From assembly GCA_013289765.1 (NCBI GenBank), contig JABCZI010000007.1, positions 186,001 to 250,000 on the forward strand: DNA of 64,000 bases, in the 5' to 3' direction. The notes beneath the pieces were generated by a model, which saw nothing but the letters and a program-made list of their open reading frames with translations, was not told the origin of the DNA and made no database searches. Shown piece after piece: positions 1-64,000 of the stretch. The position numbers and the translations under genes are program-made. Source of the stretch: Acidobacteriota bacterium (GTDB taxonomy: Bacteria; Acidobacteriota; Terriglobia; Terriglobales; Acidobacteriaceae). Position 1 is the stretch's first letter. Each line of letters opens with the position of its first letter.

Positions 1-445
<445 letters not shown>

Positions 446-456
446 CCAAGAAGATG

Positions 457-801
457 CTAGCGGCGTGCGCCGGCGGTTTCTTTCTTGCTCGAGCCAGCGG
501 AGCTGGATGAGCCGGTCAGGACGCCGAGGACTTCTTCTTCTTTCATGATGATGAAGTCTTCGCCATCGATCTTGATTTCAGTGCCGGAATACTTGCCGAA
601 CAGGATGCGGTCGCCCTCTTTAACGGCGAGAGGGAAAGTCTTGCCTTCGTCGTTGGTGCGGCCTTTGCCGGTGGAGATAACTTCGCCTTCCTGCGGTTTA
701 TCTTTTGCACTGTCAGGAATGATGATGCCGCCTCGAGTGGTGGAAGCTTCTTCCACGCGGCGGACCAGAATGCGGTCATGTAGCGGGCTAAATTTTGCCA
801 T
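457..801 (-). CDS. groES: Co-chaperonin GroES
   Basis: GroES is the heptameric lid of the GroEL chamber. The protein is 114 aa and begins [18 protein letters not shown], the usual beta-barrel start, followed by the mobile-loop region [19 protein letters not shown] (about 27-45) and the conserved [16 protein letters not shown] near 78-93. I chose the ATG at 799-801, which has AAAGGAG upstream; an in-frame ATG six codons earlier would bury that site. It is about 15-20 residues longer than usual because of a Ser-rich, basic tail ([12 protein letters not shown]). It is first in the groES-groEL operon, under CIRCE/HrcA control. Confidence 0.97.
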
Positions 802-880
802 GGGTGCAACTCCTTTCAAAGTTGATGGAGCAGGTTAATGTTGCTGTAAGCCTATGAAATTGCTGGGTTAGGGCGGTCTG

Positions 881-907
881 TTAGCAGTCTCGCCTATCGA
901 GTGCTAA
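881..907. promoter_or_regulatory. CIRCE element (HrcA operator) of groES-groEL
   Basis: An inverted repeat TTAGCAGTC - 9 nt - GAGTGCTAA matches the CIRCE consensus (TTAGCACTC-N9-GAGTGCTAA) with one changed base in one arm. It overlaps the -10 hexamer of the leftward groES promoter, as expected for a repressor site. The cognate repressor HrcA is encoded at 16823-17863. Confidence 0.95.
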
Positions 908-936
908 TTATAGGGAGGGAAGTCGCGAGTTGTCAA
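907..936 (-). promoter_or_regulatory. Sigma70-type promoter of groES-groEL
   Basis: On the minus strand a perfect -35 TTGACA (931-936) and a perfect -10 TATAAT (907-912) are separated by 18 nt. The -10 abuts the CIRCE arm, so HrcA binding would block it. Confidence 0.92.
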
Positions 937-1478
937 GGGGTGGTGTTGAAGGGAGCCTGGGCCAGCCGCCCGAGTCTGGGTAGTGCCTTGATTCGGATCA
1001 GAGTGGATGTGATGCCTGGATCTTGTACAAGATCGGTCAGCGAACGGCCGCTGCCAGCTTCAGTAACAAAAGCCCTTGCAGGTCCGTCTGGTTGTTGCCC
1101 TCTCGTTCCAAGAACGTCTCTCTACGCGCAGCCGAAAATCGAGCGTCCAGCGTTCGCCCGACACGGGCAACTTCAAAGACAAAGCCAAAGGCGACGGACA
1201 GGAGTGTCCGTCCCACACGGGCACCGCGCGGAGGACCTCAGGGGCTGAAGCCCGCGATCTTTTTCGCTGTCTATCGGCACGACTGAAGTCGTGCCCTTCC
1301 CGAACCCGTGGCCGTCCGGGGCCCCGTGCCCTTCCCGAAGCCGCTCCTTGCACGCGCAGTGGCGGCAGAGTAATGCATAGGTCCTTCGTTGGGAGTCGCC
1401 CGCTGCGCGTGCGACTCCGCTGCCTCGGGATGACAAGGGGTGGCAACCGACAGGCCACAGTGTTATGCTAGCCGCGTC
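937..1478. repeat. Intergenic region with dispersed hairpin repeats
   Basis: No convincing gene lies here. The region contains short palindromes: GGGCT-GA-AGCCC at 1242-1253 and GGCACGACT-GA-AGTCGTGCC at 1276-1295. A block near 1381-1433 ends in cgggatgac. They look like intergenic repetitive (REP-like) sequence. Confidence 0.6.
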
Positions 1479-1940
1479 ATGGGGATGCAGAGCCTGCTGC
1501 GCAAAGTGTTTCTGATCGACCTTCTGCAGGGATTGAAGGTCACGTTTCTTTATCAGAATCCCAAAGAGATTTACACGGAGCAATATCCGATGGAGCGGCC
1601 GCAGGTGGCGGAACGCTATCGTGGAGCGCCGCGGCTGAATGTGAATCCGGATACTGACGAGACCATGTGCATCGCCTGCGATTTGTGCGCGCTGGCGTGT
1701 CCGGAAAATCTGATTGTGGTGTCGAGCGCGCGCAATGAGCAGACCCGCCGCAAAGAGCTCACCAATTTTACTTACGACTTGAGCCGCTGCATGTTCTGCG
1801 GGCTTTGCGAGGACGCTTGTCCCGTGGACGCGCTTGAACTCACGCAGGATTTCGAACTTGCCAGCTACACTCGCGAGGGCTGGATATGGGATCGCGAAAC
1901 GCTGGAAAAAGGGCCGCAGCCTACGCAGTATAGGAAGTAG
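1479..1940 (+). CDS. nuoI: NuoI-type 2x[4Fe-4S] ferredoxin subunit (complex I-like), orphan
   Basis: NuoI is the ferredoxin-like subunit that passes electrons through two [4Fe-4S] clusters (N6a/N6b) in NADH:quinone oxidoreductase. The protein is 153 aa with two complete CxxCxxCxxxCP motifs, CIACDLCALACP and CMFCGLCEDACP, separated by the usual spacing. The N-terminus (LIDLLQGLKVTFLYQNPKE) resembles the NuoI membrane-contact helix. I chose the ATG at 1479; an upstream in-frame codon at 1440 adds 13 unlikely residues. No other complex I gene is nearby, so it may serve a complex encoded elsewhere or another Fe-S enzyme. Confidence 0.85.
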   Translation: MGMQSLLRKVFLIDLLQGLKVTFLYQNPKEIYTEQYPMERPQVAERYRGAPRLNVNPDTDETMCIACDLCALACPENLIVVSSARNEQTRRKELTNFTYDLSRCMFCGLCEDACPVDALELTQDFELASYTREGWIWDRETLEKGPQPTQYRK

Positions 1941-1945
1941 CGGCC

Positions 1946-2090
1946 GGCTTTCAGCTGTCAGCTCTCAGCTTTCCTCCATTCAGCGTAAAGCGCTTTGTCA
2001 TTTCTCGCGGCGTCAAAGGGCCATCTTTTGCCACTTCGCACTAAAGCAGGTTCCTCGCGCGCTTTCAGCGCGCTTCGGAATGACAAGATT
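1946..2090. repeat. Intergenic dispersed repeat block
   Basis: The region carries a tcagctgtcagctctcagc run and a block ending in gcgctttcagcgcgcttcggaatgac. Both resemble the spacer at 300-445. I see no gene. Confidence 0.45.
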
Positions 2091-2214
2091 TTAGGGATTG
2101 TCGCAAGAGTTTTAACGCAAGAATTTTAAGCAGTGGACTCTTTTGGCATCCCGAGGGGGAACGGACGACATCGAAAGGTAGACTGAAAGGGACACAAACG
2201 GTACGGAGGTCAGC

Positions 2215-2547
2215 ATGGAACGGACGATATCAACCAAGGACCTGAGGGCTAAGCTGGACCGGAAAGAGTCGATCAAGGTGATTGAGACTCTGGCGCCAGA
2301 GCGTTACCGCGAGGCTCATCTTCCGGGGGCATTGAACATTCCGCCTGAAAAAGTTAGAGAACTAGCGCCGCAGTTGTTACCAAACAAGGATGCTGAAATC
2401 GTCACGTACTGCAGCAATAATCATTGACACGCCAGCGAATACGCCGCCCGGGAATTGGCGGCTATGGGTTACACGAATGTGGCGCATTATCCCGAGGGCA
2501 AGCAGGGATGGATTGAGGCGGGTCTGCCCACGGAGAAGGCTGCGTAG
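2215..2547 (+). CDS. Rhodanese-domain protein with in-frame UGA (candidate selenoprotein)
   Basis: This is a single rhodanese (sulfurtransferase) domain of 110 codons. ATG is preceded by GGAGGT at close spacing. Residues 1-70 run through ALNIPPEKV to the active-site loop YCSNNH. Codon 71 is TGA (2425-2427). The same frame continues as HASEYAARELAAMGYTNV and ends GKQGWIEAGLPTE at TAG 2545-2547, which is a complete, normal rhodanese C-terminus. I recall relatives having Cys before the HAS (YC-x4-C-HAS), so UGA stands where Cys is expected. A GC-rich hairpin follows at 2443-2462. Read as Sec it is a full-length selenoprotein; the alternative is a one-base nonsense mutation of TGC/TGT. A second rhodanese gene at 56635-57600 shows the same arrangement. 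Confidence 0.8.
2443..2462 (+). promoter_or_regulatory. Candidate bacterial SECIS hairpin downstream of UGA
   Basis: A 6-bp perfect stem GCCGCC/GGCGGC closes an 8-nt loop CGGGAATT. The loop begins after 21 nt from the UGA at 2425-2427. Known bacterial SECIS elements have their apical loop roughly 16-37 nt after UGA and a G in the first two loop positions, and both conditions hold. Ala-rich helices encoded with GC-rich codons can form hairpins by chance, so this supports the call without proving it. Confidence 0.5.
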
Positions 2548-2781
2548 CGTGGGGGTCTAAATCAGAGCTTGTCTTTCTTCTTTCTTCTTTCGCCCCTATG
2601 GGGCTCTGAGTATTTTTGCACCTCACCCACGGCTTGCGCCCCTTCGACAAGCTCAGGGCAAGCTGTGGGCTGCATTCTTTCGCCGCTTCGCGGCCGAGTG
2701 CAATTCAGAGATTTTAATCAGCACGCTGAACGCAATCCTGCCAATCCAGCAACAGAGACTGGGCTACACTAGCTCCCTCAC
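2548..2781. repeat. Intergenic region with dispersed repeat
   Basis: There is no gene here. A segment at 2641-2665 (ccttcgacaagctcagggca) resembles, in inverse orientation, the sequence agcttgtcgaagggcagga near 9567. It is a short intergenic repeat. Confidence 0.45.
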
Positions 2782-3237
2782 ATGAAATCCGCCGACAATC
2801 GGGTGATTCGCCTGATCGCATTGTTTAAGTTGTTCAAGGCAATTCTTTTGATCGCGGTGGGGATGAGTGCGCTCCATCTGATTCATAAAGACGTTGCGAG
2901 CGTAGTGCAACACTGGGTGAAGATGCTGGGGCTGGTTCCGGGCAATCGGTACGTCGACGAGGCGCTTCAAAAGGCGGGCAATCTGACTCCAGGCAAGATA
3001 AAAAGTCTCGGAGTTGTCAGCTTTCTTTACGCGGGACTATTTCTGACGGAGGGGATCGGGCTCTGGCTGGTGAAACGTTGGGCGGAATGGTTCAGCGTAA
3101 TTATTACGAGTTCGCTGGTCCCGATTGAGGTTTACGAGATATGCCGCCATCCAAGCATCATCAAGAGCCTGGTACTCATTTTTAATGTTGCGGTAGTGGG
3201 ATACCTTATCTATCGAATCCGCAACGAACGTGGCTAA
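2782..3237 (+). CDS. DUF2127 family membrane protein
   Basis: This 151-aa protein has about four predicted membrane segments: FKLFKAILLIAVGMSAL (14-30), VVSFLYAGLFLTEGIGLWLV (75-94), a helix starting near 104, and SLVLIFNVAVVGYLIYRI (130-147). The pattern, and the motif around GLFLTEGIGLWLVKRWAEW, match the DUF2127 family, whose function is unknown. No operon partner is evident: the flanks are spacers of more than 180 bp. Confidence 0.75.
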   Translation: MKSADNRVIRLIALFKLFKAILLIAVGMSALHLIHKDVASVVQHWVKMLGLVPGNRYVDEALQKAGNLTPGKIKSLGVVSFLYAGLFLTEGIGLWLVKRWAEWFSVIITSSLVPIEVYEICRHPSIIKSLVLIFNVAVVGYLIYRIRNERG

Positions 3238-3422
3238 GGTCTGTGAGCTTTCAGATGGTTCCCGAGTAGCGAGCACACCCGAAAGAACCAAGACTCAAAT
3301 GAGAAAACGGCGGAGTCGCAGAATTTGTCCAGCCTTAGTTCCGGTTGGACAGTTTCGGTTCGTATAGACTTTGATTTTGCGCTGCGCCGTCGAGGGGACG
3401 AAATTATCCAGGAGAAAGCGGT

Positions 3423-5063
3423 TTGCCAGTCACTAAGGATGCCCTCTGGTACAAAGACGCGATCATCTATCAGGTGCACGTCCGCACGTTTCAGGACAGC
3501 AATGGGGATGGGATTGGAGATTTTCAAGGGCTTGAACAAAAGCTCGATTATCTTCAGGAGCTTGGGGTCAACACGATCTGGCTCATGCCATTTTTCCCTT
3601 CGCCACTGCGCGATGATGGCTACGACATCGCAGATTACAGGGCGGTGCATTCAAGCTACGGAACGTTAGAAGATTTCCGCAAGGTGCTCGATTCAGCCCA
3701 CCAGCGAGGGCTTCGCTTGATTATTGAGCTGGTGTTGAATCACACTTCCGACCAGCACCCCTGGTTTCAAGAGGCGCGTAGTTCGCAGAACAATCCCCGC
3801 CGCGACTGGTATGTGTGGAGCGATACCGAGGCCCGATACAAGGGAGCCCGCATCATTTTTCTCGATACGGAGACCTCCAACTGGGCGTGGGATCCGATCT
3901 CAAAATCTTTTTATTGGCATCGCTTCTTCAGTCACCAGCCCGATCTCAACTATGACAATCCCGCGGTTCGGGAAGAGATATGGGATGTGATGAAGTTCTG
4001 GCTGGAGATGGGCGTGGATGGGTTCCGTCTGGATGCGGTGCCGTATCTGGTGGAGCGGGAGGGCACCAATTGCGAGAACTTGCCGGAGACGCACACGATT
4101 CTGAAAGAGTTGCGGCGGAAACTCGACGAACAATTCCCCGGCCGGATGCTTCTGGCGGAGGCCAATCAATGGCCAGCGGATCTTCGCCCGTATTTCGGTG
4201 ACGGAGATGAATTCCACATGGCGTTTCATTTTCCGCTGATGCCCAGGATGTTCATGGGGCTGAAGCTGGAGGACCGCAAGCCGATCACTGAAATCCTGCA
4301 ACAGACTCCGGAAATCCCGCCATCGTGCCAGTGGTCGCTGTTCCTGCGCAACCACGATGAGCTGACGCTGGAAATGGTGACCGACATCGAACGCGACTAC
4401 ATGTATGACATGTACGCGGAAAGCAAGACGATGCGGCTGAACCTGGGAATCCGGAGGCGGCTGGCTCCATTACTGAACAACGATCGCAGGCGTATCGAGT
4501 TGATGAACGGGATGCTGATGTCGTTACCGGGTACCCCTATTATTTATTACGGGGACGAAATCGGAATGGGCGATAACATTAGTTTGGGCGACCGCAATGG
4601 AGTAAGGACTCCGATGCAGTGGAACGGGGGATGGAACAGCGGTTTTTCCATAGCAAAGCCGGAGCAGTTGTATGCTCCCCTTATTCAGGACCCGGTGTAT
4701 GGTTATCCCGCGGTGAACGTGCTGTCGCAAAGAGAAAGCGAGCACTCGCTGTTTCGCTGGATGCAACGCATCGTAAGCGTCCGCAGAGCGACGGCAGCGT
4801 TCGGCAGGGGATCGATTGAGTTTCTGTATCCCGCCAATCACAGAATCCTGGCCTATTTGCGGCGGCTGGGTCGAGAAACCGTACTCGTGGTCAATAATCT
4901 TTCGAGTACTGCGCAAGCCGTCGAACTGGATTTGCAACGCTACAAGGGAAATATCCTGGTGGAGATGTTTGGCAACAATATATTTCCGCGTGTGGGCGAT
5001 TTGCCCTATCTGCTAACGATGGGGCCTTACCAGTTTTACTGGTTCCGGTTGCGACGGGTCTAG
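3423..5063 (+). CDS. treS: Trehalose synthase (maltose alpha-D-glucosyltransferase), GH13
   Basis: TreS interconverts maltose and trehalose, a compatible solute, in the cytoplasm. The protein is 546 aa, the usual length without a fused maltokinase. GH13 motifs are in order: DGYDIADY (65-72), [14 protein letters not shown] (102-115), nucleophile Asp204 in [10 protein letters not shown], acid/base Glu246 in LLAEANQW, and His311-Asp312 in FLRNHDE. The opening [15 protein letters not shown] is typical of TreS. The start is TTG, with AGGAGA nine nt upstream. It is followed without spacing by a glycosyltransferase and then a channel-like gene, which suggests an osmotic-stress operon. A related alpha-amylase specificity is less likely. 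Confidence 0.92.
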
Positions 5064-6401
5064 ATGATGGAAACGCTATCACCGGGCGCGTCTTCACGCG
5101 GACGTGCGGAAGTAATTCATACCGAGCTGAAATTGGAAGACGAGACTTTTCTAACGGACGATTTTCTTCGCCAACTAATCAATGTCGGCGAAGTAGACAT
5201 CCTTGTGGGCTTGGCCACACACAACAACGCCAAGACGATCGGGTCGATCGTCCAAACGATTCAAAGCGGCATTCTGCAAGCCTTTCCCCGCGAGCGAGCT
5301 GTAATTATTGATGCCGATGGGGGATCGCACGATGGGACTCCGGAACTGGTGACGGGCGTTTCTATCGATGATGTGCGCCGAGCTACCAATCCGTATGCGC
5401 TGCGCACGCTGCACTCAATAAGCACGAAGTATGCCAGCAGCCCGGCGAGCGGAGTTGCGTTGCGGACTATTCTGGCCGCGGCCGACCTGCTGCGCGCCAA
5501 AGCCTGTATTGTGATGTCACCCGAGTCCGCAAGCATTGAACCGGAATGGGTCTCAAAACTTCTGCGCCCCGTCTATCGCGACGGCTTCGATCTGGTGACC
5601 CCCACCTATCGCAGACACAAGTTTGAAGGGCTGTTGATGACGAACTTGCTGTACCCGATGATCCGCGCTCTTTATGGGGAGAGGATCCGTGAGCCATACA
5701 GCTCTGAGTTCGGATTCTCCGGCCGTCTGGGAAGTCAATTCCTAAACCAGAATGGCTGGAATGATGGGGGCGGTGGCGCCGGCGTCGAACTTCGTTTCAC
5801 GCTTGCGGCGATCACGGGAGGATGCCGTATCGGCCAGTCCTTTCTTGGAGAAAAAGATCACGTCGAGCGCCACGCTGCTGATCTGGTGCCGACGCTGCGA
5901 CAAACCGTGGGCTCCATGTTCTCGGCGTTGGGGGCAGACTTTCCAGTATGGAGTGTGGTGAGCGGTTCCCAGCCGATTGCTACAACGGGGAGCGACCAAG
6001 AATTGCTTCTGGGACCAATGCGAATCAATCGGAAGCGACTCCGCGACATGTTTTCGACCGGTGTCGCCGAATTGGAGTCTGTCTTTCAATCAATTCTTTC
6101 TCCGACCACGCTGGCAGAACTCCAGCGAATCGCACATCTGGGAGAAGAGGAATTCCATTACTCGGCGGAATTATGGGTCAGAACGGTTTACGAGTTTGCC
6201 GCCTCGTATCAGAAATCGGTGATTAGCCGGGACCATATTATTCAGGCTCTCGCACCGCTTTTCCGCGGGAGAGTATTCACGTTTCTGACAGAGAACCGCA
6301 ATGCTTCCGCGAGCGAAGTCGAGAACAATATCGAAAATTTGTGCCTGGAGTTTGAGCGATTGAAACCTTATCTGCTGCAGATGTGGAAATCCAGAGAGTG
6401 A
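5064..6401 (+). CDS. GT-A fold glycosyltransferase, possible glucosyl/mannosyl-glycerate type
   Basis: This 445-aa cytoplasmic protein has no signal peptide. Its N-terminal half looks like a nucleotide-sugar GT-A fold: VDILVGLATHNNAKTIGSIV (44-63), then IIDADGGSHDGT (81-92) in the place of the nucleotide/metal-binding Asp residues. The C-terminal half (about 300-445) is helical, as in glucosyl-3-phosphoglycerate and mannosylglycerate synthases. The start codon touches the treS stop, so the two are translationally coupled. I infer that it makes a glycosylated compatible solute; the acceptor cannot be read from the sequence. Confidence 0.6.
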   Translation: MMETLSPGASSRGRAEVIHTELKLEDETFLTDDFLRQLINVGEVDILVGLATHNNAKTIGSIVQTIQSGILQAFPRERAVIIDADGGSHDGTPELVTGVSIDDVRRATNPYALRTLHSISTKYASSPASGVALRTILAAADLLRAKACIVMSPESASIEPEWVSKLLRPVYRDGFDLVTPTYRRHKFEGLLMTNLLYPMIRALYGERIREPYSSEFGFSGRLGSQFLNQNGWNDGGGGAGVELRFTLAAITGGCRIGQSFLGEKDHVERHAADLVPTLRQTVGSMFSALGADFPVWSVVSGSQPIATTGSDQELLLGPMRINRKRLRDMFSTGVAELESVFQSILSPTTLAELQRIAHLGEEEFHYSAELWVRTVYEFAASYQKSVISRDHIIQALAPLFRGRVFTFLTENRNASASEVENNIENLCLEFERLKPYLLQMWKSRE

Positions 6402-6408
6402 GGCAACT

Positions 6409-7113
6409 ATGCGGGAAATGATTATCAGCGAATTGACTCAGGCGTTGCACGAACTGGCCAGAGATTTCGCCCACTTCCTTCCGCGGCTCATCGTGATGTT
6501 GATCCTGGCATTTCTGGGCTGGTTGATTGCGTACGTTGCAAAAGTGGTTCTGCGCAGCATCCTAAGGCTCATCAAGTTCGATAAGCTTTCAGAAAATGCG
6601 GGCGCCTCGCAACTGTTGAACAAGGCGGATCTGCCGTCGGCGACGGAAGTGTTGAGCCGATTTGTCTTCTGGGTGGCATGGCTCGGCTTTATTCTGCTGG
6701 GCGTGAGCGTGCTCGGGATCCTGGGCCTGCAGGAGCAGATCGCGAAATTCTTTCTTTTTCTGCCGCGCCTATTCGTGGCGTTGTTTATCATGTTTTTCGG
6801 GCTGCTGGCGGCTAGTTTTTTTTCGCGCGCTGCGCTGCTGGCTGCAGTCAATGCGAATGTTCCTTCTCCCCGGGTGTTGAGCCTGGCGGTCCGCAGCATC
6901 ATCGTGGTTTTCGTATTGTCTATCGCCTTCGAAGAGTTGGGCCTTGCCGAACAGACCATGTTGGTTGCCTTCGGGATTGCTTTCGGAGCCCTGATGCTTG
7001 GCTTGGCCATCGCATTCGGTATCGGCGGAAGAGACTTGGCCAAACGGTTCCTGGAGAAAAAATTTGTTCGCAGCAAGCACGAAGAGGGCGAAGACGAGCT
7101 CTCAGCGCTATAG
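6409..7113 (+). CDS. Small mechanosensitive-channel-like membrane protein
   Basis: This 234-aa protein has four or five hydrophobic segments. The repeated helix pattern RLIVMLILAFLGWLIAYVAK (26-45) and RLFVALFIMFFGLLAASFF (about 120-138) matches the conserved TM-helix repeat found in CmpX-like proteins and MscS relatives. The last segment, GIAFGALMLGLAIAFGIGGR, is Gly/Ala-rich like an MscS pore helix, but there is no MscS beta domain. It is 7 nt downstream of the glycosyltransferase, third in the operon. A role in osmotic adjustment fits the context but is inferred. Confidence 0.7.
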   Translation: MREMIISELTQALHELARDFAHFLPRLIVMLILAFLGWLIAYVAKVVLRSILRLIKFDKLSENAGASQLLNKADLPSATEVLSRFVFWVAWLGFILLGVSVLGILGLQEQIAKFFLFLPRLFVALFIMFFGLLAASFFSRAALLAAVNANVPSPRVLSLAVRSIIVVFVLSIAFEELGLAEQTMLVAFGIAFGALMLGLAIAFGIGGRDLAKRFLEKKFVRSKHEEGEDELSAL

Positions 7114-7137
7114 TGCGGGGACCTTCCGGGGAATAGA

Positions 7138-8661
7138 TCATCGATCGTAGAGAAGCGTTAGCCGGCGTAAGTGCTCAATCATTTCTTTCGTCAGGTTCTC
7201 GCGTTTAAAGCGCCATTTCCAGTTTCCACTTAAAGTACCGGGCAAATTCATTCGCGCAGCACTGCCCAGACCCAATACATCCTGCAAGGGAACGATGGCC
7301 ATATTAGCGACGGACGCCAGCACGGTACGAATGAACACCCAATTCACCGGCTCGTCTTGAAAGGCCAAGTACGCCCGGGTGAAATCGTGTTCATTTTGAA
7401 TTTCTTGCGGGGTCCGAGTACTCTCGCCGACACCCGAACTGGTCCACCATCCAACGGTGGTGTCGTTGTCGTGTCCTCCTGTGTACGCGACAAGTTCGCG
7501 AGAATAATTGTGAGGACGGAAGCTGGGCCCTTGAGGATCGTTTCCGAAAGCAAACTGAAGCAAACTCATGCCGGGGAATCCGAATTGGTTGCGAAGAGCT
7601 TCTACTTCGGGAGTAATCACACCGAGATTTTCAGCAACGAATGGCAGTTCCTTCAATTCAGTTTGTAGAGTTTGGAAAAAATCCGCACCAGGACCTTTTA
7701 CCCACTTGCCTCCGGCCGCGGTCGAAGCGCCGGCTGGGACTTCCCAGTAAGCCTCGAAGCCGCGGAAGTGATCCAACCGGACAAGGTCGAACAATTTGAG
7801 AGAGGCGCGGACGCGGTCAATCCACCAGCGGTGACCGGATGCCGCGGATACGTCCCAGCGATAGAGAGGGTTTCCCCAGAGTTGACCGGTCGCACTGAAA
7901 TAATCCGGGGGAACTCCGGCAACGGCGCTGGGCTTGCCTTGTTCATCCAAACGAAAAAGCTCAGGATGAGCCCACACATCAGCGCTATCGTGAGCGACGT
8001 AGATTGGGATGTCGCCCATGATTCTTATCCCGCGCCGAGCGCAGTGAGCTTTCAACTTTTCCCACTGTTGAAAGAATTCGAATTGCGCGAACTTGTGAAT
8101 CTCCGTCTCGGACGATAGTTTGTCTTGCCATTGCTTTAGCGCAGAGGGATCGCGCTGACGTATTTTCTGGTCCCCATGGGTCCAGGCCGCGTCGTTGTCG
8201 AAACGCTTGCAGGCCATGAAGAGCGCGTAATCGTCGAGCCAACTGCTGTTGGTTTGGCAAAAAGCGTCAAAAGCGTGACGGTCAGGTGGGGCGGCATCGC
8301 CGAGAAAGGCCTGCGCGGCTTTGCGCAGCAGCGCCTGTTTGAAGTTGATTACGCGGTCGTACTCGACGTGCTCCTCGGGGAAAGCCGGAGTGTTGGTCAG
8401 GTCTTGCGCAGAGAGAAGGCCTTGCTCATGAAGCTCGCTCAAATCGATGAACAGGGGATTGCCGGCGAACGCCGAAAAGCATTGGTAAGGGGAGTCGCCG
8501 TATCCCGTGGGACTCAATGGCAATACTTGCCAGATCTTTTGCCCTGATTCGGCCAAGAACTCCACAAACTCATGAGCCGAATTTCCGAGATCGCCAACAC
8601 CGTGGTCGCCGGGCAGAGATGTGACATGGAGAAGGATTCCACTACACCTAGGAAAGATCAC
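7138..8661 (-). CDS. malQ: 4-alpha-glucanotransferase (amylomaltase)
   Basis: MalQ transfers alpha-1,4-glucan segments and releases glucose in maltodextrin/glycogen metabolism. From the GTG at 8661 the protein is 507 aa, the usual length for the short amylomaltase type. Motifs: LLHVTSLPGDHGVGDLG near the N-terminus, GYGDSPYQCFSAFAGNPLF, GDIPIYVAHDSADVW, nucleophile Asp in VRLDHFRGFEAYW, acid/base Glu in VAENLGVITPEV, and GGHDNDTTVGW. The frame stays open to 8817, but that would overlap the divergent SDR gene and adds sequence unlike the family. It converges on the trehalose operon (25-bp gap), linking maltodextrin and trehalose metabolism. Confidence 0.93.
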   Translation of the reverse strand: MIFPRCSGILLHVTSLPGDHGVGDLGNSAHEFVEFLAESGQKIWQVLPLSPTGYGDSPYQCFSAFAGNPLFIDLSELHEQGLLSAQDLTNTPAFPEEHVEYDRVINFKQALLRKAAQAFLGDAAPPDRHAFDAFCQTNSSWLDDYALFMACKRFDNDAAWTHGDQKIRQRDPSALKQWQDKLSSETEIHKFAQFEFFQQWEKLKAHCARRGIRIMGDIPIYVAHDSADVWAHPELFRLDEQGKPSAVAGVPPDYFSATGQLWGNPLYRWDVSAASGHRWWIDRVRASLKLFDLVRLDHFRGFEAYWEVPAGASTAAGGKWVKGPGADFFQTLQTELKELPFVAENLGVITPEVEALRNQFGFPGMSLLQFAFGNDPQGPSFRPHNYSRELVAYTGGHDNDTTVGWWTSSGVGESTRTPQEIQNEHDFTRAYLAFQDEPVNWVFIRTVLASVANMAIVPLQDVLGLGSAARMNLPGTLSGNWKWRFKRENLTKEMIEHLRRLTLLYDR

Positions 8662-8740
8662 CCGATCAACGTTATGCTTCAAAGGGCAGAGCACGCAAGG
8701 GGGAAGCGGCTCCGATAGAATCAGTCGAATCCACAGGTGA

Positions 8741-9541
8741 ATGGAATTGGTGAATTTTTCCGGGAAAGTATCGCTTATCACAGGGGCGGGCAGTTCGCAG
8801 GGGATAGGTTTCGCCACTGCCAGGTTGCTCGCTCAACATGGATCGAAAGTTGCAATTACTTCCACGACGGAGAGAATCCAGGAGCGCGCCTGCGAACTAG
8901 TGGCAGAGGGTGCCGATGTTTTTGCTTTTTCAGCGGACTTGCGCGATCACGCGTGTACTCAGGCGCTGGTTCAGGAGGTGCTCGCTCGCTACGGCCGCAT
9001 CGATATTCTCGTCAACAATGCCGGCATGACACAGGTTGGGAAGCCTACGGAGACGACCGCGCAAGCTCTGGTTGAACTCTCGGAAGAACAGTGGGATTAC
9101 GGCATCGCGATCAATCTCAAGACGGCTTTTAACATCACCCGGGCCGTTCTGCCTTGCATGCTGGGCGCAAAGTATGGGCGAATCGTGAATGTGTCTTCGG
9201 TCACGGGCCCGGTCGTCAGCAATCCTCGCGAGACTGCGTATAGTGCGGCCAAGGCCGGCATGGTCGGGCTCACTCGCAGTCTCGCGCTGGAAGTCGCGCG
9301 GCAGGGAATCACGGTGAACGCGGTTGCGCCGGGCTGGATCGAAACGGCGTCTTCAACCCAACACGAAATCGTCGCCGGTAAAAATACTCCGATCGGCCGC
9401 CCCGGACGGTCGGAAGAGGTTGCGGCTGCAATAGCATTTCTAGCGGACGAATCCGCGTCTTACCTCACGGGCCAACTGATCGTGGTCGACGGAGGCAATT
9501 CCGTTCAGGAGTACAAAGGGCCGCCCGAGTCCTACTACTGA
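8741..9541 (+). CDS. SDR-family oxidoreductase (FabG-like)
   Basis: This is a classical short-chain dehydrogenase of 266 aa. It has the glycine-rich NAD(P)-binding segment TGAGSSQGIGFATA (15-28), the NNAG motif, catalytic Ser in NVSSVTGP, and catalytic Tyr/Lys in YSAAK. The C-terminus (FLADESASYLTGQLIVVDGG) is FabG-like. The substrate is unknown. AGGTGA directly abuts the ATG at 8741, so translation may really begin at TTG 8747 or GTG 8750. It diverges from malQ. Confidence 0.88.
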   Translation: MELVNFSGKVSLITGAGSSQGIGFATARLLAQHGSKVAITSTTERIQERACELVAEGADVFAFSADLRDHACTQALVQEVLARYGRIDILVNNAGMTQVGKPTETTAQALVELSEEQWDYGIAINLKTAFNITRAVLPCMLGAKYGRIVNVSSVTGPVVSNPRETAYSAAKAGMVGLTRSLALEVARQGITVNAVAPGWIETASSTQHEIVAGKNTPIGRPGRSEEVAAAIAFLADESASYLTGQLIVVDGGNSVQEYKGPPESYY

Positions 9542-9629
9542 GCAAGCGAGTACGGAGGAATAAGCGAGCTTGTCGAAGGGCAGGAACGCGACCCATCCAG
9601 GCAGGGTTTCCATCGCTAAATTACCAGTG

Positions 9630-9658
9630 TTGACAATAGTCGTTGTAACGAGTATTAT
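9630..9658 (+). promoter_or_regulatory. marR promoter with embedded MarR-type operator
   Basis: TTGACA (9630-9635) and TATTAT (9653-9658) are separated by exactly 17 nt. The spacer holds a 22-bp imperfect palindrome (9635-9656) with half-site AATAnTCGTT. The same palindrome recurs at 10145-10166. The ATG of marR is only 10 nt after the -10, so the transcript probably has almost no leader. The layout indicates autorepression. Confidence 0.82.
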
Positions 9659-9667
9659 CGTAATTGC

Positions 9668-10132
9668 ATGAAGGCAGCGACGCAGACGAGGAACAAGGAG
9701 CACCGCGTGGGCAGCGCCGAGGAATCGGCTTTCCTGGACCTGCTGCGAACGACCGACATGCTTTCGCGCGGGTTGATGATGGTGCTGAAGACCGAGGATC
9801 TGTCCTCTACGCAATACAACGTACTGCGCATACTGCGCGGTGCGCGAGAGGGGTTGCCTTGTGGCGAGATTGGGAGCCGCATGATTACGCGGGATCCCGA
9901 CATAACCCGGCTTCTGGATCGTATGGAGAAGCGCCGCCTGATCTCACGCTGCCGGGAAACGAAGGACCGGCGCATGGTGATGGCGCGCATTACGCCCGAG
10001 GGCCTCAAGGTAGTGGGTGGCCTGGATGAACCTGTGCAGGCCGCCCATCGCAAGCAATTAGGCCACTTAGGGCGAGAGCGCCTGCGGGCGCTGACGGAAT
10101 TGCTATCGCTTTCACGGAGCCGCCTCGTTTGA
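9668..10132 (+). CDS. MarR-family transcriptional regulator
   Basis: This 154-aa winged-helix repressor has the MarR arrangement: an N-terminal dimer helix (LLRTTDMLSRGLMMVLK), LSSTQYNVLRILRGA, recognition helix ITRDPDITRLLDRMEKRRLI, and the wing RETKDRRMVMARITPEG, followed by C-terminal dimer helices. ATG is 10 nt from a strong -10 element. It should bind the palindromes at 9635-9656 and 10145-10166, controlling itself and the yceI-pirin pair. The ligand is unknown. Confidence 0.92.
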   Translation: MKAATQTRNKEHRVGSAEESAFLDLLRTTDMLSRGLMMVLKTEDLSSTQYNVLRILRGAREGLPCGEIGSRMITRDPDITRLLDRMEKRRLISRCRETKDRRMVMARITPEGLKVVGGLDEPVQAAHRKQLGHLGRERLRALTELLSLSRSRLV

Positions 10133-10144
10133 TGTTATGGCTTT

Positions 10145-10166
10145 AATAGTTGTTGCAACGATTATT
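10145..10166. promoter_or_regulatory. Second MarR-type operator, upstream of yceI
   Basis: A 22-bp near-palindrome with centre GTTGCAAC and outer arms AATA/TATT. It matches the operator at 9635-9656 in 19 of 22 positions and lies about 50 bp before the yceI-like start codon. This ties the downstream genes to the MarR regulator. Confidence 0.8.
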
Positions 10167-10215
10167 GTCTAAACGCATCTAAGATGCAGAATGCAGGAAG
10201 AAGGGAGCTTTAACT

Positions 10216-10779
10216 ATGAGCACACTGGCTGCACCGCAAACCACGACCACAACCACCACCTGGAACCTTGATCCGGCTCACTCGGTTGCCGAGTTCAAGG
10301 TCAAGCACATGATGATTTCTAACGTGAAGGGGCAATTCGCCAAGGTGTCGGGAACCCTGACGCTGGATGAATCCAGACTGGCAAATTCCCGTGTCGAGGC
10401 GGTAATTGAATCAGCTTCGATCGAAACGCGAGACCCGCAGCGCGATGCGCACTTGAAGAGCGCCGATTTCTTCGATGTGGAAAAGTTTCCAACGTTGTCG
10501 TTCAAGTCGTCTCGCATCAGCGTTGTCAGCGATGGACAACTGGAGGTCGAGGGCGACCTGACGATTCACGGCGTCACGCGTAGGGTGGTCTTCTCCGTTG
10601 AGGGGCCGACCCCGCCGGCGAAAGATCCATGGGGCAACACCCGAATCGCGGTATCGGCGACCATAAAGATCAACCGCAAAGACTTCGGGCTGACCTGGAA
10701 CACGGCGCTCGAAACCGGCGGCATTCTTGTCGGGGACGAGGTGACCATTACGCTCGACGTGCAGTTCGTGAAAGCTTAA
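10216..10779 (+). CDS. YceI-family lipocalin-like protein
   Basis: This 187-aa protein covers a full YceI domain: WNLDPAHSVAEFKVKHMMIS (15-34), VKGQFAKVSGTLTLDE, DFFDVEKFPTLSFKSS, and DLTIHGVTRRVVF. YceI proteins are beta-barrels that bind long isoprenoid or fatty-acid-like lipids. There is no signal peptide, so this one is cytoplasmic; its N-terminus has an odd run of seven Thr. AGGGAG lies upstream of the ATG. It is followed by a pirin gene and preceded by a MarR operator, so it probably belongs to a MarR-controlled stress response. Confidence 0.92.
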   Translation: MSTLAAPQTTTTTTTWNLDPAHSVAEFKVKHMMISNVKGQFAKVSGTLTLDESRLANSRVEAVIESASIETRDPQRDAHLKSADFFDVEKFPTLSFKSSRISVVSDGQLEVEGDLTIHGVTRRVVFSVEGPTPPAKDPWGNTRIAVSATIKINRKDFGLTWNTALETGGILVGDEVTITLDVQFVKA

Positions 10780-10834
10780 ATCGGAACTGCCAGGGAAAAG
10801 ATCAATTGCTCCTGGCAGTAGAAAGGGACTTTTT

Positions 10835-11752
10835 ATGTCACTCCGCCCAGTTAGACAAATTATTCAACCGAAGCCCACGATGGAAGGCGCGGGCGTAAAA
10901 CTGCAACGCGCCTTTGGCTTCGGGAAAACCAAGGACTTCGATCCGTTCCTGCTGCTGGATGACTTCCGCAACGATAATCCAGCAGACTATCTTGCGGGAT
11001 TTCCATGGCATCCGCACCGCGGGATCGAGACGATCACATACGTGCTGGCTGGTTCAGTCGAGCATGGCGACAGTCTCGGCAACAAAGGAAAAATGGTAGC
11101 CGGCGACGTGCAATGGATGACGGCAGGCAGCGGCATCCTGCACCAGGAGATGCCTAAGGGCGATCCGCAGGGCCGCATGCACGGTTTCCAGTTGTGGGCC
11201 AATCTGCCTTCGTCACTGAAGATGACCGACCCGCGCTATCAGGATATTCCTGCGAAAGCGATTCCCGAGGTCACTGACGATGATGGCACTCGCGTGCGCA
11301 TTATCTGCGGCGAGTTTTGGGGCAAGAGAGGACCGGTGGAAGGCGTGGCTGCTGATCCGAACTACCTGGATATCTCCGTTGCTCCGGGTCAGAAAAAACG
11401 GCTGAAAGTGGAAACTACACGCAATGCATTCGCCTACGTGTTCGCGGGCTCAGGCACTTTCCGCGATGCGTCGAATCCACGGGCTGTGCTTACGGAGCAA
11501 GTGGCAAATCCGGACAGGCCGCCCGTTTACGATGTCGGCAATCATTCCCTGGTGCTGTTTGACCGCGGAGACGAGATCGTGGTGCAGGCAGGCGATGCCG
11601 GCATTCGATTCCTGTTGGTGTCAGGCAAGCCGATTGAGGAACCGGTTGCGTGGTATGGACCGATCGTGATGAACACGCAGGAACAGCTGCAACAGGCGGT
11701 TTCCGAATTGCAGAACGGCAGCTTCATCAAACACGGTGCAATTGCCAGGTAA
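10835..11752 (+). CDS. Pirin-family bicupin protein
   Basis: This 305-aa protein has the pirin N-terminal cupin with the metal ligands in FPWHPHRGIETITYVL, the following VEHGD, and GSGILHQEMP. The C-terminal cupin (about 180-285) is complete but lacks metal-type His clusters, as is usual. Pirins are Fe-binding; some have quercetinase activity and others act as redox co-regulators, and the sequence cannot decide. It lies 55 bp after the yceI-like gene on the same strand. Confidence 0.93.
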   Translation: MSLRPVRQIIQPKPTMEGAGVKLQRAFGFGKTKDFDPFLLLDDFRNDNPADYLAGFPWHPHRGIETITYVLAGSVEHGDSLGNKGKMVAGDVQWMTAGSGILHQEMPKGDPQGRMHGFQLWANLPSSLKMTDPRYQDIPAKAIPEVTDDDGTRVRIICGEFWGKRGPVEGVAADPNYLDISVAPGQKKRLKVETTRNAFAYVFAGSGTFRDASNPRAVLTEQVANPDRPPVYDVGNHSLVLFDRGDEIVVQAGDAGIRFLLVSGKPIEEPVAWYGPIVMNTQEQLQQAVSELQNGSFIKHGAIAR

Positions 11753-11789
11753 GCTTCTCAGCTTGAGCAAGATGCTGGATGGCAAGAGT

Positions 11790-11827
11790 AAAAAAATCGA
11801 GGCGCGAGCGAAATGCCCGCGCCTCGA
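11790..11827 (-). terminator. Rho-independent terminator of htrA
   Basis: On the minus strand a 10-bp perfect stem (TCGAGGCGCG/CGCGCCTCGA, loop 11 nt) is followed directly by seven T. It begins 11 nt after the htrA stop codon. Confidence 0.93.
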
Positions 11828-11838
11828 AGTACGTTTGC

Positions 11839-13419
11839 TTAGCCTTGCGAAGGATGCAGGACGCGGAATGTGCTTCCGGCGTTTGACCAGACGAGCACGA
11901 GGGCGTCGCTGTCCTTGGGAACGCTGGCAAGAGCCTTCTGCACATCAGCTGCGGAGTGCACCGGCTGGCGGTTCACTTCGGTGATCACTTCGCCCTGCTG
12001 CAGGCCGGCATTATCCGCCGGGCTGCCGGGAGTGACCTGCTGAATCACGGCGCCGTGAACGTCTTCACCCGCCTGCAGTTGCTGCCGCGTGTCGGGAGTC
12101 AGGTCTTCCAGGCCAAGTCCCCAGCGCGGTTTGCCATGATTGGCGTTGGCGCTACGGTTGTCGTTGTCGCTTTTTCCCATCGCCTCTAGCGTGACGGGCA
12201 CTTCGACGGATTTGCCATCGCGCAGAGCTTTCAGGTGTAGCGTGGTGCCGGGCTGATTCTGTCCGACTTCCACTTGCAGAGCTCCGGCGTCGCTCACCGT
12301 TTTTCCGTTGAGTTCGGTGATGACGTCGCCCACCTTCAGGCCAGCTTTGGCGCCGGGAGAGTTCGGCTCAACCTGCGTGACTACGGCTCCCGAAGCCTTG
12401 TCGACGCGGAAGAACTTGGCTTCCTCGGGGGTGACATCGTTGATGCCGATGCCGATATAACCGTGGCTCACTTTTCCGTACTTGATGAGACTGTCGACGG
12501 TTGGCTTGACGATTTGAGAGGGGATAGCAAATCCCATACCGGAGAAACCGCCAGTCTCAGAAACCAGAAAAGTGTTGATGCCGATCACTTGTCCGTGAGC
12601 GTTGACCAGCGGCCCGCCAGAGTTGCCCGGATTGATGGCCGCATCGGTCTGGATAAATTGGCCGGGGGCGCGACGGTCCCTGCCGAATGGATTGGGACGA
12701 TTCAACGCGCTAACGATGCCGCGCGTCACGGTGAAGCGGAATCCCAGAGGATTGCCGAATGCCAGTACGGTTTGGCCGGGATGCAGTTGCGTGGAATCTC
12801 CCAACGGCACGCTGGGTAAATTCGTTGCGTCTACTTTGATCACGGCAAGATCAGTTAGAGGATCTGCGCCGATCAACTTTGCGGGAAGAATTCGCCGGTC
12901 GGTCATGGTGACGCGAATATCCACGGCTCCGTCAATAACGTGGTTGTTGGTGACGATGTAGCCATCGGGGGAGATGATTACGCCGCTACCTAAACCGTGC
13001 TCAATGCGGGATTCCGGCCGCATGGGTTGACCTTGCCCGAATCCAAACTGGCGTCCGAATTGCTTTCCGAAGAACTGCTGTAGTCCATCGGAGTTGTTGT
13101 CGCCAGAATTATTGTTGCTGTCGTCGTCGCCAAATTCCGCCGGGTTGGATGCTTCTCCCGGCCTCTTGGAGGCGACGGTTACGTTTACGATGGCCGGAGT
13201 GACGCGCGCAGCCAGGGTTTCCATTGCTTTATCCAGCGAAAGCAATGCGTTAACACTGTTGTCGTCGAGCGCTGCCGCGGCGGCGGCGGGCGTCGCTGCA
13301 GCTCGCACCGGGTTTTCAAATTCATAGGCCGCAAACGATAAAACCATCGCAACCGCGGCCAAACCGACCAGGAATCGCCGACTGAGCGCTGCCCGGAAAT
13401 ACTTCATCGAGTTTTTCAT
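11839..13419 (-). CDS. htrA: HtrA/DegP-type periplasmic serine protease with two PDZ domains
   Basis: This 526-aa Do-type protease degrades or refolds damaged envelope proteins. It has an N-terminal signal/anchor (RRFLVGLAAVAMVLSFAAYEF, about 14-34), a trypsin-like domain with catalytic His160 (TNNHVIDG), Asp190 (DLAVIKVD) and Ser267 (NPGNSGGP), then PDZ1 (about 310-395) and PDZ2 (about 425-515). Between anchor and protease is a Gln/Phe/Gly-rich, Asn/Asp-rich loop. AAGGAG precedes the ATG. A BlaI-type operator lies between -35 and -10 of its promoter, and the M56/blaI pair lies just upstream on the same strand, so envelope stress is probably sensed through that pair. Confidence 0.95.
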   Translation of the reverse strand: MKNSMKYFRAALSRRFLVGLAAVAMVLSFAAYEFENPVRAAATPAAAAAALDDNSVNALLSLDKAMETLAARVTPAIVNVTVASKRPGEASNPAEFGDDDSNNNSGDNNSDGLQQFFGKQFGRQFGFGQGQPMRPESRIEHGLGSGVIISPDGYIVTNNHVIDGAVDIRVTMTDRRILPAKLIGADPLTDLAVIKVDATNLPSVPLGDSTQLHPGQTVLAFGNPLGFRFTVTRGIVSALNRPNPFGRDRRAPGQFIQTDAAINPGNSGGPLVNAHGQVIGINTFLVSETGGFSGMGFAIPSQIVKPTVDSLIKYGKVSHGYIGIGINDVTPEEAKFFRVDKASGAVVTQVEPNSPGAKAGLKVGDVITELNGKTVSDAGALQVEVGQNQPGTTLHLKALRDGKSVEVPVTLEAMGKSDNDNRSANANHGKPRWGLGLEDLTPDTRQQLQAGEDVHGAVIQQVTPGSPADNAGLQQGEVITEVNRQPVHSAADVQKALASVPKDSDALVLVWSNAGSTFRVLHPSQG

Positions 13420-13432
13420 GGTGCTCCTTCTG

Positions 13433-13461
13433 TGATTAGTAACTAATTGTTTAGTTGTAAA
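13433..13461 (-). promoter_or_regulatory. htrA promoter with BlaI-type operator in the spacer
   Basis: On the minus strand TTTACA (13456-13461) and TAATCA (13433-13438) are 17 nt apart. The spacer contains the inverted repeat AACTAATTGTTTAGTT (13441-13456). The same 16-bp sequence with one change in its centre lies at 15300-15315, upstream of blaI. Confidence 0.82.
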
Positions 13462-13477
13462 AAATAAAAAAATTCAC

Positions 13478-14863
13478 TTAAATCGAACTTGCGAGAAAGG
13501 CCGATTCAACCTGCCTCACCGCCAGATTTCCTCCTCCCACTCTCCAAATGCACAAAGTCCAGACTGCGGAACCCGAAGCGTCATACTGAGTGGTTTGCAA
13601 GATGAAAATCGTTTCGCGTCCTGCAAACTCATGCTGTGTTGCACTTGCCTTTATCGCCAGCGGCCTGCGTGGCGACGATGGCTTCAACCGCGGAGCGAAC
13701 CCTGCCGTGCGCGGGGTGAAGGTTGCAGGAACCACTCTAGCGTGGAGGGCATCAACTCCCATCTGAGAATCAGCGTGTGTTTGCGTGCCGGTGAATTTCG
13801 TGCCAGCAATTGCCGCGCTAGACCTTACCTGGCGTAATGCGCTGTCTGTGGCCAGAACCGTGTGAGTTTGACTTTGCTGCGGCCGATCCTCGAATGCCAC
13901 GAAACGCGGCGCATATGCAGCGATCAAAAAGACCAGCGCGAACATGCCTGTGCTCAGAGCCAAGGCGGGCTTCCAAAGCCGGGTGCGCCTGGGCCGCTGT
14001 TCATCGAGGATTTGCGTGACGCGTAACGACATGTGAGACATCCGGCTGAGCAGATTTTGCGCCAGTGCCAGGCTGCGGGCATTATGTAGTTTCTCCGCAA
14101 ACGAGATCAGAGACGATGCATAAACTCTGGGCCCTGCGGTCTGCGCCAGAACGATATCGTCGCAGGCTATCTCGCGCTCGAGCGCAAGATGATTTTCAAT
14201 CCACCAGACGGCGGGATGAAAAAAGAACAGGGCCTTCACGATCTTCTGAACGAGATTCGTCCAATTATCGTGGCGTTGAAGATGCGCGAACTCATGCAAG
14301 AGAATTAGCTTGATCTCTTCGGTTGAGAGTTGCGGCAACAGCTTCGCGGGAAAAACGATAGTGGGCCGAAAGAAGCCGACCGCAGCTGGAACCGCGAGGT
14401 CACTAGAAACGGAGAGCTTCACCCGGCGCGATCCGCCGAAGTCCTGCAAGATAGGGGCAATTTCAGGATCGAGACTCGCGAGGTCCACGTCCGAGAAAGT
14501 TCTGCGGAGCTGCCGTAGACGCAAAAGGCCTAGACCAAGCCTGAAAAGCAGCACGCTCGCAACGATGACCCACGCAGCAAACAGATATCCAGCCCAGAAT
14601 GTTGGGAGAGTGATTCCTCCATGCAAGCTGAGCGGCAGCCCGCGAAAATGCGAGGCGACGAAACCTGACTCGGACAAAAATGGGAGCGCGACTATCGCTA
14701 AAAGGACTGAAAACCAGGTGTTAAAACGAGTTCCGGAATCCTGCCGGCCAACGACTCGAAACAAGATCCAAACCAAGGCTGCGAGAACAACGCCTTCGAC
14801 ACTTGTGTTCAGCACTCGTTCGGTGAAGATTTGCGCCAGAGTTTGCAAATTCAGAACGGTCAT
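13478..14863 (-). CDS. BlaR1-like M56 family membrane metalloprotease
   Basis: M56 proteases of the BlaR1/MecR1 type are membrane sensors that cut a BlaI-type repressor. The protein is 461 aa, with membrane segments near 22-38, 50-64 and 90-113, and the zinc-protease motif HEFAHLQRHDNW (190-201) in the cytoplasmic loop. A fourth segment, LSTGMFALVFLIAAYA, lies near 300. The C-terminal ~150 residues show no penicillin-binding sensor domain, so the signal is probably not a beta-lactam. Its start overlaps the blaI stop by 4 bp (ATGA). Confidence 0.88.
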   Translation of the reverse strand: MTVLNLQTLAQIFTERVLNTSVEGVVLAALVWILFRVVGRQDSGTRFNTWFSVLLAIVALPFLSESGFVASHFRGLPLSLHGGITLPTFWAGYLFAAWVIVASVLLFRLGLGLLRLRQLRRTFSDVDLASLDPEIAPILQDFGGSRRVKLSVSSDLAVPAAVGFFRPTIVFPAKLLPQLSTEEIKLILLHEFAHLQRHDNWTNLVQKIVKALFFFHPAVWWIENHLALEREIACDDIVLAQTAGPRVYASSLISFAEKLHNARSLALAQNLLSRMSHMSLRVTQILDEQRPRRTRLWKPALALSTGMFALVFLIAAYAPRFVAFEDRPQQSQTHTVLATDSALRQVRSSAAIAGTKFTGTQTHADSQMGVDALHARVVPATFTPRTAGFAPRLKPSSPRRPLAIKASATQHEFAGRETIFILQTTQYDASGSAVWTLCIWRVGGGNLAVRQVESAFLASSI

Positions 14864-15249
14864 TTCAGGTCGCCCCTCTGGTCGCTGCGTCCCAACATTT
14901 CGCGCAAGCGTTTGAGCTTGCCGGCGTCGAGGGCTTCGTCTTGCAGAATGTTCAGCACCAACGCCTCATGGGAGTTGCGGAAAAAGCGGCTGACTAGATG
15001 CCGAATCTCGAAGCGGGTGGCCTCCTGGCGTCCGATAGCTGCTTCGTAAACGTGCGCCCGGCCATCCTTCACGTGCTTCACGTGCCCCTTTTTTTCCAGG
15101 GTGCGAATCGTGGTCAGGACCGAGTTGTAGGCCAATGCGAAGGGAAGCCAATCAACCACCTGCTGAACCGTGCCCGATCCCTTGCGCCACAGCACGTCCA
15201 TAATGCGAAGCTCAGCTTCGGTCAAAGTCACGGATTGCTTGGGCGGCAC
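14860..15249 (-). CDS. blaI: BlaI/MecI-family transcriptional repressor
   Basis: This 129-aa winged-helix repressor begins VTLTEAELRIMDVLWRKGSG and has the recognition helix AYNSVLTTIRTLEKKGHV and the wing DGRAHVYEA. The C-terminal dimer/cleavage region is present. The start is GTG with GAAGGAG about nine nt upstream. It is translationally coupled to the M56 protease that should inactivate it. Operators at 15300-15315 (its own promoter region) and 13441-13456 (htrA) define a likely local regulon. Confidence 0.94.
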   Translation of the reverse strand: MPPKQSVTLTEAELRIMDVLWRKGSGTVQQVVDWLPFALAYNSVLTTIRTLEKKGHVKHVKDGRAHVYEAAIGRQEATRFEIRHLVSRFFRNSHEALVLNILQDEALDAGKLKRLREMLGRSDQRGDLK

Positions 15250-15299
15250 TGCTAATTCTCCTTCTCTTTAACGGTTAGACGCGTGAACCCTAGAAACGT

Positions 15300-15315
15300 A
15301 ACTAATTATTTAGTT
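15300..15315. promoter_or_regulatory. BlaI-type operator upstream of blaI
   Basis: The inverted repeat AACTAATTATTTAGTT has 6-bp perfect arms and a 4-bp centre. It lies about 50 bp before the blaI GTG and differs by one base from the operator in the htrA promoter. Confidence 0.85.
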
Positions 15316-15370
15316 GCTTAGAGAGCGCGCCAGGATGCCTGTCCTGCGACTCGGCCCGCTACCTTAATCT

Positions 15371-16507
15371 TTAGGATGAGAATCGCGACGTGCGCCAAAT
15401 CGCTTCAGGCCAACGTTTTCCGAGAATCAGGTCGGCCATAATCTCCCCAATTGCCGGTCCATGCTTGAATCCGTGACCGGAGCCTCCGCCCAGCAGCCAG
15501 ACATTATCTATTTGGGGATGGCGGTCCACGACAAAATTACTGTCTGAAGTCTGCTCGTATTGGCAAACGCGGGATTCCAGCAGCGGAGCATTCTTCATGG
15601 CGGGAAACCGGAATGCGACGTATTCTCGAACCCGCTTCAGCGTTGCCGGGCTGACGATGCGCTCTCCGTTGCTTGGATCAAAGTCGCCGCCGCGGGTATC
15701 ATCGGCTACTTTGAAGCCGCGCCGGTCGCTTCCAGGAATTCCGTAGAAAAAGCGGTTGCCGTGATCGCCCCACACCGGAAGCTGCGCATCCGTGAAGCGG
15801 AGATCCCCAGCGGGAGGACCGAAGAAAAAAATATCCTGCTTGGTCGGACGAATAACGGAGCCAAGAGTTTGAGGGAATAGTTTGCCCAGCCACGGACCGC
15901 AGGCGAAGACGTACTGGTCGGCCTTGAGCCGCGAGTCATCGGAGAGCCTCAAACTCTGTATCGGGGAGGTTTCGAGTCCCTCCGCTGAAACAGCGACCTG
16001 TCGATATTCGCCGCCCCCTGCGAGAAATGCGTCTAACACCGCCTGGCAACTGGCGCGGGCATCAAGATATCCGCATTGCGGCTCTAAAATTCCCCAATGC
16101 ACACCGGCGAAATTGACCTGCGGCCAGCGTTTTTTCATCTGCGCCGCGGACAATTCTCGGAACTCGATCCCTGCTTCGCGAAGCGGTTCGAGCGATCCGC
16201 GTTCGAATGCGTCGTCGTGGTTGCTCACCATCCACAGAACGCCGGTGCGATGCAGAAACCGCCGCCTCCAGCGACGCTCATACTTCTGCCAGAGCTTGAG
16301 CGCGCGTGCAGCAGTCGCAGTGTAAGGCTGGTCAGGGCCATATGTGCCCCGCATGATGCGGGTTTCTCCGCCGGAAGACGCGCGCGAGTTGCCCGGACCC
16401 CATGCATCAAGCAAGGTGACGCGGGCTCCGCGTTCGAGCAGAAATAGCGCGGTCCAGCCTCCGAAGGCTCCGGCTCCGATGACGGCGACGTGTGGTTTGG
16501 CTGTCAT
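15371..16507 (-). CDS. FAD-dependent amine oxidase, sarcosine/N-methyltryptophan oxidase type
   Basis: This 378-aa protein of the DAO/MSOX family oxidises N-methyl amino acids, releasing formaldehyde and H2O2. The FAD-binding start VAVIGAGAFGGWTALFLLERG (8-28) and acidic end of strand 2 (LLDAWGPG) are clear, followed by SSGGETRIMRGTYGP, the MSOX-type flavin segment. The C-terminal GGGSGHGFKHGPAIGEIMADL matches the family. The exact substrate cannot be read. It stands alone, with spacers on both sides. Confidence 0.85.
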   Translation of the reverse strand: MTAKPHVAVIGAGAFGGWTALFLLERGARVTLLDAWGPGNSRASSGGETRIMRGTYGPDQPYTATAARALKLWQKYERRWRRRFLHRTGVLWMVSNHDDAFERGSLEPLREAGIEFRELSAAQMKKRWPQVNFAGVHWGILEPQCGYLDARASCQAVLDAFLAGGGEYRQVAVSAEGLETSPIQSLRLSDDSRLKADQYVFACGPWLGKLFPQTLGSVIRPTKQDIFFFGPPAGDLRFTDAQLPVWGDHGNRFFYGIPGSDRRGFKVADDTRGGDFDPSNGERIVSPATLKRVREYVAFRFPAMKNAPLLESRVCQYEQTSDSNFVVDRHPQIDNVWLLGGGSGHGFKHGPAIGEIMADLILGKRWPEAIWRTSRFSS

Positions 16508-16511
16508 CTTC

Positions 16512-16574
16512 TAATAGTTGCTCGAAAGTAAGAGTTGCTCGTAAGACTTGCTCGAAGGTTGATCAGTGCTCGAA
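16512..16574. repeat. Imperfect tandem repeat of a gttgctcgaaag-like unit
   Basis: Upstream of the amine oxidase start, a 13-17 bp unit (agttgctcgaaagta / agttgctcgtaaga / cttgctcgaaggt / tcagtgctcga) occurs about four times. The rest of the 16508-16822 spacer shows no gene and no CIRCE. Confidence 0.55.
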
Positions 16575-16822
16575 TTGAGAATACGGTGGCGAATTCAGCA
16601 GGGAAAGATGCGGAATAGGTTCCACCGTCCCGGATGCGTCCTTGACAGGAAGATTGACCGTTCCTAGAATCCAAGCAGGAAGCGGCGCTTGCGTCGTAAG
16701 CTAAGTTTCTGCATCTAAGATAGTTAGCGGAAAATGATTGGCCACATCATTAGCCATAAGGAAAGCCGGGAGCAAACCCAGGTAATCTCGCAGCGGACCG
16801 GTTGAAATTCCTAAAGTACAAA

Positions 16823-17863
16823 ATGCCATCTGACCCCAATATCGGCAAGCGGGAACGCGAAGTTCTGACGGCGATCGTGGAGACTTTCATTTCGACGGGC
16901 GAGCCCGTCGGGTCACGCACGCTCTCGCGCTCAAACCGCGAAGGCCTGAGTCCGGCTACCATTCGTAACGTGATGGCCGATCTGTCGGACGCAGGATTTC
17001 TGGAGCAGCGCCATACCTCTTCAGGCCGCGTGCCCACCACCGATGCTTACCGCTACTACGTCGAACAAATCAGCGGCACGGCGAAGTTGGCTCCGCAAGA
17101 AGAGAATATGATTTCCGAGTCGCTGGCCGGGATTAGCGATGTGCAGGAATTCATGGAGCGTACCTCGCGCGTTCTGTCGCTGATTTCGCGGAACGTGGGT
17201 GTCACCGTGGCCACTAGCGGCGCCAAGAATGCGTTGGAGCATGTGTATTTTTCGCGGTTGGGCGATCAGAAAGTATTAGCGGTATTGGTCACGCGTTCAG
17301 GACTGGTGCGCGATCGAGTCTTGCGGCTCGACTTGCCGCAAGCCGAGTTGGACCTGGCTGCGCGCTACATTAACGAGAATTTCCGTGGGTGGACCATGGA
17401 ATCTATGCGCGCCGAACTCTCCCGCCGCATCGAAAAAGAACGCAGCGAATACGACCGCCTCATGCATTCTATCGAGCAGCTCTACAAACAGGGTGCGCTG
17501 GCCGGAGAAACTGGAGGGCAGGTCGTCTTTGTGGAGGGCGCCGCCAATCTGGTGACCGGCGAGGAGGATCGCAAGCGCCTGCACGAGATCATGAAGACGC
17601 TTGAGGAGAAGGAAAAAGTCGCGAACCTGCTGGGAGCGTATCTCGACGTAAAGCAGGAAGCGGTGCGCGTGGTTATTGGGTTGGACAATGAGCTGCCCTC
17701 AATGCAGAATTTCGTGCTGATCGGGGCGCCCGCGCGGTCGGGGAGCGATATGTTCGGGTCGCTGGCGGTCATTGGTCCCACGCGTATGGATTATCAGCAC
17801 ACGATGACAGCGGTGTCTTACATCGCGCGTCTGTTCGACAAAATTCTGAATGAATCGGAGTAA
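16823..17863 (+). CDS. hrcA: Heat-inducible transcription repressor HrcA
   Basis: HrcA binds CIRCE and represses chaperonin genes; it is kept active by GroEL. The protein is 346 aa from ATG 16823. The winged helix is at the N-terminus (KREREVLTAIVETFISTGEP, then SPATIRNVMADLSDAGFLEQ and HTSSGRVPTTDAYRYYV), and the HrcA dimer/inserted domain follows to the C-terminus (GPTRMDYQHTMTAVSYIARL). TTG at 16802 is an alternative start. It leads hrcA-grpE-dnaJ-rsmE. Its target CIRCE is in the window at 881-907; none was seen before hrcA. Confidence 0.96.
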   Translation: MPSDPNIGKREREVLTAIVETFISTGEPVGSRTLSRSNREGLSPATIRNVMADLSDAGFLEQRHTSSGRVPTTDAYRYYVEQISGTAKLAPQEENMISESLAGISDVQEFMERTSRVLSLISRNVGVTVATSGAKNALEHVYFSRLGDQKVLAVLVTRSGLVRDRVLRLDLPQAELDLAARYINENFRGWTMESMRAELSRRIEKERSEYDRLMHSIEQLYKQGALAGETGGQVVFVEGAANLVTGEEDRKRLHEIMKTLEEKEKVANLLGAYLDVKQEAVRVVIGLDNELPSMQNFVLIGAPARSGSDMFGSLAVIGPTRMDYQHTMTAVSYIARLFDKILNESE

Positions 17864-17869
17864 TCAAAG

Positions 17870-18466
17870 TTGTTTATGGGAAAAGCGAATGGTAGGTCGG
17901 AAGTAAGATCGGAAGCGGAAAAGTCCGCGCTGGATCTGGAGCACGAATTGCCTGCAGGGTCCGGCGACGACGAAAATACTGGAACCGCGGTGAGCGGGGA
18001 ATCATCCGCCGCGGAATCTGAGTTGCAGAAGCTGAGAGCCGAGCGCGATACATTACTCGACCGGCTGAGCCGCGCGCAGGCAGAGTTTGAAAACGCTCGC
18101 CGACGTGCGAGCAAAGAACAACAGGAATTTCGCGAATACGCGACTGCGGATGCACTTAAATCTTTATTGCCGGTAGTCGACAGCCTGGAGCGCGCGCTGC
18201 AAGTTAAGTCGGACGCAGCTGAGCTTCGCAGCGGAGTCGAACTGATTTACAAGCAATTGCAGTCTGCGCTTTCCAAACTCTCGGTGAATCCGATTGCATC
18301 GAGGGGAGAGCCTTTCGATCCCCGTTATCACGAAGCGATCGAAATGGTGGAAACCACCGAGGCGCCCGATCATCACGTCGTGGAGGAGCTGCAGCGCGGT
18401 TATAAATTCAAAGATCGGCTGCTGCGGCCCGCGATGGTGAAAGTCGCAAAAAATCCAGGCAAGTAA
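17870..18466 (+). CDS. grpE: Nucleotide exchange factor GrpE
   Basis: GrpE releases ADP from DnaK. The protein is 198 aa: a charged N-terminal tail, a long coiled coil (about 45-95, ELQKLRAERDTLLDRLSRAQ), LPVVDSLERALQ, and the beta-wing domain with NPIASRGEPFDPRYHEAIEM. TTG 17870 has GGAG nine nt upstream (inside the hrcA end) and is preferred; ATG 17876 is the alternative. It lies six nt after hrcA. Confidence 0.95.
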   Translation: MFMGKANGRSEVRSEAEKSALDLEHELPAGSGDDENTGTAVSGESSAAESELQKLRAERDTLLDRLSRAQAEFENARRRASKEQQEFREYATADALKSLLPVVDSLERALQVKSDAAELRSGVELIYKQLQSALSKLSVNPIASRGEPFDPRYHEAIEMVETTEAPDHHVVEELQRGYKFKDRLLRPAMVKVAKNPGK

Positions 18467-18522
18467 TTTCCGGCAGTCTCAGTTTTTCTCAATAATTTAT
18501 CGATTAGGAAAGGCAGCTTATT

Positions 18523-19650
18523 CTGGCTACAAACGCAAAACGCGATTATTACGAGGTGCTGTCCGTGACTCGAACGGTCAGTGACCAGGAATTGAAGAGC
18601 GCATATCGCAAGCTCGCAATGCAATACCACCCTGATCGCAATCCGAATAATCCGGATGCCGAGGAACGCTTCAAAGAAGTCACTGAGGCCTACACGGTGC
18701 TGGCGGATTCCGAAAAGCGATCGCTCTACGACCGCTTCGGTCATGCCGGCGTCGGTACTTCGGCTGGCGCGGGCGGATTTGACGGCACGCCGTTCCAGGA
18801 TCTTGGCGATATTTTCGGAGAGTTTTTTGGCTTTGGAGATGCATTCTCCGGTGGCGGCCGCCGCCGCAGCCGGGTTCAGCGCGGCGCCGATTTACGCGAA
18901 GACTTGACCCTTGAGTTCGAAGAAGCGGCATTCGGAACCGAAACGCGAGTGATGGTGCGCCGGCACGAGGCTTGCGAAGAGTGCCACGGCGCGGGAAGCG
19001 CGCCAGGCAAAGGCGCCACCACGTGCCGTGCCTGCGCGGGCCGCGGCCAGGTGCGTTATCAGCAGGGATTTTTCAGCATCGCACGCACGTGTCCCACCTG
19101 CCAGGGAACCGGCAATGTGATTACCGATCCCTGCGGGAAGTGCAAAGGGGAGGGACGCATTCTACGGCAACGTTCCGTCGACGCGAAGATTCCGGCGGGC
19201 GTGGAAGATGGCACTCGAATCCGCTTTACCGGAGGCGGCGAAGCCGGACCTTTCGGAGGCCCCGCCGGCGATCTCTACGTTGTCCTGCACGTGAAGGAGC
19301 ATCCATTCTTCGAGCGGGAAGGGAACGACTTGCATTGCACCGTGCCACTGTCAGTGACGCAAGCCGCCATGGGTACCGAGATTCGCGTCCCCACTTTGGA
19401 AGGCGAACACACCCTCAAGATTCCAGATGGAACTCAGCCCAGCACAACATTCCGCATCCGCAACAAAGGAATTCCCGTGCTCAATGGCCATGGCAAGGGC
19501 GATCTCTACGTCGAAGTGCGCGTACAAATTCCTTCCAAATTGACCAAACGCCAGAAGGAACTGTTGCAGGAATTAGAAACGACGGCGACGGTGGACAATC
19601 AGCCGATGATGCGCTCCTTGCTCGGAAAAGTGAAAGACATTTTTGGGTAG
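18523..19650 (+). CDS. dnaJ: Chaperone DnaJ (CTG start)
   Basis: DnaJ delivers substrates to DnaK and stimulates its ATPase. The J domain reads KRDYYEVLSV ... YHPDRNPNN with the HPD motif, then a Gly/Phe region, four zinc-finger repeats (CEECHGAG, CRACAGRG, CPTCQGTG, CGKCKGEG) and the C-terminal peptide-binding domains; 375 aa in all. No ATG, GTG or TTG starts the complete J domain: an in-frame stop lies at 18505-18507 and the first GTG (18556) is inside helix I. CTG at 18523 has AGGAAAGG about nine nt upstream, so I take CTG as the start (ATT 18520 is possible). dnaK is not beside it. Confidence 0.93.
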   Translation: MATNAKRDYYEVLSVTRTVSDQELKSAYRKLAMQYHPDRNPNNPDAEERFKEVTEAYTVLADSEKRSLYDRFGHAGVGTSAGAGGFDGTPFQDLGDIFGEFFGFGDAFSGGGRRRSRVQRGADLREDLTLEFEEAAFGTETRVMVRRHEACEECHGAGSAPGKGATTCRACAGRGQVRYQQGFFSIARTCPTCQGTGNVITDPCGKCKGEGRILRQRSVDAKIPAGVEDGTRIRFTGGGEAGPFGGPAGDLYVVLHVKEHPFFEREGNDLHCTVPLSVTQAAMGTEIRVPTLEGEHTLKIPDGTQPSTTFRIRNKGIPVLNGHGKGDLYVEVRVQIPSKLTKRQKELLQELETTATVDNQPMMRSLLGKVKDIFG

Positions 19651-19768
19651 CGCGAAAGCCAGAGTGGATTCCGCGACTCGCGTTGAGGAGTCTTATCAGG
19701 ATAGGCCTTCTGGTATATCGAGAACGCCGCTGTATTGAATCGCGCCTCAGTTGCTGCGATTCTTCTCC

Positions 19769-20515
19769 ATGACCCGCCGCCGCTGGATCGCCGATGAAGT
19801 CTCCGGAAGCCGCGCCGCCCTTATCGGCGAGCACGCGGAGCATTTAGTGCGGGTGCTGCGAGCCCGCGTTGGCCAGGATTTTGATATTGCGACCGGCGAA
19901 AATGTCCGCCGCGGACGAATTATTTCTCTAAATGCCGGCCGCGTAGAGTTCGACCTGGCGGAAGAAATACCTTTCCCAAGTTCGATCCAGCTAACGCTCC
20001 TTCTCTCCATCTTTAAATTCGACCGCATGGAGTGGGCAATTGAGAAATGCACGGAGCTAGGTGCGGCTCGCATCATCCCCGTAATCGCGCGGCGCACTGA
20101 TTCCCATCTGGCGGCAGCCTCCATGAAGCGAGTCGAACGCTGGCAGCGCATCGCCCTGCAATCAGCCGAGCAATCGCGCCGTTCGGCTCCAACGGAAATC
20201 GACGATCCCCGGAAACTCGCAGACGCATTGCAGGTTTCCGCTGCTCTGAAGATTGTTCTATCCGAATCGGAAAATCAGACTCTGTTACTCGATACAGTGC
20301 AGCGTGATGTGGTGCAACCGGACGCGACAGACGGCGAGATCTTTCTCGCCGTGGGGCCCGAAGGCGGCTGGACTGACGACGAATTGCAAACATTTCATCA
20401 AGCCGGATGGACCTCAGCCTCGCTCGGCAACACAATCCTCCGCGCCGAGACCGCCGCAATCGCCGCCACAGCAGTTGTGGCTTCTATGCTGCAGCGAGGG
20501 ATTTCTTCGCTTTGA
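19769..20515 (+). CDS. rsmE: 16S rRNA m3U1498 methyltransferase RsmE
   Basis: RsmE methylates U1498 of 16S rRNA with SAM. From ATG 19769 the protein is 248 aa. It has the N-terminal PUA-like part (ALIGEHAEHLVRVLRARVGQ) and the knotted SPOUT methyltransferase core with FDRMEWAIEKCTELGAARI, FLAVGPEGGWTDDEL and the knot sequence LGNTILRAETAAI. A TTG six codons upstream is an alternative start. The position after dnaJ follows the hrcA-grpE-dnaJ-rsmE order seen in Gram-positive chaperone operons. The 19651-19768 spacer shows no feature. Confidence 0.93.
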   Translation: MTRRRWIADEVSGSRAALIGEHAEHLVRVLRARVGQDFDIATGENVRRGRIISLNAGRVEFDLAEEIPFPSSIQLTLLLSIFKFDRMEWAIEKCTELGAARIIPVIARRTDSHLAAASMKRVERWQRIALQSAEQSRRSAPTEIDDPRKLADALQVSAALKIVLSESENQTLLLDTVQRDVVQPDATDGEIFLAVGPEGGWTDDELQTFHQAGWTSASLGNTILRAETAAIAATAVVASMLQRGISSL

Positions 20516-20579
20516 TTGCTTTCAGCGCGCGCCAGCCCCAATACCTATCAACACTGGACATGATGGTATTCTGACGCCA

Positions 20580-23555
20580 ATGGCTGTCTCCAAATCAAAA
20601 TCTCAAGCCGCACGCTTTGTTCCCGACGATCGGCAGCGCGAAGCCATCGAGCACACTCGCGGCCCTATGCTCGTAGTGGCCGGAGCCGGCACCGGAAAAA
20701 CTTCCGTTCTCATCCATCGCATCGCACGACTGGTTCAGGAAGGTCACGCCAAGCCCGAGCAAATCCTGGCGCTTACCTACACGGTGGAGGCCGCCAGGCA
20801 GATGCGCGATAAGGTGCGCACCCTTCTTGGCCAGGACATTCACTCAGCAACCTTTCACGACTACTGCTACGGACTGCTTACCCGCGCCGGCAAAAAGTTC
20901 GACGTACTTGATGACAAGGATCTCTGGATCTTTCTCCGTAAAAGAATTCACGACCTCCGCCTCGAACATTACGTCCGGGCGGCAAACGTGGCAAAGTTTC
21001 TCTCAGAACTGCTGAATTTTCTCAGCCGCTGTCATGACGAACTGGTAACGCCGGACAAGTATGCGGAGTATGTTGCGCGCCTTACGCGCGGCGAGGTTGA
21101 GCTGCATCGCGTAGCCAAGTCCAAGGACCAACTGAGTGACGCCGAAGTCATAGGCCGCTGCCAGGAAATTTCCCGAGTCTTTGCCACCACCGAGGAGTGG
21201 CTGCGCGAAAAGAATCTGGGGACATTCAGCCACATGATCACCCGCGCCCACGATCTGCTGAGCAGCGACGAAAGCGTGTTAGCAACTGAGCGCGCCCGCT
21301 ACCCTTTTATTCTTGTGGACGAATTCCAGGATGCGAACTTCGCGCAAATTAAAATTCTTTCCGCGCTCGCTGGAGGAGATGCGAATATTTTCGGCGTTGG
21401 CGATCCTGATCAGGCGATCTATCGCTTTCGGGGCGCTTCCAGTGCCGCGTTCCATCTGTTCCGCAGAAACTTCCCGCAAACCAAGCTCGTGGTTTTGGGG
21501 AAGAATCGGCGCTCCATTACTCCAATTCTGCAGTGCGCTTTTGCGGTGGTCGACAAAAACCCACCCGTCTTCGCTGCGAAAGAGCGCGACACTCTTTCTT
21601 ACCAGCGCGTCCCTCTCCAGTCGGCGCGCGAAGAAGATGCAATGCGAGAAGGAAGACCTCTATCCAGCTTTCCTGTGGAAGCGATTTCGTTTAGCCGCAA
21701 GGAGGCCGAAGCCCCCGACGTCGTACGCCTCATCGAGGAAATAAAACGGCATTCGAAATGTAAGTGGAAGGACTTTGCCATCCTTTACCGTTCTCACATT
21801 CATCGCGATGACACTGTACAAGAGCTTGCCGAGCATCAGATTCCTTACTCCATTGAAAATATGGATGTCAGCGATACCTCCGAAGTGCGCGACCTGTTCG
21901 CCTGTGTCGACGTCGTGGTGGACCTCGGCTTTGACGCCAGTCTTTTCCGCGTGGCAGCGTTGCCGCAATTCGAAGTCGATCCCGAACAACTGCGGACCGC
22001 GTTGCGCGCGATTGCGAAGGATTCGAAGGAAGGCGTAACGGTACCGCTCGCTTCGGTGCTCCACAAAGTTCCTGGAGGCAACAACGTGATCGAGGCGGTG
22101 CTGCGCGCGCGTGCCGAAGTCTCCCAGCAGCAAGCTAAAACGCGAACTGCCTTGCAATTAATCGGGAAGCAATTCGGACTCGATCTCAATTCCCCTGCCT
22201 TGCAGGCGGCCCTGAAGTTTGCCAGTGATTGGGAGAACAAGGCCACTACGGAAACTGGGGAACTCGGGGAGTGGATTGAGTACCTCACTTACTTTCGCGA
22301 GGCAGGCGGCGTTATTCCTATGGCAGCGAAGGAGAACGAAGACGCGGTTCATCTGATCACCGCACACGGGGCCAAAGGCCTCGAGTATTCGCATGTCTTC
22401 ATTCTGCGCGCAACCGGGGGCTCGTTTCCCACCGGTTATCGGGAAAGTCTCGTCGAATTCCCCAAAGAGTTGCGGGATCCGGATTCGGCGATGGCCGGCG
22501 ATGACAAGACGCTTCACGACCAGGAAGAGCGCCGCCTTTTCTACGTCACCATGACGCGCGCTAAAGACTCGCTGCACATCTACGGCAAGCAGGGAATCGG
22601 CCGTGACAAAAGCCCAGCCGGCTACATGCGCGAAATGGTTGTGAATCCAGTCTTACGACCGTGGCTCACCTCGCGTGCGGCGCTTCCTTCTCAGGCCGAA
22701 TTGATAGAGATCGCAGCGGCCGCGGATGAAAGCTATTCCGAAGGCTCCAAGCTCGCGGCATGGCTTGCGCTGCCCGCAGTCGAAGGGCTGGACGCGCGCT
22801 TGAGCGCGAGCGCCGTCGAAACCTATGAGACCTGCCCACTTCAGTTCAAATTTGAGCGCGAGTGGAAACTTTCGCGGCAACTTCACGCGGCCGTACAGTA
22901 TGGCGCCGCGGTGCACCGCGTGCTCCGCACCTACTACGATTCCGTCCGTCTCGGTCGGCCGAAAACAGACGAGGAGTTAATCCAGCTGTTTCGGGAGGAC
23001 CTCGCCGATTGCAAGATACAGGACGAATATCAGCGTGATTTGTATATGAAGCAGGGACTCTCGCAGTTGCGTGAATTTCTGGCCAGCACTCGCGCACATC
23101 CTTCACCAGAGGTTCTGCATACGGAAGAATGGTTCGACGTCCAAATGGGAACGACCAAGGTTGCGGGAAGAATCGATCGTATGGATCGGGCTACCGACGG
23201 GACCGTGACCATCGTCGATTACAAAACGGGCAAGGCGCGTCCGCAAGAGGATGCCGACGAGAGCCTGCAACTTTCCATCTACGCGATCGCCGCGCGGGAA
23301 AAATGGGGATACCGCGTAGGCGAGGTGGTCTTTCACAATCTCGAAGGCAACGTCGAAGTTGCCTCCCGGCGAACCGATTTTCAATTGGAGCAGGCGCGCG
23401 AGCGGGTGTACGACGCGGCTCGGCACATCGCCGACGGAAACTTCAATCCGAAGCTTGGCTTTCACTGCACCTTTTGTGCATTTCGCGGATTATGCCCGGC
23501 TCGAGAAAAGCAGCTCCCAAGCCTCGCTACTGACACTGAACGATCGCAGGATTAA
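20580..23555 (+). CDS. UvrD/PcrA-like helicase fused to a PD-(D/E)XK nuclease with Fe-S cluster
   Basis: This 991-aa superfamily 1 helicase probably acts in recombination or repair. Motifs: Walker A GAGTGKT (35-41), LTYTVEAARQM (Ia), LVDEFQDANFAQ (II), VGDPDQAIYRFRGA (III), HLITAHGAKGLEYSHVF (V), and FYVTMTRAKDSLHIYG (VI). The C-terminal ~270 aa form a RecB-type nuclease: LSASAVETYETCPLQFKFER, GRIDRMDR and IVDYKTGKARP hold the catalytic Asp and Lys. One Cys (ETCP) plus CTFCAFRGLC can bind a 4Fe-4S cluster as in AddB/Cas4 nucleases. The single-chain arrangement is unlike RecBCD. ATG 20580 is chosen; the frame is open further upstream, inside rsmE. Confidence 0.9.
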   Translation: MAVSKSKSQAARFVPDDRQREAIEHTRGPMLVVAGAGTGKTSVLIHRIARLVQEGHAKPEQILALTYTVEAARQMRDKVRTLLGQDIHSATFHDYCYGLLTRAGKKFDVLDDKDLWIFLRKRIHDLRLEHYVRAANVAKFLSELLNFLSRCHDELVTPDKYAEYVARLTRGEVELHRVAKSKDQLSDAEVIGRCQEISRVFATTEEWLREKNLGTFSHMITRAHDLLSSDESVLATERARYPFILVDEFQDANFAQIKILSALAGGDANIFGVGDPDQAIYRFRGASSAAFHLFRRNFPQTKLVVLGKNRRSITPILQCAFAVVDKNPPVFAAKERDTLSYQRVPLQSAREEDAMREGRPLSSFPVEAISFSRKEAEAPDVVRLIEEIKRHSKCKWKDFAILYRSHIHRDDTVQELAEHQIPYSIENMDVSDTSEVRDLFACVDVVVDLGFDASLFRVAALPQFEVDPEQLRTALRAIAKDSKEGVTVPLASVLHKVPGGNNVIEAVLRARAEVSQQQAKTRTALQLIGKQFGLDLNSPALQAALKFASDWENKATTETGELGEWIEYLTYFREAGGVIPMAAKENEDAVHLITAHGAKGLEYSHVFILRATGGSFPTGYRESLVEFPKELRDPDSAMAGDDKTLHDQEERRLFYVTMTRAKDSLHIYGKQGIGRDKSPAGYMREMVVNPVLRPWLTSRAALPSQAELIEIAAAADESYSEGSKLAAWLALPAVEGLDARLSASAVETYETCPLQFKFEREWKLSRQLHAAVQYGAAVHRVLRTYYDSVRLGRPKTDEELIQLFREDLADCKIQDEYQRDLYMKQGLSQLREFLASTRAHPSPEVLHTEEWFDVQMGTTKVAGRIDRMDRATDGTVTIVDYKTGKARPQEDADESLQLSIYAIAAREKWGYRVGEVVFHNLEGNVEVASRRTDFQLEQARERVYDAARHIADGNFNPKLGFHCTFCAFRGLCPAREKQLPSLATDTERSQD

Positions 23556-23586
23556 TCGCGGTCTGCAACTGCCGCGCAAAAACTTA

Positions 23587-23611
23587 GGGGACGCTTTCGG
23601 CGTCCCCTTTT
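23587..23611 (+). terminator. Rho-independent terminator (probably bidirectional)
   Basis: The stem GGGGACGC/GCGTCCCC with a 5-nt loop is followed on the plus strand by TTTTGTT, 31 bp after the helicase stop. On the minus strand the same hairpin is followed by TAAGTTTTT, so it can also end the small leftward transcript from 23670. Confidence 0.9.
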
Positions 23612-23628
23612 GTTGCCTTACTGACTTC

Positions 23629-23670
23629 TTAATGCTTCTTTTTCTTTTTTGCCTTTTTCTTGGTTGCCAT
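23629..23670 (-). CDS. Putative lysine-rich 13-residue micropeptide
   Basis: The minus-strand frame ATG...TAA encodes MATKKKAKKKKKH: nine Lys of 13 residues, with a terminal His. GGGAG lies 10 nt before the ATG. A consensus-like promoter is about 60 nt upstream of the start and a terminator hairpin lies 20 nt after the stop, giving a complete transcription unit of about 150 nt. The extreme positive charge suggests binding to nucleic acid or ribosomes, but no function is known to me. It could also be an incidental frame within a small RNA. Confidence 0.55.
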   Translation of the reverse strand: MATKKKAKKKKKH

Positions 23671-23737
23671 TGTTTCTATTCTCCCTTCCATTTTCATGGA
23701 AAAATCTGCAACGAATGTTTTGTTGCAACTTATTGAT

Positions 23738-23766
23738 TGTATAGAGTTAATGAAAAACGAAGTCAA
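23738..23766 (-). promoter_or_regulatory. Strong promoter of the lysine-rich micropeptide unit
   Basis: On the minus strand TTGACT (23761-23766) and TATACA (23738-23743) are 17 nt apart. The expected leader of about 60 nt contains two small hairpins: GCAAC/GTTGC (23708-23726) and TTCCAT/ATGGAA (near 23685-23700). Confidence 0.75.
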
Positions 23767-23801
23767 GAAAAAAATGAACACGGTATAGCGTGTGATGCAG
23801 A

Positions 23802-23830
23802 ACTAAAGTCACAACGATATCGATAGTCAA
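23802..23830 (-). promoter_or_regulatory. Possible second, upstream promoter for the same unit
   Basis: TTGACT (23825-23830) and TTTAGT (23802-23807) are again 17 nt apart. The 15-bp sequence agtcaagaaaaaaat is repeated exactly at 23761-23775 and 23825-23839, so the -35 region is duplicated. The remainder of this A+T-rich spacer up to 24036 holds no gene; a TATAAT at 23998-24003 may serve the thiolase gene. Confidence 0.45.
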
Positions 23831-24036
23831 GAAAAAAATATCTGTTTTTCTTTTTAAAACGTTGTCGCACGAAAAAATTCCAACCCGAGAAGTGCGAGCC
23901 GCGATGTGAATCGCAAAACTTCCTGCTGCTGCAAATAGAGATCGACTGCCTGCTGCGCTGCTCGATAGAACTCCATCCTTTTGCTTCGCGGGGCATCTAT
24001 AATAAAGGTTGCGAAACCTTCGCGGGAGCATGATCA

Positions 24037-25233
24037 ATGGCGGCTTTCGATGATGTTGTCATTATTTCGGGATGTCGGACGGCGGTAGGAAAATTTCAGG
24101 GCAGCCTCTCCGATTTGAGCGCTCCGCAGCTCGGTGCAGTGGTCGTGCGCGAAGCGGTAAAGCGCGCGGGATTGAACTCCGATCAAGTCGATGAGTGCAT
24201 CATGGGCAACGTTCTCCCTGCCGGCCTAGGACAAAATCCCGCGCGTCAGGCGGCAATCTTCGCGGGATTGTCTCCCGCGACAGGTGCCATGACAATCAAC
24301 AAGGTTTGCGGTTCGGGATTGAAAGCTGTGGCTCTCGCAGCGCAAGCCATTCAGACCGGAAACAGTTCCATCGTAGTGGCTGGCGGTATGGAGTCGATGA
24401 CGAACGCTCCCTATCTGCTGCCGCAAGCGCGCAAGGGATATCGCCTCGGCAATGGGAAAGTCATCGATTCCATGGTGCATGACGGGCTGTGGGACATTTA
24501 CAACGACTACCACATGGGCGTCACCGGCGAGAACGTCGCCGAAAAATATGGCATCACGCGCGAGGAGCAGGATGAATTCGCGGTAAGCTCACACCGCAAG
24601 GCGATAGCAGCTTGGAAAGAGTGCCGCTTCAAATCGCAGATTGCCGCCGTGGAAATTCCCGCGAAGAAAAAAGGTGAAGCTCCGGTATTGTTTGAGAAGG
24701 ATGAATCTCCGCGGGAAGACACCAGCATCGAAACGCTTCGTTCGTTGAAGCCCGCCTTCAAGAAAGATGGAACCGTTACGGCCGGCAACGCTCCGGGTGT
24801 GAATGACGGAGCAGCGGCGGTGGTTGTGACGAGCGCGCAGCGCGCGAAAGAAATGGGCGCGCAGCCCATCGTCCGGATCGTGGCGCAAGCCACCAGCGGA
24901 ATAGAGCCAAAATGGGTAATGATGGCGCCGGTAGACGCGGTTCGCAAAATCTGGGAAAAGACTGGCTGGAAAAAAGACGAGGTTGATCTCTACGAACTCA
25001 ACGAAGCTTTCTCCGTGCAGGCGCTCGCCGTGATGCGCGAATTGGGACTTGACCCGAACAAAGTCAACGTAAATGGAGGTGCAGTCGCGATCGGCCATCC
25101 CATCGGCGCCAGCGGTGCGCGCGTGCTGGTAACTTTGATTTATGAGATGACCCGCCGCAATGCGAAGCGTGGCATTGCCGCTTTGTGTCTGGGCGGGGGC
25201 AACGCCGTTGCGATGGCTGTAGAGAGGAATTAA
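24037..25233 (+). CDS. Acetyl-CoA acetyltransferase (thiolase)
   Basis: This thiolase condenses two acetyl-CoA to acetoacetyl-CoA or cleaves 3-ketoacyl-CoA. It is 398 aa, the usual tetrameric length. Catalytic Cys91 is in [10 protein letters not shown], followed by [17 protein letters not shown], the NEAF motif ([10 protein letters not shown]), the active His in [12 protein letters not shown], and the second Cys in [10 protein letters not shown]. It is transcribed alone and meets the histidine kinase gene tail to tail 4 bp away. Confidence 0.95.
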
Positions 25234-25237
25234 GGTT

Positions 25238-27361
25238 TCAGTTCGACGCTGAAAATGGCCGCATCGTGACTGTGAACACTGCGCCTCCTCCAGGCGCATT
25301 GGCAGCTTCAACACTCCCGTTATGTTCCTTCATCACCGACTTGCAGATGCTCAGGCCAAGTCCGGTTCCGCGCCCGGGCCGCTTGGTGGTGTAGAAAGGA
25401 TCGAAGATGCTGGTCAACACTTCCGGCGGAATTCCGGGGCCGTCGTCTTGAAAGCTCGCCCAGACTGCGTTGTCGCTATTTCCCAATCGTATGCGTAGCG
25501 TACCGCGGTCGCGAATTTCGCGAATGGCTTGTTCCGCGTTCAGAATCAGATTCAGGAATACCTGCATCAACTGGTGCGGATCCGCTTTCACCATGGGCTG
25601 ATTCGGTTCGCGAAGAAAATCTACCGTGATGCTGTTCTTGCGCAGAGAGTAGGAGTGCAGGTTGAGGGTCCGCTCAACGATGTCCGCTATATTTACGGGA
25701 GTCTTGCCTGGCGTCGGCGGAGTAGCAAAATAGGTCAGGTTGTGAACGATCTCGGCCGCCCGTCGTGCCTGCTGCTGCAGAATCCCAATTTGCTTGCGAG
25801 CGGCATCGGTGGTCTGGCTGTCTTGCAAGAGTTCGCTGACTCCAAGAATGCTGGTCAACGGATTGTTCAGTTCATGGGCCACGCCGCCAATCATCGCGCC
25901 CATCGCAGCCAAACGTTCGCTTTGAACGATTTGCTGCTCCAGTTTCCGTTCCGTCGTAATATCGCGTACGGAAATGATGACCCCGGCGAGCTTCGCATCG
26001 GCGTCAAAAAGCTTGCTGGCGGATGCGCGCATCGTGCGCCAGCTTCCGTTGCGATGACGGGCGCTGAATTCTGCGGCGCCAAAAGTCCGGTCGCTGGAAA
26101 CGACATCGTGATACAGTTCGGCCAATTCGGGCGAATGATCTTCGGTTTCGGAAATTCCCCGGTCCAACAAGTCCTCGGATTCATATCCCAGCAGGTCGCG
26201 CACGCGGGCGCTCACGAAGGTGTAGCGTTCTTGCAAATCGACCACGAGAATAAGGTCGGGAAAGCTCTCAAGCAGACAGCGACGGAATTCTTCCTGCTGC
26301 AGCAGTTGCCGCTCGAGCTTGCGTCTTTCAGTAACGTCGACCAGCGTCCCTTGAAAGCGAATCAATTTTCCCGCAGCATCCCAAACCGCGCGTGACGACT
26401 CCAGGAACACCGCGGGAGTTCCGTCCTTTTTCCGGAGCATAATCTCTCGTGTCCGCACTCCCCCGCCGTCCTCCGGCGCGCGGCCCAGCACCGGAGGTTC
26501 CGTGGAATCGACGTTCAGTCGGCTCGCATCGAGCGCGAGTAACTCTTCTTTGGTCGCATAACCGAGAATGCGAACCAGCGCCGGGTTGGCATCGAGAAGT
26601 CTGCCCTCGGGCGTGCTGAAATAAGCGCCTTCCTGCAAAGTCTCAAAGAGTTCAGTAAAGCGAAGTTCTTTTTCGTGCTGTCCCGTGATGTCCCGTCCCA
26701 GTACGCTCGCCCCCACCACTTCGCCAGCTTTTACAATGGCACTGAGAACGCAATCGAAATAGAGTGGGCGGGAACCGTTCTTAAAGCGCACACGCACGGT
26801 TCCCGACCAATGCCGCTTCTCCAGAAATCGTGAGAGTCCACTTTCCACGGTTTCGCGGGTTGGTTCTTCGAGAAGATCGAAAAATTTACGCCCCACAATC
26901 GCGGCGTAGGGAAGCCCCGCGAGATCGCTGATACTTTTGTTCACTGTGCGTAGAGTGCCGTCGAGAGATACCGCGCAGGCGGTATCCTCAAGAGAATCGA
27001 TAAGCTCCTTGAAGCTGCGCTGCGAGCGCGAAATTACTTCGTTGAGCTGATCGAGTTGGTCCTCCGACGGGGCAGTTCCTACATGTTGCTGCAGATCCTG
27101 AAGCAACGTCTTAAGCTGGACAACTTCACGACGTCTGCCATACGCATAAACGGCCAACAGCACTGATAACAGCAACACTCCCAATGCCACTGGCCCTAAA
27201 TGGTAGGGCAGGGTTTCCAGGCGCTCCCAGGCGAGCGCGGCAAAGCCAGCCGCGAGCAGGACCATGAACAGGAGAATCCATCGCCAAAGCTGAGATTCTT
27301 CGCGGTCAAAATTCTGGGCAGGTCGGGATGGCCGCTGCGTACCGGGGGATTCCTCAATCAT
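25238..27361 (-). CDS. Membrane PAS-domain sensor histidine kinase
   Basis: This 707-aa hybrid-free kinase has two membrane helices (about 27-45 and 55-72) with a very short loop between, so it probably senses through its cytoplasmic PAS domains. Three PAS domains follow (about 115-235, 240-350, 365-480), then HisKA with the phospho-acceptor His in GGVAHELNNPLTSILG, and HATPase_c with NLILNAEQAI, DDGPGIP and GRGTGLGLSICKSV. No response regulator gene is adjacent, so its partner is unknown. Confidence 0.92.
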   Translation of the reverse strand: MIEESPGTQRPSRPAQNFDREESQLWRWILLFMVLLAAGFAALAWERLETLPYHLGPVALGVLLLSVLLAVYAYGRRREVVQLKTLLQDLQQHVGTAPSEDQLDQLNEVISRSQRSFKELIDSLEDTACAVSLDGTLRTVNKSISDLAGLPYAAIVGRKFFDLLEEPTRETVESGLSRFLEKRHWSGTVRVRFKNGSRPLYFDCVLSAIVKAGEVVGASVLGRDITGQHEKELRFTELFETLQEGAYFSTPEGRLLDANPALVRILGYATKEELLALDASRLNVDSTEPPVLGRAPEDGGGVRTREIMLRKKDGTPAVFLESSRAVWDAAGKLIRFQGTLVDVTERRKLERQLLQQEEFRRCLLESFPDLILVVDLQERYTFVSARVRDLLGYESEDLLDRGISETEDHSPELAELYHDVVSSDRTFGAAEFSARHRNGSWRTMRASASKLFDADAKLAGVIISVRDITTERKLEQQIVQSERLAAMGAMIGGVAHELNNPLTSILGVSELLQDSQTTDAARKQIGILQQQARRAAEIVHNLTYFATPPTPGKTPVNIADIVERTLNLHSYSLRKNSITVDFLREPNQPMVKADPHQLMQVFLNLILNAEQAIREIRDRGTLRIRLGNSDNAVWASFQDDGPGIPPEVLTSIFDPFYTTKRPGRGTGLGLSICKSVMKEHNGSVEAANAPGGGAVFTVTMRPFSASN

Positions 27362-27543
27362 AAAGTCATCCGGTCTTGCGTTCTGCGAACGACAGACCGC
27401 TAATCACTGAAGTTATCGCAATTATACCGATGGTTGGCAGGAATGCTGTTACAGAGTGTTGTTCACTAATCCCTTTATGATCAGCTAGATAATGAAGGAA
27501 AGCATCACTGCCGCGAGTTTTCCTCAGTATCCACAGGAAACCT

Positions 27544-27559
27544 TGTGACATCCGTCACA
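27544..27559. promoter_or_regulatory. CRP/FNR-type palindrome upstream of comM
   Basis: TGTGACATCCGTCACA is an inverted repeat that fits the CRP consensus TGTGA-N6-TCACA exactly. It lies about 107 bp before the comM ATG and 183 bp from the divergent kinase start. Which regulator binds it is unknown. Confidence 0.65.
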
Positions 27560-27650
27560 GCCTCACAGACCTAGACAGTGTAAGGTGGCCACATTCCGGA
27601 TCAGGTCTTGGTGTGCCGGCTGCGGCACGGAGGATGTCGCCCGGAGCACA

Positions 27651-29198
27651 ATGCTCTACAAGACCCTCAGCGCGGCCGTCTACGGCATCGACGCCAACAT
27701 TATTCAGGTGGAAGTCGACTGTTCCGGCATCAAGACTGACCAGGACCACTTCCACACCGTTGGCTTGCCTGATGCCGCGGTGCGCGAGAGCCGCGACCGG
27801 GTTCGCGCTGCATTGAAAAACTGCGGCTACGATATTCCGCCCACACACATCACCATTAATCTCGCCCCGGCGGATATAAAGAAGGAAGGCTCAGGATTCG
27901 ATCTGCCGATGGCGCTTGGGATCGTGGGCGCCTACGGCGGCCTCACCAAAAAGGAAATCCCCGACTGTCTCTTTGTAGGAGAGCTGTCTCTGGATGGAGG
28001 AGTTCGCGGCATTCGCGGTACGCTGCCCATCGCCCTAGAAGCCCGCAGCCGCAAAATTTCCCGCCTCGTCGTCCCCGAGACCAACGCCCGGGAAGCCGCC
28101 ATGGTCGGCGGAGTCGATGTCTACCCCGTTCGCTCACTCCTGGATGTAATCCACTTCGTGAACTCAGGCAACGGAATCGCCCCGTTGAAGGCCGATGGCG
28201 ACGCCCTTCTGCGCGAATCGCAAGAGTTCTTTGTCGATTTCAAAGACGTGCGCGGACAGCAGAGCGCCAAGCGGGCCATCGAGATTGCCTGCGCCGGAGG
28301 CCACAACATTCTGATGATCGGCCCGCCCGGTTCAGGCAAAACCATGCTGGCCAAGCGTATGCCCACCATCCTGCCGCCGCTCACTTTCGAAGAGGCGTTG
28401 GAGACTACGAAGATCCACAGCGTTGCGGGAGTTCTTGATGCCGGTAGCGGGCTCGTCGGCAAGCGCCCTTACCGGTCGCCGCATCACACGATCTCTGACG
28501 CTGGCCTGATCGGCGGAGGTGTCATCCCGCGTCCGGGTGAAGTCTCGCTCTCCCACAACGGTCTCTTATTTCTCGACGAACTTCCGGAATTCCCTCGCAA
28601 CGTTCTCGAAGTCCTGCGGCAGCCGCTTGAAGATGGCTCGGTCACAATCGCCCGCGCCGCGATGGCTCTCACATTTCCCGCACGGTTCATGCTGGCAGCC
28701 GCGATGAATCCCTGTCCCTGCGGCTTCCGCAACGATCGCAGCCGCGAGTGCCGGTGCTCCACTCCCATGATCCAGCGCTACATCTCGAAAATTTCTGGGC
28801 CGCTGATGGATCGCATCGACATTCACATCGATGTTCCGGCGGTAAATTTCAAAGAGATGCGTTCTACCGCGGAGCCCGAGAGCTCCTCGAAGATTCGCGA
28901 ACGAGTGGTTCGCACTCGCCAGAAACAACTCGAACGCTTCGCCTCTTCACGGCAAAAAATTTACTGCAACGCGCAAATGTCATCCCGCCACATCCGCATG
29001 TTCTGCGAACTCTCTGGCGATTGCGAACGCTTACTCGATCGCGCCATGACCCAGCAGGGACTCAGCGCGCGCGCGCATGACCGCATCCTGAAAGTTGCTC
29101 GCACGATCGCCGACATCGACGAGAACCCCGCCATCGAGCCCAAACATATTGCAGAGGCGATTCAATACCGCTCCCTCGACCGCACTTACTGGACCTGA
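27651..29198 (+). CDS. comM: YifB/ComM-family Mg-chelatase-like AAA+ ATPase
   Basis: ComM is a hexameric branch-migration helicase that helps integrate incoming DNA during transformation. The protein is 515 aa from ATG 27651 (GGAG just upstream). The Lon-like N-terminal domain is [14 protein letters not shown] ... [20 protein letters not shown]; the AAA+ core has Walker A GPPGSGKT, Walker [12 protein letters not shown], and the zinc-type segment [15 protein letters not shown]; the Mg-chelatase C-terminal domain ends the protein. The frame is open upstream to 27585, but those residues do not fit the family. Confidence 0.94.
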
Positions 29199-29330
29199 GA
29201 CGTCAGGCTCGATCTGTCCGCACTCCACAGAAGAATCGCTGCATTGGTGCTCGCTCCAGTGCAACCGTGAATGCTTTGACTTCCACCCTGCCAGACCCTA
29301 CTATATTTCGACCCCAAGAGTTACCGCGTG

Positions 29331-31973
29331 ATGGACCAAACCATCTCTCACTACCGTATTGTCGAGAAACTAGGCGGCGGAGGCATGGGTGTCGTTTACA
29401 AAGCGGAAGACACGCAACTGGGCCGCTTCGTCGCGCTAAAATTCCTGCCTGATGACCTTGCCCAGGACAGCCAAGCCCTGGAGCGTTTTCGCCGCGAAGC
29501 CCGCGCCGCCTCTGCCCTGAACCATCCCAACATTTGCACCATCTACGAAATCGGCAAGCACGAGGCCCAGTCTTTCATCGCAATGGAGTTCCTCGACGGG
29601 GCCACACTGAAGCACCGCATCACACAACGTCCCCTCGAAGTCGGCCTGTTGCTCAATCTAGCCATTGAAATCACTGACGCGCTCGATGCTGCTCACTCCA
29701 AAGGAATCGTCCATCGCGACATCAAGCCGGCGAATTTATTTGTGACGGAGCGAGGCCATGCCAAGGTTTTGGATTTCGGCCTCGCCAAAGTCATCTCCGA
29801 ACACAGGCAGGACACGGGAGTGACCGTCGGCCCGACCGTCGGAGTAAGCCCCGAGCAGCTCACTTCGCCCGGCTCTGCGATTGGAACCGTGGCCTACATG
29901 AGTCCCGAACAGGCGCTCGGGGAGGATCTCGACGCGCGCACTGATCTCTTTTCCTTCGGCGTGGTGCTCTATGAGATGTCCACGAGCCGCTTGCCGTTCG
30001 AGGGAAGCACCTCCGCTGCAATCTTTAACGCGATTTTGAATAAGCTGCCCACCGCGCCGGTTCGCTTGAACCCAGACCTGCCGCCGGAACTCGAGCGCAT
30101 CGTCAATAAAGCTCTGGAGAAGGATCGCGATCTTCGCTATCAGAGCGCTGCCGAAATGCGCGCCGACCTCAAGCGCCTGCTCCGCGATTGGCATCCTTCC
30201 TCGCGTCAAATGGCCGCGGCGCAGGAGTCCGTCGCATCGTCACCTTCAGCCCCTGCTCCAGCTGCGCAACCCACCACAAAATCTCCGACACATACCAGCA
30301 TCCCGTTGCTGGCAGCGATTGCTTTATTAATGTTGTTCGCCGGTGCTGTCGCAGGATCGTTTGTAGGCAAGCGCGCCGCTGGCGGACCGGTTCCCACTTT
30401 TAACGAACTCACTTTCCGCCGTGGCGCTCTCACTGCCGCGCGCTTCGCTCCTGACCCGCGGTCTGCCATCTACAGCGCTTCATGGGAAGGCAGCCCGCAA
30501 TCGGTCTTCATCAGTTCTCCAAACTCGACTGAATCCCGAGATCTTGGGCTGACGAACACCGTGGTGCTGGGAGTTTCTTCGGGCGGCCAAATGGCAGTGC
30601 TGCGCCGCTTCCGTGTCGCAGATAATGCCTTCACTTATGTCGGAACTCTGGCCCAACTTTCCATTGGCGCCGACGCTCCTCGAGATCTCCTCGACAATGT
30701 TGAGGACGCGGCCTGGACTCCCGACGGCACCGCTCTCGCCGTTGTCCACACCGGCGGCGGCAAGAGCCACCTGGAATATCCTATTGGCAAAGTTCTGTAT
30801 GAAACCGCTGGCTGGATCACCGACATTCGCTTTTCCCCAGCGGGTGACCGAATAGCCTTTATTGACCATCCCCTCTTAGGGGATGACGGTGGCACCGTCA
30901 GCGTAATCGATCTTAAGGGGAAAAAGTCTGACCTCACTGAGCGTTGGGCTAGCGCACTCGGATTGGCCTGGTCGCCATTGGCGGACGAGATCTGGTTTAC
31001 CGCTACCTCTACCGGATTCAGCCGCTCCTTGCGGGGCGTTACGCCTTCCGGAAAAGTCCGTGAACTGCTCACCGCACCCGGCACGCTCACCCTGCACGAC
31101 ACCAGCGCCGGCGGCCGCGCTCTGATTTCACGGGACGCACTGCGCGCCGGCGCGGTCGGGCTACTTCCCGGTGAAACCAAAGAGCGTGACTTGAGCTGGC
31201 AGGATTGGACTGTGCCCTCTGCTCTTTCCGAGGATGGCAAAGTTTTCCTTTTTACTGAAGCCGGCGAAGCCGGAGGTGGCGACTACGCCGTGTTCGTGCG
31301 TGAGAGCACTGGCAATTCGGCCGTGCGTTTGGGTCAGGGCACAGCGCGCGCGCTTTCTCCCGATGGCAAGTGGGCACTGGTGTTGCGCCAAAATTTGTCC
31401 GCTCCCGACTTCGTACTACTTCCCACCGGCGTCGGACAGCAACGCGCACTGCCCACGGGAACTATCGTCCCCCGTTTCGGCCAATTCTTTCCGGACTCCA
31501 AGCGCCTCTTATTCGACGGTCACGAAGCCGGTCACGCTTCCCGCATCTATGTCATGAATCTGGAGGGAGATCAGCCTCACCCCATCACCCGCGAAGGATT
31601 CAGCTTGCGTCCCCACTCCCTGTCGCCTGACGGCAAACGCGTCGCCGCCGTCAGCAGTGACGGTATCGCCTTATTGCCGGTCGAGGGAGGAGACCCGCAG
31701 TTGGTCCCGGGTTCACGACCCGGCGATCAACTTCTCCGCTGGACCAAGAACGGCCAGACCCTACTGCTCGGCGCCCGCGGTGAGACTTCGTGTCCTGTTA
31801 CACAGGTAGATCTGCAAACCGGAACCCGGACTCCGTGGAAAACTTTCAGCCCCGCCGACACCGCCGGCGTGGTCGGAGCAGCGTGTCCGCTAATCTCCGC
31901 CGACGAACAGCACTATGTATTCGGATACACCCGCAACCTCTCCGACCTGTTCCTCGTCGAACACCTGAAGTAG
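29331..31973 (+). CDS. Membrane Ser/Thr protein kinase with C-terminal beta-propeller
   Basis: This 880-aa PknB-type kinase begins with the Gly loop [15 protein letters not shown]. It has the catalytic [17 protein letters not shown], and the activation segment ending [14 protein letters not shown] Pro/Ala-rich linker (about 290-320) leads to one membrane helix ([21 protein letters not shown], about 325-345). About 530 extracytoplasmic residues follow, with TolB/WD40-like blades (repeated SPDGKR, SPDGKW, TPDGTA, SPAGDR). This is a typical acidobacterial receptor kinase; its ligand and targets are unknown. Confidence 0.92.
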
Positions 31974-32010
31974 CAAATCGAAGAATCAAAAATAGCCTCC
32001 AAGATGAACA

Positions 32011-32059
32011 TGTGGGGACAGCCGCCCCAGGTTGCCCAGTCGAGCGAAGCTCGACTGCC
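32011..32059. repeat. Dispersed 3'-end hairpin repeat, copy 1
   Basis: This copy contains GGGACAGCCGCCCC and CAGTCGAGCGAAGCTCGACT. Related copies occur at 37415-37492 and 54644-54691, each just beyond a gene end. Here it lies 38 bp after the kinase gene. Nothing else was recognised from 31974 to 32113. Confidence 0.75.
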
Positions 32060-32113
32060 TTCTCCTGCGGCGAAGGCTACCCTAAGCCTTGGCCGATCCC
32101 CACCACCGTCCGA

Positions 32114-32142
32114 TTGACCCTGTCCTACCAACGTGTTATAAA
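32114..32142 (+). promoter_or_regulatory. Probable hppA promoter with long leader
   Basis: TTGACC (32114-32119) and TATAAA (32137-32142) are 17 nt apart. The next gene, hppA, starts at 32388, so the leader would be about 240 nt. A second TATAAT at 32178-32183 lacks a good -35. I could not assign any riboswitch fold to the leader. Confidence 0.6.
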
Positions 32143-32387
32143 TGCGAGTTTTGCACTGGTTCTTTTCGGAGCAGCGCTATAATCCCTCCGATTCGGTCAG
32201 CTGCAAAATCCGACGCGGCCAAGCTCAACACTCCGTTGTAGGTTTTGCGGTGGAAGCGTGTTCGGAATTCCGGCGATCTTTTCTGGCGTAAGCTGCACAG
32301 GCGTGCTCGGACGCGAGATGTTTTGTCGGAAGGCTGTACCTAAACACGTTTGTATATTCCTGAAACCGACCTATTGGAGGACTCATT

Positions 32388-34871
<2,484 letters not shown>

Positions 34872-34915
34872 CTCTTTTTTGAAAGGGTGCGGCTTCAAGC
34901 CGCGCCGCCAACTAA

Positions 34916-34957
34916 AACGCCATCCGGATTCCTGCCCGGATGGCGTTTACATTTTTC
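34916..34957 (+). terminator. Rho-independent terminator of hppA
   Basis: A perfect 12-bp stem (AACGCCATCCGG/CCGGATGGCGTT, loop 8 nt) is followed by TACATTTTT. A small palindrome GCGGCTT-C-AAGCCGC lies just before it, near 34890. Confidence 0.88.
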
Positions 34958-35013
34958 GATCCCACAGTCTTATTAGAAACTGCCTACCTGTGCGCCTCTG
35001 CGGATCATCCACT

Positions 35014-35376
35014 CTAATTCGGCCCCTTCATCTTATCCTTAACGCTGCGCGCCAGTTTCTCAATTTCTTCTGCCTTCTTCAGCACATTGAGCGACAGCAT
35101 GTTCTCATTTGACTTATCTACATAGTCTTTCAGTTCCTGAGACAGCTTAAGCAACTTATCGGTGTCATTCTTAAGCTGAGCCTGCCGCTCCAGATTCGCT
35201 TTCTTGGCCATTTCGCGAACCAAACGGCGCTGGGCCTCATCCGTATCGCCCGGCGCGGTGAGGGGATCGGTTCTCATCGGAGGAGCGCCTGCTCTGGTAG
35301 CTTGGCTTAGAGCGCTGCCAGAAAACACAAGTAGAAGACAAACTGAAAGTGTCGAAACTATTCGTATGGATCGCAC
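35014..35376 (-). CDS. Small secreted helical protein, unknown function
   Basis: From GTG 35376 the protein is 120 aa, with a signal peptide (RSIRIVSTLSVCLLLVFSGS, then ALSQ) followed by a helical charged region (about 40-115, rich in Lys, Leu, Glu; EMAKKANLERQAQLKNDTDK), probably coiled coil. GAGGA lies just before the GTG. The frame is open to ATG 35457, but that would put 27 residues before the signal peptide. I recognise no family. It is downstream of rho on the same strand, beyond the rho terminator. Confidence 0.6.
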   Translation of the reverse strand: MRSIRIVSTLSVCLLLVFSGSALSQATRAGAPPMRTDPLTAPGDTDEAQRRLVREMAKKANLERQAQLKNDTDKLLKLSQELKDYVDKSNENMLSLNVLKKAEEIEKLARSVKDKMKGPN

Positions 35377-35472
35377 GCTGTCCTCGAGGTGGGCGTGAAA
35401 CTTCCTGCCCAGCCTAAAGTATGCCACTTTCGGCGCAGTCACTGAGGGAAAATACACAGGCTAGAACTGGAC

Positions 35473-35501
35473 AAAAAAAGCCAGCTCCCGCGGGAGCTGG
35501 C
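35473..35501 (-). terminator. Rho-independent terminator of rho
   Basis: The perfect palindrome CCAGCTCCCGCGGGAGCTGG is followed on the minus strand by seven T. It begins 26 nt after the rho stop codon. Confidence 0.93.
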
Positions 35502-35526
35502 CACCTAAATATCTTGTTGCGATTGT

Positions 35527-36777
35527 TTACAGCGCGCTCATGTTCGACAAGAACTCGCCATTCGCTTTGGTCTTGCTCAACTTGTCGATCAGCAACTCCA
35601 TCGCTTCCACCGGAGACAGCGGATTCAGAACCTTCCGCAGCACCCAGATTCGCGACAAGTCCTCGCGCGGAATCAGCAACTCTTCCTTACGCGTACCTGA
35701 TCGTTGAATGTCGATGGCCGGGAACACGCGCTTATCCACCAGCTTGCGCTCGAGAATAATTTCCGAGTTGCCGGTGCCCTTGAATTCTTCAAAGATCACG
35801 TCATCCATGCGCGATCCGGTGTCAATCAGGGCAGTTGCAATTATTGTTAAAGACCCGCCTTCTTCAATATTTCGCGCCGAGCCAAAGAAGCGCTTCGGCC
35901 GCTGCAATGCATTCGAATCCACGCCGCCCGAGAGCACTTTGCCTGACGGCGGAACGATCGTGTTGTAAGCACGCGCCAGTCGTGTAATCGAATCCAGCAG
36001 GATCACCACATCGCGCTTGTGTTCCACCAAACGCTTCGCTTTCTCGATCACCATTTCCGCGACCTGAACGTGCCGCGCCGCAGGTTCGTCAAAGGTCGAA
36101 GAAATGACCTCACCCTTTACCGACCGCTGCATGTCCGTTACTTCTTCCGGACGCTCGTCGATCAGCAGCACCATCAGCACCACTTCGGGATGGTTCGTGG
36201 TGATCGAATTCGCCACGTTTTGCAAGAGCATCGTCTTGCCGGCGCGCGGCGGAGAAACAATCAGCCCGCGCTGCCCCTTGCCAAGCGGCGTCAACAAATC
36301 CATGACGCGCGCGCTGGCGTTCTCGCGCGTGGTTTCCAGCTTTAGCCGCTCCTGCGGATACAGCGGCGTCAAATTGTCGAACAGAATTTTGTTGCGCGCT
36401 TCGTCGGGCGACTCAAAGTTCACCGCCTCAATCTTCACCAGCGCAAAATACTTCTCGCCTTCATGCGGAGGCCGCACCTGCCCGCTAATCGTATCGCCGG
36501 TTTTCAAATCGAATTTGCGGATCTGCGACGGCGACACGTAAATGTCATCCGGCCCCGGCAAATAGTTGTAGTCCGGCGACCGCAGAAAGCCGTAGCCGTC
36601 AGGCAGGATTTCCAGCACGCCCTCGGCGAAAATGTGGCCTTCTTTTTCGCTCTGCGCCTGCAGGATTTTGAAGATGAGATCCTGCTTGCGCAGTCCGCTG
36701 GCACCGGGCAGCTCCAAGGTCCTTGCGATCTTGGTCAGCTCGGTGATGTTCTTTTCTTTCAGTTCAGCAATGGTCAT
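35527..36777 (-). CDS. rho: Transcription termination factor Rho
   Basis: Rho is the hexameric RNA helicase that ends transcription. The protein is 416 aa, without the long N-terminal insert of some phyla. The Rho_N helices ([20 protein letters not shown]) are followed by the RNA-binding cold-shock fold ([20 protein letters not shown]), then the ATPase with Walker [13 protein letters not shown], Walker [18 protein letters not shown], the Q-loop region and [26 protein letters not shown] precedes the ATG. Confidence 0.97.
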
Positions 36778-36888
36778 GATTCACCTAAACCCGTGCACTA
36801 AAAATTTTTCGTTAGTGTCTGCGGGAGATTTTCAAAGGAGGGTATTCAGGGAAGACAAAACACCTGGAGGCGGGCGGACAGGGCTGCC

Positions 36889-37104
36889 TTAAGCAGCCCG
36901 CCGTTGTGCCTCAGCAAAATTTTCCGGCTCCGACAGAACATCCTGCCGCTCCGCGCCTGCGATCCGGTCCAATACACCGTTCATTGTTTCCTGGATTCTG
37001 GTGCTGGGCCGATGGAACTTCCGCGTGGCCTTGGAGGCGAGCTGGCATAACATATAACGATTGCGCAATGTCTGTAAAGCGTCAAACACACGATCAGAAC
37101 GCAT
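36889..37104 (-). CDS. Small protein resembling RNA polymerase omega subunit
   Basis: The protein is 71 aa from ATG 37104, which has GGAAGGAG nine nt upstream; the frame is open 14 codons further but without a ribosome site. The segment VFDALQTLRNRYMLCQLASK (5-24), followed by ATRKFHRPSTRIQ, resembles the first helices of omega (NRY/F-x-L-x-x-x-A). Omega helps assemble RNA polymerase. The likeness is partial, so the call is tentative. Its stop codon lies inside a GGGCTGC/GCAGCCC hairpin (36882-36900). It stands directly upstream of rho. Confidence 0.5.
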   Translation of the reverse strand: MRSDRVFDALQTLRNRYMLCQLASKATRKFHRPSTRIQETMNGVLDRIAGAERQDVLSEPENFAEAQRRAA

Positions 37105-37146
37105 GTCTGTTTGCTCCTTCCTTATAAATAGGTATGGGCATTTCAT

Positions 37147-37414
37147 CGCCCTTTGTTCCCTGGATATCGGCTAGAATCCTTGCCAAAATACTAAGTTATT
37201 GATTCTACTAAGGTTATTAAGGATTTAGCGCAATTCCTACCCACAATAGATGCGCGCCCGGACTCCGAAGATGCTTGTTTTTCCTGGTTTGGGCTCAAGG
37301 CCGGGAATGCTTCAGAGCAGACCTGGAAATCAGATGTCCGTGGAACAACATACTGTACTCGCAAACCCGAGAGAGGTCAACATATTTCTCGCTCGTTATA
37401 GCCTTGGGCATAAC
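37147..37414. other. Intergenic region without recognised feature
   Basis: I see no gene, RNA or clear promoter here, apart from an A+T-rich patch near 37185-37225 that may hold the promoter of the omega-like gene. Confidence 0.4.
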
Positions 37415-37492
37415 CATGTTGGGACAGCCGCGGCCGCCCCCGGCTGTCCGCTCGGGCGAAGCACGACCGCTCTCTCCGAGAAAGGAGAAACC
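37415..37492. repeat. Dispersed 3'-end hairpin repeat, copy 2
   Basis: It contains GGGACAGCCG, an insert of Gs and Cs, CGGCTGTCC and TCGGGCGAAGCACGACC. The arms GGACAGCCG/CGGCTGTCC can form a hairpin. It sits 7 bp beyond the 3' end of the phosphoesterase gene. Confidence 0.8.
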
Positions 37493-37498
37493 AACCCT

Positions 37499-39397
37499 CT
37501 ACTTAACGGTAACGTTCACATACGTCGTGTGAATTCCCTTGTATCCGTTATTCGGATCAATATCCTCAATCGCAAGCTGGTACGTTCCCGCCCCCGGCAA
37601 CTTCACATTTTGATTCATAAATACGCTATTCATTCCCACCCCGGTGACGGACTCTCCCAGTTTCACCCCGTGAGTGTTATCCCAAACCTGAAGCTGATAA
37701 ACCAGCGGAGTTTTCGCGCCATTTTGTTCGTACGCGTAAGCGTTAATCGGGACCGTGGTCGTCGGCCAAGTCGAATTATTCGCCGGCGAGTTGACATAAA
37801 CTCCCAGATCGGAAGACACCGTGAAGGTGACCGTACTGCTATGGAGGACTTCTCCGGCTCCGCTAACATCCTCGACCGTTACGGTGTATTTGCCAGGAGC
37901 AAATTCGTACCATTGGCTGATGGCCGTCCCCTTCGGCGAATCTCCTAACTTAGTGCTGCCATTCCACACTTCGAGGTGATCGATTCCCGAGCTTGACGCC
38001 GGTGCGCCTGCCTCGACGGCGAACGCGCCGATAGGCACAATCCGCGATTGCGTGGAGTTATTCGCTGGGCTACTTACAAAAACCCCGTAGCCCGAAGACA
38101 CGGTATAGTTCGTAATCTCATAGTGCAGAACCGGATAATTGGGCGCGCCGCCAACATCCTCCACTGTCATTTGATGTGCGCCATTCCCGGTCACCGTAAA
38201 TGACTGATCAATCGTTTTGCTGAAAACGTTTCCCAGCTTGGTCGCCTTTCCGTTGAACGTGTCCCACACTTCCATGTGGTCCACGAGCGATCCTAGCTCC
38301 GACGCGCTCGCATCTATGTGTACTGACGGCCCCTGCGCGGAATTATTTGCGGGAGAATTGATGACTACGCTTCCCGCGTTGGAACGAAAAAAATCCGACA
38401 TATCGAGGGCGGTAGCCGACCATCCTGGATAAGTCTCAATCCCCAGCGCATCCAACATCGTCCGCAACGTGTTCTCGTGTTTGTACGGGACATTGGAAAC
38501 GTAACCTGACTTTACGTTCGGCCCCATAAGGGCGGTGTAAACCTTTCCCTCGCCGTCGCCGTTAGCATTATCGAAGGTGACGATCAAAAGTCCACTTCCA
38601 CCGGATTTGAAATCTGCCAGGTTGAGCATCGGAACCAGATTGTTATTTAGAAAGTTGTCAGCGTTCGCCAGCGAAGAGCAGCTGTCGTGTAGATCCCAGC
38701 ATCCGTCCGGAGCAATAATGGCAAACCGGGGCAGAGTTCCATTCGCTACATCAATGCCGAATTGCTCAAAGTCCACAATATTTCCCTGTGACCCCAGCAC
38801 GTTGCTTAAGATTTCCTCGTACCACACCGCGGCGTTGTGGCGCGCATAGTAGTTCGTAAACGGTGGCTGGTCCGCCGATGTGAAGTCCGGAACATTAACC
38901 GTTCCCCCGGCATTGAGATAGTTTTGTACGTACACCTTCCAAGACAGCGGCTGGTTGTTCATTAAGTGAAATATATTTTCATCTGTGATCGGATCTTTGA
39001 CCGATGAGGCCGCGCAACTTTTCATGGTGTTGCAGACATTGCCGTTGCAATTAAAATTATGGCCACCCGAAGGCACGCTACACACCGGCGCCCCCCCGCA
39101 TTGATAATCCGATTCGCAACTTCCCGAAGCCAAATACAAATAGTCGAGCAATGACCCGCCCACGTCGGAATAGTAGTTGTTGGCATAGCCATACTTCTTT
39201 CCCTCGCTCACCAGCCAGTTCATCCCATTCGGAAATACAGTGCTGAACGAAGTATTCTCCTCCACCACCAACACTACGTGCTGCGCCAGCGGAACGCTCT
39301 GCGCCGAAGCGGCCGGCGATGCGCAAGTTAACATTGCACAGGCAAGAACCATGGATAATAGAGTGGAGGTGGCAGACTGGTTCCTGGGCGTTCGCAT
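37499..39397 (-). CDS. Secreted phosphoesterase (phospholipase C/acid phosphatase family) with Ig-like repeats
   Basis: This 632-aa exported protein begins with a signal peptide (LSMVLACAMLTCASPAASAQ). Residues about 35-340 resemble the phosphoesterase family of phospholipase C and acid phosphatases: HVVLVVEENTSFSTVFPN holds the metal-binding Glu-Asn, and the later GSGLLIVTFDNANGDGEG and YKHENTLRTMLDALG fit the active site. Three Ig-like repeats of about 90-100 aa follow, each opening with SPANNS (near 347, 440 and 540). These probably bind cell surface or polymer. Eight or more Cys near 93-130 suggest disulfides. The substrate is unknown. AGGAAA precedes the ATG. Confidence 0.82.
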   Translation of the reverse strand: MRTPRNQSATSTLLSMVLACAMLTCASPAASAQSVPLAQHVVLVVEENTSFSTVFPNGMNWLVSEGKKYGYANNYYSDVGGSLLDYLYLASGSCESDYQCGGAPVCSVPSGGHNFNCNGNVCNTMKSCAASSVKDPITDENIFHLMNNQPLSWKVYVQNYLNAGGTVNVPDFTSADQPPFTNYYARHNAAVWYEEILSNVLGSQGNIVDFEQFGIDVANGTLPRFAIIAPDGCWDLHDSCSSLANADNFLNNNLVPMLNLADFKSGGSGLLIVTFDNANGDGEGKVYTALMGPNVKSGYVSNVPYKHENTLRTMLDALGIETYPGWSATALDMSDFFRSNAGSVVINSPANNSAQGPSVHIDASASELGSLVDHMEVWDTFNGKATKLGNVFSKTIDQSFTVTGNGAHQMTVEDVGGAPNYPVLHYEITNYTVSSGYGVFVSSPANNSTQSRIVPIGAFAVEAGAPASSSGIDHLEVWNGSTKLGDSPKGTAISQWYEFAPGKYTVTVEDVSGAGEVLHSSTVTFTVSSDLGVYVNSPANNSTWPTTTVPINAYAYEQNGAKTPLVYQLQVWDNTHGVKLGESVTGVGMNSVFMNQNVKLPGAGTYQLAIEDIDPNNGYKGIHTTYVNVTVK

Positions 39398-39816
39398 TCA
39401 GATTTCCTCTTAGATGTGTGGGATGGTGGAACTCTTACACCCGCAGACTCACACTTTCACCGCTTCGATTCGGGGGAAGAACCAAACGATGAGTCGACCA
39501 GAATGTGTCGCGAGAAATCGACTAATAGCGGATTTCTAAATTTCAGGCAAGATGTCGGGAGATTTAGTTCCCCCGAGGTCCTGAAACGGGAAACATCAAT
39601 TTATTATCTGCCATGGTTACGTAGAACTGCGCAAACCCGCATAATCAGCGGATAAAACGTCGATAAAAAAGCCGCCCCCAAAAGAATAAATTCAACTTCC
39701 TTCGTCAACAACGACGTGAATGTTAAAAAGATTTTACGCGGCTGTCATCAAGCAGTCACATACCGTTAATGTTTCCGGTCGCAAAATCTGCGTAGGCCAC
39801 CCTACCCCTTAGGAAC
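39398..39816. other. Intergenic region without recognised feature
   Basis: About 420 bp between the phosphoesterase start and the 3' end of the M16 pair. I found no credible gene, terminator or repeat. It should contain the phosphoesterase promoter, but no clear hexamer pair was seen. Confidence 0.4.
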
Positions 39817-42000
39817 TTACTTGCCAGCTTCCGGTTTCGCTGCCGGTTTCTCGAACAATTTCGCATCCACCGTGGGATTAAGCTCGAGGGCGCTGTATTC
39901 GGCGGTGCTTGTATCCTGACCGTTCTGCTTGTTGCGGCGCATAAATGGAACGTTCAGACCATCAACTGCTTTCCAATTGTCCATGTCGGTTTCACCCTGG
40001 ACCGGTCCGCTTGGGCTCAGCGTGCCGTAAGTCTCTTTCAAGATGTGCCCGCTTTGTGGGTCAACGAACCAACGGATCAACGCTCCGTCGGCATTCACGT
40101 CGACGATGCGAGTCTCGATGTCCCCAACTTTCTCGGTGCCCGCAGCTCTGAGAAACACATTCGGATCTTTCGAATGTGCGGCGATGAAAATGGGATCGCG
40201 CTTGATCTGTTCCAAAGTCTCCGCCTTTTGGGAAGCAGGCAGGTCGCGCGTGCCTGAGCCTGGCATCGCCATGAAGGCCGCCTTCGGAGTCACCACAATA
40301 TTCATGGTGCCGTTCGGAGTATCCATTACCGCGTGCAGATGATCCGGAAAGACAATGGTGGTCTCCATGTGCATGGGGAAGTCGCCCTGCGGAGTCTTCT
40401 GCGTCAACGTCAGTTGCGCCTTCACTGCCTTGATGCTGGCGAGTTTGCGCTCGCCACCCATGGCAGCAACAACTTTCGCCGCCAGAGCTTTGCCTTCCTC
40501 ATTAGAGGCCGTTGGCTTCTCGCTCTTTTCTTCTTTGGCTGCTGGGGGAGGCGGAATGCTGATATCGATTTCCTTTACTGGCCCCAGTGAGGACAGCGGC
40601 TTGTCGAATTCTTTCGTGTTGCCGACCACCAGCACTGCGAACTGATCGCGATGGACGTATTTCGTAGCGACGCGGTTCACGTCGACCGCTGTTACCTTCT
40701 GGATTTCGGCCGGGAATTTGTCGAGCCAGTCCGAGGGATATCCATAAAATTCGTAGGTCACGCGTTCGGCAAGCACTTTGTCCGGAGAATCGAGACGGAA
40801 AATGAAGGCATTCAGGATGGCGTCTTTAGCCTGCTTGATCTCGTCGTCCGTGATGGATTGCTTAGAAAGATTGGCGATGTCCTCATCGAGGGCCTGAATC
40901 GATTCGACCGTGCTTTGACTTTTCGTGCCGAGAACAAATTGCAGAATCCCGGGGTGTCCGAAGTTAGTTCCGACGCCGCCCCCGACGTTATACGCGAGGC
41001 CGCGTTTCGTGCGGATGTCGTTGAACAGCCGCGAGGAGAACCCGCCGCCAAACGATTCATTGAAAACAGAAATGGCGTAATAGTCAGGATTGTTGCGGGT
41101 AGTGCCGAGTCCCACCATATGAATGCTGCTCTGATTCACATCTTCTTTCGAGATCAGATAGTAGCCGGGTGGGGCGGGATGATATTGAACGTCATCTTTG
41201 GGCAGTTCACCACCTTTCGGCCAGGATTCAAACACGGCGCGCAGTTTGGCTTCCATGGCCTTCGCATCGAAGTCACCGCTGAGGCCAAGAATCATCTGGT
41301 TCGGGTGAACATAGGTTTTATGCCAGTCAAGCAGATCCTGGCGGGTGATGGCGGCGATTGTTGAATATTCAGGCTCACGTGCGTAAGGATTATCTTTCCC
41401 GTAAGCCAGTTTGGCGGCTTCGCGATGGGCGATTGCGCTGATGTCGTCGTTGCGCCGCGAGATGCTGTCGTAGGCCTGCTTCTGCGCGAGATCAAGCTTG
41501 TCGGCGCGGAATTCAGGATTCTGCAGCAGATCTGCGAACACTTTGAAGACGTCGTCGAAGTCACCCTTCAGGCAGTTCAATCCGATATTGGTGGAATCCG
41601 GGCCGCCGCTGGTTTCAACTTTGGCTGCGCGGACTTCCAGAAAATCATCCAGTTGATCGCCGGTTTTGGTTTTAGTGCCACCCGTGCGCCAGACTTCGCC
41701 ATAGATATCGGCGAGTCCAACTTTGGCCGCGGGTTCATTATGTGAGCCGCCGCGGATGCGCGCGGAAGCGTTGATCAACGGCAATTCATGATCCTCCTGA
41801 AGAAAGATCACCAGGCCGTTCGAGAGCTGAATCCGCTTCGGCTGCTGCGGCTTGAATACAGGGAGAGGCGGTACCGCGATCTGGCGCCAGTCCGTGGTCT
41901 GAGCCGTCGCTGGTGGGACCATCGCGACAATTGCGGCCGCGGCGAAGATCAACGAAAAAGCAACCCGCTTCAAGTTCAAATTCATCGCGCACCTTTTCAT
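39817..42000 (-). CDS. M16-family inactive subunit fused to a LolA/LppX-like domain
   Basis: The 727-aa exported protein has a signal peptide (SLIFAAAAIVAMVPPATAQ) and two M16 domains (about 45-490), but the active-site HxxEH is missing: the place reads GLADIYGEVWRTGG. It keeps the R/Y-type C-terminal half (GGFSSRLFNDIRTKRGLAYNV). M16 heterodimers usually pair such a subunit with an active partner, which is the gene just upstream (ATGA overlap). After a Lys/Glu-rich linker, residues about 510-720 form a second domain (AMGGERKLASIKAVKAQLTL ... WFVDPQSGHILKETYG) that looks like outer-membrane lipoprotein carrier folds. GGGAGG precedes ATG 42000. Confidence 0.88.
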   Translation of the reverse strand: MKRCAMNLNLKRVAFSLIFAAAAIVAMVPPATAQTTDWRQIAVPPLPVFKPQQPKRIQLSNGLVIFLQEDHELPLINASARIRGGSHNEPAAKVGLADIYGEVWRTGGTKTKTGDQLDDFLEVRAAKVETSGGPDSTNIGLNCLKGDFDDVFKVFADLLQNPEFRADKLDLAQKQAYDSISRRNDDISAIAHREAAKLAYGKDNPYAREPEYSTIAAITRQDLLDWHKTYVHPNQMILGLSGDFDAKAMEAKLRAVFESWPKGGELPKDDVQYHPAPPGYYLISKEDVNQSSIHMVGLGTTRNNPDYYAISVFNESFGGGFSSRLFNDIRTKRGLAYNVGGGVGTNFGHPGILQFVLGTKSQSTVESIQALDEDIANLSKQSITDDEIKQAKDAILNAFIFRLDSPDKVLAERVTYEFYGYPSDWLDKFPAEIQKVTAVDVNRVATKYVHRDQFAVLVVGNTKEFDKPLSSLGPVKEIDISIPPPPAAKEEKSEKPTASNEEGKALAAKVVAAMGGERKLASIKAVKAQLTLTQKTPQGDFPMHMETTIVFPDHLHAVMDTPNGTMNIVVTPKAAFMAMPGSGTRDLPASQKAETLEQIKRDPIFIAAHSKDPNVFLRAAGTEKVGDIETRIVDVNADGALIRWFVDPQSGHILKETYGTLSPSGPVQGETDMDNWKAVDGLNVPFMRRNKQNGQDTSTAEYSALELNPTVDAKLFEKPAAKPEAGK

Positions 42001-43568
42001 CGCGAACCTCCCTGATCCGGCGAACCCTCATCGGAGGAACTTCGTTCGGCAGGAGCTTGCTCCCCGCCTTCACCACCGCCCGGCACGTTTTCGATTATTC
42101 CCACGGTGCGATTGGTATCGTTGAAAGTTTCATTGGCCACGCGACGAATATCTGCTTTGGTCACGCGATCGATGCGATCAACGGAACGGAATAATTCCCG
42201 CCAGTCCCCGTAGCGAGTCTGGTAGGTGGCGAGCTGGTTTGCTAATCCCTCGTTCTCCGCCAAGCCCCGGATGAGGTTCGCTTTAGCGCGGGTCTTGATC
42301 ATCTTCAACTCTTCATCGCTGATGTCTTCTTTTTTCAGGCGCTCGATTTCGACGTGGATCGCGTCGGCTACTTCCTGCGGTGCGTGTCCCGGCAACGGGA
42401 AAGCATAGAAGGCGAACAGGTGGGGGTACTTGATGCCGGGCAAGCCGCTGAATCCGGCGGAGAACGCTGCAATCTTTTTATCGCGCACCAGTGCCCGGTA
42501 AAGACGGGAGGTGCGGCCTTCCGACATAAGATCCGTGATCGCGTCATACACCGCATCGTCTTTCGACATGTAATCGGGGCGGTGATAGCCTTCGAGATAA
42601 AGCGGCTGCGATTTATCTTTCAGTACCACTTTGCGTTCGGAATTCTGCGAAGGCTCTTTTGTGGTAGTTTCGTCGGGCTTCTCACTTGGGGGCAAGCGTC
42701 CGAAATATTTCTCCAGAATCGGCAGCACGTCCGCAGCCTTCACATCCCCAGCCACCGCGACGACCATATTCGCCGGGACGTAGTATTCGTCAAAGAACTT
42801 CTTTGCGTCAGTGGCCGAAAAAGAGTTTAGATCGGACATCCATCCGACTGTAGGGCGGTGGTAAGGATGGGCTTCGAACGCGGATGCGCCGAACTGCTCC
42901 AGCAGGCGGCCAATTGGATTGCTGTCGGTTCGCATCCTGCGCTCTTCAATCACTACATTGCGCTCCTTGTAGAACTCGCGCATAACCGGGTGAAGGAACC
43001 GCTCCGATTCCAGATACGCCCACAACTCCAGCCGGTTGGTGGGCAGCGAGTAATGGTATTCAGTCTCGTCGTAATCCGTGGACGCGTTCAGATCCTGGCC
43101 GCCGCTCTGTTCGATAATTTTGCCGAACTGGTTGGGAACGACGTATTTGTCGGCCTCGGCAATCGCATCTTTCCAGGCTTTCTCCAGTTGTTTCAGTTTG
43201 GCCTCGTCGCGGCCTACGGTTTTGTCGCGTTCCCTGAGATAGGCCGCATAGGTGGTCTCGACTTTTTCGAGCGCGGGCTTCTCGGCGGAGTAGTCCTTGG
43301 TTCCGATCGTGTCGGTGCCCTTGAATGCCATGTGCTCGAACATGTGCGCCAGGCCGGTCTTGCCCATGGGATCCTGGACGGAGCCAGCATCGACCAGCGT
43401 AAAGAAGGAGAACACCGGAGCCTCAGGCCGCTCGCAAATAAGAATGGTGAGGCCGTTAGCCAGCTTCTTTACCGTGATCCGCTTTTCAAAGGAAGCGACA
43501 TCCTGAGCCGCGGCAATGGAAGCAAGCAGCGCGATTAGTGCAAGGGACTTAAGTATGCGGTGTTTCAT
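41997..43568 (-). CDS. M16-family zinc protease, active subunit
   Basis: The protein is 523 aa from ATG 43568 (GGAGGT just upstream); codons before it lack a ribosome site. A signal peptide (ILKSLALIALLASIAAAQ) is followed by the inverted zinc motif HMFEH in GLAHMFEHMAFKGT, and the second zinc ligand Glu probably lies in RNVVIEERRMR. An insert with a coiled coil (about 105-150) is unusual for short M16 enzymes. The C-terminus ends in a Gly/Ser/Glu-rich tail. It is translationally coupled to the inactive partner and probably forms a periplasmic heterodimer. Confidence 0.92.
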   Translation of the reverse strand: MKHRILKSLALIALLASIAAAQDVASFEKRITVKKLANGLTILICERPEAPVFSFFTLVDAGSVQDPMGKTGLAHMFEHMAFKGTDTIGTKDYSAEKPALEKVETTYAAYLRERDKTVGRDEAKLKQLEKAWKDAIAEADKYVVPNQFGKIIEQSGGQDLNASTDYDETEYHYSLPTNRLELWAYLESERFLHPVMREFYKERNVVIEERRMRTDSNPIGRLLEQFGASAFEAHPYHRPTVGWMSDLNSFSATDAKKFFDEYYVPANMVVAVAGDVKAADVLPILEKYFGRLPPSEKPDETTTKEPSQNSERKVVLKDKSQPLYLEGYHRPDYMSKDDAVYDAITDLMSEGRTSRLYRALVRDKKIAAFSAGFSGLPGIKYPHLFAFYAFPLPGHAPQEVADAIHVEIERLKKEDISDEELKMIKTRAKANLIRGLAENEGLANQLATYQTRYGDWRELFRSVDRIDRVTKADIRRVANETFNDTNRTVGIIENVPGGGEGGEQAPAERSSSDEGSPDQGGSR

Positions 43569-43779
43569 CGGACCTCCGAATAGCTCGAGCTTTGTGGGCC
43601 GAAATGTGCGAACAGCCATGTTTAGACGACCGGGCAGGGTAGAAGTTTGAAATTACGTGGGGGCACGGGAGGTTGTCAAACTCCCGTCTGCACTTATCCA
43701 AAGGGGAACCTAGGGATAGGGCCGTATTTGGTGTGGGAGACGGTTTCATGCACAATACCTCCTGGAGAGCGTACGCACG

Positions 43780-44841
43780 ATGGATTCGACGATCGAAATT
43801 CAAGGCAAGCAGCTTAAGCTGTCGAATCTGGAGAAAGTCCTTTATCCAGCCACGGGATTTACCAAGCAGCAAGTCATCGACTTCTACGTTCGTATTGCAC
43901 CAGCAATGCTGCCGCACTTGGCGGGACGTCCTCTGACGCGCAAGCGCTATCCCAATGGCGTGGACGAGGAATTTTTCTACGAGAAGAACGCGCCGCAGCA
44001 CCGTCCCGATTGGGTGAAGACTGCCCCCATCTGGAGCGAAGGCAACCACCGCATGGTGCACTACATTCTCGCCGATGACCTGTCTACGCTGGTGTGGCTG
44101 GCGAACCTGGCAGCGATCGAACTGCATCCATCGCTTGCTTTGGCAAAAGATATTACCTGTCCCACTATGATGGTCTTCGATCTCGATCCCGGGCCGCCGG
44201 CAAACATCGTGCAATGCTGCCAGGTTGGTCTGTGGCTGCGCGAAATCTTTGATCACTTTAAACTTCAAAGCTTTCCGAAAACCTCGGGCTCGAAGGGTCT
44301 GCAGATTTATGTCCCGCTCAACACTCCAACCAAGTATGAGTTCACAAAAACTTTTGCACGTGCCCTGGCACAGTTGCTTGAACAAGAACATCGGGACATG
44401 GTTGTGTCGGACATGAAGAAGACGCTTCGAACCGGAAAAGTTTTTGTCGACTGGAGCCAAAACGACGAACACAAAACTACCGTCGCCGTGTATTCGCTGC
44501 GGGCGCGGGAGCGTCCTACCGTTTCGACGCCCGTGACTTGGGAAGAAGTGGGACAATGTCTCAAGAAGAAGGATGCGAACTTACTGGTCTTCGAAGCGTC
44601 CCAGACAGTCGCGCGTGTGGAGAAGAAGGGCGACTTGTTCGCGCCCTTGCTCAAATTGAAACAGCGCTTGCCGGACCTTAAGCCGCTCATGGTTTCTTCT
44701 GCAGCAGAGCCGGAGGAAATGGTATCGATCGCCGCCCAAGCGGAGGAGGAACCCACGCGTCCTCGCCGTGCCGCGAAGAAAATAACCAACCAGCCGGCAG
44801 CCCGCAAGCCGCCTGCTCGCAAGGCTAAACGCAGGATATAA
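43780..44841 (+). CDS. LigD-type primase-polymerase (NHEJ), standalone
   Basis: This 353-aa protein matches the polymerase domain of LigD, an archaeo-eukaryotic primase that fills gaps in non-homologous end joining. It begins LKLSNLEKVLYPATGFTKQQ, has RKRYPNGVDEEFFYEKNAP, the catalytic FDLDPGPP with two metal Asp, the SGSKGLQIYVPL segment, and KVFVDWSQNDEHKTTVAVYS. After about residue 300 a Lys/Arg/Pro-rich tail (RRAAKKITNQ, KPPARKAKRRI) may bind DNA. No ligase domain or Ku gene is present in the window. Confidence 0.92.
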   Translation: MDSTIEIQGKQLKLSNLEKVLYPATGFTKQQVIDFYVRIAPAMLPHLAGRPLTRKRYPNGVDEEFFYEKNAPQHRPDWVKTAPIWSEGNHRMVHYILADDLSTLVWLANLAAIELHPSLALAKDITCPTMMVFDLDPGPPANIVQCCQVGLWLREIFDHFKLQSFPKTSGSKGLQIYVPLNTPTKYEFTKTFARALAQLLEQEHRDMVVSDMKKTLRTGKVFVDWSQNDEHKTTVAVYSLRARERPTVSTPVTWEEVGQCLKKKDANLLVFEASQTVARVEKKGDLFAPLLKLKQRLPDLKPLMVSSAAEPEEMVSIAAQAEEEPTRPRRAAKKITNQPAARKPPARKAKRRI

Positions 44842-44874
44842 TCCCGACCGCTGCAGTTTGCGCGAGACCTCACC

Positions 44875-45591
44875 ATGTCACAACTATTCGTGGGAACTTC
44901 TGGATGGGCCTACCCGAGCTGGAAGCCCGACTTCTATCCCGACAAGCTCGCGCAGAAGAAATTTCTAAGCCACTACGCTACCCAGCTCAATACCGTCGAG
45001 GTGAATTTTACTTTTCGCCAACTGGTGAAAGAATCCACGATACAGAATTGGATTGAACAAACGCCCGCGACCTTTCGCCTTGGAGTTAAAGCGCATCAGG
45101 TCATCACGCATATTAAGCGGTTGAAGGGAACCGAAGATTTTGTTCCGCGCTTTTTGGCGACCATCGAGCCGCTCGCAGCCGCCGGCAAGCTCGGACCCGT
45201 GCTGTTCCAGTTGCCGCCGAATCTAAAACAAGATGTAGGCCTGCTTAACGATTTTCTTGCGCTTCTTCCGCGCACCCTGCCCGCCGCTTTCGAATTCCGT
45301 CACGACTCCTGGTTCGCCGATTCGACGTGGGAAGCGCTTAAGTCGCGCGGGACCGCCTTGTGCGTGGCAGAAACGGAAGAACGTACCACGCCAGACATCG
45401 TCACCGGGCCATTTGTTTACTACCGGTTCCGCAAACCCAGTTACACGGACGAAGAGCGGCGAGCTATGGTCGCGCGGATTGGCGAGCATATGGCCGCGGG
45501 ACGTAATGTGTTTGCGTACTTCAAGCACGAGGAGACGCCCGAAGGTGCGCTGTACGCGGTTGACTTGCTGCGTGGTGTGACACAGACTTAG
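44875..45591 (+). CDS. DUF72 family protein (YecE-like)
   Basis: The protein is 238 aa and has the DUF72 TIM-barrel-like signature: LFVGTSGWAYPSWKPDFYP (4-22), YATQLNTVEVNFTFRQL, LGPVLFQLPPNLK, AFEFRHDSWF, and FAYFKHEETPEGA. The function is unknown; members are often found beside DNA-repair genes, and here it follows the LigD polymerase by 33 bp in the same direction. Confidence 0.93.
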   Translation: MSQLFVGTSGWAYPSWKPDFYPDKLAQKKFLSHYATQLNTVEVNFTFRQLVKESTIQNWIEQTPATFRLGVKAHQVITHIKRLKGTEDFVPRFLATIEPLAAAGKLGPVLFQLPPNLKQDVGLLNDFLALLPRTLPAAFEFRHDSWFADSTWEALKSRGTALCVAETEERTTPDIVTGPFVYYRFRKPSYTDEERRAMVARIGEHMAAGRNVFAYFKHEETPEGALYAVDLLRGVTQT

Positions 45592-45701
45592 CGAGCACTC
45601 TTCGTTGCGTGCATCATTCCGAACCTATTCTGAGCCCCTGGGCATCTGTCTCATTACTACCTCCAGTGTCTGATAACGCGCATACTACTTATCCCGTCGT
45701 C

Positions 45702-46685
45702 ATGGCTTTGACAGCCAACTCGCGCGTGCTTTCCGCCTTTCTCGACTACCTGCGAATCGAGAAGGGATTGGCGCCGCTTTCGATCACGGCCTATACCACC
45801 GACATCTGCCAGTTCTCGGAGTTTCTCGAGAAACGGAAGCGCGACCTACTCACTGCGCGGCGCATCGAAGTTCGCGAGTTTCTGCAACAACTTTTTTCCC
45901 ATCAGGTGGACGGCCGCAGCGTGGGACGAAAGCTGTCGGCCCTTCGGCATCTCTATCGCTACCTGCTGCTGGATAAGAAAATCGATCACGACCCGACCCT
46001 GAACATCGAATCGCCGAAACAATGGAAAGTCCTTCCAAAGGCATTGGCTCGCGATGAGATGGAAGCCACGCTTGCGGGGCCGCTCACTTTGCAGGCCGGC
46101 GGCTCGGCGCGCCACACCAAAGATTCAGCGGCGCTCGTGGCTCGCGATCAGGCCATGTTGGAAGTCTTCTACGCGGGTGCGCTGCGGGTATCGGAACTCG
46201 TCAATGCGAAACTCGAAGATTTGAAACTCGACGCAGGCTACATGCTCGTGCGCGGAAAGGGTGACAAGGAACGCGTGGTCCCATTAGGAAAATCGGCGCA
46301 GCAGTCGCTCGCCACGTATCTTACGCAGTCACGCCCTGTGCTCGCGGCCGGGAAGAGAGGTACAACTGCGATCAGCAGCGCCGCCTCTGCCAGGAATTCA
46401 CCTCTGCTTTTCATCGCGCGTGGCGGCCGCATTCTTACCCGTCAACGGGTATGGCAGATGGTGCGCGCTGCCTCAGCCACTTCCGGGCGCGCCGCTTCCC
46501 CGCACATGCTGCGTCACTCCTGCGCCACGCATATGGTTGAAAACGGCGCCGACCTGCGCACGGTTCAGACGATTCTCGGTCACGCAGATATCTCGACTAC
46601 GCAGGTCTATACCCATCTGGCGCTCGACCGGCTAAGAACGGTCTATCAGAAACATCATCCCAGAGCGAAGGCGAGAAATTCGTGA
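45702..46685 (+). CDS. Tyrosine recombinase XerD/XerC-like (first of pair)
   Basis: This 327-aa recombinase has the SAM-like N-terminal core-binding domain ([19 protein letters not shown]) and the catalytic domain with Arg in [12 protein letters not shown], Lys in [13 protein letters not shown], His-x-x-Arg in [10 protein letters not shown], His in [11 protein letters not shown] and nucleophile Tyr in VYTHL. An insert of about 25 aa ([20 protein letters not shown]) precedes the last motifs. ATG 45702 is preferred; GTG 45609 is an alternative. It overlaps the next recombinase by 4 bp. The pair probably resolves chromosome dimers. Confidence 0.88.
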
Positions 46686-47605
46686 CTTCAGTGATTGCAA
46701 CAGAGCGGGCCAAGACCACTGCCGGCAAAGCCGTCGCCGACTTTCTGCGTCATCTTGGTGAGCGAAACGCTTCGCCGCACACCATCAAGGCTTACACTCG
46801 CGATCTGTCATTATTTGCAGCGTACGCCGGTCCGCGCGGATGGAAACAGATCGACCACATCGCCGTGCGAGGATTCCTGTCGCAGCTCTACGAAAATGGA
46901 TTGAGCAAAACTTCCGTAGCCCGCGCTCTAGCCGCCGTGCGATCTCTTTATCGTTGGTTGGCTCGGGAAGGAGTGGTCGAACAGAATCCGGCGAAACTTG
47001 TGGCCACGCCAAAACTGGCTAAAAAACTCCCCCGCGTACCTACCATTGAAGAAATGAATTCTGTAATCGACGGAGAAATGCCCGCTGTAGCCGCTTTTCC
47101 CGAGCGCGACCGCTTGATGTTGGAACTGCTCTATGGCTGCGGCATCCGCAATTCTGAGCTGACCGGAATCAACCTTGACGACATTCGTCTGAGCGCCGAA
47201 GCCATTCTCATCCGCGGCAAAGGAAAGAAAGAGCGCTACGTGCCTTTTGGAGACTCAGTAAAGAGCGCGCTCGCAGCCTACCTGCCCGAGCGCCAGAAAA
47301 CGCTTGCGGCCAGCCATAAGCATCCGAACGCCCTCCTGATCAACCGCCGCGGCGGGCCGCTCACGACGCGCAGCGTCGGACGCATCATCAAAAAAATCGC
47401 CGTAGCCAAAGGGCTTTCGCCCGACGTCCATCCGCATACGTTGCGCCATGCCTTTGGCACGCACATGTTAGAGGAAGGCGCCGACTTGCGAGCCATTCAG
47501 GAATTGCTCGGCCACGAGCGCCTCGCCACTACCCAGCGCTATACCCAGTTGTCGATGAAGCATGTGCTCCAGGTTTACGACCAGACGCATCCTCGAGCCA
47601 AGTAG
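46682..47605 (+). CDS. Tyrosine recombinase XerC/XerD-like (second of pair)
   Basis: This 307-aa protein has a GTG start overlapping the previous stop (GTGA). The core-binding domain is [20 protein letters not shown], and the catalytic residues lie in [13 protein letters not shown] (Arg), [13 protein letters not shown] (Lys), [12 protein letters not shown] (His/Arg), [11 protein letters not shown] (His) and RYTQLS (Tyr). It lacks the insert of its neighbour. Which of the two is XerC and which XerD cannot be decided by eye. Confidence 0.88.
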
Positions 47606-47758
47606 CCTGGCCCCGGCGCTGCTTCATTACCTCCGTAATTTCGCTTTTCTCATCGTCCGCTTGAAAATGCATTTACGGGAAAGTTCGGGCCTGAACCGGC
47701 CTATATCCACCAAAGTAAGGAGGATCGAACTGCCGCTGTTTCCCCGGCGGAGGAGCAT

Positions 47759-48673
47759 TTGCGCAAAATTAATCCGGAACTGTGGCTGTTGTTCTTTCTT
47801 GTACTGATTGCCGCGATGTTGAATTTTCTGGTCGCATCGCAGCGCATGGCCCTCGTCTTTTACTTTCTGCCGACGCTATTTTCTGCCTGCCACTTTGGCC
47901 GTCGTCACGCCACTCTCACCGCGCTGGCGAGCGTGATCCTGGTAACACTGTTGCTGGTCACGAACCCAGTCGTTTTCAACCGCAAGGTGGAGTTGCCGTT
48001 TGATCCGCGCTGGTTTGACCTCGCCCTTTGGGGCGGAGTGCTCATGGTTGCAGGCTACGTCACCGGCACACTCTACGAGCGAAATCAAAAAACAATACGC
48101 GAGATGGAGGACGGCTATGATGGCATGCTGACGATCCTGCAGAACTTTCTCGCGAATCAGAAATACAGCGATGCCCACGCTTACCGTATCGCCATGTGCG
48201 CTATCAGAATTGCCGAAACCCTTGGCTTGGACCCCGGCAGCGTGGAAGACATTCGCACCGCGGCCTTGTTGTTCAACCTGAAAGAACTGGGCATCAGCAT
48301 CGAAGTAATTTCAAAAGCCGCGCAGGGAACGCAGGAAGACCTTCGCCAGCCGCGACCCGGCTCCGCGAAACCCGTTTCCAAAGCCAGCGGCATGGGCGGG
48401 TCTTTACGCCGTGCCATCCCGATTTTTCTGTGCGAACGCCAGTTGCGTCTGGATGGCGACGGCATCGGCGTGGGTGACGCCGCGTTCGAAGTTCAGATTC
48501 TGCTGCTCGCGGAAGAATATGAGTCGCTCATCAGCGGCAACGGTGGCACCAAGCTGGCGCCCTCTCAAGCCGGCAAGGAAGTCGTGCGCCGGTTCGGCAG
48601 CCGCTCTGACTCGATGATCTTGGACGCATTTGCGAAAGCTTTTAGCGGAGAAGCTGCCGGAGCAGGCGCGTAG
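47759..48673 (+). CDS. Membrane protein with degenerate HD-GYP-like domain
   Basis: This 304-aa protein has four membrane helices in its first ~105 residues (LWLLFFLVLIAAMLNFLVAS onward), arranged like the DUF4118 sensor module. It is followed by a short coil and an HD-GYP-like helical region: HAYRIAMCAIRIAETLGLDP, then IRTAALLFNLKELGI, where active enzymes have LLHDIGKIGI. The metal-binding HD is therefore lost, and no GYP motif is seen. It is probably a non-catalytic c-di-GMP-related or signalling protein. The start is TTG with GGAGGAG close upstream. Confidence 0.65.
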   Translation: MRKINPELWLLFFLVLIAAMLNFLVASQRMALVFYFLPTLFSACHFGRRHATLTALASVILVTLLLVTNPVVFNRKVELPFDPRWFDLALWGGVLMVAGYVTGTLYERNQKTIREMEDGYDGMLTILQNFLANQKYSDAHAYRIAMCAIRIAETLGLDPGSVEDIRTAALLFNLKELGISIEVISKAAQGTQEDLRQPRPGSAKPVSKASGMGGSLRRAIPIFLCERQLRLDGDGIGVGDAAFEVQILLLAEEYESLISGNGGTKLAPSQAGKEVVRRFGSRSDSMILDAFAKAFSGEAAGAGA

Positions 48674-48696
48674 GGCGCCCCACAGTTAGCGATCCG

Positions 48697-51462
48697 CTAG
48701 TGATCTGCATCGTGCGCCGGAGTCTGGCGCCGCAATTCTTCCCACATCCCCACAACTCTCGCTCTCAGTTCAGCAGTCAGCTCATCGTATGCCGCTTCCG
48801 ACGCCTCGCTCTCAGGCGGCGGAATTATCGGATCGCCAAACACTATCTTCAGCGGCGTGAATCCCTGGAACGGTTTATTTCGCGGCCACGCTTTGTAAAA
48901 GCCTTCAATCGCTATCGGCACAATCGGTACTTGCAGATGAATGGACAAAATTGCCGCGCCCTTCTTGAATATCCTCGGCGTACCGTCAATCGAGCGTTCG
49001 CCCTCGGGATAAAGAATGAGGGGACGCCCCTGCCGTAAGCCGAACGCTCCGGCGCGCATCGCAGGAATCAGATGCGCATCCGGATCGACAACCACAGTCC
49101 GCAGCGTGCGCGCCAGTCGCAGCATCAGACCCTTCCCGAAAATTTCGCTGGTGCCAACGGCAAAAACCCTTTCGAACACGGGAGGCGGAAGAACGCTGGC
49201 CAGGATCAGCGGATCGAGATAGCTCTGGTGGTTGGATGAAAGTATGTACGCGCCGCTTCGCGGCAGCTTCTCGATCCCGCTGACATGCAGATCAAAGCGG
49301 TCGAGCGCGATAACTTGGGTCAATCGTGAAAACACGTACCAGAAAGCAGCGCTCACTGGTTGCGGCCGCACCAACGCGAGCACATCGGTGCGTTCTGGAT
49401 CTTCGGAGAGGATAGTCTTCCATCCGGCAAAAGCTGGGCGTGTTCCCGGGCCACCCGCGCCGCTGGCCGCGCTTTGCAGAACCGCATCCACCAGGTCTCT
49501 TACTGTGTAGATCTGGGCGAGTTGTGACTCTTCCACGTTTCCGCCGAGCTGTTCTTCGATATGGCTCAGCAGTTCGACGCGCTGCATGGAATCGAGTCCT
49601 AGGTCGAGTTCGAGGTTGTGCGTCGGCCGCAAACTTGGCGGAGCGGATCGCGACGCTTCGCGGATAATCTGCAGCGCTCGCTGCACATCAGGCTGGTCAA
49701 GCCATGCGGATTCCTCGGGGGTTAACGGTTGTTCGACAGGTAAGTCCGAATCATCGGCAAGTTTTCGAGTCTGGTTTGCCTTTATCCGCTTTTCGATTTC
49801 GAAGCGTTTGATCTTGCGGGTGCTGGTGCGTGGCAAATCCTCCTGCCAGATTTCATAGCTGCCAATGCGTTTGGTGGAGGCGATCTGTTGCGAGAGCCCC
49901 TCAATATCGAACCGAATTACTTCCTTTGCATTCACAATCTTCTTCTGCCGCAGCGCGTCGAAATTAGGCACGATCACTGCGTGCAAGCGGTCCCCGCCTT
50001 CACCCGGCTTTCCTTCGAGCCCGATTACCGCCAACTCTTTGATATACGGCGATTTCAAATAGTGCGCCTCGACTTCTTCGGGATAAATATTCTTCCCGTT
50101 GCTAAGTACGATCACTTCTTTTTTTCGGCCGGTGAGAAACAGGTTGGCATGGGCGTCAAAATAACCGAGATCGCCAGTGTAGAACCATCCCTCGCGCAGG
50201 ACCTCCGCCGTTGCGTCGGGCCGGTTCCAGTAACCTTTCATCACCACTGCCCCGCGCAAAGCGACTTCGCCAGTGGCCGGGCCGTCTTCCTGGGGCTGAG
50301 GATCCACTATCTTTCCCTCGACTCCCTTCATTGCCTTGCCCACCGACCCAATCACGTTATTGCCTGGCGAGTTTGCGTATACCGCCGCCGTAGTTTCCGT
50401 GAGACCGTAGGCTTGCAGGACGTCAATACCAAGCGCGTGAAAGTCGCGGCCAATTTCCGGGTCAAAACGCGAGCCGCCCGTTGCCAGGTAGCGCATCTTC
50501 TCGCCCAGAGTTTCATGCACTTTCTTGAACAGAATCGGTCCAGCATTGATCCCTACCCTGCGCAGCGCGCGGTTCAACGCCATCATGCGCCGGAATATTT
50601 TCTGCGTGAGCGCGCCTCGCTTGGCGACTTCCTGGAAAATACGCTCGTGAATCAGATAATAGAATTGCGGCACAACGGCAAACGCAGTGATGTTGCGCTC
50701 GCGCAAGGCGCGCAGGAGTTCCGTTGTGTTCAGCGTTTCGAGATAGACAACCCGCGAACCTTTCACCAGTGGCAAAAGTAGATTTGCCATCTGCGCCAGG
50801 ACGTGAAACATGGGCAGCACACCCAGCAGTGCGTCCGTAGGACCGAGATCGATCCAGTTGAACACCGCTTCCACTTCTCCCATAAAATTAGCGTGGGTGA
50901 GCATCACGCCCTTTGGATCTGCGGTGGTCCCGGACGTATAGAGGAGGGAAGCGATGTCATCCGCCGACGAGGTTGCGGGTTGAAAACTTCCCGAGCCGCC
51001 ATCGAAGATTGCAGATAGATTACCCAGCCATTTCTCGTTGCCGGGCTTGTTTTCCGCGCGCTCTGGATCCATCAGCACGAGACCTACGTTAAGGCCCGAA
51101 ACTGCTTCTCGCGATACTTGTGCATGCTTCGTGTCGCAGAATAAAACGGATGTCCCGCTGTCTTTCAACAGTTTCGAGAGTTGATCGGCGTGCAGCGCGG
51201 TATCGAACGGGACCACTGTGCATCCCGCCGCAATCACGCCGAGATAAGCCGCGACCCACCGCGGATGGTTGTCCGCCAAAATTGCCAGCCGCGCTCCGTG
51301 CTCGAACCGGTTTTCACTGATCCATCGCCCTACAGATTCCGCCATCCGCCGAAGCTCAGCGTACGTGCAACTCTCGATATGATCGTGACCCTGGAGTTCC
51401 AGTGCGACGTTGCTCGGCCAGCGATCCGCGCATTCGACAAAACGGTCGTAAAAAGTGGGCAT
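48697..51462 (-). CDS. Acyl-AMP ligase / acyl carrier / PlsC acyltransferase fusion
   Basis: This 921-aa protein is built from three parts. Residues about 1-560 are an acyl-CoA/ACP synthetase ([58 protein letters not shown]). Residues about 620-690 are a carrier domain with the phosphopantetheine Ser in [14 protein letters not shown]. Residues about 720-915 are a PlsC acyltransferase with SSNHQSYLD (HxxxxD) and [10 protein letters not shown]. The enzyme could activate a fatty acid, load its own carrier and transfer it to a lysolipid, a variant of the Aas pathway. ATG 51462 is chosen because the family begins there; the frame is open to 51531. It diverges from secA. Confidence 0.88.
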
Positions 51463-51593
51463 GCTTCGTGGGGAATATACACGAAAAGTGTATTCACCGC
51501 CGGGCTCGCGCCGAACACCTGTTCGGCGCATCTAAATATGCTAGGCTAAAAGGGATACGCTGGTGGCAGTCCTGCCCCGAGGGATTTCAAGGT

Positions 51594-54500
51594 TTGATTA
51601 ACACACTAATAGGTAAGGTCTTTGGGACCAAAAACGAGCGGGTCATCAAGAGCTTGATGCCCAGGGTCGAGGCTATCAACGCGCTCGAACCGCAGATGCA
51701 AAAGCTCACCGATGACGAACTGCGCGCCAAAACCGACGAATTCCGCAAAAGAATTCAAGAGCGCCTGAGTCGCGTCAACACAGCAGTGGAGCCGGAACCA
51801 CAGGCCGAAGAGCAGCTGGAAACGGCAGTCAATCCCGACCGCGCCAAGCAGTTCGATAAAGAGCAATACGACACTCTTCAGGAAGTTCTGGACGAAATCC
51901 TGGTAGAAGCTTTCGCCGTGGTACGCGAAGGGGGACGCCGTGTGCTCAACATGCGCCACTTCGACGTGCAGCTGATCGGCGGCATGGTGCAACACAAGGG
52001 AATGATTTCGGAAATGAAGACTGGCGAAGGTAAAACGCTGGTCGCCACGCTTCCGGTATACCTGAACGCGCTCAGCGGCCGCGGCGTGCACGTGGTTACC
52101 GTCAACGACTATCTGGCCAAGCGCGACTCGGAGTGGATGGGTAAGCTCTATCGCTTTCTCGGCCTGACGGTTGGTGTGATCGTTCACGATCTTGACGACG
52201 AGCAGCGCCGCGCTGCCTATGCCGCCGACGTCACGTACGGCACTAATAACGAATTTGGTTTCGATTACCTGCGCGACAATATGAAGTTCGATCTGAAGGA
52301 TTGTGTGCAGCGCGGCCACAATTTCGCGATCGTCGACGAAGTCGATTCCATCCTGATCGACGAAGCCCGCACTCCGCTGATCATTTCAGGCGCAAGCGAA
52401 GAATCCACCGACAAGTATTACCGTGTAAACCGCATCATTCCGAAACTTGAAAAAGGTGAGGAACTTGAAGTCGCCCCCGGCGAAGCCGCGCAGCTGACCG
52501 GCGACTTTGTCGTCGACGAAAAGCACCGCAACATCACCGTCACCGACGAAGGCTGGACAAAAGTCGAGCAACTGCTCGGCATCGGCAACATTGCCGACCC
52601 GGAAAACTGGCCGCTCAAGCATCACGTCGAAACCGCTGTCAAAGCGCATGCGCTCTATCGCCGCGACGTGGAATACGTGATTAAAGATGGCGAGGTCATC
52701 ATCGTCGATGAGTTTACGGGACGTATGATGCCGGGCCGCCGCTGGTCCGACGGTCTGCATCAGGCCATCGAGGCCAAGGAAGGCGTGAAGATCGAGCGCG
52801 AAAATCAGACCCTCGCTACCATCACCTTTCAAAATTACTTCCGCATGTTTAAGAAGCTGTCGGGCATGACCGGCACTGCTGAAACGGAAGCTACTGAATT
52901 CGACAATATTTACAAACTCGACGTCATCGTCATTCCGACCAATAAACAGATGCTGCGCCTGGAGAATCCGGATGTAGTTTTCCGTACCGAGAAAGAAAAG
53001 TACTTCGCGGTTGCGGATGAAATTCAAAAGCTGCATGAAAACGGACAGCCGGTTCTGGTCGGCACGACTTCCATTGAAAAATCCGAGCGGCTTTCCGAAT
53101 TGTTGAAGAAAAAAGGCCTGAAACAACACGTTGTTCTGAACGCCAAGTTCCACGAGCGCGAGGCTGAGTATGTGGCCCAGGCCGGGCGTAAAGGCATGGT
53201 CACCATCGCCACCAACATGGCCGGCCGCGGAACTGACATTCTGCTCGGGGGCAATCCCGAATTCATGGCCAAGCAGGAGTTGGTGAAGAAGGGAATCGCC
53301 CAACAACTCCGCGTTGCTCAAGGCAAGATCGAAGGTCCGCAGGAAGATGGCACGATTTCAATTTTCTACTACAACGGCAACGAATACACCGTGCCCACCG
53401 ATAAATGGACCGAAGCTTTCGACCGCCATAAGGAGCAGACCGACAAAGAGCACGACGAAGTTACCGCTGTCGGTGGCCTGCACATTCTCGGCACTGAACG
53501 CCACGAGTCGCGCCGCATCGACAACCAGCTTCGCGGACGCGCCGGCCGTCAGGGCGATCCCGGCTCCTCGCGGTTTTATCTCGCGCTTGAAGATGACCTG
53601 ATGCGCATCTTCGCCAAAGAGTGGGTTTCGAAATTGCTTGAACGCTTGGGGATGGAAGAAGGTGTTCCGATCGAATCCAAGCTGATCAGCCGGCGCATCG
53701 AGACCGCACAAAAGGCGGTTGAAGGCCAGCACTTCGAATCCAGAAAACATCTCCTCGAATACGACGATGTCATGAACAAACAGCGCGAGGCCGTGTATGG
53801 CTTGCGCCGCCGCTTGCTCGAAGGCATGGATCAGAAAGATCTGATCCTCGAAGACTACGTCTCAGCCATTCTTGGCGGTCTCATGGACGAATACTGTCCG
53901 CCTAAAGCGCACGCCGACGACTGGAATATTAAAGGACTGAAGGACGCTGTATTCACGCGCTTCGGCGTCGATTTCATCGCGGAGGGTGTGAAGCCGGAAG
54001 CGCTGAACCGGCAGAACCTGGGCGACGCGATTTTCGAAAAGCTGAAAGAACGCTACGACGCGAAAGAAAAACTCATCGGCCCTGACGCCATGCGCCATCA
54101 CGAGCGCATGATCATGCTTAGCGTGATCGACCAGCAGTGGAAAGATCACTTGCTGAGCATGGACCATCTGAAGGAGGGCATCGGCCTCCGCGGTTATGGC
54201 CAGCACGATCCGCTGGTCGAATATAAGAAAGAATCGTTCGAGATGTTCGAGGCGATGCTGCAGCGCTTTCAGGAAGACACGGCCCGCTATCTTTACCTGA
54301 TGCAGATTATTGAGCGTCCGCCAGATGCGGGGCCGAGTGGTCCACAAGGAGACGAGCCCTCGGGCCATGGTCCGGAGCCTGGAGTGCCCTCGCAGCAGGG
54401 AACGGGCGGAAATGGACATCGCCCTCCACGCCTCGTCGCGACGTCCGCCGACGATCTGGAAGAAGCCTTCATGCGCCGCAAGCGCCGCGAACTCGAACAG

Positions 54501-54629
54501 GCGCGCATGGCCGGCGGCGGAGAAGTGCAGCCTGTTCAGCAAGTCGTTCGCGGAGAGGAAAAAGTGGGCCGGAACGATCCATGCCCCTGTGGATCGGGTA
54601 AGAAATTCAAGAAGTGCCACGGGGCGTAG
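51594..54629 (+). CDS. secA: Preprotein translocase ATPase SecA
   Basis: SecA drives proteins through SecYEG. From TTG 51594 the protein is 1011 aa and begins [20 protein letters not shown], the usual start; GAGGGA lies about ten nt upstream. Walker A is in [14 protein letters not shown], the DEAD-type motif in [20 protein letters not shown], then [33 protein letters not shown] and [15 protein letters not shown]. The C-terminus has the zinc-binding SecB-type tail [17 protein letters not shown] after a Gly/Pro-rich linker. It is longer than the E. coli protein by about 110 aa. Confidence 0.97.
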
Positions 54630-54643
54630 AAGAGCAATGACGA

Positions 54644-54691
54644 ACATGTAGGACAGCCGCCCTCGGCTGTCCAGTCGGGCGAAGCGCGACT
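54644..54691. repeat. Dispersed 3'-end hairpin repeat, copy 3
   Basis: It contains GGACAGCCG, a short CCCT loop and CGGCTGTCC, followed by AGTCGGGCGAAGCGCGACT. It lies between the converging 3' ends of secA and the CYTH gene and overlaps the latter's stop codon by two bases. This is the most compact copy of the family. Confidence 0.85.
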
Positions 54692-55247
54692 AGTTCTTGG
54701 TTGCCGCGAAAGTCATTTCTTCGGCGTGGCTGTTTGATCGCCCCTTCCACTCCGCAAATAATCCCGCATAATTCGTCGTAATGTAATCCGCCTCGCTCAC
54801 TCCCAGCTTTTTCGCCGTCGCATCAATCCACCGCGGCATCCCCTCGATCTCGCAGAAGTTTCCAATGGGCGTTTCATCTACTACGACCTGCCCTTTCCCG
54901 TCCGTCCACTCAGCTCTAAATTTCTCGTAGCGAAACGACGGCGCATATCCCAAAGCCCGCAGGATCAAATCCATCTGCTTCCCATCTTCTACTGAAGTTT
55001 CCAACTCTTCGCGGCTGCTGTGCCGTCCGGTCTTCTTGCCGGACTTATGCGTCAGCGTCCACTCTGATCCGTACTGGCGCAGCCGCAACAATTCTTTGCG
55101 ATTCCGCAATACTCCTCCCGGCAGATCGTAAAGCGTATTCATCTCGTGCGTGCGCCGCGTGGTCATGCGAAATCCTGCGGCCCGCAACTTGCGCGCCAAC
55201 GCCCGCAAGTCCTCTACACGAAATTTGATTTCGATTTCCTGCGCCAT
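54690..55247 (-). CDS. CYTH-domain phosphohydrolase/cyclase-like protein
   Basis: This 185-aa protein has a CYTH fold, as in class IV adenylate cyclase and triphosphatases. It starts MAQEIEIKFRV with the ExExK metal/phosphate motif. NRKELLRLRQYGSEWTLTHK, KFRAEW, VVVDETPIGNFCEIEG and the C-terminal YAGLFAEWKG are conserved positions. Triphosphate hydrolysis is the likely reaction; the substrate is unknown. ATG 55247 is chosen because the family begins there. It is 14 bp downstream of the MFS gene, so the two are probably co-transcribed. Confidence 0.85.
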   Translation of the reverse strand: MAQEIEIKFRVEDLRALARKLRAAGFRMTTRRTHEMNTLYDLPGGVLRNRKELLRLRQYGSEWTLTHKSGKKTGRHSSREELETSVEDGKQMDLILRALGYAPSFRYEKFRAEWTDGKGQVVVDETPIGNFCEIEGMPRWIDATAKKLGVSEADYITTNYAGLFAEWKGRSNSHAEEMTFAATKN

Positions 55248-55261
55248 CTGATGGAAGTTTA

Positions 55262-56551
55262 TTACAGAGGAACAGCGTCCGTCGTCGGAGAGTGGGCGCG
55301 TCCATAGGGAGATCTGCGGATTCTTTTCTGCCACTGTACCGGCTCGATGGGGCCGACGGCAAAAACCCAAGTAAGCGCGCCCAGCCATGAAACCAGGCCG
55401 GTAATCAAAAAAGGCCAATAAAACTGGCCGGTGCGGTTCAGCACGAAACCGGTAATTGCGGGGGCGAAGCCGCCTCCCAAGCTTCCTATGAAATTTTGCA
55501 CTCCGACCCAACGTCCTGAGCACTGCGGGCCAGCCAGAGTCTGCGTGACGGCCCAGCAGTGGCATGAGGTCATTCCCATGAAAATTCCGGCCGCCGCGAG
55601 CACCCAGATAAAAGTATCGCCCGGTGTAACGGCGGAGGCAGCCAGAGAAATTCCAACGCCGATCATTCCCACGCCCATCGATGTCTTTCTCACACGGGTT
55701 GCCGACGCACCCGCGGCGATCCACCGGTCCGAAAGCTTGCCTCCCACCAGCGCCGAAGCCGCCGCCAGGAAAAAGATCAATCCCCCGACCCTGGCCATTT
55801 GATTCATTGAGAGATTACGGGAACGCACCAGATAAAACGGCAACCACGCCACCAAAAAATACAGAACGTAATTCATGCAGAGCAGTCCAACGCTGGTTCC
55901 CCAAGCCGAGCGTTCGCGAAGAATATCGAGAAAACCTACCTTATATTCGTCGGCGGGCGCCGGTGTGGTTGTGCCAGCCGGCATCCAGGCAAGCCATGGA
56001 ATCAGCCATAGTAGGCTTCCAAGGCCCAGCACCAGAAAGAAAGGTCGCCAGCCAAAGCGGCCAACCACGGTCCCTCCGACCAGCATGCCGATGGCTGGTC
56101 CTAAAGAAAGTCCGGCCATGATTGCTGCATTAGCGATGCCGCGTTTGTTCTCGCCAAAGTAGCGACTGCTGAGAATTTTGGAGTACGCCGGGAATGCTAT
56201 CGATTCACCGATGCCCAATACCACCCGAATAACAATCCAGGCCGTGAACCCGTGCAACAGTCCGGTGACTGCCGTGGCCGCCGACCACACGAAGAATCCC
56301 GCGGCAAACACCCACTTCACTTCGAATCGATCGACGAACCATCCGGCGGGAATTTGCATGCAGCCGTAGGTCCAGAAGAATACAGAGAGCAGAGTGCCGA
56401 GTTGTGACGCCGAGAGCCCCAATTCGTTCTTCAACAGCGGAGCTGCAATCGAGAGGTTGCTGCGGTCGACGTAGTTAATGAAAACCGAAACGGCAAGAAG
56501 AAGAACTACGCGATTCATTCCGCGTGAGGCGTGGGTGGTTGGGTTGCTCAT
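55262..56551 (-). CDS. MFS transporter, anion:cation symporter (hexuronate-type) family
   Basis: This 429-aa protein has 12 predicted membrane helices. The N-terminal FINYVDRSNLSIAAPLLKNE and WTYGCMQIPAGWFVDRFEVK, and RVVLGIGESIAFPAYSKI, are typical of the ACS branch, which carries organic anions such as glucarate or hexuronates. The substrate cannot be fixed from sequence. It is 83 bp downstream of the DedA-rhodanese gene on the same strand. Confidence 0.9.
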   Translation of the reverse strand: MSNPTTHASRGMNRVVLLLAVSVFINYVDRSNLSIAAPLLKNELGLSASQLGTLLSVFFWTYGCMQIPAGWFVDRFEVKWVFAAGFFVWSAATAVTGLLHGFTAWIVIRVVLGIGESIAFPAYSKILSSRYFGENKRGIANAAIMAGLSLGPAIGMLVGGTVVGRFGWRPFFLVLGLGSLLWLIPWLAWMPAGTTTPAPADEYKVGFLDILRERSAWGTSVGLLCMNYVLYFLVAWLPFYLVRSRNLSMNQMARVGGLIFFLAAASALVGGKLSDRWIAAGASATRVRKTSMGVGMIGVGISLAASAVTPGDTFIWVLAAAGIFMGMTSCHCWAVTQTLAGPQCSGRWVGVQNFIGSLGGGFAPAITGFVLNRTGQFYWPFLITGLVSWLGALTWVFAVGPIEPVQWQKRIRRSPYGRAHSPTTDAVPL

Positions 56552-56634
56552 TCAGGCGAAACTCGACAATGCTACACCATGGTGGAGTTATTCGGGAATT
56601 TGTTGTCGGAAGGAAGAAGTCCAACGACCAGCGG

Positions 56635-57600
56635 CTAATTAAACGTCGGCAACTTCACGAGGTCATTTTCCGGAACAGCCTCAAGCGGTTCCCCGGCTTT
56701 TCGCCATGCGGTCAATCCGCCGACGATCACAAACGTGTTGAAGCCTTTTTCCCGCAGCAGGTGCGCCACCCGGGCGCTGGTCGCTTCGCGCGCTCAAGTA
56801 CAATAAAGATAAATGTCCTTGTCTTTTGACAGATTCTTGATCTCTTCCTCAAGATTGTTGGGCTCAATCCGGATCGAATTCTTAATGCGCGCCGCACCCG
56901 AATCGTAATAGCCATGGCTGCGGACGTCAACGATTTGAACCCGGCCGGCATCGGTTGAAGCGAGCCGCGCGGCTAACTCTTGCACTTGAATGCGCGGCAC
57001 CACCCGGTAGACTTTGTGCTTCCGGTATTGCAGGATGCGGTAACCCGCATACACCGCTAGCGCAATGATAATCACCGCTTCCATGGCGCGCCCCGCCGCG
57101 TGAAAACCACGCAGGATTGCCGCCAGAAAATCACGCGAGAGATATCCCACCGCAAGATACGTAACGGAATAGGTCAACGCGCCCAGAAAATCCAAACGCA
57201 AGAATTGCCCAAAGCGCATCTTCATGCTGCCGGCCAGCGGCGCCGCCATGGTGTTCACGCCGGGGATGAACTTCGCGATCACCAGCGTGATCCTGCCGCG
57301 CTTATAGAACGATTCGGCCGAGCGCAGAATGCAGGTTTCCGGATTGATCGACACGCGGCATAAGAATCCCAGCAGCGCCCAGCCCATGTATCGTCCCAGC
57401 CAAAATTGAACGGTATCGCCCAGCAACAATGCGGTGACGCACGCAAACAAGACATACGGGCCCCACAACGTATGCGCTGCCACAGCCGCCCCTGCTGCCA
57501 CCAGAGCAATTGCAGCGGGGAAAGGTAGTCCTATCGCTTCCGCCAACAACAACGCGAACGTCAAGGCATATCCGTGCCGCGCCATCAAGAACAGATTCAT
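56635..57600 (-). CDS. DedA-family membrane protein fused to rhodanese, in-frame UGA (candidate selenoprotein)
   Basis: This is 321 codons in one frame. Residues 1-190 form a DedA/SNARE-associated domain (LLLAEAIGLPFPAAIALVAA, FIPGVNTMAAPLAGSMKM, FLRLDFLGALTYSVTYLAVG), a membrane fold linked to lipid transport. Residues about 205-315 form a rhodanese domain: VQIVDVRSHGYYDSGAARIK, then IYLYCT, then UGA (56794-56796) as codon 269. The frame continues AREATSARVAHLLREKGFNT, VGGLTAWRKAGEPLEAV, and stops at TAG 56635-56637. I recall relatives reading YCTC at this loop, so UGA again replaces a Cys. A hairpin follows at 56763-56777. Full-length reading needs Sec insertion; without it the protein loses the last 53 residues of the rhodanese fold. 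Confidence 0.82.
56763..56777 (-). promoter_or_regulatory. Candidate bacterial SECIS hairpin downstream of second UGA
   Basis: On the minus strand a 5-bp stem GCGCC/GGCGC closes the loop CGGGT. The loop starts after exactly 21 nt from the UGA at 56794-56796, the same distance as at 2425-2462, and both loops begin CGGG. Part of the match comes from the codons for the homologous Ala-Arg in the rhodanese helix (GCC CGG), so it is suggestive only. Confidence 0.5.
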
Positions 57601-57685
57601 AAGCAGTCTTGGATAAGGGAAATCAGGAAACGTTTAAGTATAAACAAAGAGGGGATTGAGGGTTCAATAACAGGGTTGTCAAAAC

Positions 57686-57724
57686 AAAAAAGCCGGCCGA
57701 GTGTCCGAGGACGGACTGGCCGGC
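57686..57724 (-). terminator. Rho-independent terminator of the small secreted protein gene
   Basis: The arms GCCGGCC/GGCCGGC with an inner GTCC/GGAC pairing are followed on the minus strand by six T and then GTTTTG. A second hairpin, GCGGGACGA/TCGTCCCGC (57733-57755), lies between it and the stop codon. Confidence 0.9.
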
Positions 57725-57782
57725 AGAAAAATGCGGGACGAAATTATCGTCCCGCTCGATCTCATTGCAAACTTTCAAAAAG

Positions 57783-58127
57783 CTACTTGCTCATGGAGTC
57801 GCTGCCCATCGAACCACCCTTGAGCATCTTCACGCTCATAATGTGGATCGAATTCTTGTCAGCGTAGACATGAGCGCTAAGCTGCACGTGATGGCCTTCG
57901 TGCCCCTTGAGTTCTTCGGGATTCATCACATCCCAGCTCTTGCCATCCTTGTCAACGAAGGTATATTTGTCGCCATCCGCCTTCACCGTGCCTTTCAAGG
58001 TCATCAGCGGGGCTTTGGCGGCGCCCTGATCGGCTTGAGTTTGCGACATGCTGTTGTCTTGTTGCGCGAAAGCGGTAAGGCACATCGCGAAGGTTAGAGC
58101 TAGCAGGCAAATCATCACCTTTTTCAT
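57783..58127 (-). CDS. Small secreted protein, unknown function
   Basis: This 114-aa protein has a clear signal peptide (MKKVMICLLALTFAMCLTAF, then AQ). The mature part, APLMTLKGTVKADGDKYTFV and KDGKSWDVMNPEELKGHEGH, is a small beta-rich fold like OB-type periplasmic proteins (YgiW/DUF5818-like), and ends in a Met/Gly/Ser-rich tail. GGAGAT precedes the ATG. It has its own terminator, so it is a monocistronic unit. Confidence 0.75.
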   Translation of the reverse strand: MKKVMICLLALTFAMCLTAFAQQDNSMSQTQADQGAAKAPLMTLKGTVKADGDKYTFVDKDGKSWDVMNPEELKGHEGHHVQLSAHVYADKNSIHIMSVKMLKGGSMGSDSMSK

Positions 58128-58368
58128 GGAAGATCTCCTTGTCTGATTGTGAAAAGTTTGGCCAGATGCGTACTACTGTCGTCCTGCGTATCCAGAGTTA
58201 CGAACGGATTGGTGCGCTTTGCAATCTGCTGTTAGTTGGTAGCGGACCCAGCACAAGAGGTTGCTGCTAATTGATTCGGCAAATCCAGGAATGCTTAATC
58301 GCGGAGGGCTCAGAGAATGGCCGCGGAGATCGACGAGAAGAGAAGTAAATGTTGTTAGGATTCGCGCA
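58128..58368. other. Intergenic region without recognised feature
   Basis: The region between the secreted protein start and the 3' end of the GxxExxY gene shows no credible gene. It should hold the promoter of the secreted protein. Confidence 0.4.
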
Positions 58369-58833
58369 TCAATACGTGATCTCGACCTTGGCGTCCGGCT
58401 CTTCTTGATAGTCGTTTACCATTCTCGTAATCCCATCCTTCAGGACTGTCACATGAAAGTTGATGAGAAGCCCGACTGTTAATTGCAGGAGCCGCAGGTG
58501 AGACAGCAACTGAGCATGATCTACCGGATGCAGGCTCTCCCTGCTCTTAAGCTCGACAACCACCAGACCCTCAACCACCAGATCGGCGCGAAAACCACAG
58601 TCTAGCTTGACACTGTGATAAATGAGCGGAACGGGCTTTTGCCGCTCAAACTGAAGCCCCAAACCACTCAGTTCGTATCCGACGCAAGCCTCATACGCCG
58701 ATTCCAGCAGCCCCGGTCCGATTGCCTTGTGAACCGTGATGCAAGCGCCAATGATCTTTCCGGTTATTAAGTTGATTCTTGACGAAGGCGCGAATCGACG
58801 AGGAAGAGAAGCAGGCGGACCGGTGAAATTCAT
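58369..58833 (-). CDS. GxxExxY family protein
   Basis: This 154-aa protein has the family signature GPGLLESAYEACVGYEL (39-55) and a PD-(D/E)XK-like core in LDCGFRADLVVEGLVVVELK, where Asp, Glu and Lys are in nuclease positions, followed by HAQLLSHLRLLQLTVGLLIN. The function is unknown; it is a small domain found widely in environmental bacteria, often in repeat-rich places. The first ~18 residues are atypical, so translation may start later. Confidence 0.88.
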   Translation of the reverse strand: MNFTGPPASLPRRFAPSSRINLITGKIIGACITVHKAIGPGLLESAYEACVGYELSGLGLQFERQKPVPLIYHSVKLDCGFRADLVVEGLVVVELKSRESLHPVDHAQLLSHLRLLQLTVGLLINFHVTVLKDGITRMVNDYQEEPDAKVEITY

Positions 58834-58971
58834 AGCACACCATAATCCGCATGAGTGGTATGAAATCAGTGACAGATATCACAAAGAGAAAGTAGCTGCC
58901 TGTGGAAATAAAGATCTGCCCCAGGTTCTCCGCGGCATTTCTCTGCGCTCCTCCGCGATTAAGTTTTTGAC

Positions 58972-59961
58972 CTATTTCTCTCTGGCGACCACAAACTCCG
59001 GCGCCCACAACAAAGCCCGCTTAATCTCGGAATCCGGGAACGTACAAATCGCCTTCTGCGCGGACTCCGCGTACCGCGTGGCGCGAGCCGTGGCCGCCTC
59101 CAGCGATCGATAGCGATTCAGGATTTCCATGATCTGCGCGTGGGTCACGCCATTGAAAGCGCGGTCACGCAGGATCGTTTCGATCTTCGCGCGCTCTTCG
59201 GGCGTGCAGCGCTCCAGCGCATGGATCACCGCCATGGTTGCTTTGCCCTCGCGCAAATCGCTCGCCACCGGCTTGCCCAGCATGCCTTCGGATGCAGTCA
59301 GGTCCAACACGTCGTCCACAATCTGAAACGCCATGCCAAGATCGTGTCCGTACCGCCCCAGCGCCTCTTCTTGCGCCGCTGTCGCACCGCCCAGAATCGC
59401 TCCCAGCCGCATGCACACCGAAAACAGGCAAGCTGTCTTGCGGAAAATCAAATCGAAATACTCGTCAAGCGTTATGGACTTCCCAAGCTTTTCCATCTGC
59501 AGCAGTTCGCCTTCAACCATCTGCTGGGTCAGATCAATCAGCGCGTCGAGAATGCGGAAATTGCGCTCCTGCACAGCCACCTTGAAGGCCTGCATGTAGA
59601 GCCAGTCGCCCGCCAGCACGCATTTCGAGTTGCCCCACTGCGTATTGGCGGCCGGCCGGCCGCGGCGGGTCTTGGCTTCGTCAATGATGTCGTCATGCAC
59701 CAGCGTCGCAGTATGAATGATTTCCACCACGGCGCCTAACCGCACCGCCCCGCGCCCCTGGTAATCGAATAGCTTGGAAGAAAGGAAAAGCAGCGCAGGA
59801 CGGATCCGCTTGCCCCCGCCCGCCCGCAGATACTCGCCGATCTCGGTAATCGCACGAACCCCTGAGATCGTGTCGTGCCCGAACTCATCCTCAAGCGCCG
59901 CAAGGTCGTCATGCAGCAGATCGAAAATTTCTTTCCCGTTAATAATCGACGACGCGCTCAA
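58972..59961 (-). CDS. Trans-polyprenyl diphosphate synthase (octaprenyl/heptaprenyl type)
   Basis: This 329-aa enzyme condenses IPP onto an allylic primer to make the side chain of quinones. The first Asp-rich motif is DDIIDEAKTRRGRPAAN (90-106), the second is IVDDVLDLTASEGMLGKP, and GGGKRIRPALLFL (48-60) binds IPP. Residues before the first motif (EIIHTATLVH) are small enough for a long product, so a C35-C50 chain is likely. The region between its stop and the GxxExxY start (58834-58971) has no gene. Confidence 0.92.
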   Translation of the reverse strand: MSASSIINGKEIFDLLHDDLAALEDEFGHDTISGVRAITEIGEYLRAGGGKRIRPALLFLSSKLFDYQGRGAVRLGAVVEIIHTATLVHDDIIDEAKTRRGRPAANTQWGNSKCVLAGDWLYMQAFKVAVQERNFRILDALIDLTQQMVEGELLQMEKLGKSITLDEYFDLIFRKTACLFSVCMRLGAILGGATAAQEEALGRYGHDLGMAFQIVDDVLDLTASEGMLGKPVASDLREGKATMAVIHALERCTPEERAKIETILRDRAFNGVTHAQIMEILNRYRSLEAATARATRYAESAQKAICTFPDSEIKRALLWAPEFVVAREK

Positions 59962-60036
59962 ATGATTTCCAATCGGTCTCTTCTCAGAGCCCTCCGCGGC
60001 AGCTCTCAGCCTCCTCCGCGTTAGGGTTTTGCCTTT

Positions 60037-60531
60037 TCAGTTTGTCCGGTAATTTATAAACTGCAAATCGATCCCAAAATCATGACCCCGCAACATCGCG
60101 ATTACTTCCTGCAGCGTATCGCGATCCTTGCTGCTGATCCGCACCAAGTCTCCCTGGATCGAGGCCTGCGCCTTCTTCTTCGAATCCTTAACCAGTTTCA
60201 CGATCTCTTTCGCCTTTTCAATGGCAATGCCCTGCTGCATGGTGACTTTGCGTTTTGCCATCCCGCCCGCGGCAGGTTCCACCGCTCCATACGTTAGACC
60301 CTTCAACGAGACGCCGCGCTTCACCAATTTTTGCTGCAGAATATCGTTTACCGCCTTTAGCTTGTACTCGTCGGCCGAATGCAGCACGATCGCATCTTTT
60401 TCCAGTTCGATATTGGATTTTGAATCCTTCAGGTCAAAACGCGTATGGACTTCCTTCAATGCCTGCTGGATCGCGTTCGAAACCTCCTGCAGGTCGATCT
60501 TGCTCACGATGTCAAAGGTGTTGTCGGGCAT
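60037..60531 (-). CDS. yajQ: YajQ family nucleotide-binding protein
   Basis: The 164-aa protein covers the whole YajQ fold: FDIVSKIDLQEVSNAIQQAL (6-25), THTRFDLKDS-like HTRFDLKDSKSNIELEKD, GKI-type loops replaced by KLVKRGVSLKGLTYGAVEPA, and SKKKAQASIQGDLVRISSKD. Members bind nucleotides, including c-di-GMP in some species. It lies 75 bp upstream of the polyprenyl synthase on the same strand. Confidence 0.94.
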   Translation of the reverse strand: MPDNTFDIVSKIDLQEVSNAIQQALKEVHTRFDLKDSKSNIELEKDAIVLHSADEYKLKAVNDILQQKLVKRGVSLKGLTYGAVEPAAGGMAKRKVTMQQGIAIEKAKEIVKLVKDSKKKAQASIQGDLVRISSKDRDTLQEVIAMLRGHDFGIDLQFINYRTN

Positions 60532-60605
60532 CGGATTTCAATTCTTTCTGAAATAATGGAATCTGAACCCTTGAGATTATCAGAAGAAGCCCTGGTAGAG
60601 CAGCG

Positions 60606-61430
60606 TTAACCGGCCGAAATTTTACTTTCAGCGGTTTCAGTCAATTTGAAAAAATCGTAGAAATTCCGCGTCGTCCGCTCCCCGACTTGTTCGGCCGCCA
60701 ATCCTCGCAATTCGCCAAGCTTTCGCGCCGTTTCTTTCACGAATGCCGGCTCGTTCCGCTTTCCCCGATGAGGCACCGGGGCAAGATACGGCGAGTCGGT
60801 TTCGATCAGCATCCGGTCCAAAGGAACTTCCAGCGCGGCATCGCGTATTTGCTGCGCCTTCGGAAAAGTCACGTTGCCGGCGAATGAAATCATGAATCCC
60901 ATATCGAGCGCGCTCTTCGCCTGCGGCCAGTTTCCCGTGAAGCAGTGCAGAATGCCTCCCAGTCCCTTTGCCGCCCAATGTTCTCGCATCAATGAAAGGC
61001 AATCTTCCCAGGCATCGTCGCTGCTGTCCGACGGCCGGCAGTGAATCACAATAGGCAGCTTCGCAGCCGCAGCCAATTCCATTTGCCGCTTGAATACTTC
61101 CTTCTGCACGTCGCGCGGGGAATGCTCGTAGAAATAATCCAAACCAATCTCGCCCCACGCAATCACCTTCGGATGCTTCGCGAGCCGTTCCATCTTCTGG
61201 TAAGCGGAATCATCCGCAAGCTTCGCTTCGTGGGGATGAATCCCCAGCGTCGCATAGATAAACTCATACTTCTCCGCCAACCGGATTCCACAATCGACGT
61301 GCTGCGGTCCTTCGCCATTGCCGATGGCGACAATGGTTTGGACTCCCGCCTCGCGCGCCCGCGCGATTACCTGCTCGCGGTCGGAGTCGAACTGCGTGCC
61401 GTCAAGATGCGCGTGAGAATCGATGAACAT
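60606..61430 (-). CDS. tatD: TatD-family metal-dependent hydrolase/DNase
   Basis: This 274-aa TIM-barrel enzyme begins MFIDSHAHLDGTQFDSDREQ with the HxH metal motif, and continues with TLGIHPHEA, IGEIGLDYFYEHSP, LPIVIHCR, ILHCFTGNW and RMLIETDSPYLAPVPHRGKR. All expected metal ligands (His, Glu, Asp) are present. TatD proteins act as 3'-5' exonucleases or other hydrolases. It follows metG on the same strand, as is common in bacteria. Confidence 0.95.
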   Translation of the reverse strand: MFIDSHAHLDGTQFDSDREQVIARAREAGVQTIVAIGNGEGPQHVDCGIRLAEKYEFIYATLGIHPHEAKLADDSAYQKMERLAKHPKVIAWGEIGLDYFYEHSPRDVQKEVFKRQMELAAAAKLPIVIHCRPSDSSDDAWEDCLSLMREHWAAKGLGGILHCFTGNWPQAKSALDMGFMISFAGNVTFPKAQQIRDAALEVPLDRMLIETDSPYLAPVPHRGKRNEPAFVKETARKLGELRGLAAEQVGERTTRNFYDFFKLTETAESKISAG

Positions 61431-61432
61431 CG

Positions 61433-61518
61433 TCGTTGGTCGCTAGTCGTTGGTCTTTAGCTTTCCGTTCGCGCTCCTGGCAGTTGAGGTCTTGGCTAAC
61501 GACTAACGACCAACGACC
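61433..61518. repeat. Long inverted repeat between metG and tatD
   Basis: Left arm 61433-61454 (GTCGTTGGTCGCTAGTCGTT, then GG) pairs with right arm 61497-61518 in 20 of 22 positions, with 42 bp between the arms. Each arm is itself a near-tandem of a GTCGTTGGTC-like unit. It can form a large hairpin in RNA or DNA. It is 3 bp from either gene. Confidence 0.8.
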
Positions 61519-61521
61519 GCC

Positions 61522-63534
61522 CTACTTCAACCTTGCCCCCACCGGCACATCCTCCAAAAACCCCGCCAGCACCGGGCTTCCACCTTCCAGCGAAGCAGCC
61601 ACGATCATTCCGTTCGATTCCATTCCACGAAGCTTCCGCGGCGCCAGGTTAGCCACGATCACAACCTTCCGCCCGACCAAAGTCTCCGGCGCGTATGCCT
61701 CGGCAATCCCCGCGAGCACCTGCCGCACTTCCGTTCCAATATCAATCTCCAGCCGCAACAGTTTATCGGCCTTAGGAACTCTTTCGGCAACTTTCACCAA
61801 CCCCACGCGCAGTTCGATCTTGGCGAAGTCGTCGATCGAAATCTTGTTGTTCGTTGCTGCCGCCGCTGGCGCTGCCGTCGAAGCTGTCTGGGTTGAACTT
61901 GACGGTGCCGGAACCTCCGCTGCCGTGATTTCCGGCACCGGTATTCCCCTCTGATCTTCCTCCATCTTCTGCATCCTTTCGATTGCGCTCTTGTCCGCGC
62001 GCGGAAATACGGGCTGTACCTCACCCAGCTTCGTGCCCAGGCGCAATTGTCCCCAAGCCAGTTCACTCAGTGCAAGTTTTTTGATATCTCCCAACCCCAG
62101 CTGCGTCCAAATCTTCGCTGTTGCCTCCGGCATTACCGGATAAGCCAGCGCCGTCGCAATGCGCAGAGCTTCTGCCGCGGTGTAGAGCACGGTCGCCAAA
62201 CGCGAGCGGCTCTCTTCATCTTGCTTTTCGCCCAGCGCCCATGGCTCGTTCTCGACAATGTATTTGTCCACCGCGGCCACCAGCGCCCATGCGCTTTCGA
62301 GTGCCCGCGAAAATTGGAACTGATCAAACAGCTCCCCAAATTCGCGAATCGTCTTCCGCGCGAACTCGGCGATCGCATCGTCCGCCGCCTTCTTCGACGC
62401 CCCATGCGAAGGATACGGAACCTCGCCCTTGAAATAGCGGTTGATCATGGTCAGCGTGCGGCTGGCCAGGTTCCCGAGACCATTCGCCAGATCGGAGTTG
62501 TACCGCTGCACCAGGGCATCGAAAGAAAACGATCCGTCCTGCCCGAACACCACTTCCCGCAGCAGAAAATAGCGCAACGCATCCGCGCCCAATACATCGA
62601 GAATCGTTTCCGTGCGCACGATGTTGCCGCGCGATTTCGACATCTTGCTCTCTTCGAACAACAGCCATCCATGCGCCACAATCGCTTTCGGCATCGCAAG
62701 TCCAGCCGCCATCAGAAACGCAGGCCAGTACACGCAATGAAAACGGACAATTTCCTTTCCGATCATGTGAACATCGGCCGGCCAGAATTTCTTGAACGCC
62801 TCTTGCGCTCCCGCGTGCGAAGAACCGTAGCCGATGGCGGTAATGTAATTCGCCAACGCATCCAGCCACACATAAATCACATGCTTCGGATCGTCGGGCA
62901 CCGGAATGCCCCACGAGAACGTAGACCGGCTGATCGACAAATCGCGCAGCCCGGAGCGGACGAATGAAATTACTTCGTTGCGCCGCGCTTCCGGACGGAT
63001 GAACTCCGCATTCGCATATAGCGCCAGCAGTTTGTCCTGAAACGCGGAGAGCTTGAAGAAATAGTTTTCCTCCTGCACCGTCTCGGTGATGCGTCCGCAT
63101 GTGGGGCAAGGGTCGCCAGGTTTGGCCCCGTCGACATAGAGTTCATCCGAGACGCAATACTGGCCGGTGTACGTTCCCTTGTAAATAAAACCGTTGTCGC
63201 GAATCGTCCGGAACAATTCCTGCACACGCTTCTTGTGACGGTCTTCGGTGGTGCGGATAAAGTCGTCGTTCGAAATTCCCATCCGCTTCCACAGCTTGCG
63301 AAACTCCGCCGAAATCTCATCGGCGTATTGCTGCGGAGTTTTTCCCGCGGCCTGCGCCGCCCGTTCGATCTTCTGCCCATGCTCGTCGGTTCCGGTAAGA
63401 AAAAACGTTTCCGCGCCCAACAGCCTTTGCCGCCGCGCAATCGTGTCGCACGCAATGGTGGTGTAAGCGTGCCCGATGTGCGGGCGCGCGTTCACGTAAT
63501 AAATCGGCGTCGTAATGTAGAACTTCTTGCTCAT
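61522..63534 (-). CDS. metG: Methionyl-tRNA synthetase
   Basis: MetRS charges tRNA-Met. The protein is 670 aa. The HIGH motif is in YYVNARPHIGHAYTT (12-26), the zinc knuckle region in YCVSDELYVDG and CPTCGR, and the KMSKS loop in LLFEESKMSKSRGN. An anticodon-binding domain follows, with a flexible Pro/Ser/Ala linker near 550-565, and the C-terminal tRNA-binding (Trbp111-like) domain begins ISIDDFAKIELRVG and ends PVLAGFLEDVPVGAR. Downstream tatD and yajQ are on the same strand. Confidence 0.96.
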   Translation of the reverse strand: MSKKFYITTPIYYVNARPHIGHAYTTIACDTIARRQRLLGAETFFLTGTDEHGQKIERAAQAAGKTPQQYADEISAEFRKLWKRMGISNDDFIRTTEDRHKKRVQELFRTIRDNGFIYKGTYTGQYCVSDELYVDGAKPGDPCPTCGRITETVQEENYFFKLSAFQDKLLALYANAEFIRPEARRNEVISFVRSGLRDLSISRSTFSWGIPVPDDPKHVIYVWLDALANYITAIGYGSSHAGAQEAFKKFWPADVHMIGKEIVRFHCVYWPAFLMAAGLAMPKAIVAHGWLLFEESKMSKSRGNIVRTETILDVLGADALRYFLLREVVFGQDGSFSFDALVQRYNSDLANGLGNLASRTLTMINRYFKGEVPYPSHGASKKAADDAIAEFARKTIREFGELFDQFQFSRALESAWALVAAVDKYIVENEPWALGEKQDEESRSRLATVLYTAAEALRIATALAYPVMPEATAKIWTQLGLGDIKKLALSELAWGQLRLGTKLGEVQPVFPRADKSAIERMQKMEEDQRGIPVPEITAAEVPAPSSSTQTASTAAPAAAATNNKISIDDFAKIELRVGLVKVAERVPKADKLLRLEIDIGTEVRQVLAGIAEAYAPETLVGRKVVIVANLAPRKLRGMESNGMIVAASLEGGSPVLAGFLEDVPVGARLK

Positions 63535-63636
63535 GCAGTTATCGTTCTTGAATCGATCGTAAGTAGCGAGTCACTTGCCCAATCGTCTTTTCTGCGACAG
63601 TTCTCCGCGTGCACCGCGATAAGTATTGCAGGTTGG

Positions 63637-64000
63637 TTACCCCAAACCCTTGGCCAGATAAGCCTCGACGGCCTTGCCCATCACAGTCTTCAACGGCACA
63701 TGGTGCTCGCCGGCGATCCGCCGGCAATCTTCATATTCCGGCGCATAATTCGTTACCGTCCCGTTCATGCTGGCGATCTTGATCCTTACCTCGCCCCACT
63801 CGGTGTGCACTGTTTCCCAGCGCCGCGCCAGCGTTTGCCGAATTTCGTCGCGACCCCTTACCCCGAGCGTGGTGGTCTCGGTGAAGATAAGTTGTATCAG
63901 CTTGCTCGCATCTTCAGGCTTGCACAATACCGTCAGCAGCATTCCTGGACGATTCTTCTTCATCTGCACTGGCATGCCAAACGCGTCGAGCGCGCCCTCT
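63637..64000 (-). CDS. larC: LarC-type nickel insertion protein (DUF111), C-terminal part
   Basis: The last 120 codons of a gene cut by the right edge; it reads EGALDAFGMPVQMKKNRPG, then LLTVLCKPEDASKLIQLIFT, TLGVRGRDEIRQTL, and APEYEDCRRIAGEHHVPLKT. These are conserved in DUF111/LarC, which puts Ni into the pincer cofactor of lactate racemase-type enzymes using CTP. No larA, larB or larE is in the window. The stop lies 102 bp before the metG start. Confidence 0.9.
   Translation of the reverse strand, partial: EGALDAFGMPVQMKKNRPGMLLTVLCKPEDASKLIQLIFTETTTLGVRGRDEIRQTLARRWETVHTEWGEVRIKIASMNGTVTNYAPEYEDCRRIAGEHHVPLKTVMGKAVEAYLAKGLG

What the first reader, a model, noticed from the sequence alone, without database searches (positions are those of the whole stretch)
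2425..56796. Two unlinked UGA rhodanese genes share position, hairpin distance and loop start
Two genes of the same fold, on opposite strands and 54 kb apart, each carry one in-frame UGA just after the active-site Cys. In both, a GC-rich stem follows whose apical loop begins after 21 nt, and both loops start CGGG. Known bacterial SECIS rules (loop about 16-37 nt after UGA, G among the first two loop bases) are met. A UGA-as-sense genetic code is excluded because many genes here end properly in UGA, including 4-bp overlaps. Two chance nonsense mutations at equivalent Cys codons are unlikely. Caveat: part of the hairpin match comes from homologous Ala-Arg codons.
Basis: partly seen in the sequence, partly recalled or inferred. 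Interest (0 to 1): 0.9.

Follow-up and report, generated by a model that had tools for sequence, protein, structure and literature searches.

The report
Two selenocysteine rhodanese genes, Acidobacteriota
Two genes that look cut short by a stop codon are almost certainly read through with the rare amino acid selenocysteine, in a soil-type bacterium many of whose relatives carry cysteine there instead.

Summary
The selenocysteine (Sec) reading is strongly supported. Both rhodaneses carry one in-frame UGA (2425-2427 +; 56794-56796 -) and a GC-rich hairpin whose loop starts after 21 nt. On single sequences the hairpins are not significant. Relatives (Acidobacteriota, Ca. Sulfotelmatobacter-like) decide it. 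At the UGA of the DedA-rhodanese gene relatives have TGA or Cys codons, nothing else, in 148 rows read (27 rows repeat others). The full hairpin stem is kept in 105 of 106 TGA rows but 2 of 41 Cys rows, and its codons are the most constrained synonymous sites of the gene only in TGA forms. selB is found in 69 of 79 TGA genomes, 2 of 35 genomes whose gene has no in-frame stop. The own genome has selA, selB and a selD that itself carries UGA. selC was not found in this draft but is in its genus. Correction: the UGAs are not at equivalent residues (C-x4-U, C-x-U), so the hairpin tracks the UGA, not homologous Ala-Arg codons. Sec-rhodaneses are a known kind; these look like new variants.

The parts
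2215..2547 (+). P0001: single-domain rhodanese, 110 aa with UGA read as Sec; motif YC-SNNH-U (C66-x4-U71)
   Evidence: PF00581 E 6.7e-16; GGAGG at 2205-2209, 5 nt before the ATG (read)
2425..2427 (+). in-frame UGA (Sec codon) of P0001
   Evidence: of 31 homologues read, 20 have TGA, 7 Cys, 2 Trp, 2 do not align there
2443..2462 (+). SECIS-like hairpin GCCGCC-CGGGAATT-GGCGGC; loop starts 21 nt after UGA
   Evidence: stem of 6 bp or more at this place in 19 of 20 TGA, 1 of 7 Cys, 0 of 2 Trp homologues; peak of synonymous constraint in 19 TGA orthologues
56635..57600 (-). P0002: VTT/DedA membrane domain fused to C-terminal rhodanese, 321 aa with UGA read as Sec; motif LYC-T-U (C267-x-U269)
   Evidence: PF09335 E 1.5e-10 and PF00581 E 7.5e-13
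56794..56796 (-). in-frame UGA (Sec codon) of P0002
   Evidence: 50 TGA and 19 Cys among 69 orthologues that I chose to fetch; 57 TGA, 22 Cys, 1 not covered among the 80 best named loci
56763..56777 (-). SECIS-like hairpin GCGCC-CGGGT-GGCGC; loop starts 21 nt after UGA

Best explanation
Both genes are selenoprotein genes. The UGA is read as selenocysteine: SelA and SelD make Sec-tRNA(Sec), and SelB brings it to the ribosome when it binds the hairpin that starts about 15 nt after the UGA and whose loop begins after 21 nt. Supported here by comparative sequence: translation past UGA, UGA/Cys exchange, selection on the hairpin, and co-occurrence with selB. Inferred: the identity of the inserted residue (no protein data) and the chemistry. 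My most likely mechanism for the proteins: the first Cys of the rhodanese loop accepts a sulfane sulfur as persulfide; the Sec in the same loop (C-x4-U or C-x-U) attacks it to release sulfide and form a Cys-S-Se-Sec bond that a thiol donor reduces, i.e. a persulfide reductase or redox relay rather than a plain thiosulfate:cyanide transferase. In P0002 this domain is tethered to a DedA/VTT membrane protein. The confidence given is for the decoding; for the chemistry I would say 0.4.
For: Own genome: selB 355.5 bits, selA 545.7 bits for both pieces, selD 373 bits with an in-frame TGA followed by a hairpin. Relatives: every P0002 orthologue row printed has either one TGA or no stop; 69 that I fetched read 50 TGA and 19 TGC/TGT, and the 80 best named loci 57 TGA, 22 Cys, 1 not covered. 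Hairpin: codons +6 AGC, +7 GCC, +9 GTG, +10 GCG are 50 of 50 in TGA forms, the top 5-codon window of 325 columns (excess 0.613, window sd 0.091); in 19 Cys forms that window scores 0.154, seventh highest (sd 0.064). All five stem pairs form in 50 of 50 and 55 of 56 TGA rows, in 1 of 19 and 1 of 22 Cys rows. Two stem pairs show double changes, which 0 of 500 shuffles reach. selB: 69 of 79 TGA genomes against 2 of 35 no-stop genomes, Fisher p 1.7e-17 (the genomes are related, so the p is only indicative). selC in same-genus G006: RF01852 72.3 bits, ARAGORN tRNA-SeC. A third rhodanese gene beside the P0001 orthologue in G292 has a UGA and gcgcc-AGTTT-ggcgc at the same 21 nt.
Against: selC was not found in the own assembly by Rfam, pattern, family model, flank search, or at contig ends. 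Hairpins of the two window genes alone do not beat shuffles. Ten of 79 TGA genomes lack a selB over the cut-off: four of them have selC, two (G024, G057) have neither, four were not tested for selC; the six are 65-85% complete. TGA row L278 lacks the stem; P0001-type L113 has no uninterrupted stem there. Two Cys rows (L170, L266) and P0001-type Cys row L116 keep a full stem, and a G in the first two loop bases is nearly as common in Cys rows (18 of 19, 20 of 22), so that rule does not discriminate. Covariation is thin: two double changes among 50 distinct rows; slid versions reach one, and one slid version has a higher covariation score, 0.071 against 0.040. The chemistry is not tested.
Confidence: 0.95

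Rival explanations
1. The UGA is read as cysteine by an opal-suppressor tRNA(Cys) (selC*-like), with SelB as carrier.
For: Such tRNAs are described for some other bacteria, and allo-tRNAs with 8/4 or 9/3 shape for Acidobacteria (PMC7609411, passages seen); Cys replaces the residue in relatives; no selC seen in the own draft.
Against: The UCA-anticodon tRNA of five relatives, one of the same genus, scores as tRNA-Sec, and the own genome has selA and selD, which a Cys system would not need. The own genome's tRNAs were surveyed only through Rfam and R1 matches.
Confidence: 0.03
2. Nonsense mutations or pseudogenes; the downstream part is not translated.
For: Two truncated ORFs in a draft genome.
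Against: The whole protein, on both sides of the UGA, aligns at 52-91% identity in the 49 other TGA orthologues of P0002 read, with one TGA and no TAA/TAG inside the rows printed; in the rows read the codon changes only to Cys codons.
Confidence: 0.005
3. General UGA reassignment in this organism.
For: None beyond the two genes.
Against: 11 of 40 large ORFs in the window end in TGA; read past the TGA most give short or unrelated extensions (by eye).
Confidence: 0.005
4. Sec is inserted, but the Sec is the sulfur- or substrate-binding residue itself and the first Cys only resolves it, or the protein is a peroxidase or metal-binding protein rather than a persulfide handler.
For: One UGA orthologue, L106, has Trp where the first Cys should be and keeps the Sec.
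Against: The first Cys is kept in all 69 P0002 orthologues read and in the other 19 P0001 UGA homologues; it takes the place of the rhodanese active-site Cys (recalled from the family).
Confidence: 0.4

Closest known systems
NF041203 rhodanese_LYCAU, rhodanese-related (seleno)protein; 'rhodanese-like domain-containing protein form 3', motif CxU (PMC13188914, passages seen)
   Same: P0002's rhodanese domain matches it best (83.9 bits) with the same LYC-x-U motif; all 15 members of alignment A2 match it at E 1e-5 or better
   Different: P0002 is under the curated cut-off of 115 bits and is fused to a VTT/DedA membrane domain; the model is 126 positions long
TsoB, rhodanese/DsbD fusion-like selenoprotein NF045694, motif UxxxxU (PMC13188914, passages seen)
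   Same: Best NCBIfam match of P0001 (47.2 bits); a Sec at the second end of the same 4-residue spacing
   Different: P0001 keeps Cys at the first position, is 110 aa against a 572-position model, and is far under the cut-off of 805
Other Sec-rhodaneses: forms 1, 2, 4 with motifs UxxS or UxxG (PMC13188914), COG2897 (PMC1088965) and COG0607 (PMC2398784) forms; passages seen
   Same: Rhodanese-type proteins with Sec encoded by UGA
   Different: The motifs as listed show no Cys before the Sec; here a Cys is kept and the Sec is a second loop residue. I did not align those proteins
DedA/VTT family, including undecaprenyl phosphate transporter UptA models
   Same: N-terminal domain of P0002: PF09335 E 1.5e-10; UptA models match at 42.2 and 31.8 bits
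   Different: Under both UptA cut-offs (300, 250); carries a C-terminal Sec-rhodanese

Membership tests
Bacterial selenoprotein gene | In-frame UGA conserved, with Cys at the same place in homologues | tested here: met
   P0002: 50 TGA, 19 Cys of 69 fetched by choice (one weaker row, L102, left out); 57 TGA, 22 Cys, 1 not covered of 80. P0001: 20 TGA, 7 Cys, 2 Trp, 2 not aligned of 31
Bacterial selenoprotein gene | Hairpin just downstream of UGA, kept in UGA forms | tested here: met
   Full stem in 105 of 106 TGA rows (1 of 107 too short to judge) and 2 of 41 Cys rows; P0001 type 19 of 20 TGA, 1 of 7 Cys, 0 of 2 Trp. The G-in-loop rule is met but does not discriminate
Bacterial selenoprotein gene | selA, selB, selD in the genome | tested here: met
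Bacterial selenoprotein gene | selC (tRNA-Sec) in the genome | tested here: inconclusive
   Not found in the own draft; strong match (84.8 bits or more) in 56 of 100 family genomes incl. same-genus G006 and G082
Bacterial selenoprotein gene | Selenium in the protein | not testable with these tools
   needs protein
Rhodanese domain PF00581 | Score over gathering cut-off | tested here: met
   59 and 49.2 bits against 22.2
VTT domain PF09335 (P0002) | Score over gathering cut-off | tested here: met
   42 bits against 33.9
NF041203 rhodanese_LYCAU | Score over curated cut-off 115 | tested here: not met
   P0002 83.9, P0001 40.7
NF045694 TsoB | Score over curated cut-off 805 | tested here: not met
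   P0001 47.2, 110 aa only
selC*/opal tRNA(Cys) system | UCA tRNA with Cys identity in place of tRNA-Sec | tested here: inconclusive
   In the 5 relatives scanned the UCA tRNA is RF01852/tRNA-SeC, which speaks against it; the own genome is not resolved

The most novel reading that the evidence does not exclude
A selenium-dependent switch on an envelope-lipid transporter: across Acidobacteriota a DedA/UptA-like membrane protein has a rhodanese domain whose Cys-x-Sec pair senses or clears reactive sulfur and gates lipid-carrier recycling, with Sec where selB exists and Cys where it does not. The lineage would also use one near-fixed SECIS 'word' (GCGCC-NG-GGCGC or the like, loop 21 nt after UGA) in different slots of different genes, so that new Sec sites are made by placing this word at a fixed distance.
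Probability: 0.2. Interest if true: 0.75.

Novelty: new variant of a known kind. Interest (0 to 1): 0.55.

Why it matters
A gene caller that stops at UGA loses part of the rhodanese domain of P0002 and the C-terminal third of P0001, and neither reaches the cut-off of any NCBIfam selenoprotein model. The P0002 family is a large natural experiment: dozens of Sec and Cys forms of one protein, with some Cys forms nested inside the Sec clade, in which the full hairpin goes with UGA. The two window genes also have hairpins at the same distance from UGA in different slots of one fold, which separates RNA constraint from protein constraint.

Tried and rejected
Single-sequence folding statistics: not significant, kept as a result against. 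A pattern match for selC in the own genome (C3:47975-48015) is not a tRNA by ARAGORN and scores nothing with the family model. RF01852 hits in the own genome that I looked up (8 of 11) were ordinary tRNA-Ser, Gly, Arg, Leu and Trp. Looking for selC next to selA, selB and selD: nothing. Looking for the flanks of the G006 copy: only weak hits at 65-67% identity inside its cytochrome-like ORF. Looking at 4-kb ends of all 18 contigs: only known tRNAs. Other UGA-ended large ORFs of the window read through: no further convincing selenoprotein (judged by eye, no homology search). Structure prediction was not run.
Full report
WHAT IS THERE. The first gene (2215-2547, +) encodes a 110-aa single-domain rhodanese if its UGA at 2425-2427 is read through; the second (56635-57600, -) encodes a 321-aa protein with an N-terminal VTT/DedA membrane domain and a C-terminal rhodanese, with the UGA at 56794-56796. 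The motifs are YC-SNNH-U-HAS and LYC-T-U-AREATS. This needs correction: the UGA is 5 codons after that Cys in the first gene and 2 codons after it in the second. A direct alignment pairs the two Cys and the two Ser that close the loop, and puts the UGAs in different columns.

HAIRPINS. Hairpins GCCGCC-CGGGAATT-GGCGGC and GCGCC-CGGGT-GGCGC begin their loops 21 nt after UGA. As single sequences they are weak evidence: z-scores 0.39 and 1.86, i.e. no more stable than shuffles; 346 and 162 of 5000 synonymous recodings are as stable, and 861 and 265 of 5000 have as long a stem at that place. Because the UGAs sit in different slots, the Ala-Arg codons under the two hairpins are not homologous: the Arg lies 5 residues after the shared Ser in the first and 2 after it in the second. 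The equal distance to the UGA is therefore a property of the RNA.

RELATIVES. The window belongs to a 4.8-Mb, 18-contig genome, 97.63% complete. Among its nearest relatives in the P0002 tree are Candidatus Sulfotelmatobacter MAGs, Acidobacteriota. In 300 genomes of its family the P0002 orthologue rows that were printed have one TGA or no stop (capped list). I read codon by codon 69 P0002 orthologues: the 30 best loci of the search and 39 that I asked for, 20 with TGA and 19 without, so the ratio is mine. They give 50 TGA and 19 TGC or TGT. Of 31 P0001 homologues (30 best loci plus one asked for), 20 have TGA, 7 Cys, 2 Trp, and 2 did not align there. The 80 best named loci give 57 TGA, 22 Cys and 1 that does not cover the site. 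27 of the 79 readable named rows repeat unnamed rows.

SELECTION ON THE HAIRPIN. Measured as excess identity of synonymous codons, codons +6 to +10 after UGA are the most constrained five-codon window of the 325-column gene in 50 TGA orthologues (0.613; sd of windows 0.091), with AGC, GCC, GTG and GCG in 50 of 50. The 29 under 70% identity to the window gene give the same (0.611). In 19 Cys orthologues the same window scores 0.154, seventh highest (sd 0.064). In 19 P0001 TGA orthologues (L112, a fragment, left out) the top window starts at codon +7 (0.518, sd 0.106). Stem pairs counted directly: all five form in 50 of 50 and 55 of 56 TGA rows (one row too short), and in 1 of 19 and 1 of 22 Cys rows; most Cys rows keep 3 or 4 of 5. 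For P0001, an uninterrupted stem of 6 bp or more at this place stands in 19 of 20 TGA, 1 of 7 Cys and 0 of 2 Trp homologues. A G in the first two loop bases is common in Cys rows too (18 of 19, 20 of 22), so it has no weight. Of 106 TGA rows of P0002 type, 103 have GCGCC/GGCGC, L268 has GTGCC/GGCAC and L255 GCACC/GGTGC (both sides changed), and L278 lacks it. On 50 distinct stretches 99.2% of cells pair and two pairs have double changes, which 0 of 500 shuffles reach; slid versions reach one, and one slid version has a higher covariation score. In the P0001 set L110 replaces Ala by Ser and keeps a hairpin at the same place by another pairing. A third rhodanese gene, next to the P0001 orthologue in same-genus G292, has its own UGA (YCTUPDEGSS) and gcgcc-AGTTT-ggcgc again 21 nt after it.

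MACHINERY. selB (355.5 bits), selA (545.7 bits for both pieces) and selD (373 bits) are in the own genome. selD has an in-frame TGA (KAAG-U-ASK) followed by a hairpin. selC is the gap. It was not found with Rfam, a pattern (one chance match), a model built from 18 family members, the flanks of the G006 copy, near selA/selB/selD, or in 4-kb ends of all 18 contigs. In the family it is clear: 56 of 100 genomes have a match of 84.8 bits or more (counted), G006 and G082 of the same genus among them, and five examples are called tRNA-Sec by Rfam and by ARAGORN. The 41 tRNA matches of the own draft include no tRNA-Cys(GCA) or tRNA-Ile(GAU), so the draft or the screen misses essential tRNAs. A selC in a gap is the simplest reading.

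CO-OCCURRENCE. Of 79 genomes with the TGA form, 69 have selB over the cut-off; of 35 with a no-stop form, 2 do (G214, G259). The codon was read as Cys in 18 of the 35. Of the 10 TGA genomes without selB, 4 have selC (G036, G071, G077, G092), G024 and G057 have neither, and G192, G282, G288 and G294 were not tested for selC; these six are 65-85% complete. A tree of 118 P0002 proteins (79 Sec, 39 Cys) needs at least 5 label changes, 3 forced by well-supported branches; Cys forms L226/L230 and L253 lie inside the large Sec clade and form 4 of the 5 stem pairs.

HOW IT MOST LIKELY WORKS. Decoding: standard bacterial Sec insertion at UGA by SelB and a local SECIS (supported by comparison, not by experiment). 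Chemistry (inferred): the first loop Cys is the persulfide-forming Cys of rhodaneses (family knowledge); the Sec in the same loop makes a Cys/Sec redox pair that would release sulfide and be reset by a thiol. One UGA orthologue (L106) has lost the Cys but keeps the Sec, which leaves open that Sec is the key residue. For P0002 the link to the DedA domain suggests chemistry at the membrane; what it serves is unknown.

KNOWN OR NEW. Sec-rhodaneses are known. A 2026 review table (PMC13188914, passages seen) lists five forms: UxxS, UxxG, CxU (NF041203), UxxG and UxxxxU (TsoB). P0002's domain resembles the CxU form but is under its cut-off and is fused to DedA; P0001 (CxxxxU) resembles TsoB's spacing but is a short single domain far under its cut-off. 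A full-text search for selenoprotein + DedA + rhodanese gave 0 papers, and one for Sulfotelmatobacter + selenocysteine 0; the library holds only open-licence papers, and PMC12013261, cited in the review for TsoB, was not held. Acidobacteria were credited with 3 selenoprotein families in a 2006 table (PMC1794560, passages seen) and one acidobacterium with 3 known and no new selenoprotein genes in 2025 (PMC12013277, passages seen). I therefore call these new variants of a known kind.

Noticed in passing
L102 (same-genus G292:C158), minus strand beside the P0001 orthologue: A second, adjacent UGA-containing rhodanese (YCTUPDEGSSAS) with the same hairpin distance; Sec-rhodanese genes can be paired.
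   Followed up: partly
L071 (G055:C54), 1501 and 1656: A partial second copy of the 3' half of selC 155 bp downstream, as an island that integrates into selC would leave; second, weaker model matches lie close to selC also in G050 and G090, and 30 kb away in G004.
   Followed up: no
Family genomes G000, G001, G007, G051, G060, G068, G074, G084, G094, G096: selB without a strong selC match in 10 of 60 selB-positive genomes of the first 100 (G051 has a 58.3-bit match). G060 is put at 100% complete, so a divergent or filtered-out selC is possible.
   Followed up: partly
L106, L119, L121: L106 has Trp in place of the first loop Cys with Sec kept; L119 and L121 have TGG at the Sec codon, one base from TGA.
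   Followed up: no
L170, L266 and P0001-type L116: Cys forms that still have a full stem at the SECIS place: chance, or recent loss of Sec.
   Followed up: no
L289 3442-3487 (own genome, start of C2): Rfam Acido-Lenti-1 RNA, 50.4 bits.
   Followed up: no
L047 7982-10771 (own genome selB): The selB ORF is open some 280 codons upstream of the SelB homology; a caller taking the first start would make it too long.
   Followed up: no
L267: A record titled Gammaproteobacteria whose P0002 homologue lies among Bryobacterales in the tree; perhaps a mislabelled or mixed bin.
   Followed up: no
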